From NCBI GenBank assembly GCA_951799425.1, contig OX637406.1:26220390-26284389 (forward strand): a stretch of DNA of 64,000 nucleotides. The letters are read 5' to 3'. Positions 1 through 64,000 of the stretch are shown here, in pieces. Within the stretch, counting starts at the first letter, position 1, and every line of letters begins with the position of its first letter. Origin of the DNA: Ilex aquifolium. Its lineage: Eukaryota > Streptophyta > Magnoliopsida > Aquifoliales > Aquifoliaceae. The notes beneath the pieces were generated by a model that saw nothing but the letters and a program-made list of their open reading frames with translations, searched no databases and was not told where the DNA came from. A program made the position numbers and the translations under genes.

Positions 1-622
1 GTTGTTTAAGATACACATTTCCATCACTAGTTAATAGTCCACACATTCATTCATTAACAATAAACTGATATTAGCCAATAAAGCAATATTCACCACTTAA
101 GACCACATAACATATTCATATAGCTATCTCAAGCCAATAATCAACACATTCATACATTACTAAAACATAGGTATACTCTTGCCATTAACAATTGTATGAA
201 ATAGCACACTCACCTCAAAGAACTCAACAACTGGGTAATGTCACTCTCAACCTCTTGGTGGAGCCAAAACAATTGGAGTCACCTCCGAACCTTCAACAAG
301 GAGTTAGACCGTCCAAAGCAAAAACCCCCACCAAGCCACTTCAAAGTCTTTTACTTGGAACCAAACAACAAAGGCTAAGTTTTTACGGGTTTATCTCTTA
401 GGTTATAATATACTTTAATCTATAAGGTTTAATATGGAAGTTCCACCTATTAGCATGACAATGCATTAATATGATTATTTAACCTTTTTCCTTCACCTTT
501 CACCTATTAGTATTTTCAAACACAAAACTTTTGATAACATATTACATCTAATCCACCATTTTCTATGCAATTACTAATTAATTCAATTTTTTCCTCAAGT
601 TAAAACAAATGTATGATTGATC

Positions 623-695
<73 letters not shown>

Positions 696-710
696 AAATG
701 AAACGTGTCT
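1..710 (-). repeat. E1 3' LTR, partial
   Basis: This matches 12121-12775 base for base over long stretches (for example the run around 31-60 and the block beginning near 192). Just to its right comes C/T-rich sequence and then the complement of the 'cgaggacggaattc' stretch that precedes the 3' LTR in many plant gypsy elements. The outer part of the LTR is missing because the window starts inside it. The short ORF at 192-401 lies in this LTR and is not a gene. Confidence 0.8.
627..693. repeat. (AT)n microsatellite in E1 LTR
   Basis: About 33 AT units sit near the inner end of the LTR. The sister LTR at 12745-12757 has only a handful of units, so the tract expanded in one LTR after insertion. 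Confidence 0.95.
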
Positions 711-817
711 CTTAAAAGAATTCCGTCCTCGAAATTCACATACCATGTTAAAACAAGTGAGGATACTTTGCCTACATAAGTTCCTCACTTTCCCAGGTCG
801 CTTCCTCTATTGACTGG

Positions 818-2061
818 TTAACGCCATAAAACCTTAACTTTTGGTGTGGTCTTCGTGCGTAGCACTAGCTCCTTACGATCTAAAATCTGAATTGGTTGTT
901 CAATATAAGTCAAGTCCTCTTTCAGCTCAATAGGCTCCACAAACAAAACATGAGAAGGATCAGGTATATACTTTTGAAGCATCAACACATGAAACACATC
1001 ATGTAATCGTGACAAATTGGGGGGTAAATCCAAATGATATGCCACAGATCCAATGCGTTCAATAATCTCAAAAGGTCCAATGTATCGTGGACTCAAGTTG
1101 GCTTTCTTTCCAAACCTCATCACACCCTTCCATGGTGATACTCATAAAAATACTTGGTCACCGACTGCAAATTGTAAGTCTCTTCATTGGTTATCTCCAT
1201 AACTATTTTGTCGACTTTGACCAACTTTTAATTGCTCTTGAATCACATTCACTTTGTCTGTGGTCACTTGCACCAATTTAGGACCTACTAACTTCCTTTC
1301 CCCCATATCACTCCAACACACTATTGTCCTGCATCACCAGCCATAAAGAGTCTCGATTGGTGCCATGCCAATACTTGTTTGATAGTTGTTATTATATGCA
1401 AACTCTATCAAAGGTAAATGATCATCCCAACTAATTTTGAACTCCACACAGGATCTTAGCATATCCTTCAGAATCTAAATAACACGCTCAAACTACTCAT
1501 CCGTTTGAGGGTGAAAAGTTGTACTAAATCTCAGTGTGGTGCCCAAAGCCTACTGTAAGCTTGGCCAAAACCGAGAGGTAAATCTTGGGTCCCTGTCTAC
1601 AACAATAGATACAGAGGCTCTATGTAATCGCACAATCTCATCCCCATATAATTTAGCATACCTGTCCAGTGAATAAATTGTCTTGACAGCTAGAAAATGA
1701 GCAAACTTTGTTATATGATCGAAAATTACCCAAATAGAGTCATGGCCTTTTGGAGTACGAGGAAGGTCTATCAAAAAATCCATCGTAATATGCTCCCACT
1801 TCTACTAAGGAATAGGAGCGGTTGTAGCAAACCCGCAGGTTGTTGATGTTCAACCTTCACTTGCTGACACACCAGACACTTTGCCGCCAATTCAGCTATT
1901 TCTTGTTTCATTCTCATCCACCAATAACATTCTCCCAGATCCTGATATAGTTTAGTACTACCAAGGTGCATAGCATAAGTTGAGTTATGTGCTTCCTCTA
2001 GGATCTCTTGCTTCAATACTGGGTCACTAGGTACACATATACGAGTACCAAATAATAGCAT
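818..2061 (-). pseudogene. E1 integrase and C-terminal domain remnant
   Basis: The zinc-binding end is visible near 1861-1920 (CLVCQQVK, the second half of HHCC). It is followed by the catalytic core start MDFLIDLPRT near 1780 and the second Asp region VVDRDPRFTSRFW near 1580. The third catalytic region is spread over other frames around 1400-1520. The C-terminal part at 818-1123 has the GPF motif (SPRYIGPFEI) and the DVFHV...L.KY.PDP block typical of plant gypsy integrases of the Tekay/Reina/Galadriel kind. Frame changes and stops between the pieces show it is not functional. It would have inserted the cDNA into host chromatin. Confidence 0.85.
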
Positions 2062-2249
2062 GTCATCTTCTCATATCACAAAATTAGTCCGAAGTCCTTC
2101 TTTAACTTCCTTTCTAATCTTCAAAAACTGAGGGTCTTGAATTTGTGCATCCTGAATACTATCCACCAACATCGGTCTTACCTTGATTTAAGCTATCAAA
2201 AGCATCAGCCTTAGTCAAAACTAACTCTACACCCACTAATCTCAACTCA

Positions 2250-3542
2250 GCAAAAGTATCAATACGAGGACACTGTTCACAAGCTAGCAGCCCCGATGAA
2301 CTTACGACTCAAGGCATCTGCTACTATATTTACCTTTCCTGGATGATAATGAATGGTATAGTCGTAGTCCTTAATCAAATCCATCCACCATCTCTGCCTT
2401 AAATTTAATTCTTTCTAAGTAAACAAGTACTTCAAATTATGATGAACCATAAAAATTTCACAAGCCTCACCATATAAGTAATGCCGCCACAACTTCAAGG
2501 CAAAAACAATTGTAGCTAACTCCAAGTCAAGGGTAGGATAATTACGTTCATGTATCTTCAATTGTTTAGCGGCATACACAATTACCTTCCCATGCTACAT
2601 CAATACACATCCTAACCCCTGGTGTGAAGCATCACTATATATCACAAAACCACCACTTCCAAATGGTATCGTTAATACTGGATTTGAAACCAATCTAGTC
2701 TTCAATTCCTAAAAACTCTGCTCACATTTATCATCCCACCCAAATTTTAAATCCTTCCTTGTCAACCGAGTTAATGGCATGGCAATGGAAGAGAAACCCT
2801 AGATAAACCTTGGGTAGTAACCTGCTAATCCCACGAAACTCCTGATCTCAAATACATTTCCCATTTGCTCCCACTTTACTACATCTTCAACCTTCTTAGG
2901 ATCCACTTGAATACCGTATCCTGAGATCAAATGTCCCAGAAAAGACCATATTGTCCATCCAAAACTCACATTTACTAAATTTTGCAAATAAATGCTTTTC
3001 TCTTAAGGTTTGTAACACAATCCTCAAATGCTGCTCATGTTCCTCCCTACTATGAGAGTACACCAAAATGTCATCAATAAATACAATTACAAAGGAGTCT
3101 AAGTAGGGTTCAAATACCTTGTTCATTAGATCCATAAAGGTTGCTGGAGCATTCATCAATCTGAAGGACATAACCAGAAACTTGTAGTGCCCATATCTGG
3201 TGCGGAAAGTTGTCTTCTGCACATCACTTATCCTCATCCTCAACTAATGATAACCAAATCTCAAATCAATCTTAGAATATACCCTCACCCCTTGAAATTG
3301 ATCAAATAGATTGTCAATCTGAGGTAACAAATACTTATTCCGTATATTTACCTTGTTGAGTTGCCGATAGTCAATACATAACAACATTGTGCCATCTTTC
3401 TTCTTCACATATAAAATTGAAGCTCCCCATGGAGAAACACAAGGCTGAATGAATCCACGATTCAATAAATCCTACAATTGCTCTTTCACTTCTATTAACT
3501 TAGTAGGTTCCATTTGGTAAGGAGTAATAGATATAGGTGCAG
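2250..3542 (-). pseudogene. E1 reverse transcriptase and RNase H remnant
   Basis: On the minus strand the RT begins at about 3465 ([13 protein letters not shown], then [11 protein letters not shown]). It continues with the YSKIDLR block and the catalytic YxDD-type motif as [12 protein letters not shown] near 3060-3090, with both aspartates present. The connection and RNase H follow (2799-2987, GLAGYYPRFI; then [12 protein letters not shown] near 2500 and the [17 protein letters not shown] end near 2300-2350). The segments lie in different frames with stops between them, so no working polymerase can be made. Confidence 0.88.
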
Positions 3543-4010
3543 TCATGGTGCAAGCTCAATAACAAACTCAGCCTCCCTGTCTGGCGGCAACCCCGTTAAC
3601 TCATTTGGAAATTCACAAACCACTAGCAACTTAGATAGCTTTACCTCATCTTTGCTGGTATCTCTCACATATGCCAAATACCCTTGGAAACCTTTCTTGA
3701 GCAATTTCCAAGCTTTAGTTGTAGAGATCAAACAATTAGGAGTTACCTTTCGATCACCCTGAAATTTGAATTCAGGTTCATCTGACATCTAGAAAACAAC
3801 CTCTTTCCTGAAATAATCTACAGATGCATGGTAAGCAGATAATCAATCCATACCCAAAATCAAATCGAAACCTGAATATCAAGAGGAATTAAATCCACCA
3901 ATAATTCCCGAGAACCCATGCTTATAACACAACTCTTATAAATGGTATCTGCAAACACCACTTCACCCATTGGCGTAGAGATAGACAAACAATGATCCAG
4001 GGGTGTAAAG
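3543..4010 (-). pseudogene. E1 protease and protease-RT linker remnant
   Basis: The 81-residue frame at 3543-3788 contains the EPEFKFQG...FPNELTGLPPDREAEFVIEL stretch that lies between the aspartic protease and RT in plant gypsy polyproteins. Upstream, near 3840-3880 on the minus strand, degraded codons resemble the conserved LGMDWL region of the protease. I do not see an intact D-S/T-G active site. Confidence 0.65.
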
Positions 4011-5340
4011 GGTCAATCCCAATGGATGTTGTCACCACATTAGGAGAGGCACGAGCATCTTGTTGTGTCATGGCAAAGACTCGCCCTTGAGATCTTGAGG
4101 TACTAGTAGATCCCCTTCCTCCTCTCTGTGCACTCCCTTGTGAACCCTTACCACCAGGAGTCACATTACCAACCGATGATGACCTCGCAGAAACACTCGG
4201 GCAATCCCGTAATAATGTCCTACCTGCCCACAACCATAACACCGTCGACCTTCACCCGATGGCATCAACCCACAATCTCTAGTTATATGCCCCTCAACTT
4301 CACACCTGTAACAAACCACATTTGTTGCTCGATTACTAGTTGGCACTCTACTTTGCTGTTCCGATGAAAATCTAGGAAAACCCTGACCTCGTAAACTAGT
4401 AGATGCCTTGCCATACCCCCCACCTCGAGTCTAAAATGGTTGGGATCCCTATTTTTTAAGACTCTGATGTTTGCCCCATAGATTGAGATCCCATAACTGA
4501 TGTAGTATCAAATCACCCCTTCTTATACTGCTCAAGTCGACCCGTTGACTCCCATACATCCTTTTCTATAACCAAAGCTTTATTCACCAAGGCAGTATAA
4601 CTCGTTAATTCAAATTCTGAAATACGAGTTCAAATGAGATAATCCAACCCCACTAAAATTTCTTACACATTGCCTCATCAGTCTGAACAAAAGTTGTAGC
4701 AAATCGAGACCATGTAGTGAATCGCTTTTCCTACTCATACACTAAAATTTTCCCTTGGGTTAAAGTCATAAAGGCCTATTCCTGCTCATAGCAATATGAT
4801 TAGGGAACTACTTGGCATTAAACTTTCTTACAAACTAATTCCAAGTAACTCTTCCTTGTGCCTGAGAAACCTCACCAGCAATTGGGGCAGTCAAAAATCA
4901 CCTTGTAGCCTACCACCTAAATCGTGCTTCTTCTTTTAGCATAAATGTAGCTAATATAAACCACTGATCATCTACAATACCATTACCTCAAAAATTGACT
5001 CCATCTGTTTTAGCCAATCATCAACTTCTGGGGGGTTGATTATTCCTAAAAAGTTTGGAAGATCTCACTTTATAAACCTCTCATGTATTGTACCATGTAG
5101 CACCCCATGTGGCATTGGTGGCGCTGTTCGTGCTACTGCTTGCATTTCTGTTTGTAATTCAACAAGTTGGTTCGTTGTTGCTTCCATCTGTACCACCATA
5201 TCATATGTCCTTTGCACCATATCAGGTTGATTTTGCCCCCCTTTCCTACCTTCCTGTTGTTGTCTCTTACCTTCTTCAGCCATAGCAAGAGCATTAGAAC
5301 TCTTTCCCTCAACTGGTTCTTGATCCACTAGAGGATCCAT
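4011..5340 (-). pseudogene. E1 gag remnant with zinc knuckles
   Basis: The likely start is the Met at 5340 (MDPLVDQEPVEG...), about 160 bases downstream of the PBS. A CCHC knuckle, CYRCEVEGHITRDC, lies at about 4270-4330 on the minus strand. A second knuckle starts CYGCGQVGHYYG, and its last Cys is reached only after a frameshift (RDCP in the next frame). The middle (4370-5060) is frameshifted capsid sequence. Gag would form the particle and bind RNA through the knuckles. Two knuckles suggest a chromovirus lineage other than E2 and E4, which have one. Confidence 0.78.
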
Positions 5341-5500
5341 TAATCACTTAATTGTAACACTACAAATCAACATAGATAACATACATATGCATAACATTAG
5401 CACATTCAGGTTTGATTCACCCTGACAACACTCTGACACCCTAAATTGTCTACTGCTGACCTAGACTATCGCATCTATAGAACCTTATAAACCTAGATTT

Positions 5501-5508
5501 TGATACCA
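5501..5508 (-). promoter_or_regulatory. E1 primer-binding site (initiator-Met type)
   Basis: The plus strand reads tgatacca, complement TGGTATCA, the first eight bases of the standard plant gypsy PBS for tRNA-iMet. The following bases (aaaat) have drifted from the usual GAGC. It lies six bases inside the LTR that starts at 5515. Confidence 0.75.
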
Positions 5509-5617
5509 AGATTATGACACCCTATCCCGAAAATAGTGTTTATTGTTTATTCCAGTAGAGTGGTCGGTCCCCACACCTTAACATAAACCTAGAAACACCT
5601 ATGCATAACATTTTATA

Positions 5618-6040
5618 TGTGACGCCCCAAAAATCGGGGGTCCTTAATTTAATTTTAAAGCTTGGCCCACGTCGTACCACACGCTCCCCCTTTCCCGGGT
5701 TCGTTTTCGCCCCGAAACGATTAAATTTCGTACTGGTTTAAGCTCAAAATATTTTATATGAACTTTATTTAAATTATTTTCCAACTTTCAAAATTTTAAT
5801 AAAAATTTCGTTTTTGGGGTCACCCGAGACCCGACCACCTCGTAAAACGCAAAAAATCTGACTATTTCAGAATTCGACGAAATTTGTCTGGGTAACTAGA
5901 TTTCGCGAGAAGAATCCAACGATGAGGTCCGTTTTGTCATCCGAGCTCTAGAAAAATAAAGGTTTTTAACCCGCACCATAGTGGCAAATTACCGTTTTGC
6001 CCTTTTTCCATAAAAAGTTCAAATTTTCTCGGGTTTTACA
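5618..6040 (-). repeat. E2 3' LTR (short type I)
   Basis: This pairs with 11070-11492. Its reverse complement starts TGTAAAACCCGAG and ends GGGGCGTCACA, the same ends as the 2.5-2.6 kb LTRs of E4 and S6. It lacks the roughly 2.1 kb middle that in those LTRs carries the palindrome array and a TATA box. Confidence 0.96.
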
Positions 6041-6054
6041 TTCTTCCCCACTTA
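6041..6054 (-). promoter_or_regulatory. E2 polypurine tract
   Basis: On the minus strand this reads TAAGTGGGGAAGAA, immediately upstream of the 3' LTR. This is the plus-strand primer site for cDNA synthesis. Confidence 0.85.
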
Positions 6055-6134
6055 AAATAATTTCGTCCCCGAAATTCACACACTCATGCACATACAACCA
6101 CATGCATATGCAACAGTCATATAATACTAAATGA

Positions 6135-7420
6135 CTATAAAAATGTACCTCCATCCTCAAATAAGAAAGGATAACTAGTACGTATAGTGTCCTCACGCTC
6201 CCATGTCGCCTCCTCTACTTCTCGGTGCTGCCACAGCACCTTCACTAGCCTCATGGTCTTGCCTCGCAAAACCTGCTCCCAGCTATCCATGATACACACC
6301 GGTCCCTCCTCGAAGGTCCCATCCGCATCAAAAATCAACTCACCCCAATCCACCACATGTGTCGGATCTGGAGTATACTTCCGGAGCATAGAGACATGGA
6401 ACACCGCACGAACACCTGATAGATTTGGCGGCAACGCCAACCGGTAAGCAACTGTACCAACCCTCTCGAGTATCTCGAAGGGCCCGATATATCTCGGCGA
6501 CAGCTTTCCCCGTTTGCCGAACCTGACCACTCCTCTCTTAGGCATCACCTTCAAGAAGACATGTTCTCCAACCTCAAACTCCAAAGGTCGCCGCCGTGTG
6601 TCGGCGTAGCTCTTCTGCTGGCTTTGAGCCGTGAGAAGACTTTTTCGGATCAAGTTCACCTTCTCCGAGGTGTCTCTGACCAATTTTGGACCCGTAGAGG
6701 GTCTTTCTTCAACCTCTGTCCAACAAATCAGAGAACAGCATGGCCTCCCATAAAGTGCCTCATAGGGTGCCATCTGTATGCTCGCCTGATAACTATTGTT
6801 GTAGGCGGACTCCACTAAGGGTAAATGCTCTTCCCAGCTACCCTTGAGATCTAGGACGCATGCCCGTAGCATGTCCTCTAATGTCAGGATGGTCCTCTCC
6901 GACTGACCGTCTGTCTGGGGATGAAAGGCTGTGCTCATCATCAACTGTGTCCCCATAGCTCGCTGGAAACTCTCCCAAAAATGAGCTGTGAACCTGGGAT
7001 CCCGATCCGATACTATAGATACGGGCACCCCATGCAACCGGACAATCTCTCGTATGTACAATCGACATAATTCCTCCAGTGTGAAGGTCATCCGCACGGC
7101 CAAGAAGTGTGCCGACTTCGTAAGCCGGTCCACTATCACCCATACCACGTCATGTCCCCGCGATGTCCGTGGCAAGTGGGTCACAAAATCCATCGTGACG
7201 TGCTCCCACTTCCACTCAGCCACCTCCAAAGGCTGGAGCAATCCTACAGGTCTCTGGTGCTCAGCCTTGACCTGCTGACACGTGAGACATCGTCTAACGA
7301 AATCTTCGATGTGCCTCTTCATCCCGCTCCAGTAGTATTGGCGACGAAGATCATGGTACATCTTCGTGCCACCTGGATGCACAGCAAAACGGGAGCAATG
7401 AAACTCCCTAAGGATCTTCT
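6135..7420 (-). pseudogene. E2 integrase with C-terminal GPF and chromo-like tail
   Basis: A 415-residue open frame (7382-6135) holds most of an integrase. It has MHPGGTKMYHDL...CLTCQQVK (zinc-binding HHCC end; the first His lies upstream of a stop near 7419), then the catalytic D in TMDFVTHLP, D in VSDRDPRF and E in DGQSERTI. A GPF module follows (SPRYIGPFEI). The last 30 residues (VKVLWQHREVEEATWERED...) are the chromo-like tail typical of Tekay chromoviruses, which in known relatives steers insertion to heterochromatin. The frame itself is intact, but it depended on an upstream polyprotein that is now broken. Confidence 0.92.
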
Positions 7421-8940
7421 ATCTCAGACCCGCAGAATGGGGAACCACAACCCTTCCCCTATATCGAAGACTACCATCCGTGTGAATGACCCAGCCCTCG
7501 TCACCTGTACCCAACCGTACTCGGTCCCTGATGGACAACATCTCCGTGTCCTGCCCCTGGGACTCGATCACTCTGCTCAGTAGGGAAGGCGTAGCCATCA
7601 AATTCCCCAAAGTGCCTTGAGCCTGACCCTTGTAGTGTAGCCTGAACTGTCCCACAGTCTCGAGCATCCGCCATTCTCAGGAAGCCACACTAGCTAATAC
7701 TCCCTGTGACTTTCGGCTGAGTGCATCAGCCACCACATTTGCCTTACCAGGGTGGTAATGCAAAGTGAAGTCGTTGTCCTCTAAATACTCCATCCATCTG
7801 CGTTGCCCCATATTGAGGTCCCGCTGCGTAAAGATGAACTTCAGACTCTTGTGGTCCGAAAACACCTCAAACTGCTCACCATATAAATAGTGGCGCCAAG
7901 CCTTCAAGGCAAAGACAATGGCCGCCAACTCCATGTCATGTGTGGGGTAATTCTGCTCGTGGCTCTTTAACTGCCGAGACCCATAAACTACCACTCTCCC
8001 GGACTACATCAAGACACAACCAAGTCCGTCCTTAGAGGCATCACAATACACTGTGTACCTCAGTCCCCTCTCCGGAACAATCAAAATAGGAGCTGAAGTA
8101 AGCCTCATCTTCAACTCCTGGAATGCCTTCTCACACGAATCATTCCACTCAAACTTGACCTCCTTCCGGGTCAATCTCGTCATAGGTGCGGCTAGTCGGG
8201 AGAAGTCCTCGATGAACCTCTGGTAGTACCCTGCCAATCCCAAGAAACTGCGTATCTCGAAGACTGACTTCAGCCTCTCTCAACTCATAATTGCCTCAAC
8301 CTTCTTCGGGTCAACCGACACCCCTGAAGCCGATACCACGTGTCCTAAAAAATTTACCTCCGTAAGCCAAAATTCACACTTGCTGAACTTGGCGTACAAC
8401 TGGTGGTCTCTCAACGCCTGGAGAATAACCCTTAAATGGTCCTCATGCTCCCCCTCGGTCTTGGAATATATCAAGATGTTGTCAACAAAAACCACGACGA
8501 ACTGATCTAGGTAGGGCTGGAACACCCTATGCATGAGATCCATGAATGTCGTCGGGGCATTCGTCAATCCAAAGGGCATCACGGTGAACTCAAAATGCCC
8601 ATACCGCGTTTTGAACGCCGTCTTAGGGATATTTGCCTCCCTAATCCTCAACTGATGGTAGCCCGTGCAGAGATCTATCTTGGAGTAGACCCGTGCTCCC
8701 CTCAGCTGATCAAACAAGTCATCAATCCTCGGCAAAGGGTACCTATTCTTGATAGTCACCCGATTCAACTACCGGTAGTCTATGCATAGCCGAAGAGTCT
8801 TGTCCATTTTCTTGGCGAACAACACCGGAGCGCCCCAAGGTGAAGTGCTCGGTCTAATAAAGCCTCTGTCCAACAACTCTTGTAATTGGACCTTGAGTTC
8901 TTGCAACTCAGCTGACGCCATCTTATGTGGAGTTATAGAA
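7421..8940 (-). pseudogene. E2 reverse transcriptase and RNase H, several in-frame stops
   Basis: RT runs from [16 protein letters not shown] (about 8860) through LCIDYR-stop-LNRV (8769, CAG to TAG), the [12 protein letters not shown] block, and a catalytic motif changed from VDD to VDN ([12 protein letters not shown], about 8480). The frame continues to EAIM(S)-stop (8280, TGG to TGA), GLAGYYQRF, another stop at 8004, and RNase H 7994-7677 ([28 protein letters not shown]). More stops follow near 7677 and 7419. Nearly all fit C-to-T or G-to-A decay. The lost second Asp alone would abolish polymerase activity. Confidence 0.93.
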
Positions 8941-9500
8941 ATGGGCAATGTTCCGGGGTGCAACTCAATAGTGAAGTCTACATCCCTATGTGGAGGTAAT
9001 CCCGGTAGTTCATCCGGAAAAACGTCCTCACACTCACACATCACCCGAGGTAGACTAAACTCCTGTCTCGCCTCGTCCTCCAGGGTAAGGCTCGCAAGCC
9101 AGCCTATCAACTGCCCGTGCCATCGAGAGTCATACACGGCTTGGGGTAAGGCATCATGCTTTTTCCCTTGGAACTTGAAACAAACACCCTCCGGTGTGTA
9201 GGCAGTAACCCTCTTTCGATCACAATCAATGACGACTCGGTGTGCTGGTAACCAGTCCATCCCAAGGATGACATCAAACTCCGACATGTCTAGGACCCTA
9301 AGGTCCACGGTGAGTAGAACCCCCGAGATCTCTAACTCACAACCCCGACATATCTGTTTAACACACTCTAGCTCCTAGGGGTGAATTCACATATAACGGC
9401 TCTTCCAAGGTATCAACCTCTAAGCCCAAATCCCTCACACATGATGCATATATAAATGAATGAGAATACCCTTGCCCATAAGCGGGAGAGTAAAAATGTA
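8941..9500 (-). pseudogene. E2 aspartic protease remnant with active site deleted
   Basis: The conserved C-terminal half is clear ([22 protein letters not shown]..., 9308 downward). Upstream, E4 reads LLSRLWISVLFDFGASHSF. E2 reads LLSRLW and then goes almost directly to HSF (about 9465-9480), so the DFGAS active-site segment has been removed by a small deletion. The domain matures the Gag-Pol polyprotein in functional relatives. Confidence 0.82.
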
Positions 9501-10714
9501 CCCTGAATAACCGACGGATCCACTGGCTCAGTCTGAGGAGTGATGGCGTAGATACGCCCCTGGGTCCCCAAAGTCCCGGCCTGCATGCCGTGTCCCCGAC
9601 CTCGGCCTATGCCTTGGCCCATCTGACCTGACTACGGAGTCCCCGCTCGGAAAGTGGTAGGGGCCTGAGTGGTGCCCTGGAACTGATACTGACTTCCCTG
9701 GCCCGTGGTGGGGTAGGGAGGAACAAAGTATGTCTGTAGCTGCCCCACTGATGACTGGGACTGAGACGCCCCTTAACTCTAGGATCCCTGCCTCTGAGGA
9801 CAATCCCGCCTCACGTGACCAGGTTGGTGGCAATGATAGCAAGTTCTTTGACCTGCCTGATATGTTGTCCTGAAGTTTCCCCCGCCTTGGGAGGATCGAC
9901 CTTGGACTTGGCCTTGATGGCCACGGCCCTGTCCCTGTTGTCCCTATGAAGTAGAAGTCCTCTGCCTTTTCCCTGAACTAGAAGAAGAGGATTGGCCCTT
10001 CTTCTTTTTGTCCTTAGCACCCGTCTCTTGGATGCTTCGTGCGTCATCAACCTCTCTCTCAATGGCCATAGCTGTCTTAACCATCGAGTCCAAGTCTTGC
10101 AGGCGGTGGCCCACAATTTTGCCCCGAATGGACAACTTCAATCCATCCTCGAACCTCCTCACTTTGGCCATATCTGTGGCCACATAATCATCGGCAAAAC
10201 GGGCTAACTCAGTGAACTTAGCCACGTACTCCATCACCGTCATAGTCCCTCGCCTCAAGTTTAAGAACTCCCGAGCTTTAGCTTGTCGGACAGCCGCCAG
10301 GAAATATTTGCCCATGAAGAGCTCACGGAACTCTCCCCATGTCATCGCCTCCAAGTTCTTCGAGGCCTTTGCCCAATCCCACCATAGATGGGCTTCTCCC
10401 TCTAGTTGGAATGCAGCTAGCCTTATCTTCGTGGCATCAGAGGTGATCTCCATAACCTCTAAAATCTTGTCGACTTGTTGGAACCAACGGTCGGCCACCA
10501 TCGGATCCGCCCCTCCCAGAAAATTGGGGGGTTTGTGTTCCTTGAACCTTTGGAGGTTACTTGAGCCTCCTTGCCCCGCATTTGCACTAGCCTGTGCAAT
10601 AGTGGCTGCCATCGTGCCAATAGCCTCCATGAAGGCTTGTTGGTCAAAAGCCGGTGGTGGTTGGTTGTTGTTCCGCCCACTGACTCGGCTGCGTCCCCTT
10701 CCTCTATTTGCCAT
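9501..10714 (-). pseudogene. E2 gag, one early stop, intact CCHC knuckle beyond it
   Basis: The Met at 10714 (MANRGRGRSRV) opens 256 residues including the capsid-like core (KIRLAAFQLEGEAHLWW, WGEFRELFMGKYF, EYVAKFTELARFADDY, GLKLSIRGKIVGH). A stop at 9944 follows, where relatives continue. Past it the minus strand still encodes a perfect CCHC knuckle, CYHCHQPGHVRRDC (9800-9841). A glycine-rich stretch (MGQGIGRGRGHGMQ) leads into the protease. The start is supported by the RGRGR basic N-terminus shared with E4. Confidence 0.92.
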
Positions 10715-11053
10715 CTACACACATGTCAAATAGCAACAGAGTATTTACTTAGTATCCCAAAGTAGGGATCAAATTTCAAACATTGAGATTTACCTCCTTA
10801 TCTAACTAGTAGAGCATGTGCCAACCACTACTAGACATCTACCCCGTGAACCACCCCGTTCATTTGTTTTCCGATCTCGAAGTTATGTTTTCTAACCCTA
10901 GAGTGTCCATTTCCATATACTTCTTACCATGCATATAATCCACATAGCATATAGCACATGACATGTAAAAAGTAAATCACATAACATGAAATGCACAATT
11001 GATGCAATGGTCTAAACCCATGCCCCTCAAGCCCTAGGTAAATCGTATACCTA

Positions 11054-11066
11054 GGCTCTGATACCA
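11054..11066 (-). promoter_or_regulatory. E2 primer-binding site (tRNA-iMet)
   Basis: The complement reads TGGTATCAGAGCC, the exact initiator-Met PBS, three bases inside the 5' LTR. Confidence 0.96.
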
Positions 11067-11069
11067 AAC

Positions 11070-11492
11070 TGTGACGCCCCAAAAATCGGGGGTCCTTACT
11101 TTAATTTTAAAGCTTGGCCTACGTCGTGCCACACGCTCCCCCTTTCCCGGGTCCGTTTTCGCTCCGAAACGATTAAATTTCGTACCGGTTTAAGCTCAAA
11201 ATATTTTATATAAACTTTATTTAAATTATTTTCCAACTTTCAAAATTTTAATAAAAATTTCGTTTTTTGGGTCACTCGAGACCCGACCACCTCGTAAAAT
11301 GTGAAAAATCCGACTATCTCGGAATTCGACGAAATTTGTCTAGGTAACTAGATTTTGCGAGACGAATCCAATGGTGAGGTCTGTTTCATCATTCGAGCTC
11401 TAGAAAAATAAGGGTTCTCAACCCGCAACATAGTGACAAATTACCGTTTTGCCCTTTTTCCATAAAAAGTTCAAATTTTCTCAAGTTTTACA
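11070..11492 (-). repeat. E2 5' LTR (short type I)
   Basis: This is the direct-repeat partner of 5618-6040, bounded by the TSD TTATA on its right. No clear TATA box and no palindrome array is visible in it, unlike its long relatives. Confidence 0.96.
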
Positions 11493-11944
11493 TTATAACT
11501 TATAACACAAACCCCCACTGACCAGGTGCAACCAAACATATAGATATATTTATGAACATGAACATGACTGCCATTTATATTATTCACTAAAGTACGTAAT
11601 CATGACTATTAAAAACTTTACATATCAACTTATTTTTGACATATACAAAACAGTACAACAAAACCCACTCGCCATATCCCCAACCTTCTAGACTCAATAG
11701 TGGACCTCCCTCTTTGCCCAATTTCCTGAAACCACGAATTGTGGGTGGTGTGCACAACACGCTCAGTAAATGAACACTTTTATATAACAGATAATAATGA
11801 AAATATACTTCACATGTCATTACTATCTCAACATATTAAATATAATTCCACAATAGGAAACCATTATACGTACAATTCGTACTACTAACATCACTTCATT
11901 AATATAAAATGAATAATCACCCACAAACCACCTTATTTGTCATT

Positions 11945-12130
11945 TCGTACGTATATTCGCCACTAAGGCCATAACTTATCCTTTATGACTATATCTGCCT
12001 CAAAGGCATAATTCTGCCACTAAGGCACAATCCGCCACTAAGGCTATACAACCGCCACTATAGCCAAACATTCGCCTTTAAGGTTATACTAGCAACATAG
12101 GCTATTCACCTGTCAATAAGGCTGTTTAAC
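11945..12130. repeat. Degenerate minisatellite in E1 5' LTR
   Basis: A unit close to 'cgccactaaggc' with variable tails recurs about ten times (cgccactaaggcc, gccactaaggca, cgccactaaggct, cgccactatagcc, cgcctttaaggtt and so on). The unit is not palindromic and differs from the CG-centred palindromes of the other LTRs. Confidence 0.8.
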
Positions 12131-12775
12131 TTACACATTGCCATTACCAGTCAATAGTCCACACATTCATTCATTAACGATAAATTGATATTAGCCAATA
12201 AGGCTATATTCACCACTTAAGACCACATAGCATATTCGTATAACTATCTCAAGCCAATAATCAACACATTCATACATTAAAACATAGGTACACTCTTGCT
12301 ATTAACAATTATATGAAATAGCATACTCACCACAAAGACCTCGACAACTGGGTAATGTCACTCTCAACCTCTAGGTGGAGCCGAAATAGTTGGAGTCACC
12401 TCCGAACCTTCAACAAGGATTTAGACCATCCAAAACAAAACCCCCCATCAAGCCACTTCAAAGTCTTTTACTTGGAACCAAAAAACAAAGGCTAAGCTTG
12501 TACGAGTTTATCTCTTAGGTTATAATATACTTTAATCTATAAGGCATAATATGGAAGTGCCACCTATTAGCATGACAATGCATTAATATGATTATTTAAC
12601 CTTTTTCCTTCACCTTTCACCTATGAGTATTTTCCCACACAAAACTTTTGATAAAATATTACATCTAATCCACCATTTTCTATGCAATTACTAATTAATT
12701 TGATTTTTTTCCTTAGGTGAAAACAAATGTATGATTGATCCTATAATATATATATATTCTAAATGAAATGTGTTC

Positions 12776-13700
12776 ATGTCAGATCTCACAAGTTCACACT
12801 TTAGTTTGCATTGTAACGATTCCATCCTTAAATCAAAGTCGAAATGTACATTGCTATGAGTCATATTAGGGGATAGAGAACTTAGTGGCATAAATATTAT
12901 TGCATGATTTTTGCCAAAGCCATGGACTCTAAGTATTAGTGATAGGTGAATACATGGTTAAAGGTTAGTCAAACCCCAATCCCTTAAAAGATGCCGAAGG
13001 CCAATTGTGAGAAAAGAGCCCAATGTGGCTAAATCTAAAAAGAAGAGGCATAAATAAATGACTAAAAATAATTTCATTTAAATTGTGAGAGTACTTATAC
13101 TGAATTTTAAATTGCTCATGTATAAAGCTCATAGAGCTCATGCTAATCTTGAATAGAAGCATACATTAATTAATACAGAATTCACAATCGTGTTAATTGA
13201 ATTCATAGAGTAGAAGGGATAAAAGAAAAGGGGAGACATCAAAAAGAAAACTATTGGGACCCTCATGTATTCACTTAGAAAATGCATTAGGATTTCATGT
13301 TAAGCTTATTAATGATTTAAGCTAATCAAAATCTTTTTGTGTTGGAGATTGATTTCACACACGATGCACTTGAATTTTTCCAAGTTGAACAAATTTTGAA
13401 CACATGTGAGTGAAATTGAACTAAGTGAGGAAACATTGTTTTAGGATGCATGAAATTGAGTTCATATTCTTAAATATGCCTTAGAGTAATGTATTGAGAT
13501 CATGAATTTTGGATGGATTAATGATAATGTGAATATGTGTGATTTTCATGTTATTGAACTTTGAGCATTTATTGTTTAAAATTGAAAATTGTTTTAATTT
13601 TGATTCAAATTCATCCATTCATGTGCATTGAATTGCATTTAAGTTGTATATACATCATATATGCATGTTACGACTCATTGGAGAAGGGTTTAACTGGACT
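12776..13700. other. Unassigned AT-rich sequence
   Basis: I see no convincing coding region, LTR boundary or RNA gene here. The short frames at 12965-13162 (minus) and 13561-13905 (plus) have no recognisable domain. It may be decayed internal sequence upstream of R1. Confidence 0.6.
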
Positions 13701-13980
13701 AGACTGCAAAAAGCAAAAGTATTCTACTCTAGGGCTCACTCGAGCTGCTAGTGACATTGCTCAAGTGATCTGTATCGGGATTCGGCACTACTGTCTTAAG
13801 AAGCCAGATTTTGACAATTTTCTCTCATCCACTTCCAAGATTAATCCCACTTACTTTCTAGCCTACCCATTGCATTTCCAAGTACTTAAACTTAATATGG
13901 AATGAGATTAAGTGCAAGTTTGAGTTTAGATCCTAGTTTATTATACTCATTTACACATTTTCACCAATTATTTTTGGAAA

Positions 13981-15060
13981 ATGCCTCCTAGAGCTGAGAA
14001 GAGAGCTAAGGTCCAAGGAGCTAGAGGGAGAGGTTGATTCCAGACTCCGTAGTACTGAGATTTGTATAGGAGATAGTTCTCATTCGGACCTGTGTTAATC
14101 GAGGAGGAGTGAACACCATTGGGGTAAGTCATATTACTATCCCTTCGAGCTTCGAGTCTAGAGAGTGAGTGACCTATTTGCGGCACCTATGCATGCAAAT
14201 ATGGATATGGTCAGGGAGTTTTACGCACACATTTATGACACTACTGAGGATAGTGAGCACTTTACGACCTATATCCGAGGTATGTTATTCAAGTTCTCTA
14301 CATACCTTATTGCCACCACCTTGCATCTTCCTAAGGTAGCTCGTGATGCTTACTGTTCTAGACCAGAGAGTGCCTTCCTACTATGTCTATTGTGGCATTT
14401 TTGTTATACGGAGTTCCTTATCCCGATGGCTGGAACCACCAATTATGGTATTAGAAGGACTTGACTAAGGATTATAGGTTCATCAATCTGATTTCAACTA
14501 CAACATCGATACTTATACACATCTTTACTTTTCCTACGACCCGAGCTTACCTGTTATATGCTATTGGTACGGGGTTAGAGATTGATTTTCCACGTGTGAT
14601 CTTTAGAATGATCTAGAGAGCATTCGATGAGGGGAGGATTTTTGATAGTCTACCATTTGGGTCTCTTATCATCTGAGCATGTCTAAATTAGGGTGCTGAG
14701 GCATTAGAGACCGATCAGTTGTTGAGACTCAAGAGACCTCTAGGGAAGGAGTCTTTGACACATAGTGAGACACATGCTCGATATAATTTTGACTCTATAG
14801 AGGCTAAGGTAGTGGGTGACAAGATGGAGGCTGAACTTCATGGTCCTACTACTGAGCCTAGCTCATCAAGTCATGCACCACCACCGAGGCATGCTTGAGC
14901 TAGCACCTCGTGGACACCATTCCCTAGGACACCACCTGTAGTTGTACTTGATCAGTGGATTGCTGTTTACATAACCTTGGTTTAACTATAGAGTAGTATA
15001 GATCAGCAGCAGTGGAGTTTGATACAACCATTTGAGCTATTCATTTAGAGACTTATGTGA
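13981..15060 (+). pseudogene. R1: 'putative plant transposon protein' ORF remnant
   Basis: The frame starts MPPRAEKRAKVQGARGRG-stop. It continues after a break with NMDMVREFYAHIYDTTEDS and TYIRGMLFKFSTYLI (14165-14464), then YLLYAIGTGLEIDFPRVIF and LPFGSLI (14550-14660). These match my memory of the plant-specific 'putative plant transposon protein' domain found in large, often non-autonomous, LTR elements (FSxxxIN...IxFPxxIxxxI...). Stops and frameshifts occur throughout. The function of the family is not established. Downstream noncoding sequence and a polypurine tract suggest it belongs to an LTR element ending at 15966 onward. Confidence 0.75.
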
Positions 15061-15965
15061 GCTTGAGAGTGTTTTTATATTCAGTCATGGCCTGTACTAA
15101 AGTGCTCTATATTTTTTTTGACTTTTCCAATTTGTTTACTTTTGTTTGTTTAGTTAAATTTTTGTTTGTTGTGATATACTCTTAGTCCTAATCTTGATGT
15201 TTTTATCATATTTGACTTTGAGTTAGATGTCTTGTTTGTCCTTTGCTTATCTTCTTGCATGATTTGGTTAGTTGATGTGCATTCATACCTTCTTGTTATA
15301 CTATGATTCTATGTCATGATTGTTATATGTTATCATTGGGTTACATTTATAGCAACTAAGATAATAATATGTTGGGTAAGTTGATTCTGTACAATGCTTG
15401 TTGCATGTTGTCATTGGATTGACTTTTGTGACAAAAATGGGAGCGAATATTTTAGGTACATAGGAGAGGAATCATAAAGATTTACTCTTGACTAGGATAG
15501 ATATGTTGCATGTGAAAATAGAAAGGGGAAGTAAATTTACAAACTTGGCATGAAGTCACCTATCTTACACTTTGTTTATTTTTCACTTGTTATTTTACTT
15601 GTGAACACCAACTAAGGGGGAGAATACTTGGGCAAGTTAGTTCCTAACATGTTACATATTTGCACTGACATGATGTATACATACTTATGTCCTATGCTAA
15701 TTTGGTATTTTCCAAACCTGTGATTATGTTATGTATTTCTCAAATGTATGATGTTTTTCACGAGGGTTTGGTTTGAGTGCTATTGTGTAGGACTATGATC
15801 TTCAAGTTTCATTTAAATAAGTAAATCTTGTAATTAAATAGAGATTTAGGACGTGTACATGAGAGTTGAGATTAGATTTACAATTTATTTTGTTCAATGG
15901 TTTGTGGGTTGTAATCTTAATTTTTAACTTATTTATTTTGTCACGAAATTACCAAAAGGGGAGAT
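15061..15965 (+). other. R1 noncoding 3' region with polypurine tracts
   Basis: There is no open frame of note. An inner purine tract (aagggggagaatac, about 15614-15627) and a terminal one (aaaaggggagat, 15954-15965) are present. The second sits directly before TGTTAGATC, the usual start of copia/SIRE-like LTRs. Confidence 0.65.
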
Positions 15966-16320
15966 TGTTAGATCACATTTTATAATTGACTAATTTCGTA
16001 AAGTCCATTATAAATTTTAACCTTTTTTATGGCCATAATGCTATCAAGTTGAAGATCCAAAAGCGTCATTGAAGGGAGGAGATCAAACGTTAAAGCAACA
16101 TCATTTAACATTTGTATGCACCTTCATGCTTAGGAAAAAAGGTAATGACATAGACACCTAAAATGAACCATTAGTTACTTTTAACTTAGGAAGATTAGGA
16201 TGAAAATGGAATAACAATTTGTGTATGGCTCTTAGGTGATTTCAACAGAAATGATTTTCTAAATAATTTTGTATTTTGATAAGATAGATTGAGCCATTAT
16301 CGAACCTCTTTTGAGAACAC
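15966..16320 (+). repeat. R1 3' LTR, first 355 bp
   Basis: It starts TGTTAGATCAC right after a polypurine tract, as in SIRE-type copia elements, and is cut at 16321 by S1. The rest may lie in backbone V (20390 onward, and 29679-29787 and 51405-52190), which has the same orientation and ends with a copia-like LTR 3' end. This linkage is inference. Confidence 0.55.
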
Positions 16321-16825
16321 TGTAGACCCCCAACATGTTTATCTTAATATAGTGCTGTAATTATTTTGTATTGCTTATTTATTTAATGACGTAAGAATGA
16401 ACCATATAGGTTGTAAGAGTAGAAATAAATAATTGGGAGATAAATTGATCATGAAGTTTAAGTTTCAGAGGCGTTTAAACTTGAGAAGGCTAGATAGGTA
16501 AGTTTCTAAACATTTTTAGATCAAAATAATAGCATCATTGAATCTGGAAGGTCGAGAAACTTTAGGAGAGGTTATATGGGGAATATAAGAAGTTAGGAAG
16601 CATTCCGAAATTAAAGTGCATTTTAGAAAGAATTCGAGTGGGAAGGAATTTGATATTACCTTAGTATTTCAGTAATAACTTTTTATCCCAATATATGATT
16701 GATCTGAAATTTGGACAGTAAAAAGTAGACTTTAAGGGCTACAAAAGTGTTTTTAACAAAAAAATTGTGAATTGACTTTTAAATAGGTCAGAATCGAGCT
16801 GGAAGTTGGGAGTATACTGTCACAC

Positions 16826-16927
16826 ATGTCCGAATGAAAATAGACATGCGTCCATATGCATTTGGCAGAAAGTTAGGCGAAAAGACACACGTTTGGATGC
16901 ACCAGGCAGAGGGTCGCACGTCCCTAA
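16826..16927 (+). repeat. Degenerate palindrome array in S1
   Basis: At the place where S3 and S4 carry perfect palindromes, S1 has tgtccgaat, gcgtccatatgc, cgtttggatg and cgcacgtccc. Each is explainable as a decayed CGTCC|GGACG site. Spacing is about 23, 41 and 28 bp. The assignment rests on position and partial match. Confidence 0.45.
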
Positions 16928-16958
16928 CCTGTTTTGGGTGTTCTCTCCAATTTTTACA

Positions 16959-16967
16959 TTATAAATA
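16959..16967 (+). promoter_or_regulatory. S1 TATA box
   Basis: TTATAAATA lies at the position equivalent to CTATAAATA in S3 and S4, just downstream of the degenerate palindromes. Confidence 0.7.
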
Positions 16968-17701
16968 CCTAGGGAATGACCCTTAGGCTTTGTTTCATCA
17001 GTTTTTCATCGTAAAAAAACCCTAGAGGGTGAGAAGAAAGGAGAGAAAGCAATACATGAAGGGATTTTTGCATAGAAGATGAATAGAACATGCTAGGGTT
17101 TGCATCACAAACTACGGAATAAAGGTGGAGGATTCTTCTTGAGTTCTTTCATTGAGACTTATGGTAATACCTATGCATGTTTTAAAACTTCTTGTCTATT
17201 ATATGTTAAATAAACATTTGTTCTTGATTTATTTTCGATTAACATGTGGTTTTCAACAAGATACATGTCTTGCATTCAAGAAACATCGTTCTTGAATTTC
17301 CAAAAACCCTAGTTTGCTAAATACATGTTCTAAATATGAAAAATACATGGATTCTTGATTTCTAAATTCACATTCTTGATTGAATTATGTTTTAATCAAT
17401 TACTTGTTCTTGTTCTAATAAATTGTAATTTTTGGAATGAACCCTAGAATTTTGATATCGCAATTATAAATGTTTTCTTGACATGATCTCTTGCATATTT
17501 TAATTCATTTATTATTTTATATTGAGAATGGTAGAATTGTGATACTTCATTTTGTATGGAAATCGTGATTGGTTGAGATCACGATTTTTGAGGAAGTTAT
17601 GCTTTTATCTTTGTACGGTTTGGGTGTGATAGACTTGGATTGCCTTCAAAAGATGCCATAGAGTGTTAGAGGTTAGTCTATCCCAGTGGGGGTGAGATGG
17701 T

Positions 17702-19532
17702 TGCTTGATTGTTTCCGTTGTATGCCCTATTCTCCGAACATGAACCCTCAATGTGTATATGGCTTATGTGTGGGTGAGTGTCACTCTCACTCGGGTTCAA
17801 TGCACGAGATGGGAAAACGGATGTGTGGAATGAAATGTGTGTGTGTGTGTGTGTGAACAAAAGTGCTCCCCAAGCGCAGAGATACTTTCGAGTGTCGTGT
17901 TTTACTTGGAATTAAGTATTCCAAGGTCGTCTCCTCAGGGAAGGAAGGTGATTTTGTGAAAATGGAAAAGTGTAAAAATCTTTGAAGTTTGAGTTTGGTT
18001 TGTGATTGTGTCTTGATGAAATTAAAATGGAAACAAGTGTTGGCTAATCCGAAGGGGTCATTCCAATTGGAATGCCAACTCAACTCAGGACTTTCCTCCA
18101 ATGGTGTCTAGATGTTTGATTGATTCGTAGGAAGCGGGAGACTAAAATGGAGGTGAGGATTCAAGCATACACTGTGACAAGTCTACGGTGTATCAAGAAC
18201 TCACAACCACGTCTACACTCAACCTAGTCAAACCGAATCAACGTACACTACGAGGAGGAATGAAAATGAGTTGAAATAGCATACCCAAGAGGAGTTCTCC
18301 CTTGGATTAGCCAACTTAAAGTTTAGCTACTCATGAATAATGGAAGGAAATGCATAATGTAAAGAGACATAATAAAGGAAAGAAGATTAGAACTTAACTT
18401 AATACAAGAAATCTTAAACTATGAAGAAAAATATTCAATACCCATTTTAAAAGCTTAGAATGAAGAAAGCTTAATACAACAATGGTGAAATCCAAAATGC
18501 ATAACTAAACTTGCAATACTCTTGAAATAAATGATATTAAGTGCAATAAAGGAAGCTTACAAGAGTCTTACAGAAGATTACAAGTGAAAATGGGTAAAAG
18601 AAATGCAAAAATCTAACTTATCTCTCTAAAACTACTCCTAAGCTTAGGTAGCCTTCTCCCTCTAGCTTGTGTGAAAAATGCTGAATATATGGTGTAGAGA
18701 GACTTCAAATTTCGTCCATGAGGCTCTCCATAGCCTATGTGCAGGCCTCCCATCAATGGGAGGTGAGTTGATTGGCTTGGCAGGCTAGGAGAAGCCTACC
18801 CAACAACCCCCTGGCTCCGCTCTTCTCTCCCATCCTCATAAATGCAATGGCCTCCAAAGTCCACCCCTAGGTGTGGGGAGGCATGTATGTGTGTAAGGGA
18901 TGTCAGGGACAAGTGGGAGAATCAATGGTGGGACCCCTAAGAAAGTGGAGCTTGAGTTGCAGGCTTTCTGGGAAAAACCTTCCGGAAGGTCGAAGTAAAC
19001 CTTCCGGAAGGTTGTTTCCAGTAGGCTAAACCTTTCGGAAGGTCTTCTGGAAGGTGCCAACTCAGGACCATTTTTCGTAAAATTGTCATAACTTTTGATC
19101 CAACCGCCCGATTGAGCTGAAATTTTGGCACAATACAGAGGATATCCAGATCTACAACTCTCATGTTTTGCATGTTTTCCGATTCGAAGTGTATCATGGT
19201 CAAACATGGGGAAAACAGAGGTACCAATTCCAGTGGGCTAAACCTTCCGGAAGGTCTATGCAAACCTTCCGGAAGGTTTTCTTCCCAATGCATTTTTTCT
19301 TGATTTCTTCACATTCTAAGCCTCCCAATCCTCATGTAATGTGTCCATATCTTCACTACTCATTCACACTTAGTTGCAGAGCTCCAAAAGCCATCATTTA
19401 CGCTATGATTACCTGCAACATAAAAATTTCCACATTATTCATAACTTTGACTAACTCTAAGTAATTAAATGCAAAGTTAAGTTAAAATGCATGTAATGAG
19501 GCCGTTAAATATGCAATATTACGCGCTCATCA
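17702..19532 (-). repeat. S2: type III solo LTR
   Basis: It runs TGCTTGATT...GCTCATCA and is flanked by the TSD ATGGT (17697-17701 and 19533-19537). The S1 sequence resumes in register after it. In element sense it begins TGATGAGCGCG, like S7 (TGATGAGTGCG) and E5 (TGATGAGCAC). No internal region is present, so it arose by LTR-LTR recombination. A GT microsatellite near 17838-17856 has a CA counterpart in the E6 LTR. Confidence 0.95.
18976..19280 (-). repeat. Palindrome array AACCTTCCGGAAGGTT in S2
   Basis: There are four perfect CTTCCGGAAG cores (18979, 19001, 19244, 19266), plus decayed copies ctttcggaag and cttctggaag near 19030-19052. Both perfect pairs are exactly 22 bp centre to centre. 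In element sense the array lies about 140 bp upstream of a TATA-like catttatgagg. Confidence 0.92.
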
Positions 19533-20389
19533 ATGGTTGCCTAACACTTATAGTTTGTTGTTTGTGAGAGCAACCACTATTGTTCACGTAAGTTTGAGGT
19601 TGACGGATGGTATACCTTTCTTGAGAAGGATTCGTCAATGCCGTGTGAGATGGTATACGCCATTTCTATTGTGGTTTCTGATGTGGCCCTGTAAGGAATT
19701 ATTGAGATTGTTTGTGGTTGTGATGGGTGAACGAAGTAGGAACGTTGTGTAGATTCCTAAGAAGCAACCGACATACATAAGATGCATGAGAAAATTGAGA
19801 TGTTGTTATTGAATTATTCATTGATTACTCTAATCTTTAAATGTTTATTCCTATTATTGAATTACTATATTCCGTACACTCGAGATCATTATTACTGTCA
19901 TTGTTTTACTTTTGGAAAAGTATATATGTTATTTTCTTAAAAGAGACTTGGCATCTTTATCATGTTTAAAAAACCTTGTATGGATTTTAGAGGGATTTCC
20001 TACGGGCTTTTGCTCATCCCCTATAACCACACATTTACAGATTTTGGCATAGAAGAGAATGTCGATGTGGATGAGCAGGTTGACTACGAGGCGGTGGAGA
20101 ATCAAGATGTGGACCCTATCTTAGAGGAATATAGTTTTTTTATTTTTGGTTTAGAGTTTGAGAGATTTCTATGAAATAATGTTTCCGCTAGTTTTAATTA
20201 TTCTACTACTAGATACTATTTGGTTTTGAATTGTAAGTTAGAGAAGTTACAATTTTTATTGACTGTAGTATTTATACTTTATCAGATGGATGAATGGTTG
20301 ATTGTTTTTAATGGTTATTTTTAGATGGTCTCATGATTGGATGGTTTATATATAGTAATGCCTTCCAGGGTAGATTTTGGGGCGTTATA

Positions 20390-20930
20390 GTTTTGGTATT
20401 AGAGCCAACTCTCTTGTAGTCGGTGGAGGGGGTGGACCCTACGTGGGCCTCTAAGGGGGTGGAGTGTAATAGCCTGGCAAAAGGCCTTGTGAGGTGAGGA
20501 GGTGCTATAGTTGTATGTGTTGCATCCCACATCGACTCGGGAGGGGGAGTGACTAGGCTATGTATGTGGTGTGCTCACCTTTAATTCTCAAGAGGCCTTT
20601 TATGAGGCAAAACCCTAGAGGAACTAAACCATGAGGGTGTATGGGCACCCAAAATGGACAATATCTTGACAATTGTGGCTAATCGTTACAAACAACCTTT
20701 AGTGCTCAAGAGGATTAGTTTTTGCTTGGTTTTGTTCTTCAAAAATTGGTAGAGACCAAGCTATGCTCACCAGCCTTAGCTAAAGCGGTCTCTTTATGAC
20801 TTAGGGAATTAGACGGGAAAAGGCCCTGGGGGAACAACATAGAGCTCGCTCGAGCGGGCCTTCATGGTCGCTTGAGTAGTGCACATGGTCGCAAGAGCGG
20901 TGCTACTCCTGGACAGGATGGAAACGTGAG
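20390..20930 (+). other. Backbone V, part 1: PBS-like site and TRIM/copia-like sequence
   Basis: TGGTATTAGAGCC (20394-20406) follows S1. About 45 bp later comes a purine tract (aagggggtggag) and then tgtaatagcc, which could be the start of another LTR. A 'tcccacatcgactcggg' motif near 20525, common in plant TRIM-like repeats, is present. No coding capacity is seen. The sequence continues at 29679 after E3, in register with the E3 TSD GTGAG. Confidence 0.55.
20845..20900 (+). repeat. Palindrome array CGCTCGAGCG in backbone V
   Basis: One perfect CGCTCGAGCG (20847-20856) and two decayed copies, cgcttgagta and cgcaagagcg (20890-20899), are 22 and 21 bp apart. With E3 and E4 removed, a TATA box follows about 130 bp downstream (51400). 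Confidence 0.75.
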
Positions 20931-21369
20931 TGATTCGCACTTTTTAGTGTGTCAGAATTATATTATTATATTACACCCAAGTATAAGTGGTCGAATTGTA
21001 GTTTTCTTGGTTTTTGAGTCCAAGTATCGATCCCACAGAGAGTTTTAGTAATTAAAATAAAATAAAATAAATAAAATAAAAATAAAGCAATAAAAAGGTT
21101 GTTTGGAGTAGTTTGATGTTTAATTGCTTGTGGTGTGAGCTTAGTCTAATGACGGTGCTAAAAACTTGATTCTAAAATAACAGGTGGAATAAAGGTGCAG
21201 AAATAAAATGCATACGTAAAACAAATGAATGACAGAAATATAAAAGATATCCTTCAGTTCAAGGATCCCACATGCTTTACATTGGTCTTGTTACGGAATT
21301 GCTACCTTACATCAGTTAACTTCCATTTTACTGGCAAGCTAACCGGCAGGTCTGATGTATATATATATT

Positions 21370-22080
21370 ATAACACAGCTGCTTCTTAGGCTACACTGGT
21401 TATATTTATGTCAAATGATTAACCCAAGCAAACCAGAAGGACAAGCCATTCATGAGGAATACTTGAGTTATTCACTTGATCTCATGATTGCAAATACGTA
21501 TATATATAATAAACCATAACACAGCTGCTTCTTAGGCTACACCGGTGGTAATATATAGCACAGTTGCTTCTTAGGCTACACTGGGCTTAGATGTTCCAAT
21601 TGATTAATTCAAGTAAAATCCGCAGGTGGTACAGACTATCTTCCGGTGACTTGTCAGGTCAACCGGTGGTAGTTAATCATAATACAGCTGCTTCTTAGGC
21701 TACACTGTATTTAGATATATCACCCAGCAAGTGAAGTTACTCGAACGACATACTTGAATTATTCAATAGGTTATCTTGTAATATATATATATATATATAT
21801 AGACAGTAGAACTTCCTCAGCGTTCCAGTGTAGGACTAGCCATACTGACAGGATCACCGGGGTTATTCTAGCAGGCAATATTATTATATATATAGTAATA
21901 CCAGGCGTCAGTGGAACTTCCTCAGCATTTCGGTGGAAACGCCGGGGTCATTCTAGCTGGCCCGTCTTATATATATATAATACTATCAGGCGTCAGTGGA
22001 ACTTCCTCAGCATTCCAGTGGAGGATTAACCATACCGGTAGGAACGCCGGGGTCATTCTAGCTGGCCCGTCTTGTATATA
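21370..22080 (-). repeat. Leader repeats in the E3 LTR (also at 28150-28860)
   Basis: A unit close to 'gctgcttcttaggctacac' occurs four times (about 21378, 21525, 21563, 21688). A second unit of about 85-100 bp beginning 'gaacttcctcagc' occurs three times (about 21808, 21915, 21998). Both lie downstream of the TATA box in element sense, so they should be in the transcript. The 5' LTR copy is the same. Confidence 0.85.
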
Positions 22081-22590
22081 TAATAAACGTATAAATAAAA
22101 CATCAGCAATTCCAAAAACAGATCAATATTATACATGTGTTCCCCTCGAACCGGAGGATATACGGAACTACTCACGCTCCATTGCTATAGACAAGCAAGG
22201 AGAGCTAGCAGTTGTCATTACAACAGAAAGGAAAGTGCGGAATTTAAATGTCTTTCGCAGGGAACGATTGAAACACAACCACTCTTATAATCGGTTAAGA
22301 TGAAAAAGTGGCGGCAGTTCAATTATTCGAATTGAAAGCTATACAAAAACTATAAAGGTACAGGACTTAGGACTGAAGTATAACACGGACCGGAGTGTAT
22401 TTTATCTTCTCTTTTCTTTCTCTCTTTTTCTCTCTTCAGAACTTCAGAACTTCAGAATCTCTCTCAGATCTCTCTGTTTCTCTCTTCTTTTCTGCCTCAG
22501 TCCGGCCGTGTATGAAAGCTGAAGAGTGTCCCTATTTATAGGCGTGGGAAGGCAAGTGGGAGAAGAGATGAGGCTGAGTCTGACAAGGGT

Positions 22591-22627
22591 GACCGTCCGG
22601 ACGGCAGTCCCACCGTCCGGACGGTGG
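22591..22627 (-). repeat. Palindrome pair ACCGTCCGGACGGT in E3 3' LTR
   Basis: There are two perfect CCGTCCGGACGG copies 20 bp centre to centre, about 50-85 bp upstream of the TATA box in element sense. Confidence 0.93.
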
Positions 22628-22895
22628 TGCTTTGCTGGAAACGGCCACTTGCATGCATGCTGAGTCTTCACGTTGGTTAATTACACTTTGGCCTTCATTC
22701 TTTACATTTCCTTGACATTGCTCCCTTGGTCTTGCGTTATTTCGGCATTTGTCCTGCAACTTTCAGATAAAATGTTATACCTAATATCATTCCCGCACAA
22801 ACCCTAATTCACTCTAAGTACTAATTTTTAGTGCATTTATTATACTAATTTAAATTTTTTGATTTTTTAATTTATACATAATTTAGGTTTAATCA

Positions 22896-22912
22896 CACCC
22901 CCTAACTTAAAC
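22896..22912 (-). promoter_or_regulatory. E3 polypurine tract
   Basis: The minus strand reads GTTTAAGTTAGGGGGTG directly against the 3' LTR. E5 has the similar CTTAAGTTGGGGGGTG. Confidence 0.8.
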
Positions 22913-25057
22913 TTTACTAGTCCCTAGTAAAATAAAAAGAAAATATAATACAAGTAGGGGTAAAATCATTTTCGTAGATTTTTGTACGATTGCATTTAGC
23001 ATATGCAATAAGCCATTAAACCCCTAGGTGATCCCTAGTGGACGAGTTGTGTCTCGTGAAGGTTTTCAGTGAAGCTACCTACAAACTTCAGTAATTAGAA
23101 ATGCATATTTCATATTTTTCACATGTATGATTAGAATGATATTTCTTCTGTCTTGCTAGAATGCTTCCTTTTCTGATCACCTTGAGAGAATCATATGTTG
23201 GGTGTAGTATTATCTATATATTTTTATGAAAACTTGTGTGTGTGTGTAGTGATGTTTTTATTTTCAAAAATCACTTGAAAAATATTACCCTCTTTCATGG
23301 TAGTCTTGATGTCAATCCTTTCCTGGAATACACTCAGTAAGAATAGCACACATGTTATAGTGACTGTTCTTATAATTTTACATGTGATTGGAATATTGAT
23401 AACAAAACAAATTATTTCACATGTAATAGAAAGGAGCGGTTATGTTAAATAAACTGGAAATTGACATAATCTCATGAAAGAATATTAACACTGTATTAAA
23501 TATATTATTAACATTTTCCTTTTTAGATTGCTAGAATGGATGCAAATATATGATTTCTGGAATCAAAAAGGACTTTTATTAGGTTGTATTGGGGCCATTG
23601 GGTTTAGAGTTTAAGAAACGACGTTTATGGGGTTCAAAAGCTACCTTTTGGCATTCTTCTTAAAACTTTATGTATTCTTTCCATTTTTTTTTTTTTTTTC
23701 ACTTTCTTGGCTTTCTCTTTTTTCATTTTTCACTTTCTTGGCGAGTGCATTTTATGCTCCATCTCGCTTTTTGTTGAACGGGTGCGTTTTACGCTCCATC
23801 CCGTTCTCAACTCATGTTTTTTTTTTTTTTTTGAGTGCATTTTATGCTCCATCTCACTTTTTTGGTATCCTGTTGATTTAAAAGAGGGTGCAAGAAAATT
23901 ATGTAGCTCAGGTAGGTTTAATATCTTTTTATCTGGCTCGGGTCTTTTTCAGGTTTCATGAAAAGAATTTATACTATTTTAGGCTCAAACATGGTTGACT
24001 AATGATATAATTTTGTAAAAGAAATGGTTAAGGCTCAAAATTAATCAAACATGGCCTAAGATCATTTTCCAGAAATCCTATATTTATATTCTTTCTAGAT
24101 AAATAGTTAAGGGCAATGTACATAATATATTTCAAGACGTGCTAATCAAAGCAAATATAATGAGATTATTCAAAGAAAAGTTAACGCTGAATCGAAGATT
24201 CGTAGTTGAGTAGATGTAGCATTTCTCTCCAAGAAAGAATGGCTCTAATTCTGCATTTGGTTTTTTACATCTCCACTATATATAGAAAGAGTGTAGTATT
24301 TTGCATGGTTTTCAAAAATAAAGACATCTGTTTGTGCTTCTAAGGTTAAGTTCGAATAAAAATATTGAGATAACGTACAGCTAAAATATGACAGTCTCAT
24401 GAGATCAGATTGAGAGTATTTTCGCAAGACATTAGAATATAATCCTAATCTAACTGTGAATTATATGAAATATACTTCCTACTTTAGCAATGTATGCTCT
24501 CATTTTAACAAAGACAATTAAAACATACTGAAAATTAAAACATATTAGTTCAAACATATATAAACATATAAGCAAAATTTAACTAAGTTCAAATCACACA
24601 AACATAAAAAACATAAAACATAACTTTAAGTTTTAAGTGCAGAAATTTATAGTGCATAAAGTAAAAGGGTGAGTGGAAGAAAGTAAAAAATTTTTTTTTT
24701 TTTTTTTTTATCCATAAACATATAAAAATGACTCAAAGAAAAATTATTTAAAATTGACTCCTTATCCGGTTCTTTAACGTCTGCCAGTCACAAAGACAAA
24801 CATAATTTTTTAAATAAAAATTATTATGCTAAAAACAACAAGTAAATTCACACTTATATTTTCCCAACTTAAATTAAATATTATCCTCACTATATAAGAT
24901 GAAAATAGAAAATTACTAATTAGGTCTTGCAGCGAGAGATATTTATAGTATAAGATTCTAATATAAAAGACAAATAAAGAAACTATACAAAAGACATAAA
25001 AACATAAAACAACGAAAATTTTAACTACTATATACAAGAAGTGCATTAGAGGATAGA
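22913..25057 (-). other. E3 3' noncoding interior with conserved block and pyrimidine runs
   Basis: No plausible gene is present. It holds a 99-bp block nearly identical to one in E5 (22991-23089), T-rich runs near 23680-23700 and 23818-23832 with three copies of a 'gtgcattttatgctccatc' type unit, and a poly(T) run near 24690-24710. This is where pol would lie in an autonomous relative. Confidence 0.7.
22991..23089 (-). other. Conserved noncoding block shared by E3 and E5
   Basis: The 99 bases match E5 43677-43775 at 94 positions without gaps. Visible short inverted repeats are ctagg/cctag around tgatc and acgag/ctcgt around ttgtgt. The surrounding interior sequence is far more diverged. A structured RNA signal (packaging or export) is possible but untested. 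Confidence 0.85.
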
Positions 25058-27550
25058 TCAATCGGGCTTAAGTTCCCAAGTAGAGTTTCTTACATTCCCT
25101 GATACTTTCGGCGAAGAATTTAACAAATCAGCATAAAATTGTATCTCAGGATTTCCATTATCAACAACAGAATTAATTAAACAGACTTGTAGAGGGTCAG
25201 AATAAGAAGAGGTGTTAATTTTCTCCTCTACAATCTTATCAATTTCATCTACCTCACAAATTTCTTCCTCCTCACCTGGGTGCTTTATCACATTAAAGAT
25301 GTTCAATTCACTGGTCATATTTCCAAATGAAAGCTTCATGACTCCATTCCTACAATTTATCAATGCATTTGATGTAGCTAGGAATGGTCTACCTAGAATG
25401 ACAGGAATGTATTGAGATGCATACATCTGACAACTTGGTTCCGTGTCTATAACAATAAAATCTGCTGGAAAATAGAATTGATCCACTTGGACAATAACAT
25501 CTTCCACAATTCCTCTTGGAATTTTCACTGATCGGTCTGCTAATTGTAATTTAATATTGAAAGGTTTTAACTCACTTAGTCCTAGTTGTGTATAGACTGA
25601 ATATGTCATCAAATTACAACTGGATCCAAGATCTAACAGAGCTTGTTCAATTTGAAAATTTCCAATAAGACATGAAACTGTAGGACTACCCGGATCTTTG
25701 TACTTAAGAAGTGTATCATGTTGTATTATATTTACTTGTTCAGTTGCGAATGCTTTCTTTGGTACATTAGTTCTTCTTTTTATTGTGCAAAGATCTTTTA
25801 GGAATTTAGCATAAACTGGAACTCTTTTTATTGCATCTAATAATGGAATATTAATCTTTACCTGTTTAAATAGCTCGAGAATATCAGATTGATCTTTTTC
25901 AGTTTGAAGTTGCTTGACTCTTTGAGGGAAAGGTAAAGGGATAGGACATGGCGGATCTTTTTCATTTTCTGGTTCTGATTGTTTTGAAGGTTCTAGTTCA
26001 AGGGGTTCGTTTACAGGAATTGACTTACGTATGTTCTTTGCAATTTTAGGTTTGATGGTTTTATTTATGATTTTCCCACTTCTTAGCGTTGTAATAGATT
26101 GTACTTGGCTTGGGGAAGGATCAGAAGATACATAATTAATCTGATTCTGTGGAGGTTTAGGTTGAGAAGGAAATTTTCCTTTTTCAGGTATATTGAGGGA
26201 TTGAGTCAGTTTAGCTAAATGACCCTTGATATCCTCAATACTCTGGGAAGTTTGAGTTTTAAATTCGTTAAAAACTTGAGTCGTTTGGTTATTAAAACTC
26301 ATCTGATTTTGAATAAATTGGTTCATTGTGTCTTCCAGAGTTCTTTTATGTGGGGGTTGATATGGTTGGTATTGTTGTTGTTGATTTTGTGTCTGTGGTG
26401 GACCTTGTGTTTGATTTGTGGGTTGCGTGTTTCTCCAACTAAAATTTGGATGATTTCTCCATCCTGGGTTGTAAGTTTCAGAATAGGGATTCATATAGGG
26501 CTTATTATAAGTTGGAACAGCATTTGATTGTTCTATCAAAACTTCTTTGAATGCAGGTATAGTTGGACATTCTGTTACAGGATGTCCTGACAATGCACAA
26601 ATTTCACATATTTGTTCAGCAGTTGTTATAGCAGACACTTGTTTTAGTTTTTTCATTTCTAAGGCTTCTAATTTTCGAGATAAATTAGCCATTTTAGCTC
26701 TTAAATCATCATCGTCTTTTAAAACATATTTCCCTCTTTCAGATATAGATGGCCTATTTTCCACAATGTTTGAAGAAGTCGAGTCCCACATATGGGAACT
26801 CTCTGAAATAGTATCAAAAAATTGAAATGCTTCTTCAGGATTTTTACTCATAAATTCTCCTTGAGCCATCATTTCAACAAATTGTCTCATTGCAGATGGA
26901 AGAGCATCATAAAAGAAACCAACTAAAGTCCAGTTTTCAAATGCATGATGTGGACAAGCTTGGAGAAGATCTTTAAATCTTTCCCAACATTGATAAAAAG
27001 TTTCTTTTTCCTTTACAACAAAATTCATTATTTTACGTCTTAGTGCATTAGTACGATGCACAGGAAAATTTTTTTTAAAGAACTCAGTTTGTAAAGCTTG
27101 CCAATTTGTGATAGAATTTGCTCTTAAAGAGTTAAACCATAGTTTAGCTTTATCTTTTAACGAAAAAGGAAAAAATTTTAATTTAATCATTTCAGAACTA
27201 TCTTGCAAAGTTCCACAGACTTCTTCAAATTCTTTTATATGAACATAAGGATTTTCATCTTCCAAACCATGGAACTGTGGTAGTAGTTGTATTGTTCCTG
27301 GCTTGATATTAATATTTGGAGCGTCTGTTGGAAAAGCAAAACATGACGGAACATTAGTTCTAGTAGGATGTAAATATTCTCTTAATGGTCTAGTATTTTG
27401 AACTATTTCCTGTTCTCTAGCCTCTTCCTCCCTAGGTACATTTTGAGCCATACTTAAGTTAACTGATTCTTGTGTAGATGTAGATGAAGAAGATGAGGAA
27501 GATGAAGGAGTTGACTGATTTACAGAACCTACTGATGAATGAACAGACAT
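25058..27550 (-). CDS. E3 Gag-protease polyprotein, intact
   Basis: 830 residues run from the Met at 27550 (MSVHSSVGSVN) to the stop at 25058. Domains in order are a Ser-rich N-terminus and then a retrotransposon Gag core at about residues 115-260 (IKLKFFPFSLKDKAKLWF, FFKKNFPVHRTNALR, FYQCWERFKDLLQACPHH). A CCHC knuckle CEICALSGHPVTEC follows at about 313, then a Q-rich linker. The aspartic protease, at about 630-760, has active site DLGSS and a C-terminal PVILGRPFLAT. The frame ends TWELKPD-stop. In E6 the same place reads LELKPLPSHLKYAYLG and enters RT, so E3 stops exactly at the protease/RT junction. The start fits a PBS 140 bases upstream. The ORF is likely still translatable. Confidence 0.95.
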   Translation of the reverse strand: MSVHSSVGSVNQSTPSSSSSSSSTSTQESVNLSMAQNVPREEEAREQEIVQNTRPLREYLHPTRTNVPSCFAFPTDAPNINIKPGTIQLLPQFHGLEDENPYVHIKEFEEVCGTLQDSSEMIKLKFFPFSLKDKAKLWFNSLRANSITNWQALQTEFFKKNFPVHRTNALRRKIMNFVVKEKETFYQCWERFKDLLQACPHHAFENWTLVGFFYDALPSAMRQFVEMMAQGEFMSKNPEEAFQFFDTISESSHMWDSTSSNIVENRPSISERGKYVLKDDDDLRAKMANLSRKLEALEMKKLKQVSAITTAEQICEICALSGHPVTECPTIPAFKEVLIEQSNAVPTYNKPYMNPYSETYNPGWRNHPNFSWRNTQPTNQTQGPPQTQNQQQQYQPYQPPHKRTLEDTMNQFIQNQMSFNNQTTQVFNEFKTQTSQSIEDIKGHLAKLTQSLNIPEKGKFPSQPKPPQNQINYVSSDPSPSQVQSITTLRSGKIINKTIKPKIAKNIRKSIPVNEPLELEPSKQSEPENEKDPPCPIPLPFPQRVKQLQTEKDQSDILELFKQVKINIPLLDAIKRVPVYAKFLKDLCTIKRRTNVPKKAFATEQVNIIQHDTLLKYKDPGSPTVSCLIGNFQIEQALLDLGSSCNLMTYSVYTQLGLSELKPFNIKLQLADRSVKIPRGIVEDVIVQVDQFYFPADFIVIDTEPSCQMYASQYIPVILGRPFLATSNALINCRNGVMKLSFGNMTSELNIFNVIKHPGEEEEICEVDEIDKIVEEKINTSSYSDPLQVCLINSVVDNGNPEIQFYADLLNSSPKVSGNVRNSTWELKPD

Positions 27551-27687
27551 AGACTAAAAATAACAAACTATAAACATATATAACAAACAAACAAATAATT
27601 TTTTTTTTTTTTTTTTTATAAATATTATTTTAATTATAATTTTATATTTTATATTTTATTTTATTTTATTTTTCAATTACCTTAACT

Positions 27688-27704
27688 CCCCGGCAACGGC
27701 GCCA
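27688..27704 (-). promoter_or_regulatory. E3 primer-binding site (tRNA-Asp)
   Basis: The plus strand reads ccccggcaacggcgcca, the 3' end of plant tRNA-Asp(GUC) as I know it, so the minus strand is its complement TGGCGCCGTTGCCGGGG. It lies six bases inside the 5' LTR. Confidence 0.93.
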
Positions 27705-29310
27705 AAAACTTGATTCGCACTTTTTAGTGTGTCAGAATTATATTATTATATTACACCCAAGTATAAGTGGTCGAATTGTAGTTTTCTTGGTTTTTGAGTC
27801 CAAGTATCGATCCCACAGAGAGTTTTAGTAATTAAAATAAAATAAAATAAATAAAATAAAAATAAAGCAATAAAAAGGTTGTTTGGAGTAGTTTGATGTT
27901 TAATTGCTTGTGGTGTGAGCTTAGTCTAATGACGGTGCTAAAAACTTGATTCTAAAATAACAGGTGGAATAAAGGTGCAGAAATAAAATGCGTACGTAAA
28001 ACAAATGAATGACAGAAATATAAAAGATATCCTTCAGTTCAAGGATCCCACATGCTTTACATTGGTCTTGTTACGGAATTGCTACCTTACATCAGTTAAC
28101 TTCCATTTTACTGGCAAGCTAACCGGCAGGTCTGATGTATATATATATTATAACACAGCTGCTTCTTAGGCTACACTGGTTATATTTATGTCAAATGATT
28201 AACCCAAGCAAACCAGAAGGACAAGCCATTCATGAGGAATACTTGAGTTATTCACTTGATCTCATGATTGCAAATACGTATATATATAATAAACCATAAC
28301 ACAGCTGCTTCTTAGGCTACACCGGTGGTAATATATAGCACAGTTGCTTCTTAGGCTACACTGGGCTTAGATGTTCCAATTGATTAATTCAAGTAAAATC
28401 CGCAGGTGGTACAGACTATCTTCCGGTGACTTGTCAGGTCAACCGGTGGTAGTTAATCATAATACAGCTGCTTCTTAGGCTACACTGTATTTAGATATAT
28501 CACCCAGCAAGTGAAGTTACTCGAACGGCATACTTGAATTATTCAATAGGTTATCTTGTAATATATATATATATATATAGACAGTAGAACTTCCTCAGCG
28601 TTCCAGTGTAGGACTAGCCATACTGACAGGATCACCGGGGTTATTCTAGCAGGCAATATTATTATATATATAGTAATACCAGGCGTCAGTGGAACTTCCT
28701 CAGCATTTCGGTGGAAACGCCGGGGTCATTCTAGCTGGCCCGTCTTATATATATATAATACTATCAGGCGTCAGTGGAACTTCCTCAGCATTCCAGTGGA
28801 GGATTAACCATACCGGTAGGAACGCCGGGGTCATTCTAGCTGGCCCGTCTTGTATATATAATAAACGTATAAATAAAACATCAGCAATTCCAAAAACAGA
28901 TCAATATTATAAATGTGTTCCCCTCGAACCGGAGGATATACGGAACTACTCACGCTCCATTGCTATAGACAAGCAAGGAGAGCTAGCAGTTGTCATTACA
29001 ACAGAAAGGAAAGTGCGGAATTTAAATGTCTTTCGCAGGGAACGATTGAAACACAACCACTCTTATAATCGGTTAAGATGAAAAAGTGGCGGCAGTTCAA
29101 TTATTCGAATTGAAAGCTATACAAAAACTATAAAGGTACAGGACTTAGGACTGAAGTATAACACGGACCGGAGTGTATTTTCTCTTCTCTTTTCTTTCTC
29201 TCTTTTTCTCTCTTCAGAACTTCAGAACTTCAGAATCTCTCTCAGATCTCTCTGTTTCTCTCTTCTTTTCTGCCTCAGTCCGGCCGTGTATGAAAGCTGA
29301 AGAGTGTCCC

Positions 29311-29319
29311 TATTTATAG
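29311..29319 (-). promoter_or_regulatory. E3 TATA box
   Basis: The minus strand reads CTATAAATA. It is followed by CT/GA-rich leader sequence and preceded at 50-85 bp by two perfect palindromes. Confidence 0.8.
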
Positions 29320-29368
29320 GCGTGGGAAGGCAAGTGGGAGAAGAGATGAGGCTGAGTCTGACAAGGGT

Positions 29369-29404
29369 GACCGTCCGGACGGCAGTCCCACCGTCCGGAC
29401 GGTG
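29369..29404 (-). repeat. Palindrome pair ACCGTCCGGACGGT in E3 5' LTR
   Basis: Two perfect CCGTCCGGACGG copies, 20 bp centre to centre, identical to those in the other LTR. Confidence 0.93.
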
Positions 29405-29678
29405 GTGCTTTGCTGGAAACGGCCACTTGCATGCATGCTGAGTCTTCACGTTGGTTAATTACACTTTGGCCTTCATTCTTTACATTTCCTTGACATTGCT
29501 CCCTTGGTCTTGCGTTATTTCGGCATTTGTCCTGCAACTTTCAGATAAAATGTTATACCTAATATCATTCCCGCACAAACCCTAATTCACTCTAAGTACT
29601 AATTTTTAGTGCATTTATTATACTAATTTAAATTTTTTGATTTTTTAATTTATACATAATTTAGGTTTAATCAGTGAG

Positions 29679-29787
29679 TTTCATTCCAATGTCAACTGCC
29701 TTATGACTGTCTTCCCATCGATCGAGCAGTCGTTCACGAATCTGAGTCTTCTTATTTACTATGACTACACTTATTCCGAACATATAA
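29679..29787 (+). other. Backbone V, part 2
   Basis: This sequence links the E3 and E4 insertion points. Joined to 20930 and 51405 it forms a continuous promoter-like region, with E4 inserted inside its TATA box. Confidence 0.7.
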
Positions 29788-31159
29788 TGTAAAACCCAAA
29801 AAAATTTGAAATTTTATGAAAAAGGGCAAAACGGTAATTAACCGTTACGGTATGGGTTAAGAACCCAAATTTTTATAGAATTCGGATGACGAAACGGATC
29901 TCACCGTTGAATTTATCTCGTGAAATCTAGTTACCCAGTCAATTTTTGTTAAATTCCGAGACAGTCGAATTTTTTGCAGTTTACGATGAGATCGGGTGTC
30001 GTGTGACAAAAATAAACGCGATCAGATTTTAATTGCGAAATACAAAAAATAATTTAAATTTAGGTCAAATAAAATGTATTGAACATAACACGGAATGAGA
30101 TTTAATCGATTCGGAACAAAACTGGATCAGAAAAAGACGGGACGTGTGGCGCAATAAGGGCCAAGTATTTGCAAAATATAAAAGGCGAAGAAAAATCATA
30201 TTTCTTCCCCAATCTTCAGGTGGGTTTCTGGAAAAGAGGGAAGGGAGAGAGGACAGAGAAAAACCAAGGTTCTTCCATCTTATTCTTGCGATCTAGGGCC
30301 AACCATTCGTCGAAACGATTCGGGCCAAGAACTAAAGTTGATCTATGCGACGAGAGCTACGCCTACATACCAAAAAGCGCGGATTTTGACGATTTCTCAA
30401 GAAAGAGATTTTTGGAAATCAAATTCTAAAGTTTGAGTTGGGTTTTCTTGGAGTTTCTACCAGTCGTATTACGTTTCAAGATGTAGGGATCTTCTCATAG
30501 CTCGGTTTATTTTCAACGTAGGGTTTCGTATGAAATGGGTAGCATGATTTGAGATGAAATCTCTTGTCTAAACGTATTTCTAGTGTAACTAGAGTACATG
30601 AAATTGTATAAGAATGTATAAAACCAATTTTGCATGAATTGGATATTGTTGAAATTGCTTGTTTGGTGATTTCTTGAGAATGTGATAAATTTGGCATGAT
30701 TATGTGCTTTAAAGGTGTTTGATAAAATGACTATGATTGATGAGTATGTTATTTGAATGAAATTGGTATAACATGCTTTATGGTGATGTTAAAATGTAAT
30801 TATATGCTTAATGATATAAGTTACATTGAGGATTTGAAATTGTTCATATTGTGCTCATGACATGTTGAACATAATGTTGTATTTGCAATTGAAATATTGG
30901 TTGCATAATGATATGAAATGCAATTGTACATTACATTGCATATGCACGGGAAGCATCACATTCGTGGGCATGTGACCTGGGTGTGGGTGTGTGCATGGTT
31001 TTTGATCAAACACCATCCTTGGTGGGTTGATACGTGGGCTCGGGAAATTTGGGCCAAGGTTCGACTGAGTCACATGGGTCGCTTTGAAAATAGGGTCGGG
31101 GTTACCAAGAAGGGCTAGATTGTCCCTTGAGTGCAAGACCCGATGATTTGGATATACAC

Positions 31160-31315
31160 TCCGTTGGTATTGAGTCCATAAAGGGTGTCGGCGTATGCGG
31201 AGCCATTGGTGGAAGTCTATAAATGGCGTGTCGGTTTGGTGCCCATTAGTGGAAGTCCATAAATGCCGTATCGGTTGGGTGCCCGTTGGTGGAAGTCCAT
31301 AAATACCCACCCCAA
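31160..31315 (+). repeat. Minisatellite in type I LTR
   Basis: About three copies of a 50-55 bp unit built on 'gtggaagtccataaat' plus a 'cggttgggtgcc' type linker. The 3' LTR (about 50300-50370) and S6 (about 61225-61290) have two copies. Confidence 0.8.
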
Positions 31316-31995
31316 GAAAGACCCAAAATTTATAAATGGTCATTGGATGTGCAACATCAATGGTGGGGGCTTGAAATGCCCGCATTTATAAGCATGACAT
31401 TGCATGTGTTATGGGAGCCGGTGAAGGCCCGAGTTGTGTTGCATGTGTGAGTCTTACCTCATAACAAGACATAGTATTGTGACATTTATTTCTTGAGTTG
31501 TATGTTCTTGGATGAATGTTTGTTTTATTATTGAATTGCATGTGAGCATTTCACATGCATATAGGTTGGGGAGTAGCCTCTTTAGGAGATACCATATTGA
31601 GTGTGGCTCACCCTTTAAGGGGACAACATTTCAGGTGCGGGACATGCACCGGTGGACTATAAACCCCCACATTCTTGTCTTTATATAATAACATGATGAT
31701 TGTGAAATGCTCATATATGTAGTGAGGGAAGCATGAACTATATAGGCTGTAAAAGTAGAAGTTAGGAAGTGTTCCGGAGTTAAAGCACATTTTTGATAGA
31801 ACTTGGGTAGAAAGAATTTTGACACTGCCTTAGTATTTGGACCATAACGTTTTTCCCTGATGTCTGTTTGATCTAAAATTTTTATAGTAGATACTAGACT
31901 TCCAGGGCTATAAAAGTGTATTTCACGAAAATTTTCCAAATCAATCTCTAAATAGGCCAAAACTTCACTGGAAGTTTCAGAAAAAACTGGGACTC

Positions 31996-32173
31996 CGTTC
32001 GAACGTGAATAGACGTTCGAACGATAGTTCGTCACAGTACTTTTTTGTCTGATAGAAATCTAATGAAATGTAAAAGTAATGGGAGCAATTAACGTTCGAA
32101 CGCCTTAATGACGTTCGAGTGTGAAGCAGTAAATTGCATTACTAACGTTCGAATGCCAAATGACGTTCGAACG
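31996..32173 (+). repeat. Palindrome array AACGTTCGAACG in S3
   Basis: There are four perfect CGTTCGAACG copies and two decayed ones (cgttcgagtg, cgttcgaatg), arranged as three pairs with 18, 19 and 18 bp between centres. The array ends 53 bp before the TATA box. Confidence 0.94.
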
Positions 32174-32225
32174 TGAGTTACGAATTCTGGGTTTCAGATT
32201 CGCGCACAGGGGACTGTTTCTCCTC

Positions 32226-32234
32226 CTATAAATA
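32226..32234 (+). promoter_or_regulatory. S3 TATA box
   Basis: CTATAAATA, followed by a leader with 'aaccctaga' and GA-rich sequence as in S4. Confidence 0.8.
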
Positions 32235-33100
32235 GTTAAGGCACCTCCCTTAGCCCCATTTCAACATTTCTAACCCTAGAAAGTCTTAGAGAGGAAGAAA
32301 GAAGGGGAAAAACACAAGATTAAAGGGTATTTGCACATTGGATCGGATCAAAATCTCTAGTTCTTCACACAAAGCTAAGGAAACAAGGTAGGGGTTTCTT
32401 CTCACTCTTGTTCATTGAGGCTAGGGTATATATATGTTTTGACTCTAAATCTTATATACATATATTATGGAATCCTTGTTTCTCGATGTTCTTTCAAACC
32501 TTACCATGTTTTGAAGGAAGTTATGGTTTGATAGCCATAAAATTCTTGTTCTTGATACCAAAACCCTAGTTTTCAAGAAATATGGATTTTTGTTCTTGAT
32601 ATTCCTTTTTTCTTGATTTCAAAACTCTAGTGCTTTGTTTGAAAACTAAAAAAATATATGTTTGATGATCTCTTGAATATTTTCTTGAATTGCTCCGTTG
32701 GAAAAATATCTATGGAATTGGGGGTTTTTGATTTACTTGTGATTTGAGAAATTGGTTGGTATTGTATCTCTTGTGTGGATGTTTGGATGAACATGGGTGA
32801 CCGTTGATCGGGTATCGTAGAGTGGGTAGATGCGTTTCTTACTCCGTATGGGTTTGAAGGTTCCCTACCACTCGTAGTGGGGTTGGTGCCTTGCAAGGAC
32901 CAAACCATTATTCGTTCACGTGGTATCGAGGCTGAGGGTTAGTATACTATTCCGGGGTTAGATTCGTCACTGCCGATGCGTCGGTATACGCCCTTCCTAA
33001 AGTTGTGTATCATTGTGAGGATTGGGGGTGTGTGTGTGGGCCAAGATATTCTCAATGTGTGTATTCATGCGAAGTCTTACTTCCTAGCTGAGATACAAAT

Positions 33101-33181
33101 ACAATTGGGGATAATGATATAGAATTGTTGGAACATATACAATTGGGGATAATGATACAGAATTGTTGGAACATATACAAA
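33101..33181 (+). repeat. 38-bp tandem duplication in S3
   Basis: The unit beginning acaattggggataatgata is repeated in tandem at 33101 and 33139 with one base difference. It is absent from S4. Confidence 0.9.
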
Positions 33182-34076
33182 TGTGGGTGAAATGGTTTAT
33201 TGTTGGAAATGGTTTAATGTTGGAATGGTTTATTGTATGGGAATTGATTTTATTTCTTCATTTAATTTATTGATATTGCTTAAACTTGAGATAGAATGAA
33301 CTTTCACTGTTTTCTTTCAAAAGTTATATATGATATTTGTAAAATGAGACCGACTTGTTTTATTGTTTTAAAAACCTTTTTCGAGCTTGGGAGGATTTTC
33401 CTACAGAGCTTAGTGCTCACCCCCTACAAACAATATTTATTTTCAAATTTCGGTTTACAGGAAGAACTCGGAGTTGATGAGCAGGTAGCTTGGGAAACTC
33501 AATTGGATGGAAGCATGGATCCCGAGGGGGATGTCTAGAGTTGTTCTCTTTATGTCTTAGACTAGGAGATGCATTTTGAGACAATGTATCGATGATATTT
33601 TGTTTATTCCGCTGCAAGATAAAGTTTGATTTTTTTGATGTAATTGTCATAGTTTGACATATTTTTTTTGAATGTAATGACCATGGTTTGACATATTCTT
33701 TTGGATGATGCTATAGATATTACGTATGATGAATGAAATTTACTTTATTTATGAATTTTATTAGTTGCTCTCATGATGTGAATGGTTTTAGATAGTAATG
33801 CCGTCAAAGGTGGATTTTGGGGCGTTACATGGACGGGTTCTCACTTGGGCCCTCGTTAATGAAGAAAGCTGAGTTGTGGCTTTAGATTACATTTTTGTAA
33901 AATAATCGTGTAATTGGTTTTGGATATGTCATATTGTTTAAAGGGTTGTGTAATGAACCCTTATGGATTATATTTTGTGTATAATTTGATGTTATATGAG
34001 TTTGGGTGAATGTTTTATGAGATTGGATGAGTTAAAATGAAAAAAAAGTATTGAATTGGGGGAAAACTGGGCCTTG

Positions 34077-34240
34077 CTCCTGGTAGCACGTTGATTAGCT
34101 ACCGGTAGCATAATTTTAGAGGGCTCAGTTACCGGTAGCAAGTACCTGAGCTATCGGTAGCTCACTGGCAGTGGAAAGCTAATGGTAGTTCTGGCAGAGG
34201 GCTCAGCTACCGGTAGCATGTACACGAGCTACCAGTAGCT
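34077..34240 (+). repeat. Palindrome array GCTACCGGTAGC in E4 5' LTR
   Basis: At least two perfect CTACCGGTAG cores (near 34099 and 34207) are present, plus decayed copies (ctcctggtag, ttaccggtag, ctatcggtag, ctaatggtag, ctaccagtag). Several are 22 bp apart. The array ends 70 bp before the mutated TATA equivalent at 34310. Confidence 0.9.
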
Positions 34241-34570
34241 CCTCCAAAATTTTCAAAAATTTAAAATAACTTTGCCAAGCGTTCGGGCCTTGAGTCCTTT
34301 TTTTTAAAAGATGTAAATGAAGTAATATTAAGGCTAAATTGATGTGTATTGAATATTAGGATGATCAAGTGATTGAAATGTATATAGGTTATGCGTTTGA
34401 GAGTGCCTGGTACAAGGGAGACTCTGCCCAAACTCTATGTCGGTTACGATCCCTATGAAGGGGATGTTATGACGTGGTGTCGGGTTATGCGGCATTCACG
34501 GGTACTTTTGCGGGTTGATGGGTGATCAACGGGTTGACAAAGGACTCCTGGTTTTAGGGGCGTCACAGCT

Positions 34571-34583
34571 TGGAATCAGAGCC
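34571..34583 (+). promoter_or_regulatory. E4 primer-binding site (tRNA-iMet, one mismatch)
   Basis: TGGAATCAGAGCC, four bases inside the 5' LTR, differs from TGGTATCAGAGCC at one base. Confidence 0.93.
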
Positions 34584-35465
34584 TAGGTTCTCGATTTACC
34601 TTGGACTTGCTAGGCATGGGTCTAGGCAATTGCATCCATTGTGCATTACATGTTATGTGCTCTAAATGCTACATGATATATTTTATGTGTTATGTGAATA
34701 ATATGCATGATTAAATGTGTATTGAAAGGAGACACTAGGTTTAGAGAACATAACCTTGGGGGCCGGAAAGAAAAGGAACGGGACGATTTGTGGTATAGAT
34801 GTCCACTAGTGGGTGGCACACGCTCTACTAGTGAGATAAGGAGAGAAATCTCAATGTTTCGACTTTGATCCCTACCTTGGGATACTAAGTTAGTGCTCTA
34901 ATTCTATTTGACGTGTGTGTAGATGGCACATAGAGGAAGAGGTCACCGAAATTGTAAGACCCCGTACTAGAAATAAATAAGAATAATATCATATTAATAT
35001 TTATCTTAGGATGAATAAAAGAATTTTAGAAACCTTGAACCATTGTTAAAAGATTGATCATGAAGTTTGAGTGTCGGACGAATTGACTTTCAGGTCAAAC
35101 TTAGTTTCGAATGTATGTAAGCTTGATAAGGGTGATTATGTAAGTTTCTAAATATTTTTAGGTCAAAATAATGCCTCCATTGAATCCGGAAGATCGAGAA
35201 ACTTTGGGAGAGGTAATATGGGGTTTTTTTAGAAGTTAGAAAGAATTTCGGAGTTAAAACGCATTTTAGAAAGAATTCGGGTAGGAATGAATTTGACACT
35301 ACCTTAGTATTTTAGTCATAAATTTTTAATTTAAACTCCGATTGATCTGATTTTTGGAGAATAGATACTACACTTCAAGGGCTACAAAAGTTGATTTCAA
35401 GGAAATTTCCTGAATCGACTTCTAAATAGGTGAAAACTGCTCCTGAAGTTGAGACAGAAAGTTAC

Positions 35466-35580
35466 CACCGTCCGGACGCTCCAAGCACCGTCTTAACGGT
35501 ACTCCTTACCCAAAAACTTTATTTTTCATAAAAAACGGTGACTTTGAACCGTCCGGACGCCCAAGGACTGTTCGGACGCT
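35466..35580 (+). repeat. Palindrome array CCGTCCGGACG in S4
   Basis: Two perfect CGTCCGGACG copies each sit beside a decayed partner (cgtcttaacg 20 bp away; tgttcggacg 19 bp away). A half copy (aacggtgac) lies between. The array ends 51 bp before the TATA box. Confidence 0.92.
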
Positions 35581-35630
35581 ACGCTAAAAATGGTCTCGCT
35601 CAGTTTTATGATTTTTCTCCGTTTTTCACC

Positions 35631-35639
35631 CTATAAATA
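35631..35639 (+). promoter_or_regulatory. S4 TATA box
   Basis: CTATAAATA, same position relative to the array as in S3. Confidence 0.82.
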
Positions 35640-38399
35640 CCATAAGGACGTTCCTTTAGCCATGTTTCATCAATTTTCAACCCTAGGCAACCCTAGAGAG
35701 TGAGAGAGAAGGAGAAAACATAAGATTCAAAAGGGATTCTCATGTTGGAACGGATCAAACACGCTAGGTTTACACACAAACTATGGAATCAAGGTAGGAG
35801 ATTCTTCTCAAGTTCTTTCATTGAGATTTAGGGTATTATATATATATGTTTTAAATCTTCTTGATAGTTATATGAGAAATACTCATGGGTTCTTGGTTTC
35901 TTTATCATTGAAACATAGTTTTAAACGAAATACATATTTGGGTTCAAAGAATACTTGTTCTTGAATTTCCAAAACCCTAGTTCTTCCAAAATACACGTTA
36001 TATTGTGAAAAATACATGAATTCTTGATTTCTAAAGTCATATTCTTAATTAAATCATGTTTTCATCTAATACTTGATCTTGTTCGAAGAAATTATGATTT
36101 TTGGCAAAACCCTAAAATTTTGAATATTGAAATTGTAAATGTTTTCTTAATATGATCTCTTGCAGATTTTAATTCCTTTATTACTGTAGTATATTGAGAA
36201 CAGTGAAATTGTGATATTTGAATTGTTGATGAAAATTGTGATTGGTTAAGATTGTGGTTGTTGAGAATATTGTGGTTTCATCTCTTGTATGGTTTGTTGT
36301 GATGGACTTGAATTGCCTTCGAGAGCTGTCGTAGAGTGTTAGAGGTTAGTCTATCCCAGTGGGGGTGAGATGGTTGTCTAACACTTGTAGTGGATTGATG
36401 TTTGTGAGAGCAACCACTATTGTTCACGTAAGTTCGAGGCTGAGGGATGGTATACCTTTCCTTGGAAGGATTCGTCAATGCCGTGGGAGACGGTATACGC
36501 CCTTCCTAAAGTGGTTTGTGATTTGGCCCTGCAGGGAATGATTGAGATTGTGTGGTTGTGATGGGTGAACGAGGTAGAATCGTTGTGTAGATTCTTGAGA
36601 AGCAACCTACATACATGAGAATGGGGATGAACCAACATACATGAGAATATGGGAAGATGCTATTGATTTAATTATTGATTGCTTTAATTTCTTGCATGTT
36701 TATTACTGTTATTGATTTATTATATTCCATACACTTGAGATCATTACAACTTTTATGGTTTTACTCTCAAAAATTTATATATGATATTTTCCAAAAGAGA
36801 CTTGCCTTCTTTTTATTGTTTTAAAAACCTTATTGGAATTTGAGAGGGATTTCCTTTGGGCTTTTGCTCACCCCCTACAACACATTACAGATTTTGGTAG
36901 CGAGGAGGATGTCAAGTTAGATGAGCAGGTTGATCTCGAGAATGGAGAGAGTCAGTATGAGGATCCTGGAGTAGAGGCTTAGAGATGATTCGTCTTAGTC
37001 TAGATTATTTTATTTGAGAGATTTTTATGAAACAATGTTTCAGCTAGTTTTGATTATTCCGCTGTTAGATACTATTTGGTTTGAATTGTAAGTTGGAGAG
37101 GTTTTAATGTTTTATTGGCTTTAACATTTATTTTTTATTAGATAGATGAATGAATGGTTGTTCTAATGGTTATTATTAGTTGCTCTCATGGTTGGATGGT
37201 TTCTAGATAGTAATGCCTTCCAGAGTGGATTTTGGGGCGTTATAGAAATGGTCGAGGAGGTGGACGAAATAACAACCAACCAACCACCACCGGCCTTTGA
37301 CCAACAAGCCTTCATGGAGGCTATAGGCACAAGGGAGGCTACCTTTGCACAAGCTAGCGCCAATGTAGGCCAAGGGGGCTCGAGTAACCTCCAAATGTTT
37401 AAGGCACACAAGCCATCGACTTTCATGGGAGGGACGAATCCGATGGTGGCATACCATTGGTTCTAACAAGTTGATAAGATCTTAGAGGCGATGGAGATCA
37501 CGTCCGATGCCACTAAGATACGGTTAGTTGCGTTTTATCTTGAGGGAGAGGCCCATCTATGATGGGATTGGACGAAGGCCTTAAAGAACATAGAGACAAT
37601 GACATGGGGAGAGTTCCGAGAGCTCTTCATGGACAAGTACTTTTCATCGGCTGTTCGGCAAGTGAAAGCCCAAGAATTCCTAGACTTGAAACAAGGGAGT
37701 ATGCCAGTGATGAAATACATGGCTAAGTTCACTGAGTTAGCCCGTTTTGCCGATGATTACATGGCCACATACATGACCAAAATGAGGAGGTTCAAGGATG
37801 GCTTAAAGTTGTCTATCCGGGGAAAGATTGTGGGCCACCGCCTAAAAGACTTGGACTCAATGGTCGAGACAGTCATAGCCATTGAGAGGGAAGTAGAAGA
37901 CGCAAGGAGCATCCGAGAAGCGGGTGCTAAGGACAAGAAGAAGGAGGGTCAATCCTTTTCTTCTAGTTCGGGGAAGAAGTAGAAGACTTCTACCCCACAA
38001 GGATATCAAGGACAGGGCCATGGCTATCAAGGCCAAGGTCAATCCTCCCAAGGCGGGAGAAATTCCAGGACCACCTATCAGGCAGGCTAGAGGACTTGCT
38101 TCAATTGTCACCAGTCGGGCCATATGAAGCGGGATTATCCTAAGAGGCAGGGATCCTAGAGCTATGGGGCATCTCAATCCCAATCATCGGTGGGGCATCC
38201 ACAAACATTCTTCATTCCTCCCTACCCCACCATGGGCCAGGGAAGTCAGTTCCAGTTTTAGAGCGATGTACAGACCCCTACCACTTCACAAGCGGGGACT
38301 CCGCAATTAGGCCAGATGGGCCGAGTCCGAGGACAGGGCTTATAGGCCAGGACTTCGGGGACCTAGGGGCGAGTCTACGTCATCACTACTCAGACTGAG

Positions 38400-38860
38400 C
38401 CGGTGGACCAGTCGGTGATTTAGGGTACATTCTTACTTTCTCGATTATGGATAAGCGTATTATTTGACTTTGGTGCATCGCATTCATTTATTTCTATATC
38501 ATGTGTAAGAGATTTGGGCTTAGAGGTTGAGACCTTGGAAGAGTCATTGCATGTGAGTTCTCTCCTAGGAGCTTGGGGTGTGCATTGATCAGATATGTCG
38601 GGGGTGTGAGCTAGAGATCTCAGAAATTCTACTCACCGTAGACCTTAGGGTCATGGATATGTCGAAGTTTGACGTCATTCTTGGGATGGATTGGTTGATA
38701 GCACACCGAGTTATCATCGATTGTGATCAGAAGAGTGTCACTGTCTATACACCGGAGGGTGTTTGTTTTAAGTTTCAAGGGAAAAAACATGATGCTTTAC
38801 CCCAAGCCGTGTATGAATCTCGTTGGCACGGGCAGTTGATAGGTTGGCTTGCGAGCCTTA
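38400..38860 (+). pseudogene. E4 aspartic protease remnant
   Basis: FLLSRLWISVLFDFGASHSF near 38435-38495 contains the active-site motif [23 protein letters not shown] follows at about 38654, within an open frame 38578-39060 that ends at a stop before RT. A stop lies between the two halves near 38586. Confidence 0.87.
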
Positions 38861-39700
38861 CACTTCAGGATGAGTTAAGACAGGAGTTGAGTCTACCTCG
38901 GATAGTTTGTGAGTATGCAGATGTTTTTTCGGACGAGTTACCAGGATTACCTCCACATTGGCATGTAGACTTCACCATTGAGTTACAACCCAGTGTATCC
39001 CCTATTTCTTTGACTCCGCATAGAATAGCACCTGCAATGTTGAAAGAACTCAAGGTCTAATTGAAAGAATTGTTGGATAAGGGTTTCATTAGACCAAGTA
39101 CCTCACCTTGGGGTGTTCCGGTGCTATTTTCCAAGAAGAAGGATAAGACCCTTCGGCTATGTATAGACTACTAGCAGTTGAATAGGGTTACTATTAAGAA
39201 TAGGTATCCACTGCCAAAGATTGATGACTTATTTGATCAACTGAGAGGGGCAAGGGTCTACTCCAAGATAGATCTGTGCACGGGTTACCATCAATTGATG
39301 ATTAGGGAGGCAGATATCCCTAAGATGGCCTTTAGGACGCGGTATAGGCATTTCGAGTTTACTGTGATGCCATTCGGATTGACAAATGCCCCGCCGGCAT
39401 TCATGGATCTTAAGCATAGGGTGTTCCAACACTACTTAGATCAGTTTGTTGTGGTTTTTGTTGATGACATCCTAATCTACTCCAAGACTGAGGAGGAGCA
39501 TGAGGGTCACTTGAGGATTGTTCTTCAGACCTTGAGAGACCACCGGTTATACGCCAAGTTCAACAAGTGTGAATTTTGGTTGACAGAGGTGAAATTTTTG
39601 GGACACGTGGTGTCGGCTTCGGGTGTGTCAATTGAACCGGAGAAAGTTGAGGCAGTTATAAGTTGGGAGAGACCCAAGTAAGTTTTTGAGATATACAATT
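38861..39700 (+). pseudogene. E4 reverse transcriptase
   Basis: The frame runs from SPIS-LTPHRIAPA (about 39000) through a stop at 39058, LCIDY-stop (39172, codon for Arg lost), and then 167 open residues (39178-39681). These hold [28 protein letters not shown] and the intact catalytic motif [15 protein letters not shown]. Unlike E2, both aspartates survive. Confidence 0.93.
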
Positions 39701-40560
39701 TCTTGGGATTAGCAGGATATTACAAGAGATTCATTGAGGACTTCTCCCGACTACCTGCACCTATGACGAGATTGATCAGGAAAGAGGTCAAGTTTCAGTG
39801 GGATAACTCGTGCAAGAAGACATTTTAGGAGTTGAAGAGGAGGCTTATTTCAACTCCTATTTTGATAGTTTCGCAGAGGGGACAGAGGTACATGGTATAT
39901 TGTAATGCCTCAAAGGATGGACTTGGATGTGTATTGATGCAGTTCGTTAGGGTGGTGGCTTATGGTTCTCGGCAGTTAAAAAGCCACGAGCAGAACTACC
40001 CCACGCATGACGTGGAGTTGGCGGCCTTGTCTTTGCCTTGAAGGCATGATGTCACTATTTGTATGGAGAGCAGTTTGAGGTGTTTTCAGACCATAAAAGT
40101 CTGAAGTACATCTTCACGCAGCGAGACCTCAATATGAGGCAGCGCAGGTGGATGGAGTACCTGGAGCATTATGACTTCACTTTGTATTACCATCCCGGTA
40201 AGACAAACGTGGTGGTTGATGCACTCAGCTGGAAGTCATGGGGAGTCTTGGCCAGTATAGCTTCCCTAGAGTGGCTGATGTTCGAGACTGTGGGACAGTT
40301 CGTGCTACACAACAAGGGTCAGACTCAGGTCACTTTAGGGAGTTTGGTGGCTACACATCTTCCATACTGAGCAAGGTGATCGAGTCTCAGTGGTAGGACA
40401 CGAAGATATTGTCCATCAGGGATCGGGTACAGTCGGGTACAAGTGACGAGGGATGGTTCATTCAAGCGGATGGTAGTCTTCAGTTCAGGGAAAGAATTAT
40501 GGTTCCCTAGTCTGCGACTTTGAGAGATGAGATCCTTAGGTAGTTTCATTGCTCCCGTTT
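39701..40560 (+). pseudogene. E4 RNase H and linker
   Basis: GLAGYYKRFIEDFSRL (39709), [16 protein letters not shown], the [21 protein letters not shown] block, then a frameshift and [20 protein letters not shown] and [14 protein letters not shown] (to about 40230). Several catalytic acidic residues remain, but stops and a frameshift near 40040 break it. Confidence 0.88.
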
Positions 40561-41685
40561 TGATGTGCATCCAAGTGGCATGAAGATGTTTCATGATCTT
40601 CGTCACCAGTACTATTGGAGCGGGATGAAGAGACACGTCGGGGACTTTGTTAGTAGATGTCTTACGTGTCAGCAGGTCAAGACTGAGCACCAGAGACCAG
40701 CAGGCTTGATCCATCCTTTGGAGGTGGCTGAGTGGAAATGGGAGCACGTCACTGTGGATATTGTGACCCATTTGCCACAGACATCACGTAGGCATGACGT
40801 GGTGTAGGTGATAGTGGACTTACTTACAAAGTCGGTACAATTTTTGGCAGTGTGGATAACCTTCACACTGGAAGAATTCTACAAGTTGTATATACGGGAG
40901 ATAGTCCAATTACATGGGGTGCCCGTATCTATAGTATCGGATCGGGATTCCAGGTTCACGACCCATTTTTGGGAGAGTTTTCAACGGGCTATGGGGGACA
41001 TAACTGATGATGAGCACCGTTTTTCATCCCTAAATGGATGGTCAATCAGAGAGGACCATCCAGACTTTAGAGGACATGCTACGGCCATGCGTCCTTTATC
41101 TCAAGGGTAGTTGGAAAGAGCATTTACCCATAGTGGAGTTTGTCTACAACAACAGTTATCAGGCGAGCATACAGATGACACCCTATGAGACACTTTATGG
41201 GAGGCCGTGCCGTTCTCCATTTTGTTGGATGGAGGTTAGAGAGAGACCCTCCATGGGTTCGGATTTGATTAGAGATACCTCAGAGAAAGTGGACTTGATA
41301 CGGAAGCGTCTTCTCACGACTCAAAGCCGACAGAAGAGCTACGCCGACAAGCGACGACGACCTCTAGAGTTCAAGGTCGGAGATCACATCTTCTTGAAGG
41401 TGATACCTAAGAGGGGAGTGTTTAGGTTCGGGAAGTAGGGAAAGTTATCAGCGAGATATATCGGGCCCTTCAAGGTACTCGAGAAGGTTGGCACATTCGC
41501 TTATCGGTTAGCGTTAACATCAAATCTATTTGGTGTTCATGCGGTATTCCATGTCTCCATGCTTCGGAAGTACACTCTAGATCCTACACATGTGGTGGAT
41601 TGGGGTGAGCTAGTTGTTGATGAAAATGGGACCTTCGAGGAGGGACTGATGCTTATCATGGATAGCCGAGAGCAGGTTTTGCGAG

Positions 41686-43590
41686 TGATTGATGAAAAAC
41701 GTTGTTATTCCTAACCCCTAAACATCACCATTTGACATGTGTATATGACTTATGTGTGAAAGGGAGTGTCACTCTCCCTCGGGGTGATGCAAGAGATTAG
41801 GCAACAACGGATTGGTGGAAAATGGAATGAACAAAATGTGAAATGAAATACGGGTGTGTGAACAAAAGTGCTCCCCAATCGCAAAGAGTCTTTTGTGTGT
41901 CGGTGTTTTACTTGGAAAAGTATTCCAAGGTCGTCTCCTCAGGGAAGGAAAGTTCAAGTTGTGTGAAGGTGATTTTGCAAAAGGTAAAGAAAGTGAAAAA
42001 TCTTTTGTTTGAGTTTTTTGGTTGTGTTTGTGAATGGAAATGCAAGAAAAACAAGTGTTGGTTAATCCGAAGAGGTCATTCCAATGGGAATACCAAATCA
42101 ACTCAAGCCTTCCCCTAATGGTGCATAGATGAACGATTGATTCGTGGGAAGCTCGGGACTAAAGGGAGGTGAGGATCCAAGCATAACCCGTGACAATGCC
42201 TACGAGATATCAAAGACTCACAACCACGTCCTCACCCCAACCCAGTCAAACCGAACCATCGTACACCGAGAGGAGGAAAGAAAATGAGTTGAAATGACAC
42301 ACCCAAGAGGAGGTCTCCCTTGGATTAACCAACTAAAAATCTAGCTACTCATACTTGAAGGAAGGCATACAATATGTAAAGGGACATGTAAAAGAAATAA
42401 AGCACGAAACTTAAAGGAATGAAAGAAAACTTAAACTAAGAAGAAAAATATTCAATACCCATTTTAAAACTAAGAAATGAAGAAAGCTTAACACAACAAT
42501 GGTGAAATGAAGAACATGTAATTAAACTTGCAATATTCTTGAAATAAAAGAGATTACAATGCAGGAAATAAAGATTACAAGGGAACTACAACTTACTGCA
42601 ATGAAATGGGAGAAGAAAATGCAAAAACATGAATTTTATCTCTATAGCACTATTCATCTTCTTCTTCATTGAGCCAAGACTACTCCTAAGCTTAGGTAGC
42701 CACCCTCAATACAATGTGTAAAATGCTGAATATCATGGAGAGTTAGCCTTCAATTTTGGTGCATGGTGGTCTCCCCTAGCTGTGTGCAGGCCTCCCATCA
42801 ATGGGAGGCTGAATGATGGCTCTTGACAGGCTAAGGAAGAGCTAGCCTGCAACTCACTGAGCAGCCCCCTTCTCTCCCATCCTCCTTTAATGCCAAGTCT
42901 TAAAATTCTTCAAAATGTGTAAGAGAGGCATGGAGATGTGCAAGGAAATGTTGGGGGCAATGTGGGAGAATCATTGGTGGGACCCCCAAGCAAGTGGAGA
43001 AGAGTTTGCAGGTGTTCTGGGCTGTTCTGGGAGCGTACTGGTACTGTGTACCGGTACTCTAAACCTTCTGGAGTTCGAAGTACCGGTACGCAGTACCGGA
43101 ACGGTATAGTACCGGTACTGTGTACCGGTACTGTTTTCTGCTCCGGACCACTTTTCGTAGAATCGGCATAACTTTTGATCCAACCGTTGGATTGAGCTGA
43201 AATTTCGGCACAATACAGAAAACATCCAGATCTACAACTTTCATGTTTTGAACTTTTTCAGATTCGAAGTAAATCATGGTCAAAATGGAGGAAAACCGAG
43301 GATCTTTAACCCAGTGGTGTGGCTGCTGGCGCCTTTGTTACCAAACACCAATACCTCCTTGATTTCTTCACTTTTAAGCCTCCAAATCTTCATGTAATGT
43401 GTCCATGCCCTCACCACACATCCAACATAGTTGCAAGGTCCTAAAATACATGATTTAAGCTATAAAAACATGCAACATCGAGAATTCAACATTATTCATA
43501 AAATCGGCTAACTCTAAGTACTTAGATGCAAAAGTTGAGTTAAAATGCATGTAATGAGGCCTTGAAATATACAATATTTTGTGCTCATCA
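41686..43590 (-). repeat. E5 3' LTR (type III)
   Basis: Direct repeat of 46751-48655. The frames inside it (for example 41769-42118) recur in the other LTR and are not genes. Confidence 0.96.
43035..43132 (-). repeat. Palindrome array GTACCGGTAC in E5 3' LTR
   Basis: Three tight pairs have 13 bp between centres: gtactggtac-tgt-gtaccggtac, gtaccggtac-gca-gtaccggaac and gtaccggtac-tgt-gtaccggtac. Between pairs lies 'aaaccttctggagttcg', a decayed CTTCC-type site. Confidence 0.93.
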
Positions 43591-43606
43591 CACCCCCCAA
43601 CTTAAG
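43591..43606 (-). promoter_or_regulatory. E5 polypurine tract
   Basis: The minus strand reads CTTAAGTTGGGGGGTG next to the 3' LTR start TGATGAGCAC. Confidence 0.82.
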
Positions 43607-45642
43607 CTTTGCTAGTCCCTAGCAAACAAAATATAAAAAACAAGCAAACAAAATAAACTTATACTAATTCTGCAATTGCATTTAGCACATGCAATAAGCC
43701 TTTAAACCCCTAGGTGATCCCTAGTGGACGAGTTTTGTCTCGTGAAGGTTTCCAGTGAAGGTACCTACAAACTTCTTTTCCTTGTATCCAATATTTAAAA
43801 TATATTCCCTTATCTTAATTAGCAATGGGATGTCAACAATAACTTGATCCGAACACCAGAACCAATCACACATGAAACACAACATAGCCTTAAATGCTAT
43901 TCTAGAGTATCCACATACACATTCATTTTCAAACTTGTGTATGTGTGAAATGAACATGTAATTTAAACATTTGCACAATAGAATTCACATTCACTTTGGC
44001 TATCCAAATTAAGCTTCGAAGCAAAAACTCACCAAGGGTTTCTCTCAACAAAGAATAACTCAATGATTATCCGAGCATGCACTCCATGTGTATATGTGTG
44101 ATAGAATCTTGTGCACAAAACGAAGTATACTCACATATAATCCAAAAACGAAGTATGCATAAAAATGAAACAACCTTGGCATAATCTCATGAAGGGAATT
44201 CTAGGGCATTTGATAGCAAAACCAACTTCTCTTGTTCTTATCAAAGTATGCATCCCCCATGTTTCTCTAGATCATTTAGGACTTTCACGGGTTATAACAA
44301 GGCCTTGGGGTGATATTGAGGTAAGGGAGACGAAGGATATAGGATAACAAAGAGGGTTGTTTCAAGTGAAAGACATTTATTTCAAAAAGATCTCCCTTTT
44401 ATGGGATTTCTAGGCTAACACCATCACCACACTCTTTGTTTCTTTTCTTTCTTTTCCTTAACATTTTCCTTTTCTTTTGATCATTCTTTTCTTCTTCCAC
44501 CCCTTTTCTTCCTTTTCTTGGATTTTCATTTTTTTTTTTCATTGAACTCTTTGAGTTCCAACATCATTCACCCCTTTTTCTTGAGTTTCCACACCATACT
44601 TCCTTCTTTTTTATCATCACTCATACTTAGCACTAGGAACAACCAAGGCAAGGTAGATATTTATCATTTTCATTGGCTTGGTTACATGTGTGGCATGAAA
44701 ACGAATTTACAATAAGGCTCAATCAAGGCACTAGGGATAAACTTTTCACAAGAAAAAGGCAAAGGCTCAAAGCATTCAAAAATGGCCTAAGATCATCTCT
44801 AGATAAGCATAGGGGAGCATTGTACATTTCAAGACAAAGTCAATCAACTACCCAAATGCACCTAACCAAAACAAGCATAATGAGATTATTGAACAAATTT
44901 GGAATTTGAAAATTTGTTCCTTGAGTAAATGTAAGTTCCCTCCAAACAGGGATTGTCATTAAAGCTCACATGGGTTCTTACTCATCTCCACTATTCATGT
45001 CAAGCACTCAAATGTGAACTCAATCCGTAAATTGCCAAAATTACAAGTTCATGGTGCACTTAAGGTTGAGTTCAAAAGCAAACAAGTATGTGATACTCTT
45101 AGCAATAGGATAAACTTCTATAATGTGCTCATGTATTCAAAGTTCAAAATGAAGATCAAGTAATCACAAATCCCATAACCATTAGGATAGGGGAATATAG
45201 TTCAATATTGGAACCAAAATTTTTCAAAATTTTCACATTTTCCATTATTCTATACAAAAAGTGGTGGAAAATGTAAATGGTGCACCTCACCCCCCAACTT
45301 GAACCATGCATTGTCCTCAATGCACAAGGAATCATGCAATGAGAAAAAATGAAAGTTAACATGGGAAATGAGATACACCTTTTTTTTTTTTTTCTTTTCA
45401 TATATATATGTACATTAACGGAAAAAATAAAACACAAAAAGCTTGTTTACACCCCCCAACTTAGACTAGAACATGATACCCAATAAGATTTGATACAATG
45501 ATGCTCAAAGTGAAATAAGTCCAAATTAGGAAGAGGTAAACAACCTTCATGCTAAAATCTACACTACAACATTTATGAAAATAAAACTATAACAATAAAA
45601 GAAATCTAACTACTATGTACATGAAAACAAAATAGGCTCATG
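43607..45642 (-). other. E5 3' noncoding interior
   Basis: No supported gene. It contains the conserved block 43677-43775, a pyrimidine-rich run at about 44440-44560, and scattered similarity to the E3 interior (for example 'atggcctaagatcat' at about 44782 and 24051). A second purine-type tract (caccccccaacttaga) occurs near 45450. Confidence 0.7.
43677..43775 (-). other. Conserved noncoding block shared by E5 and E3
   Basis: 94 of 99 positions are identical to 22991-23089, with no gaps. The short inverted repeats ctagg/cctag and acgag/ctcgt are kept. Confidence 0.85.
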
Positions 45643-46620
45643 TCAATCCGGCTTCAATTCGGATATGAGCGTGCGCCCATTGATTTTTTTGGTTTTAACA
45701 TTTTTTTGTTGTATAAATGCCCTTACTAACCCATCTATCCAACAATACAAAGGATAAGAAGTCAAAAATCTCAACCAAATAGAAGTGTAGGCAAGTTTAT
45801 GCAATCCCAACAATGGAGTATACAATTTCTCCTTAAAAGTTTCTACACTTAACTCCTTTTCAATGCCCTTCCCAAGTTGAGAAATGTGAATCTCAACACC
45901 ACTCATATATGGAAAAATGACCTTGGGCTCATTAGCCTCTTGTGCGATAATAACTTCATTAAATTTTTCACAAACAAGAGTGGTGGGAGATTCAACATCA
46001 ATAGGCATTTCATTGGGATGATCAACCTCAATACATTGACTATGCTCAAGGTGTTGTTCTTCATGCATAGCAATAATAGCATTAGTCAATGTATCAAGTT
46101 GTTGGGTTATTTGGGCATTGAATTCCATTTGGTATTGCATAAAATCGCACCAAATATTTTCCAATTCTTCTTTGGTTGAGTTCCCGTATGCTGGATATTG
46201 GGAAAATTCATTTGGTGGTGTGAGATTGGATGAAAAATTACAAGGTTCATTCTCCCAACCATAACTCGAATAACTCGGTGTATCATAATGGTTGGGGTAA
46301 AAATTTTCGGAGGCCAAAAATGAATTTGAACCTTCACAAGCAAAGTCTTGAACCGGATAATTTATTGTGCATTCACTAGTGATGTGTCCATACTCGCCAC
46401 AAATTTCGCAAACGTTTTCAAAATAAGGGGCATTTATTGGGCACTCGTTAGTGATGTGTCCATACTTACCACAAATCTCGCAAACGTTTTCAAAATAAGG
46501 GGCATTTATTGGGCACTTACTAGTAACATGCCCATACTCATCACAAATCTCACACACATTTTGAAAACTTTGGGCATTATATACATTTTCATAAAAATTA
46601 TAAGACATAATACAAAACAC
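45643..46620 (-). CDS. E5 protein with three tandem CCHC knuckles
   Basis: 325 residues. Three knuckles, CEICDEYGHVTSKC, CEICGKYGHITNEC and CEICGEYGHITSEC, lie at residues 23-36, 47-60 and 71-84, repeated every 24 residues (72 bp). The rest has a YPAYGNSTKEELENIW segment, a possible coiled region (FNAQITQQLDTLTNAII) and an acidic middle. It ends RTLISELKPD-stop, the same end as E3. No Gag capsid core and no D-S/T-G protease motif are seen. In known Gags such knuckles bind RNA, so a genomic-RNA-binding role is inference. The start may be Met 1 or Met 5 (MSYNFYEN). Confidence 0.88.
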   Translation of the reverse strand: MFCIMSYNFYENVYNAQSFQNVCEICDEYGHVTSKCPINAPYFENVCEICGKYGHITNECPINAPYFENVCEICGEYGHITSECTINYPVQDFACEGSNSFLASENFYPNHYDTPSYSSYGWENEPCNFSSNLTPPNEFSQYPAYGNSTKEELENIWCDFMQYQMEFNAQITQQLDTLTNAIIAMHEEQHLEHSQCIEVDHPNEMPIDVESPTTLVCEKFNEVIIAQEANEPKVIFPYMSGVEIHISQLGKGIEKELSVETFKEKLYTPLLGLHKLAYTSIWLRFLTSYPLYCWIDGLVRAFIQQKNVKTKKINGRTLISELKPD

Positions 46621-46730
46621 AAACTAAAACAAAATATTTACAAAAGAAACGACATACCTTGGCCCGTGATGAAAATCACGAGACTTACCATGCCGCCCAA
46701 AATCACCCTTTGAACTCAACGCTTTACCTT

Positions 46731-46747
46731 CCCCGGCAACGGCGCCA
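46731..46747 (-). promoter_or_regulatory. E5 primer-binding site (tRNA-Asp)
   Basis: The plus strand ccccggcaacggcgcca equals the tRNA-Asp 3' end, three bases from the 5' LTR. Confidence 0.93.
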
Positions 46748-46750
46748 AAA

Positions 46751-48655
46751 TGATTGATGAAAAACGTTGTTATTCCTAACCCCTAAACATCACCATTTGA
46801 CATGTGTATATGGCTTATGTGTGAAAGGGAGTGTCACTCTCCCTCGGGGTGATGCAAGAGATTAGGCAACAACGGATTGGTGGAAAATGGAATGAACAAA
46901 ATGTGAAATGAAATGCGGGTGTGTGAACAAAAGTGCTCCCCAATCGCAAAGAGTCTTTTGTGTGTCGGTGTTTTACTTGGAAAAGTATTCCAAGGTCGTC
47001 TCCTCAGGGAAGGAAAGTTCAAGTTGTGTGAAGGTGATTTTGCAAAAGGTAAAGAAAGTGAAAAATCTTTTGTTTGAGTTTTTTGGTTGTGTTTGTGAAT
47101 GGAAATGCAAGAAAAACAAGTGTTGGTTAATCCGAAGAGGTCATTCCAATGGGAATACCAAATCAACTCAAGCCTTCCCCTAATGGTGCATAGATGAACG
47201 ATTGATTCGTGGGAAGCTCGGGACTAAAGGGAGGTGAGGATCCAAGCATAACCCGTGACAATGCCTACGAGATATCAAAGACTCACAACCACGTCCTCAC
47301 CCCAACCCAGTCAAACCGAACCATCGTACACCGAGAGGAGGAAAGAAAATGAGTTGAAATGACACACCCAAGAGGAGGTCTCCCTTGGATTAACCAACTA
47401 AAAATCAAGCTACTCATACTTGAAGGAAGACATACAATATTTAAAGGGACATGTAAAAGAAATAAAGCACGAAACTTAAAGGAATGAAAGAAAACTTAAA
47501 CTAAGAAGAAAAATATTCAATACCCATTTTAAAACTAAGAAATGAAGAAAGCTTAACACAACAATGGTGAAATGAAGAACATGTAATTAAACTTGCAATA
47601 TTCTTGAAATAAAAGAGATTACAATGCAGGAAATAAAGATTACAAGGGAACTACAACTTACTGCAATGAAATGGGAGAAGAAAATGCAAAAACATGAATT
47701 TTATCTCTATAGCACTATTCATCTTCTTCTTCATTGAGCCAAGACTACTCCTAAGCTTAGGTAGCCACCCTCAATACAATGTGTAAAATGCTGAATATCA
47801 TGGAGAGTTAGCCTTCAATTTTGGTGCATGGTGGTCTCCCCTAGCTGTGTGCAGGCCTCCCATCAATGGGAGGCTGAATGATGGCTCTTGACAGGCTAAG
47901 GAAGAGCTAGCCTGCAACTCACTGAGTAGCCCCCTTCTCTCCCATCCTCCTTTAATGCCAAGCCTTAAAATTCTTCAAAATGTGTAAGAGAGGCATGGAG
48001 ATGTGCAAGGAAATGTTGGGGGCAATGTGGGAGAATCATTGGTGGGACCCCCAAGCAAGTGGAGAAGAGTTTGCAGGTGTTCTGGGCTGTTCTGGGAGCG
48101 TATTGGTACTGTGTACCGGTACTCTAAACCTTCTGGAGTTCGAAGTACCGGTACGCAGTACCGGAACGGTATAGTACCAGTACTGTGTACCGGTACTGTT
48201 TTCTGCTCCGGACCACTTTTCGTAGAATCGGCATAACTTTTGATCCAACCGTTGGATTGAGCTGAAATTTTGACATAATACAGAAAACATCCAGATCTAC
48301 AACTTTCATGTTTTGAACTTTTTCAGATTCGAAGTGGATCATGGTCAAAATAGAGGAAAACCGAGGATCTTCAACCCAGTGGTGTGGCTGCTGGCGCCTT
48401 TGTTACCAAACACCAATACCTCCTTGATTTCTTCACTTTTAAGCCTCCAAATCTTCATGTAATGTGTCCATTCCCTCACCAAACATCCAACATAGTTTCA
48501 AGGTCCTAAAATACATGATTTAAGCTATAAAAACATGCAACATCGAGAATTCAACATTATTCATAAAATCGGCTAACTCTAAGTACTTAGATGCAAAAGT
48601 TGAGTTAAAATGCATGTAATGAGACCTTGAAATATACAATTTTTTGTGCTCATCA
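46751..48655 (-). repeat. E5 5' LTR (type III)
   Basis: Partner of 41686-43590. A TATA-like gcattaaagga (minus strand, about 47948-47958) lies about 140 bp downstream of the palindrome array, where the other type III LTRs have gcatttatgagg. Confidence 0.96.
48100..48197 (-). repeat. Palindrome array GTACCGGTAC in E5 5' LTR
   Basis: The same three 13-bp-spaced pairs as at 43035-43132. Two sites differ from the sister LTR (gtattggtac and gtaccagtac), both by C-to-T or G-to-A. Confidence 0.92.
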
Positions 48656-48867
48656 GCGAGGCAAGATTGTGAGGTTGGTGAATGTGTTGTGGCAGTACCG
48701 TTGTGTGGAGGAAGCAACATAGGAGCGTGAGGACACTATCCGTACCACCTATCCGTTCTTGTTCGAGGATGGAGGTACATTCTTATAGTCATGTAGTGTT
48801 ATATGACTGTTGCATATGCATGTGATTATGTGTTCATGTGTGTGTGAAATTCGGGGATGAAATTTCT

Positions 48868-48881
48868 TTAAGGGGGAAGAA
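48868..48881 (+). promoter_or_regulatory. E4 polypurine tract
   Basis: TTAAGGGGGAAGAA immediately before the 3' LTR (TGTAAAACCC). Confidence 0.9.
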
Positions 48882-50956
48882 TGTAAAACCCAGGAAAATT
48901 TGAAATTTTATGAAAAAGGGTAAAATGGTAATTAGCCGCTATGGTACGGGTTGAAAATCTAAATTTTTATAGAATTTGAATGACGAAACGGACCTCACTG
49001 TTGGATTCGTCTTGCGAAATCTAGTTACCTAGTCAATTTTTGTTAAATTCCAAGACATTCGGATTTTAGCGATTTACGATGCGATCGGGTATCGCGTGAC
49101 CAAAATAAATGCAATTGGGTTTTAATTGCGAAATACGAAAAATAATTTAAATTTATTTCAAATAAAATATATTGAACATAACACAATGAGATTTAATCGA
49201 TTCGGAACAAAATCGGATCAGGAAAAGACAGGACGTGTGGAACAATAAGGGCTAAGTATTTGAAAAGTATAAAAGGGGAAGAAAAATCAGATTTCTTCCC
49301 CAATCTTCAGCTGGGTTTTCCGGAAAAAAGAGAAGGGAGAGAGGAAAAAGAAAAACCAAGGTTCTTCCATCTTCTTCTTGCGATCTACGGCCAACCGTTC
49401 GTCGAAACGATTCGGGCCAAGAACTAAAGTTGATCTAAGCGATGAGAGCTACGCCTACGTACCAAAAGCGCGGATTTCAACGAAGTCTCAAGAACGGGAT
49501 TTTTGGAAATAAAATTCTAAAGCTTGAGTTGAGTTTTCTTGGAGTTTCTACAATTCGTATTACGCTTCAAGATGTAGGGTTCTTCTCCTAGCTAGGTTTA
49601 TTTTCAGCCTAGGGTTTCGTATGAAATGGGTAGCATGATTTGAGATGAAATCTCTTGTCTAAACGTATTTCTAGTGTAACTAGAGTAGAGAAAATGGTAT
49701 AAGAATGTATTAAACCAATTTTGCATGAATTGGGTATTGTTGAAATTGCTTGTTTGGTGATTTCATGAGAATGTGATAAAATTGGGCATGATTATGTGTT
49801 ACATGATTATGTGCTTTAAAGGTGTTTGATAAAATGCCTATGATTGATAAGTATGTTATTTGAATGAAATTGATATAACATGTTTTGTGGTAATGTTAGA
49901 ATGTAATTATATGCTTAATGATATAAGTAACATTGAGGATTTCGAATTGTTCATATTGTGCTTATGACATGTTGAACATAATGTTGTATTTGCAATTGAA
50001 ATCTTGGTTGCATAATGATATGAAATGCAATTGTCCATTACATTACATATGGACGGGAAGCATCACATTTGTGAGCATATGACATGGGTGTGGGTGTTTG
50101 CATAGTTTTGATCAAATACCATCCTTGGTGGGTTGATACGTGAGCTTGGGAAAGTTGAGCCAAGGTTTGACTGTGTGGCACGGGTGGCATTGAAAATAGG
50201 GTCGGGGTTAGCAAGAAGGGTTAGATTGTCTGTCGGGTGTAAGATCCGGTGATTTGGATATGTACTCCGTTGGTATTGAGTCCATAAAATATGTCGGTGT
50301 ATGCGTAGCCGTTGGTGGAAGTCCATAAATGTCGTGTCAGTTGAGTGCCCGTTGGTAGAAGTCCATAAATACCCACCCCAAGATGGACCCGGAATTTATA
50401 AATGGTCATTGGATGTGTAACATCAATGGCGGGGGCTTGGAATGCCCTGATTCATACACATGGCATTGCATGTGTTATTGGAGCCGGTGAAGGGGTTTCA
50501 TTGCATGTGTGAGTCTCACCTCATAATATGACATAGCATTGTGACATTCATTTCTTGAGTTGTATGTTCTTGGATGAATGTTTATTTGATTGTTGAATTG
50601 CATGTGAGCATTTCATATGCATCTAGCTTGGGGAGTAGTCTCTTTAGGAGATACCCTATTGAGCGTGACTCACCTTTTATGTGGACAACGTTTCAGGTGT
50701 GGGACAAGTGCAGGTGGACGGGTCTCACTTGGGCCCTAGTTGATGAAGAAAGCTGAGTTGTGGCGTTAGATTACATTTTTGTAAAACAATTGTGTAATTG
50801 ATTTTGGATATGTAATATTGTTTAAAGGGTTGTGTAATGAACCTTTATGGACTATATTTTGAGTATAATTTGATGTTATATGAGTTTGGGTGAATGTTGT
50901 ATGAGGTTGGATGAGTTGAAATTGAAAAAGGATTGAATTGGGGGAAAATTGGATCC

Positions 50957-51077
50957 TGCTACCGGTAGCACAATTCCAAAGGGCTCAGCTATCGGTAACA
51001 AGTACCCGAGCTATCGGTAGCTCGCTGGCAGTGGGCAGCTATTGGTAGTTCTGGTTGAGGGCTCAGCTACCGGTAGC
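50957..51077 (+). repeat. Palindrome array GCTACCGGTAGC in E4 3' LTR
   Basis: Perfect CTACCGGTAG cores at 50959 and 51067 flank decayed ctatcggtaa, ctatcggtag and ctattggtag. Centre spacing is about 30, 22, 28 and 28 bp. Confidence 0.92.
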
Positions 51078-51149
51078 TCCTCCAAAATTTTTAAAAATTT
51101 AAAATAACTTTGTCAAACCTTCGGGCCTTGAGTCATTTTGTTCAAAGGA

Positions 51150-51158
51150 TATAAATAG
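51150..51158 (+). promoter_or_regulatory. E4 3' LTR TATA box
   Basis: TATAAATAG in the context ggatataaatagag, 73 bp after the array and 240 bp before the LTR end. S6 has acataaatg at the equivalent place (62320-62328). Confidence 0.65.
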
Positions 51159-51399
51159 AGTAATATTAAGGGCAAATTGATGTATATTGGACCTTGAGAT
51201 GGTCAAGTGATTGAAATGTATATAGGTTATGCGTTTGGGAGTGCCCAGTACAAGGGAGATTCTACCCAAACTCTGTGTTGGTTACGATTCTGGTGAAGGG
51301 GATGTTATGACGTGGTGTCGGGTTATGAGGCATTCACGAGTACTTCCACGGGTTGATGGATGATCAACGAGTTGACAAACCGGTTTTAGGGGTGTCACA

Positions 51400-52190
51400 T
51401 ATAAATAAAGAAAGCCTTTTCCATAGCTACATTAAACCTCTTGTGAGATTTATAAGAGAAAAAAATACTTCTTCTACCTTAAGTGCTCCCACCACTAACC
51501 TAGATCCCTAAATCTAAAGGCTACCACTAGAGATTCTACTCAACCTCACAACTTGGTGTTGAAGAACTTGATAGTGTAAATCAAACCTATTGGTGTCTAC
51601 ATACAGAGGATCGTTAGCATGCTCATGATTGCTCGAGGCCTTGATAGATCATGTGGCAGGGAGGTCCAAGCGAAGCAACACTATACGTTTAAGGAGGGTC
51701 TTTAACGGAGAGACAATAAGGAAAGAAACATCTAACCATGGTATTGGTTGATGTTTAAGAATCGATTACTTTGTATGTTGACTTACCAAGTAGTCAGTTA
51801 GGTTTTTTTCTAGGAGAGTTTTTTCGCGTTAGCAAATCACCTGTGTTCTTGATTGTTTATTATACACACTTGTGATTGTGAGTACACACAACAACTATGT
51901 GTTTGTTGGACTGATTGTTTGAATATCTATCCATACATAGTTGTACATTGGATTTGGGATTTGGAGCGCCGTGAGATTGATTGTGAGTGAATTAATTTAG
52001 GATTAATTAAAATCAATTGTCATAGTTAATTTAGGTTGTAGTGGCTAAAGGGGTTTTACATTAATTGTTATATCTTTGTGAGAAGAGGTAATTGTGGTGG
52101 TTTAGGTTTTTATTGTTAATCAATTGGGCTAAAATTAAAAAATCTATTCACCCTTCCTCTAGGTAAAGTGTCTATAGCTCTACGTATGTA
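51400..52190 (+). other. Backbone V, part 3: TATA box and copia-like LTR 3' end
   Basis: It starts with tataaataaag (51400-51410), the TATA box into which E4 inserted. A leader-like region follows. It closes with 'ctattcacccttcctctagg' near 52145-52165, typical of copia/SIRE LTR 3' ends. There is no coding region. Confidence 0.6.
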
Positions 52191-52465
52191 ATCGTGAGGG
52201 ATGATCCACATCGGGTTCCCCTCCCGGAACAACAGAAATCATCCTAAAAAATATTAAAAGCGGGGAACTATATAATACGACAGGAAACAATATATTCAAC
52301 GATAAAAATACGAATGATAAAATACCAAATAATTTAACCGATAGACAATCATGAACATCAGAATCAAGAAACAAATTTGACATGCCATATAACTCAATTG
52401 CTATCAAACATAGTCTCATACTCGGTTTATCTTGGTGATTAGCACAAAACATTGCATATATTGTA
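52191..52465. other. Unassigned sequence before E6
   Basis: I see no recognised element. The 90-residue minus frame here has no domain I know. Confidence 0.5.
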
Positions 52466-54175
52466 TGATGTTATGCCCCTTTTATACTTGGTTTTGTTGT
52501 GATTTTGGGGAGAAATGCGTTTAATCTTGTCGGTGATGGAGTTTTGTGTAAATGTAGGTGAAAGGATGCAAATGGCTTGAGTTAAGTCCCCATTGAAGTG
52601 TTAGAAGTCAATGAACATGATGGGATAGCTTAAAGGAAGACTTGGAGGGTGAAAAAACCAAGAAAAATGCAGTTTAGGTGAAAACCTTCCGGAAGGTTTT
52701 TAGCCAAACCTTCTGGAAGGTTTTGCCTTGGTCTGCCTATTCACTGCCAAAACCTTTCGGAAGGTTTTTTCTATTGGAATGAACCTTCTGGAAGGTTTGA
52801 AAAACCTTCCGGAAGGTTTTGCTTACTGGTTTGCCATTTTAACTGTTCCTGCACAAACCTTCCGGAAGGTTTTGCCCAGATTGCCCAGACAGCCTTCAAC
52901 TCAAGCTCTGCCATTTGGGGGTCCCACCTACACTTCTCCCACTTATCCCCTGACATCCCTTACATATCTATAGGCCTCCCATCACCCATGCTTGGACTTT
53001 GAAGGCTTGGGCATTTATGAGGAGGAGAGAGAAGAGGAAGAGCTGGGAGATGCAGGCTAGGCCTGTCCTAGCCTGCCCAAGGCATCCAATCAGCCCCCTT
53101 TTGATGGAAGACCTGTCACACACCTATGGAGCTCTCTATGGATGAAAATGTATCATTCATTATGTATTATTCAGTTTGTATTGCATTGTAGAGAGAGAAG
53201 CTCTAGGTAGAAGACATAGTTAGAGAGAGAAAGCTTAGATTTCTTGCATTTCTTCCATCCATTTCACTTGTAATCCTCTGTAAGACTTGTGTAAGCTTCA
53301 TTTAATGCCTTTAATGTCATTTATTACAAGCACATTGCAAGTTTAGTTCTCTATTTTGGTTTTCACCATTGTTGTAGGTAGTTTTTTTCATTTCAAGTTT
53401 TAAAATGGGTATTGAATGTTCTTATTCCTAGTTTAAGTTTCCTTGCATTAAACTAAGTTCCAATCTTCATTTCTTTACAATGTCTCTTTATTACATTTAT
53501 GTTCTTGCTTTGATTATGAGTAGCTAAACTTTAAGTTGGTTAATCCAAGGGAGAACTCCTCTTGGGTATGCTATTTCAACTCATTTTCATTCCTCCTCGT
53601 AGTGTACGTTGATTCGGTTTGACTGGGTTGAGTGTGGACATGGTTGTGAGTCTTTGATATCCCGTAGACTTGTCACAGGGTATGCTTGGATCCTCACCTC
53701 CATTCTAGTCCCTCACTTCCCACGAATCAATCGAACATCTAGACACCATTGGGGGAAGGTCTCGAGTTGAGTTGGTATTCCCATTGGAATGACCCCTTCG
53801 GATTAGCCAACACTTGTTCCCATTTCAATTTCATCAAAACACAATCACAAACCAAAATCAAACATCAAAATATTTTTACACTTTTCTTTTTGTTCACCAA
53901 AATCACTTTCAATACGATTCACCTCATTGCCTGATGAGACGACATTGGAATACAATTTCCAAGTAAAACACGACACTCGAAAGTCTCCTTGCGCTTGGGG
54001 AGCACTATTGTTCACACACACACACACACACATTTCATCCATCCACCATTATGCCGTTTTCCCCCATTTCTTGCATCATTCTGAGGGAGAGTGACACTCC
54101 CCTATCCCTATAAGCCATACACACATTGAGGGATGATATTTGGAGATTAGGGAATACAATGGAAACCATCAAGCA
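52466..54175 (+). repeat. E6 5' LTR (type III)
   Basis: It starts TGATGTTATGCCCC and ends ACCATCAAGCA. Its 3' two thirds match S2 in reverse complement (ctccccaagcg, the CA microsatellite at 54013-54031, the 'ggaaaccatcaagca' end). The first 200 bp differ from S2, S5 and S7. A TATA-like catttatgagg lies at about 53010. Confidence 0.85.
52683..52870 (+). repeat. Palindrome array AACCTTCCGGAAGGTT in E6 LTR
   Basis: Three perfect CTTCCGGAAG cores and three one-base variants (cttctggaag twice, ctttcggaag). The spacer 'ctattggaatgaac' recurs in S6 as 'ccactggaatgaac'. Confidence 0.92.
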
Positions 54176-54179
54176 TTTT

Positions 54180-54197
54180 TGACGCCGTTGCCGGGGA
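54180..54197 (+). promoter_or_regulatory. E6 primer-binding site (tRNA-Asp, one mismatch)
   Basis: TGACGCCGTTGCCGGGGA differs from the tRNA-Asp PBS at one base, four bases inside the LTR. Confidence 0.9.
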
Positions 54198-54384
54198 AGG
54201 CAAAGCGTTGAATTGAGAAGGTGATTTTCGGACGATGGAGGTAAGTCCCGTGAATTCTCATCACGGGCTGAGGTACGTCGCTCCTCGTACATACTTTTGT
54301 TTACTTGTTTTTATTGTAGATAGTGTTTTGTATGTGGGGACGGGACGACCATAATAGATTGGTTAGATAACCCTTGGACCCCAA

Positions 54385-56279
54385 CATGAATATTGACCAT
54401 GACCTACCTGAGGATGCCGATGACAACTTTCAGGAGTTGGGTGCCAATGCTAATGTCCCAAGGGGAGGAGGAGTGCAAGAACAAATTCTAGGATGCATTT
54501 CCCCCCTACGAATGAAGGGAACAATATCCCCATTGATCCTCCGGCGAGGTCAATGCGGGATTTTCTCCAACCCACACGTAGCACCACTCCCTCATGCATT
54601 CTCTTGCCGGTCCAAGCTCATGCCTTCCTAGTTAAGCCAAGAATGCTGCAACTACTTCCTACATTCCACAGAATTGAAAAGGAAAATCCTTATTTACACA
54701 TTAAGGAATTTGAGGATATAGTTGCAACCTTCATCACTAACTATGCTATGGAAGACATATCTCGTTTGAAATTGTTTCCCTTTTCCCTGAAGGACAAAGC
54801 CAAAACATGGTTAAATTCCTTGAGGCCTCAATCCATCACCTCTTGGGCTCAAATACTTTATGAGTTTTTTAATAAATTTTTCCTTGTGCATAGAACCATC
54901 ACTCTAAAAAAGAAAATTCAAAACTTTTTGCAAAAGCCCAATGAACAATTCTATCAATGTTAGGATCGCTACAAGGAATTGCTCCAATCCATACCACATC
55001 ATGGCTTTGAATCATGGTAATTGGTGAGTTTCTTCTACGAAGGAATTACACCGAGCCATAGACAATTCATCGACATGATGTGTCATGGCGAGTTCTTAAA
55101 TAAGGACCCCGATGAGGCCCTAACCATTTTAGTACATTGGTGCAAAATGCCCAATCTTGGGATATCACGGATCCCACCGATGTACCGAGGTCGTCTACAG
55201 GTAGTAATCAAGCACAAGCGGGAGTGATGTATGACTTGAGAGACCGGGAAGAGTTGCTTTCTAAAATTACTCGGTTGTCACGGAAGGTAGAGAATTTAGA
55301 AGTCAATAGGAGACACGAGGTGTCAAATGTTTCAAAGACTGAAGAGTTTTGCTCTATCTGTGAGAGTGTTGAGCATTCCATATCGGATTGCCCTAACATT
55401 CCGACACTTAAGGAAGTGTACCACGAGCAAGTTCATGCCTTTAACCAAACGAGACAATCATTTTCTCCACACTCAAACACTTACAATGCGGGTTGGAGCA
55501 ATCACCCGAACTTTAGTTGGAGAAATGAGAATCCTACTCCTCATGGTTCTAATGCATATTCACCTCTCGTGCCTCCTAAGCAAGGTCACTACCAAGGTCA
55601 AGGGCAAGCGTCTAGCCCTCAATACCCCCGGTCTAATCTGCAAGGGTATTCACAAAACCCGCCTCCACAGAATTTCTCCCAAGGTCCACCTGCACAAAAT
55701 TTTAATCAACAAGGACCATCCAACCCATCCACATACCAACCTCCCCACAAAAGGAGTTTGGAGGATGTGGTTCATTCCTTCATTCAAAGCCAGACTACCT
55801 TCATTCAAAACCAGACTACCATCAACAATCAAAATGCCGCAACTTTTAATGACATTCGAGCTCAACTCACAAGGCTGAAAAATTCAATGGGGACATCACA
55901 ACAAGAAAAGGGGAAATTCCTTGCTCAACCCCAGGAGAACCCTAGAGGCCAACATGTTATTGAGTCATCTGAACCCGCTAATGAGAGTTGTGAGCAACTA
56001 AAAGCGGTCACCACCCTTCGAAGTGGCAAACAAATTGATAAGACCGTTGTGCCAAAAGTGTCATCCAAGGCCACATTGCCAATGGAGAAAGAAACTAAGG
56101 ATGACACCGAGGGGGGGTGAGGTGAGTGAGAAAGAAAAGAATGTTGATGAAAGTGTGCATGCATCCCCCATTCCTGCCCCTTTTCCTAATCGTTTGAAGC
56201 CACCCGTCAAGGTGGCTAATTATTCTGATATAATTGAGATGTTTAAGCAGGTAAAGATCAACATTCCACTCCTCGATGC
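54385..56279 (+). pseudogene. E6 gag remnant
   Basis: Likely start MNIDHDLPEDADD (54385). After a frameshift, DPPARSMRDFLQPTRSTTPSC leads into the Gag core (LKLFPFSLKDKAKTWLNSL, FFLVHRTITLKKK, QFYQC-stop-DRYKELLQSIPHH). Stops at 54961 and 55018 and a frameshift near 55130 follow. A CCHC knuckle CSICESVEHSISDC (about 55351-55392), a Q/P-rich linker and QVKINIPLLDA end the piece at S5. It aligns with the intact E3 protein throughout. Confidence 0.92.
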
Positions 56280-58240
56280 TGATGGCTTGATCCAATGTGT
56301 ATACACCCAAGTGCAGGCGGTCAAGCTGTAGTAATAATCCGGTTTGAGTCCGGAGTCGAATCCACAGGGAACTTTTGATGATATTTCTAAGGCAAGCAGT
56401 GGTAGAGACCTTTTGATTGTAACTTTTGAGATTTGCTGTAAGTTGTGAGTTTTCCTGGACAGAATATAAGATTCTTTCTAAGAGGATTTTCTTAACAAAA
56501 TATGGGATAGATGCTAATTAAAAAGAGTCACTCTTTAGTGCAAGGATCTGGACATGTAGTCAGTTATCCGGTTTGTCATAATTGTGCTTGATAACTCAAT
56601 TAACTCCCGTGTCAACAGCAAGTCAATCGGAAGATAAAGATGGATTGTGAGAATTAAGAACATGATTCCGATGTCTTTCTAGAAGTTTACAAGAATTGCC
56701 TGTGCCGAGACTTAACCCGTCTACAAACAAGCAAGTGTTTCTACAAGACATCCAATCATGCTATTAATATTCCATTCTTTCAATGAAGAACAATAAGGGG
56801 GAAGATTGAAGGGTAGTCATGAGGATCTAGCCGGGGTACTTGCCTTGAACTGATGAGTCTTTCTATGCAGGAGTCATCCATGTCATAGAAAGAGCTCACA
56901 GTTATACAAAGTACCTTAGCTTTGCTAGATGCAATCAATCATCCGATAACAAGAAGAAATAAACGTTAAGCATAAAAACATTGCACAAATATGATTCCCG
57001 GATAACTTATACATGCCCTTCTCCTCTTACTAAAGAGTGAATGAGAAACTACTCACTCTTCATGGCTTGGGTAAAGCTAGAAAAGTGAGTGATGCTCATT
57101 CCTCCAAGTGGAGAGCTTTAAAAGATAAAGTAACAACAAACGCGGAGCCAATCTTTAACAAAGAATGGGTGAATCACGTTCCACCCTTCACGGCTTTAAT
57201 AAAGCTCTAGAAAAGTGGAAGAGTTTCACTCTTCTAAGAAAGAAAGAAGCTCAAGCAATGAAAGTGAAATGCATGAACAATAAAAGTAGAAGAAAGCTAG
57301 TCACATTTGGAGGGTGGCTTCCTCAACCAAGAATTGGAGGGTTGCTTCCTCAACCAAAATGTGAGCTATCTCTCTTCTATGCATGAGAAATGAAAGCATA
57401 AACATAAGCATAAGCACAAAACTACTGTTATAACAAGCAAGAGATGTTGGACTAAAGCCAAACTAATCTCTAAAATAAAGACTTCATACAAGGAAAAATG
57501 AGTTCAATCTACAATGAGAGTGGGAGTCTAAGCCTCCATCAACTTTCCTACTTCCTACTATGGCTCTTCTAGCTCTCCAACAAGGGGAGTATTTATAGGC
57601 AAGAGGAGGAGACAAGGGGGGGTGAAAGAATAGTGTTTGCCGCCCAAGTCCAAGTGAATAGTCAACAACTCTGCTGCCAGTCTGTGGATAACGTTCGAAC
57701 GTGAGTTGGTGTTCGAACGTTATTTCTGTTTTTGTACTGAGGGTGTTCGAACGTTGACTGCCGTTCGAACGTTTCTTCTGTTTTTGAAATGAGGGCGTTC
57801 GAACGCCAGATCTGCTCTGACCCCTTTCACTCGAGTGATCTGTTGGTCTTCTGTGAAGTTCAGTTCCAACTCTCTGCAGTGGTCTGGTCTTCCATCAACT
57901 CAAATGCACGTTCGAACATGAGTTGGTGTTCGAACGTGACACTCAAGTACTTCAGAGCTCCAGTCTTTTTTCCTAACTGCAACACGTCTTCTCTTCAGCA
58001 GTTGAGTCTGCTACAGTGCAATATGGACGTTCGAACGTGAGTTGGCGTTCGAACGTTCTGGCTGTGCTCCAAGCTTCTCCAATTTTGGGCTCTAATGTAC
58101 TGGTGCTGCATCCAAGTGTGGTACTTGTTGTTCTTGGGTCCTTGTTCAGTTTAGGGCCTGAAATGACATCACTTAAACTCCATTAAAGTACAATTAGTCT
58201 TAAAATTTCATAATAATATGTCAACTTTAAGTACTAATCA
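56280..58240 (-). repeat. S5: type IV solo LTR between E6 gag and protease
   Basis: 1961 bp, TGATGGCTTG to GTACTAATCA, TSD GATGC at 56275-56279 and 58241-58245. The E6 reading frame rejoins exactly (LLDA then IKQIPSCAKILKD, as in E3). It resembles E3 LTRs at the ends (cacccaagt, gtttgagtccgg) but has a different palindrome. TATA box CTATAAATA on the minus strand at 57590-57598. Confidence 0.96.
57690..58057 (-). repeat. Palindrome array AACGTTCGAACGTT in S5
   Basis: Five perfect CGTTCGAACG cores and four one-base variants (tgttcgaacg three times, cgttcgaaca once). Four pairs have exactly 18 bp between centres, most with the spacer tgagttgg. The array lies about 92 bp upstream of the TATA box in element sense. 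Confidence 0.94.
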
Positions 58241-58245
58241 GATGC

Positions 58246-59398
58246 CATTAAACAAATCCCATCTTGTGCCAAGATCTTGAAAGACTTGTGTACTGTGAAG
58301 TGGAGACTAAATGTGCACAAGAAGGCATTCCTCACCGAGCAATTAAGCTCAATCTTGAGGACTAACACCCCACCAAAGTTCAAGGATCCCGAATGCCCTA
58401 CCATTGCTATCACGATCGGGAATTGCCGGATGGAGCAAGCTCTTCTTGATTTGGGAGCAAGTGTCAACCTCTTACCTTACTCGGTGTACCAACAACTCCA
58501 GCTCGAAGAGTTGAAGCCGAATCCAATCACTCTTCAACTGGCGGATCGTAGCGTCCGAACACCGAGGGGAGTACTTGAAGATGTTTTAGTACAAGTCGAT
58601 AAATTTTACTTTCTCGTTGATTTTATTATGCTTGACACTCACCCGGTTGCAAACCTTAGTTCCCAAATCCCTGTAATACTTGGTAGACATTTTCTTGCCA
58701 CATCTAATGTTGTGATTAATTGCAGGAACGGTCTCATGAAGCTTGCATTTGGGAACATAACCATGGATCTCAATGTTTTCAACTTGTCCAAGCAACCGGG
58801 AGATGATGAGGAGGTGCACGAAATCAACCGGATCGACACATTGGTGGAGGAACACTTGGAACTAATGAGCACCTTGAAGTTGGAAGAGGAGGAGATTTTT
58901 GATATGGAAGAGGTTGATGAGAAAGAGGATTTGGAGAGTTTGAAGGGGGTAGAAAAATGGATCCCTACATTTGAGAAGCTTACACATCAAGATAAGAAGA
59001 TCTTTCCATCGAATGAGCAAAAACCCATCTTGGAGTTGAAACCATTACCATCCCATCTTAAGTATGCATACCTTGGGGATGACAATACCTTTCCAGTAGT
59101 GATTAGCTCAACGTTGGAGGGGAAACAAGAAGAGGATCTTTTGAAAGTATTGAGAAGGCATAAGGGAGCGATTGGTTGGACAATTGCCGACATCAAGGGG
59201 ATAAGCCCCCTCATTTGTACACACCGCATATACCTTGAGGAGGACTCCAAGTTGTCTCAAAAACCACAAAGAAGGTTGAATCCAATCATGAAGGATGTGG
59301 TGAGAGACGAGGTACTAAAGCTACTTGATGTGGGCATCATTTTTTCGATTGCCGATAGTAGTACCCAAGAAGTTGGGAGTCACAGTAGTTGCAAATGA
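58246..59398 (+). pseudogene. E6 protease and start of RT
   Basis: An open frame of 373 residues from 58277 covers KDLCTVKWRLNVHKKAF, the protease active site LLDLGAS (about 58445-58465), LADRSVRTPRG, PVILGRHFLAT and an acidic linker. LELKPLPSHLKYAYLG then enters RT (IADIKGISPLICTHRI, SRQP-like KPQRRLNP). A frameshift and a stop near 59396 end it. Confidence 0.92.
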
Positions 59399-59868
59399 GT
59401 AGAATGAGCTTATTCCAACAAGGGTGATCACCGGATGGAGAGTGTGTATTGATTACCGAAAGCTCAACTTATGTACAAGAAAAGACCACTTCCCATTGCC
59501 ATTCCTCGACCAAGTGTTGGAAAGAGTAGCGGGGCATCTATGCTATTGCTTCTTAGATGGATACTCTAGCTACAATCAAATCGAGATTGCATTGGAAGAT
59601 CAAGAGAAGACCACCTTCACTTGTCCCTACGGTACTTTTGCCTACCGTCGCATGCCTTTCGGGCTGTACAATGCCCCTGGAACTTTTCAACGTTGTATGA
59701 TGGGGATTTTTAGTGACATGGTGGAGAAGATTGTGGAGGTGTTTATGAACGAATTCTCAGTGTTTGGGGATTCGTTTGATGGATGTTTGGAGAACTTAGA
59801 GAGAGTTCTGGAAAGATGTGAGGAGAAGAACTTGGTCCTGAATTGGGAAAAGTGTCACTTTATGGTGA

Positions 59869-62475
59869 TGTAAAACCCGAGAAAATTTCAACCTTTGTGA
59901 AAAAGGGCAAAACGGTAAATTGCCACTACAGTACAGGTTGTAAACCTGAATTTTTCTAGAACTCGGATGACGAAACGGACCTCACCGTTGGATTCGTCTC
60001 GCGAAATCTAGTTACCACGTCAAATTTCGTTGAATTCCGAGATAGTCGGATTTTTCGCGTTTTGCGAGACGAACGGGCCCGTGTGACCCCGTACACGAAA
60101 TTTTTTATAAAATTTCCAAGTTTGGGGAAATATTAGAGACAAGTGAAATAAAAATATTTTAAACTTAAATCGGGACGAAATTTAATCGTTTCGGGGTTAA
60201 AACGGACCCGGAAAAGAGAGGCCGTGTGGCGCGTTGTGGGCCAAGTGTTCCAAGGGTATATAAAGGGGGGAAAATCAGATTTTTCCCCCATTCTTCTTGC
60301 CGTTCAACCGATAGAAAAGAGGAGAGGGAGAGAGCTTGAAAATCTTCACTTCTCTCTACGATCTAGAAGGCTACGAAGCTCGGATCCATTCAATCCAAGA
60401 ATTAAAGTCGCTCTACTCATCGAGGGCTACGCGGCTATACCAAAAAGCACAAGTTTTACCGAAGGTCAAGGTACGGGATTTTCGGGAAGTGAGGGTTTTT
60501 GCCTGAATCGAGTCTTGGAACTTCCCTTGGTCGTTCCTCACGCTTCAAGAGGTAGGGTTTCTTCCTACTAAGGTTTATTCCAAGCCTGTAATGTTTTTAT
60601 GGAATGGGTAGGATGATAGCCTATGTGTCTCTTGCCTATTGTTGTGAAATTGGGTGAAATGGGGTATTGAAATGGGTAAAGGAAATCCTAACTTGGATGA
60701 ATATTTAGAAGTTACTAATTGTGATTTCTATGAATTGGATATGTGAAATGAACCCAATGCAAATTCATGTGTTATATGAAATTGTGGGCGTGTTATGTGT
60801 TTATATATATGCCATGAAATTTTAGTATGTTGATAACATGCTTGGAATTTGTATTATGGGAATTATATGCTTTTGATATGATTTTGCCATGGAATATGAG
60901 AAATGTGTTGAGAATGTTCATATGTCACTCATATCATATCGAACATTGTATTGGTGTTGCGATGGAGCACCACATTTCATATGCACGGGAACATCGCATT
61001 TTAGGAGGTGTGTGTGCATGGTTATTTGTCTTCACCACACATGGTGGATGACGAGTGAGCTCGGGTAATATGGGTCGATGACCTAGACGAGTCGAATGGT
61101 TTATATGTTGATAGGGTTGGGGTAGCAAGAAGGGCTAGAAAATCCCTCGGGTGAGAGACCCGGTGATTGGATACGCACTCCGTTGGTATAAGAGCCCATA
61201 AAGTGTGTCGGTGTACGCGGAACCGTTGGTGGAAGTCCATGAATTCCGTGTAGGTTGGGTGACCTTTGGTGTGAGTCCATGAACATCCACCTCTACAAAG
61301 ACCCTAGAATGAGATGTCATTTGATGTGAAACATAAATGACGGATTGGTACACATTGGCACTTGCATGTGTAGAGGAGCCGGGAAGGGCTCGGTTGATGT
61401 GCATGAGTGAGTCTCACCTCATTTCATAGCATGGCATTACATGTTTCAACATGGAATATATTCTTGTTGTGGATTGTTGATTGATAGCATGTGACATTTC
61501 ATATGCATTTAGGTTGGGGAGTAGCCTCTCTAGGAGATACCCTATTGAGCGTGGCTCACCCTTTATGGGAAAAACATTTCAGGTGTGGGTTTTGCTCCGG
61601 TGGATGGCTCATTTGGAGAGCATCAAGCATGAAGGGGGCCGGTTTGTGGCCTTAGTTTAAGTTTTGTAAAACCTTTAACAAAATTCCATTTTGATGTATA
61701 TATATTATGGAATGAATTGTAATAGAGATTGTATGAGTTGGGTATTATATGGAAAATCTCATTAAACATGTATTGAATGAGTTTGGAGTGTATGGGGTAG
61801 CTTTAAGGATGGTTTGGAGGGGAAAGAAATCCATTTTTATGCTCACAGTCTGAAAACCTACCGGAAGGTGTGTGTCGGCCTTCCGGAAGGTTTTGCTAAA
61901 AACCCCAGCTTGCCTTGCTCACAGCTAATACCTTCCGGAAGGTTTTGCCCACTGGAATGAACCTTCCGAAAGATTTTAGCTACTGGAGTAAAACCTACCG
62001 GAAGGACTTGTCTACTGGAGTGGACCTTCCGGAAGGTTTTGCCTTGGGTTTCTTTTTGACTGCCGAGTTCTTCCGGAAGGTTTTGTTTTCTGGAATGAAC
62101 CTTCCGGAAGGTTTTGGCTACTGGAATGGACCTTCCGGAAGGTTTTTGCTACTGATGTCGACCTTCCGGAAGTTCTTGAAATTGATCTTTTTCATGTAAC
62201 AGTTCCTTCAGCTACCTTCCGGTAGGTGTATGTCGACCTTCCGGAAGGTTTTTCCAAAAACTTGAAATTTTCAAAATGATTAGCCATGCTTTTGGGCTTT
62301 GTTTTCTTTGGTTTCTATGACATAAATGGAGGTATAATTGACCTTGTGGATGGTAAATCCGATTAAAAGCATGTGAGTGACGTGGTGTCGGGTTATACGA
62401 CTATCACGAGTATTTCCGCGGGTTGACGGATGGTCAACGGTTAATAAAGGACCCCCGGAAATTTGGGGCGTCTCA
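59869..62475 (+). repeat. S6: long type I solo LTR in E6 RT
   Basis: 2607 bp, TGTAAAACCCGAG to GGGGCGTCTCA, TSD GGTGA at 59864-59868 and 62476-62480. It is full-length homologous to the E4 LTRs but carries a different palindrome. A TATA-like tatataaagg lies at 60257 and another, acataaatg, at 62320. Confidence 0.97.
61856..62250 (+). repeat. Palindrome array ACCTTCCGGAAGGT in S6, with hybrid sites
   Basis: This is the largest array here, about 13 sites. Perfect CTTCCGGAAG cores dominate. Three sites are hybrids of the CTACC and CTTCC half-sites: ctaccggaag near 61858 and 61994, and cttccggtag near 62214. Spacings of about 22 and 31 bp recur. Spacers repeat 'ctactggaatgg' and 'cactggaatgaac'. 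Confidence 0.93.
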
Positions 62476-62657
62476 GGTGACGCAAGGAATTTTGCTAGGG
62501 CACATCATCTCGGCGAAGGGGATCGAAGTTGACAAATCAAAGGTGGATGCAATTTCCAACCTCCCTACGCCAAAGGTCATCAAGGATATCAGGTCGTTTC
62601 TTGACCATGTTGGTTTTTATCGTCGTTTTATTAAAGAATTTAGTGCATTGGCCCAAC

Positions 62658-64000
62658 TGATGAGTGCGTAATATTGCATATTTAACGGCCTCATTACATG
62701 CATTTTAACTCCACTTTTCATTTAAGTACTTAGAGTTAGCCGAATTTATGAATAATGTTGAAATTTTGATGTTGCAGGTAATTATAGTGTAAATGATGGA
62801 TTTTAGAATCTTGCAACTAAGTGTAGATGAGTGGTGAAGACATGGACACATTACATGAGGATTTGGAGGCTTAAAAGTGAAAGAAATCAAGGAGGTATTG
62901 GTGTTTGGTAACATAGGCACCGGCACCCGCACCATTTGGTATCAGTACCTCGATTTTTCTCATTTTTGACCATGATCCTCTTATAATCTGAAAAGGTTTA
63001 AAACATGAAAGTTTTAGATCTAGATGTCCTCTATAATTTGTAAAAATTTTAGCTCAATCGGACGGTTGGATCAAAAGTTATGACAAATTTACGAAAACTG
63101 GTCCTGAGCTAGCATCTCATTTACGACCTACCAGTAGAAGGAAACAAAACCTACCGGTAGGTTTTGCCTACTGGACAAAAACCTACCGGTAGGTTTCCCG
63201 CGACCTACCGGTAGGTTTTGCCCAGAAGTGTCAAAATGCCTGCAACTCAAGCTCCACTTGCTTAGGGGTCCCACCATTGATTCTCCCACTTGTCCTTGAC
63301 ATCCCTTACACACATACATGCCTCCCCACACCTAGGGGTGAACTTTGGAGGCCATTGCATTTATGAGGATGGGAGAGAAGAGGGGAGCCAGGGGTTGTTG
63401 GGTAGGCTTATCCTAGCCTGCCAAGCCAATCAACTCACCTCCCATTGATGGGAGGCCTGCACACAGGCTATGGGGAGCCTTATGGACGAAAATACATCAT
63501 CTATACACCATATATTCAGCATTCACACAAGCTTTGAAAGGGAATAGGCTACCTAAGCTTAGCAGTAGTTTTTAGAGAGATAAGTTCCAATGAAGAAGAT
63601 GAAGTTTTAGAGAGAGAAATTTATGTTTTTGTATTTTCTTCTCCATTCCAGTTGTAGAAAGCTTTAAATCTCTTGTAATCCTTAATTGTTGCACTTTAAT
63701 CTCATGTATTTCAAGTGTATTGCAAGTTTAGTTACATGTTCTAGATTCTACCATGTTTACATTGAGTTTTTCATTTCAAGCTTTTTTTCAGTTGGGTATT
63801 AAATGCACTTATTTTCCTTGTTTCACGTCTCTTCCTTTCAATACAAGTTTAACTCCCTTTTCAATATCAGGTCTCTTTATATTATGCATGTCTTTCCTTT
63901 TATTATGAGTAGCTAGATTTTTAGTTGGCTAATCCAAGGGAGAATTCCTCTTAGGTGTGCTAAATCAACTCTTTTTCTTTCCTCCTTGTAGTGTACATTG
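62658..64000 (+). repeat. S7: type III LTR, start only, inserted in E6 RT
   Basis: It begins TGATGAGTGCGTAATATTGC, the reverse complement of the S2 end, and is cut by the window edge. It may be solo or part of a full element. TATA-like gcatttatgagg at about 63355. Confidence 0.9.
63126..63216 (+). repeat. Palindrome array ACCTACCGGTAGGT in S7
   Basis: Three perfect CTACCGGTAG cores and one decayed ctaccagtag. Centre spacings are 32 and 22 bp between the perfect sites. It lies about 140 bp upstream of the TATA-like motif. Confidence 0.93.

Follow-up and report, generated by a model that had tools for sequence, protein, structure and literature searches.

The closest described counterparts of the arrays considered here are the multi-copy palindromic repeated motifs of Sirevirus (Ty1/copia) LTRs, which are placed ahead of the TATA box and in most cases accompanied by CpG islands (PMC2829016). 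These motifs contain CG and are family-specific in sequence, 12 of the 13 tabled carry a CGG-CCG signature (Tnd-1 does not), and a regulatory role has only been proposed (PMC2829016, Bousios et al. 2010). The comparison made there ran across Ty1/copia elements and the motifs were called Sirevirus-specific and absent from classic copia, while the relevant parts of the paper report no search of gypsy elements (PMC2829016). At least eight copies per element are expected of a member. A 2016 study of maize copia is cited as describing a part of the LTR that is palindromic, changes rapidly and is targeted by small RNAs (PMC10760457, PMC5311732), and arrays of sometimes palindromic repeats in the cis-regions of other TE families, as far as the available accounts describe them, are also akin to those reported below.

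No report of palindrome arrays in Ty3 LTRs was found in the literature looked at, i.e., openly licensed papers. The 13-bp LTR motif of the tobacco Ty1/copia element Tto1 reportedly contains GGTAGGT, and is said to be non-palindromic, present in few copies and known from one copia family. NtMYB2 is cited as the factor that binds it (PMC4108030). The likeness to our locus is that of an LTR promoter motif with a MYB regulator, MYB being here a lead for CTACCGGTAG only. A term search of a paper on plant LTR motifs returned no mention of palindromes or Athila (PMC11656987), and the relevant parts of papers on Retand, einkorn and Silene repeats hold nothing on LTR promoter palindromes (PMC11963269, PMC11302176, PMC3212565). 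Another candidate parallel was rejected, its palindromes being described in the parts concerned as lying at insertion sites, not in promoters (PMC6911290).

We analysed a 64,000-nt window of Ilex aquifolium (GCA_951799425.1, OX637406.1, positions 26,220,390-26,284,389, forward strand), and all positions below are relative to it. Perfect CG-centred palindromes of at least 10 bp numbered 50 (100 dinucleotide shuffles: mean 6.64, maximum 15), and neighbours no more than 130 bp apart numbered 30 (shuffle mean 0.05, maximum 2). LTRs held 47 of the 50, leaving three in 32,868 bp of non-LTR sequence, and a cluster was present in 13 of the 18 LTR copies examined. The preliminary description of this DNA had proposed that CG-centred palindromes cluster in LTRs and named shuffled LTRs as the comparison; both the location and the enrichment were borne out, since clusters arose in only 8 of 3,600 within-LTR shuffles. 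The 13 cluster-bearing copies represent ten insertions because three of these are LTR pairs (the A pair, D and V). Five main cores account for most palindromes (CTTCCGGAAG 15, CGTTCGAACG nine, CTACCGGTAG eight, GTACCGGTAC seven, CGTCCGGACG six) and five further cores occur once each. The main cores have a YCGR centre in common, reading CCGG or TCGA, and none of the 50 palindromes is centred on ACGT or GCGC. A sixth sequence put forward earlier as a cluster core, CGCTCGAGCG, is not one, being a lone palindrome at 20847, outside the LTRs. When up to two core mismatches are allowed, B3 has 12 sites, F nine and the other 11 arrays two to seven, so the earlier figure of up to about 13 palindromes per array comes down, for the largest (B3, 61.8-62.3 kb), to 12 sites of which eight are perfect.

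The preliminary description had also counted five LTR types, a number that LTR sequence bears out (A, B, C, D and F), although the carriers were assigned to only two Ty3/gypsy lineages, Athila-type and chromovirus-type, F and C being placed on weaker grounds. In Pfam scans, coding pieces of types A, D, V and E1 gave Retrotrans_gag, Ty3_capsid, RVP_2 and SH3_Tf2-1 domains, and the primer sites of the Ty3 elements are tRNA-Asp-type or iMet-type. A tRNA-Asp-type primer site after the 5' LTR, which we take to be an Athila mark, is seen in A, D and A52: TGGCGCCGTTGCCGGGGA lies at 46747 (A pair 5' LTR) and 27704 (D 5' LTR), and A52 has it with one mismatch after 54176. The F solo LTR is placed as Athila-type by its LTR ends only; like F, the solo LTRs C31 and C35 contain no coding sequence. 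The E1 integrase gave a Chromo match of E 0.046, which falls short of the cut-off, and PF00385 is present in 10 of the 120 relatives listed.

Among the Athila-type copies, the solo LTR A17 (17702-19532) has an array at 18977..19279 (-) of six CTTCCGGAAG sites, four of them perfect, with centre spacings of 22, 200, 12, 31 and 22. The A pair comprises a 3' LTR (41686-43590; array 43035..43131 (-), GTACCGGTAC, four of six perfect) and a 5' LTR (46751-48655; array 48100..48196 (-), likewise GTACCGGTAC, three of six perfect), the element having the TSD GCGAG. The array of the 3' LTR includes one hybrid site together with what looks by eye like a CTTCCGGAAG-type relic. A52, of uncertain start and ending at ~54176, has an array at 52681..52872 (+) with CTTCCGGAAG (three of six perfect) and B3-like spacers, and A62 runs from 62658 past the window end with an array at 63126..63216 (+), where the CTACCGGTAG sites, three of four perfect, share their register with four CTTCCGGAAG sites of A17. 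The D element (TSD GTGAG) carries the same CGTCCGGACG pair, at a spacing of 20, in its 3' LTR (20931-22895; array 22593..22627 (-)) and its 5' LTR (27711-29673; array 29371..29405 (-)). The F solo LTR (56280-58240; TSD GATGC) has an array at 57691..58055 (-), the strand being inferred from the LTR ends, with five perfect among nine CGTTCGAACG sites and spacings that include 18 and 34.

The B-type element V (TSD TATAA) has a 5' LTR (29788-34567), interrupted by the C31 insertion, with an array at 34076..34239 (+) of seven CTACCGGTAG sites, two perfect, at spacings of 22 and 28-30, and a 3' LTR (48881-51399) with an array at 50957..51078 (+), CTACCGGTAG, two of five perfect. The solo LTR B3 (59869-62475; TSD GGTGA) has its CTTCCGGAAG array at 61855..62249 (+), with three hybrid sites. 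The C-type solo LTRs are C35 (34953-37244; array 35469..35580 (+), CGTCCGGACG, two of three perfect; TSD GAAAT) and C31 (31658-33829; array 31996..32174 (+), CGTTCGAACG, four of six perfect, spacings 18, 79, 19, 34 and 18; TSD TGGAC). C16 (~16314-20390), split by A17 and doubtful in its limits and TSD, has decayed sites only at 16820..16910 (+), with three core mismatches apiece. No such palindrome occurs in the E1 LTR pair (5618/11070) or in the repeat pair 3-639/12123-12757. E1 has the same array-less 425-bp LTR form at both ends and therefore probably transposed without an array, a point against the reading favoured below.

The arrays had been described as promoter-proximal, and this stands in part: TATAWAW follows the last array palindrome at 59 bp in D, 100 bp in F, 78 bp in C35, 59 bp in C31 and 79 bp in V3, but the A LTRs, V5 and B3 showed no such motif over 300 bp, which weighs against the enhancer reading given below. 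The arrays lie ~10-30% along the LTR in A, C, D and F and ~77-91% along it in V and B3. CpG observed/expected is higher in the array than in the whole LTR for A, D, F, C35 and C31 and not for V and B3, the sites being CG-centred by selection.

The Sirevirus motifs provide a precedent, where the preliminary description knew of no matching system. Like them, as far as they are described, the arrays here are clustered, short, multi-copy palindromes in the LTR, upstream of TATA where that motif was found, and two of the 13 tabled Sirevirus motifs (Vitis CGGTCGACCG and Tnd-1 ACAATCGATTGT) resemble CGTTCGAACG in being even-length and TCGA-centred. In contrast to the Sirevirus motifs, and equally to the maize palindromic region, our elements are not copia but, by domains and primer sites, Ty3/gypsy. 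Furthermore, the cores here have no CGG...CCG order, they are common to different lineages, an array has once been shared with its spacers, and cores are switched in place in homologous LTRs. This cross-lineage sharing of arrays and switching of site types look new. Palindrome-pair scans of viral contigs gave 26 loci (7 + 19), none of which matched the window by blastn at E 1e-3, and scans of such contigs guided by protein sequence yielded no relative; seven loci from a scan of bacterial and archaeal contigs were set aside on record titles alone.

We consider it reasonably probable that the arrays are U3 enhancers or operators of duplex-DNA palindromes for dimeric host factors, with cooperative spacing and with cores that are switched or exchanged. 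Each array would sit immediately upstream of the LTR transcription start and each palindrome would act as duplex DNA bound by one host-protein homodimer, preferred spacings would allow cooperative binding of adjacent dimers, and differing cores would correspond to differing factors or paralogs. Core change would proceed through matched substitutions in both half-sites across copies, and arrays would have been swapped between LTRs of separate lineages at least once. What we infer from sequence is that proteins bind, that they do so cooperatively, that the effect is activation and not repression, and that the factor comes from the host. The homodimeric-factor module first suggested for these LTRs is the best reading and is partly supported, the evidence favouring palindromes that work primarily as duplex-DNA dyads, with RNA hairpins less likely in that role.

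The spacing is consistent with such cooperativity. Preferred centre spacings are 18 bp for CGTTCGAACG and ~22 and ~31 bp for CTTCCGGAAG/CTACCGGTAG: for the former, 7 of the 13 gaps between neighbouring sites in C31 and F measure 18-19 bp (p 0.0005), and for the latter, 10 of 30 gaps in A17, A52, B3, A62 and V5 measure 21-23 bp and another 10 measure 30-32 bp (p 0.0015), so that a core keeps similar spacing even in unrelated LTRs, both p values being optimistic because tandem duplication inside arrays makes sites non-independent. Neither CGTCCGGACG (p 0.156) nor GTACCGGTAC (p 0.514) showed significant regularity of spacing.

An unlikely alternative is that the arrays work chiefly as RNA, the palindromes pairing in U3 transcripts to form hairpins for small-RNA silencing or for the RNA life cycle of the element. 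All ten folded array stretches are stabler than shuffles (z -2.3 to -10.3), and no shuffle of 200 folds as well in nine of them (5 of 200 for C35), yet this does not discriminate because palindromes fold strongly whatever their function. Sirevirus palindromes are, in the available accounts, small-RNA hotspots (PMC10760457, PMC5311732), although such targeting may be a by-product. Copy-to-copy hairpins would require only reverse complements, whereas most copies are self-palindromic; the YCGR centre is constant, though it would be the loop if a palindrome folded alone; and the hybrid sites of B3 break perfect pairing among copies.

Homologous LTRs can carry different cores. In a second, quite improbable alternative, the arrays are neutral and arose by tandem duplication and slippage from one chance palindrome per LTR. 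Tandem similarity inside B3 and F and recurring site-to-site sums of ~52-53 bp fit that account. However, duplication only copies bases and does not create symmetry, and LTR types that are distinct from one another have all ended up with arrays on the promoter side, with YCGR centres and with a small common set of cores. In the closely related A17 and A62, four sites have kept their register although every one of them has changed in mirror fashion: the aligned LTRs differ at 21 of 246 positions outside palindromes and 9 of 44 inside, seven of these nine being dyad-keeping T/A changes (Fisher p 2.4e-4), and the mirrored T/A changes occur in 4 of 4 homologous palindromes. Binding of an element-encoded anti-silencing or regulatory protein, with cores coevolving with it, would explain core switches between related LTRs but is very unlikely, as cores are shared by LTRs from different lineages and also sit in solo LTRs, and, a weak point, a Pfam scan of 14 of 29 ORFs (at least 130 aa) gave matches to parts of gag, zinc knuckles, protease, RT or integrase, with three lacking a match.

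Returning to dimeric host factors, R2R3-MYB proteins are a lead as binders of the CTACCGGTAG core only. ACCTACC joined directly to GGTAGGT is an inverted repeat of AMCWAMY with zero spacer; AMCWAMY is the consensus of R2R3-MYB subfamily VIII, and IR0 is among the named dimer modes of AtMYB2 (PMC11995187). No link to retrotransposons is made in the MYB-dimer parts of that paper (PMC11995187). Among the 14 half-sites of perfect CTACCGGTAG palindromes, six (ACCTACC) fit AMCWAMY and for eight (AGCTACC, TGCTACC) the fit is limited to the five inner bases, and the likeness to MYB dimer sites ends with this core, as half-sites of CTTCCGGAAG, CGTCCGGACG, GTACCGGTAC and CGTTCGAACG show no fit. The heat-shock element, TTCnnGAA, was dropped as an array site; it fits CTTCCGGAAG alone. 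LOB-domain proteins, which prefer TCCGGA, were weighed as candidate binders. Nothing usable on them as binders was found in the relevant parts of the literature looked at (including PMC12258188).

Four of the five main cores are found in LTRs assigned to both lineages, an assignment that is weak for the F and C solo LTRs. Array exchange between lineages is well supported for one pair, B3/A52: the chromovirus-type B3 array is closer, spacers included, to the Athila-type A52 array than to its own family. With palindromes masked, B3 and A52 align with a score of 22 (shuffle maximum 13, 0 of 300), compared with only 9 for B3 and its own-family V LTRs, a score reached in 41 and 48 of 300 shuffles. 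No spacer homology was found in the D-C35, A41-B3 and A-V5 comparisons. Each hybrid site of B3 joins a half of one core type to a half of the other. More tentatively, and this we regard as doubtful, the arrays may form an exchangeable promoter cassette among unrelated Ty3 elements, with binding specificity switched in place, the two half-sites of the copies changing jointly, as it tracks different members of a diversified host factor family, so that an arms race or niche choice would be recorded in mirrored substitutions.

If this pattern held genome-wide, core type would become a way of reading the promoters of abundant plant retrotransposons, the host factor on which a given family depends could be sought, along with whether families share it or compete for it and how they change partner, and the idea of palindromic arrays would extend from Sireviruses to the Ty3 lineages of this window. 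Mirrored swaps would, if our reading holds, be a sequence-level record of partner change. The array sites also decay mainly in one direction, 29 of the 37 mismatches in 74 sites being C>T/G>A, 20 of these in the central four bases, which is the kind of change that cytosine methylation predicts.

A script listing of all CG-centred perfect palindromes of at least 10 bp across the 64 kb gave 50; 100 dinucleotide-preserving shuffles averaged 6.64 and never exceeded 15. In the real sequence 30 pairs of neighbours lay no more than 130 bp apart (mean 0.05, maximum 2 in the same shuffles). GC-centred palindromes were mildly over-represented (21; mean 10.8, maximum 17), and counts of AT- and TA-centred ones are inflated by (AT)n tracts. 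The preliminary description had seen these palindromes as clustered in LTRs, and this is borne out against shuffled LTRs: arrays were found in 13 of 18 LTR copies, representing 10 insertions, compared with 8 of 3,600 within-LTR shuffles. The LTR C16 carries decayed sites only, and the array is absent from both LTR copies of the element E1 and from both copies of the repeat 3-639/12123-12757. This repeat, which has no CG palindromes, is adjoined by a 68-bp perfect (AT)n palindrome at 627-694.

Insertions were delimited by self-comparison and 5-bp target-site duplications (TSDs), giving the D element (20931-29673), the A pair (41686-48655), the backbone element V (29788-51399), E1 (5618-11492) and the solo LTRs A17, F, B3, C31 and C35, of which B3 belongs to the V family. 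For A17 a 5-bp TSD was preferred to a higher-scoring 8-bp match with a shorter LTR because it gives TG...CA ends; C31 lacks the initial TG and C35 the terminal CA. The A-type LTRs A52 and A62 each have one end cut or uncertain, while the limits of C16 are uncertain and its TSD is doubtful. Both LTRs of D also hold a tandem repeat of approximately 120 bp with (TA)n tracts (21782-22086 and 28561-28864). Domain matches were of Ty3/gypsy type (Retrotrans_gag, Ty3_capsid, RVP_2, SH3_Tf2-1 and RVT_1), and the primer site is tRNA-Asp-type in A, D and A52 and iMet-like in V, E1 and C16. Lineage calls use primer sites and domain hits, with LTR ends serving for F and the C solo LTRs; for F, the LTR ends are the sole ground for a tentative Athila-type assignment, and the likewise tentative chromovirus-type assignment of the C solo LTRs draws on their ends together with the primer site of C16. 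Among the 120 of 492 matches listed, the named sources of D gag relatives are eudicots, except for one bacterial label (P0010, public-source label Pseudomonas protegens), which is probably plant contamination. A chromodomain was present in 10 of the 120 E1 integrase relatives among the matches listed, and E1's own chromodomain match fell below the cut-off. All array results concern one locus in one plant genome.

The arrays had also been described as promoter-proximal, which is supported for part of the set. A TATAWAW motif lies downstream of the last array palindrome by 59 bp in D, 100 bp in F, 78 bp in C35 and 59 bp in C31, and 79 bp past the array in V3, the 3' LTR of V, where the distance was read by hand from the table because the script had taken a lone palindrome further downstream for the end of the array; in the A LTRs, V5 (the 5' LTR of V) and B3, no such motif was found within 300 bp past the array. 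The array sits at approximately 10-30% of LTR length in A, C, D and F but at about 77-91% in V and B3, so that the promoter, where a TATA box is visible, is the common landmark rather than the LTR end.

The same cores recur in different LTR types. The Athila-type LTRs A17 and A52 share CTTCCGGAAG with the chromovirus-type B3, and A62 shares CTACCGGTAG with V, a crossing of lineages that is based on primer sites or on homology to elements having them. CGTCCGGACG is carried by D and C35 and CGTTCGAACG by F and C31, for which the crossing hinges on the weaker C and F placements. Within the window GTACCGGTAC is confined to the A pair. The A LTRs, which align around the array (A52 downstream of it only), hold three different cores; three of them (18637, 42685, 47750) also have in common another perfect palindrome, CCTAAGCTTAGG, 3' of the array.

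A change of core in place is seen between A17 and A62, which differ at 9 of 44 aligned positions inside palindromes compared with 21 of 246 outside. Of these nine differences, seven are T/A exchanges converting between CTTCCGGAAG and CTACCGGTAG, against four T/A changes among the 246 positions outside (Fisher p 2.4e-4). Both mirror changes are visible in the alignment at three sites; at a fourth the CG is lost in both LTRs and one half only is aligned, and the windows listed for it, ACCTTCCAGAAG and ACCTACCAGTAG, contain both mirror changes. Two more A17 sites, upstream, have no A62 counterpart. As the spacers align across the core change, the array was not simply replaced. Three hybrid sites in B3, with one half of each core type, look as intermediates of such a change would, and the A pair array retains, by eye, an apparent relic of the CTTCCGGAAG type.

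Exchange of arrays between LTRs was assessed by masking the palindromes and aligning the spacers in 18 pairs, with 300 single-letter shuffles each. B3 and A52, of different lineages, scored 22 (shuffle mean 8.3, maximum 13, 0/300), whereas B3 scored only 9 against V5 and V3 of its own family, matched by 41/300 and 48/300 shuffles. Weaker signals were found for A17-B3 (4/300), A62-B3 (2/300), C31-F (score 14, 0/300) and C35-C31 (1/300), and A17, A52 and A62 matched one another, as expected of homologs. In the same masked alignments, spacer support was absent for D-C35 (292/300), B3 with A41, the A pair LTR at 41686 (272), A52-V5 (251), A17-V5 (172), A62-V5 (273), C31-B3 (218), D-B3 (45) and F-B3 (39). 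The part of the A52 LTR 5' of the array (52450-52680) finds no match in the alignment of the A LTRs, which suggests a chimeric U3 or a misplaced LTR start.

Since each copy has dyad symmetry of its own, the main cores keep YCGR at their centre and both half-sites change in concert, the best explanation appears to be a dimeric protein that would contact the palindromes as duplex DNA. Alternatively, hairpins between copies may feed small-RNA silencing: they fold readily in silico, and a link to such silencing has been reported for Sireviruses (PMC10760457, PMC5311732), but pairing between copies would need no palindromy of each single copy. That the dimer is element-encoded is disfavoured by the recurrence of cores across elements, which favours host factors. 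For a host dimer on CTACCGGTAG, 6 of 14 half-sites read ACCTACC when extended, in agreement with the R2R3-MYB VIII consensus AMCWAMY, and the dimer modes of AtMYB2 include zero-spaced inverted dimers (PMC11995187); the remaining cores do not fit this consensus, so an R2R3-MYB is a lead and not a claim.

Spacing was analysed allowing up to two core mismatches, omitting the second LTR of each pair, against 2,000 random-placement trials. Adjacent CGTTCGAACG centres (C31 and F) were 18-19 bp apart in 7 of 13 gaps and 34 bp in three more (p 0.0005), and those of the CTTCCGGAAG/CTACCGGTAG group (A17, A52, B3, A62, V5) 21-23 bp in 10 of 30 and 30-32 bp in another 10 (p 0.0015), values which are optimistic because tandem duplication within arrays makes the gaps non-independent. 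Relative to random placement, spacings in the CGTCCGGACG group (19, 20, 81; p 0.156) and of GTACCGGTAC (13, 13, 13, 16, 32; p 0.514) were not beyond chance. Separately, palindrome-pair scans of viral contigs gave a pair spanning 31 bases in 10 of 26 loci (L001, L004, L007, L008, L014, L019-L022, L024), which puts the two centres 21 bp apart and would suit a pair of dimers separated by two turns of the helix.

The array does not seem indispensable. The internal region of the chromovirus-type E1 is 82% identical to that of V, and its 425-bp LTRs correspond to roughly 380 bp at the start and 30 bp at the end of the 2.6-kb B3 LTR; as both have the same array-less form, E1 probably transposed without an array.

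The preliminary description knew of no matching system, yet the RM boxes of Sireviruses are a precedent: according to PMC2829016 they are palindromic, each element has 8 to 32 of them, and they lie upstream of the TATA box and mostly in CpG islands, with a regulatory role proposed and untested there. The arrays here differ in belonging to another superfamily, in having no CGG-CCG signature, and in having cores that are shared across lineages and switched in place; the difference is narrowed by 2 of the 13 motifs tabled there (Vitis and Tnd-1), which are TCGA-centred like one core here.

Across the 13 arrays, with LTR pairs counted twice and C16 left out, 44 of 74 sites are perfect. C>T or G>A changes make up 29 of the 37 mismatches, 20 of them within the central four bases, as methylated cytosines would be expected to decay following silencing.
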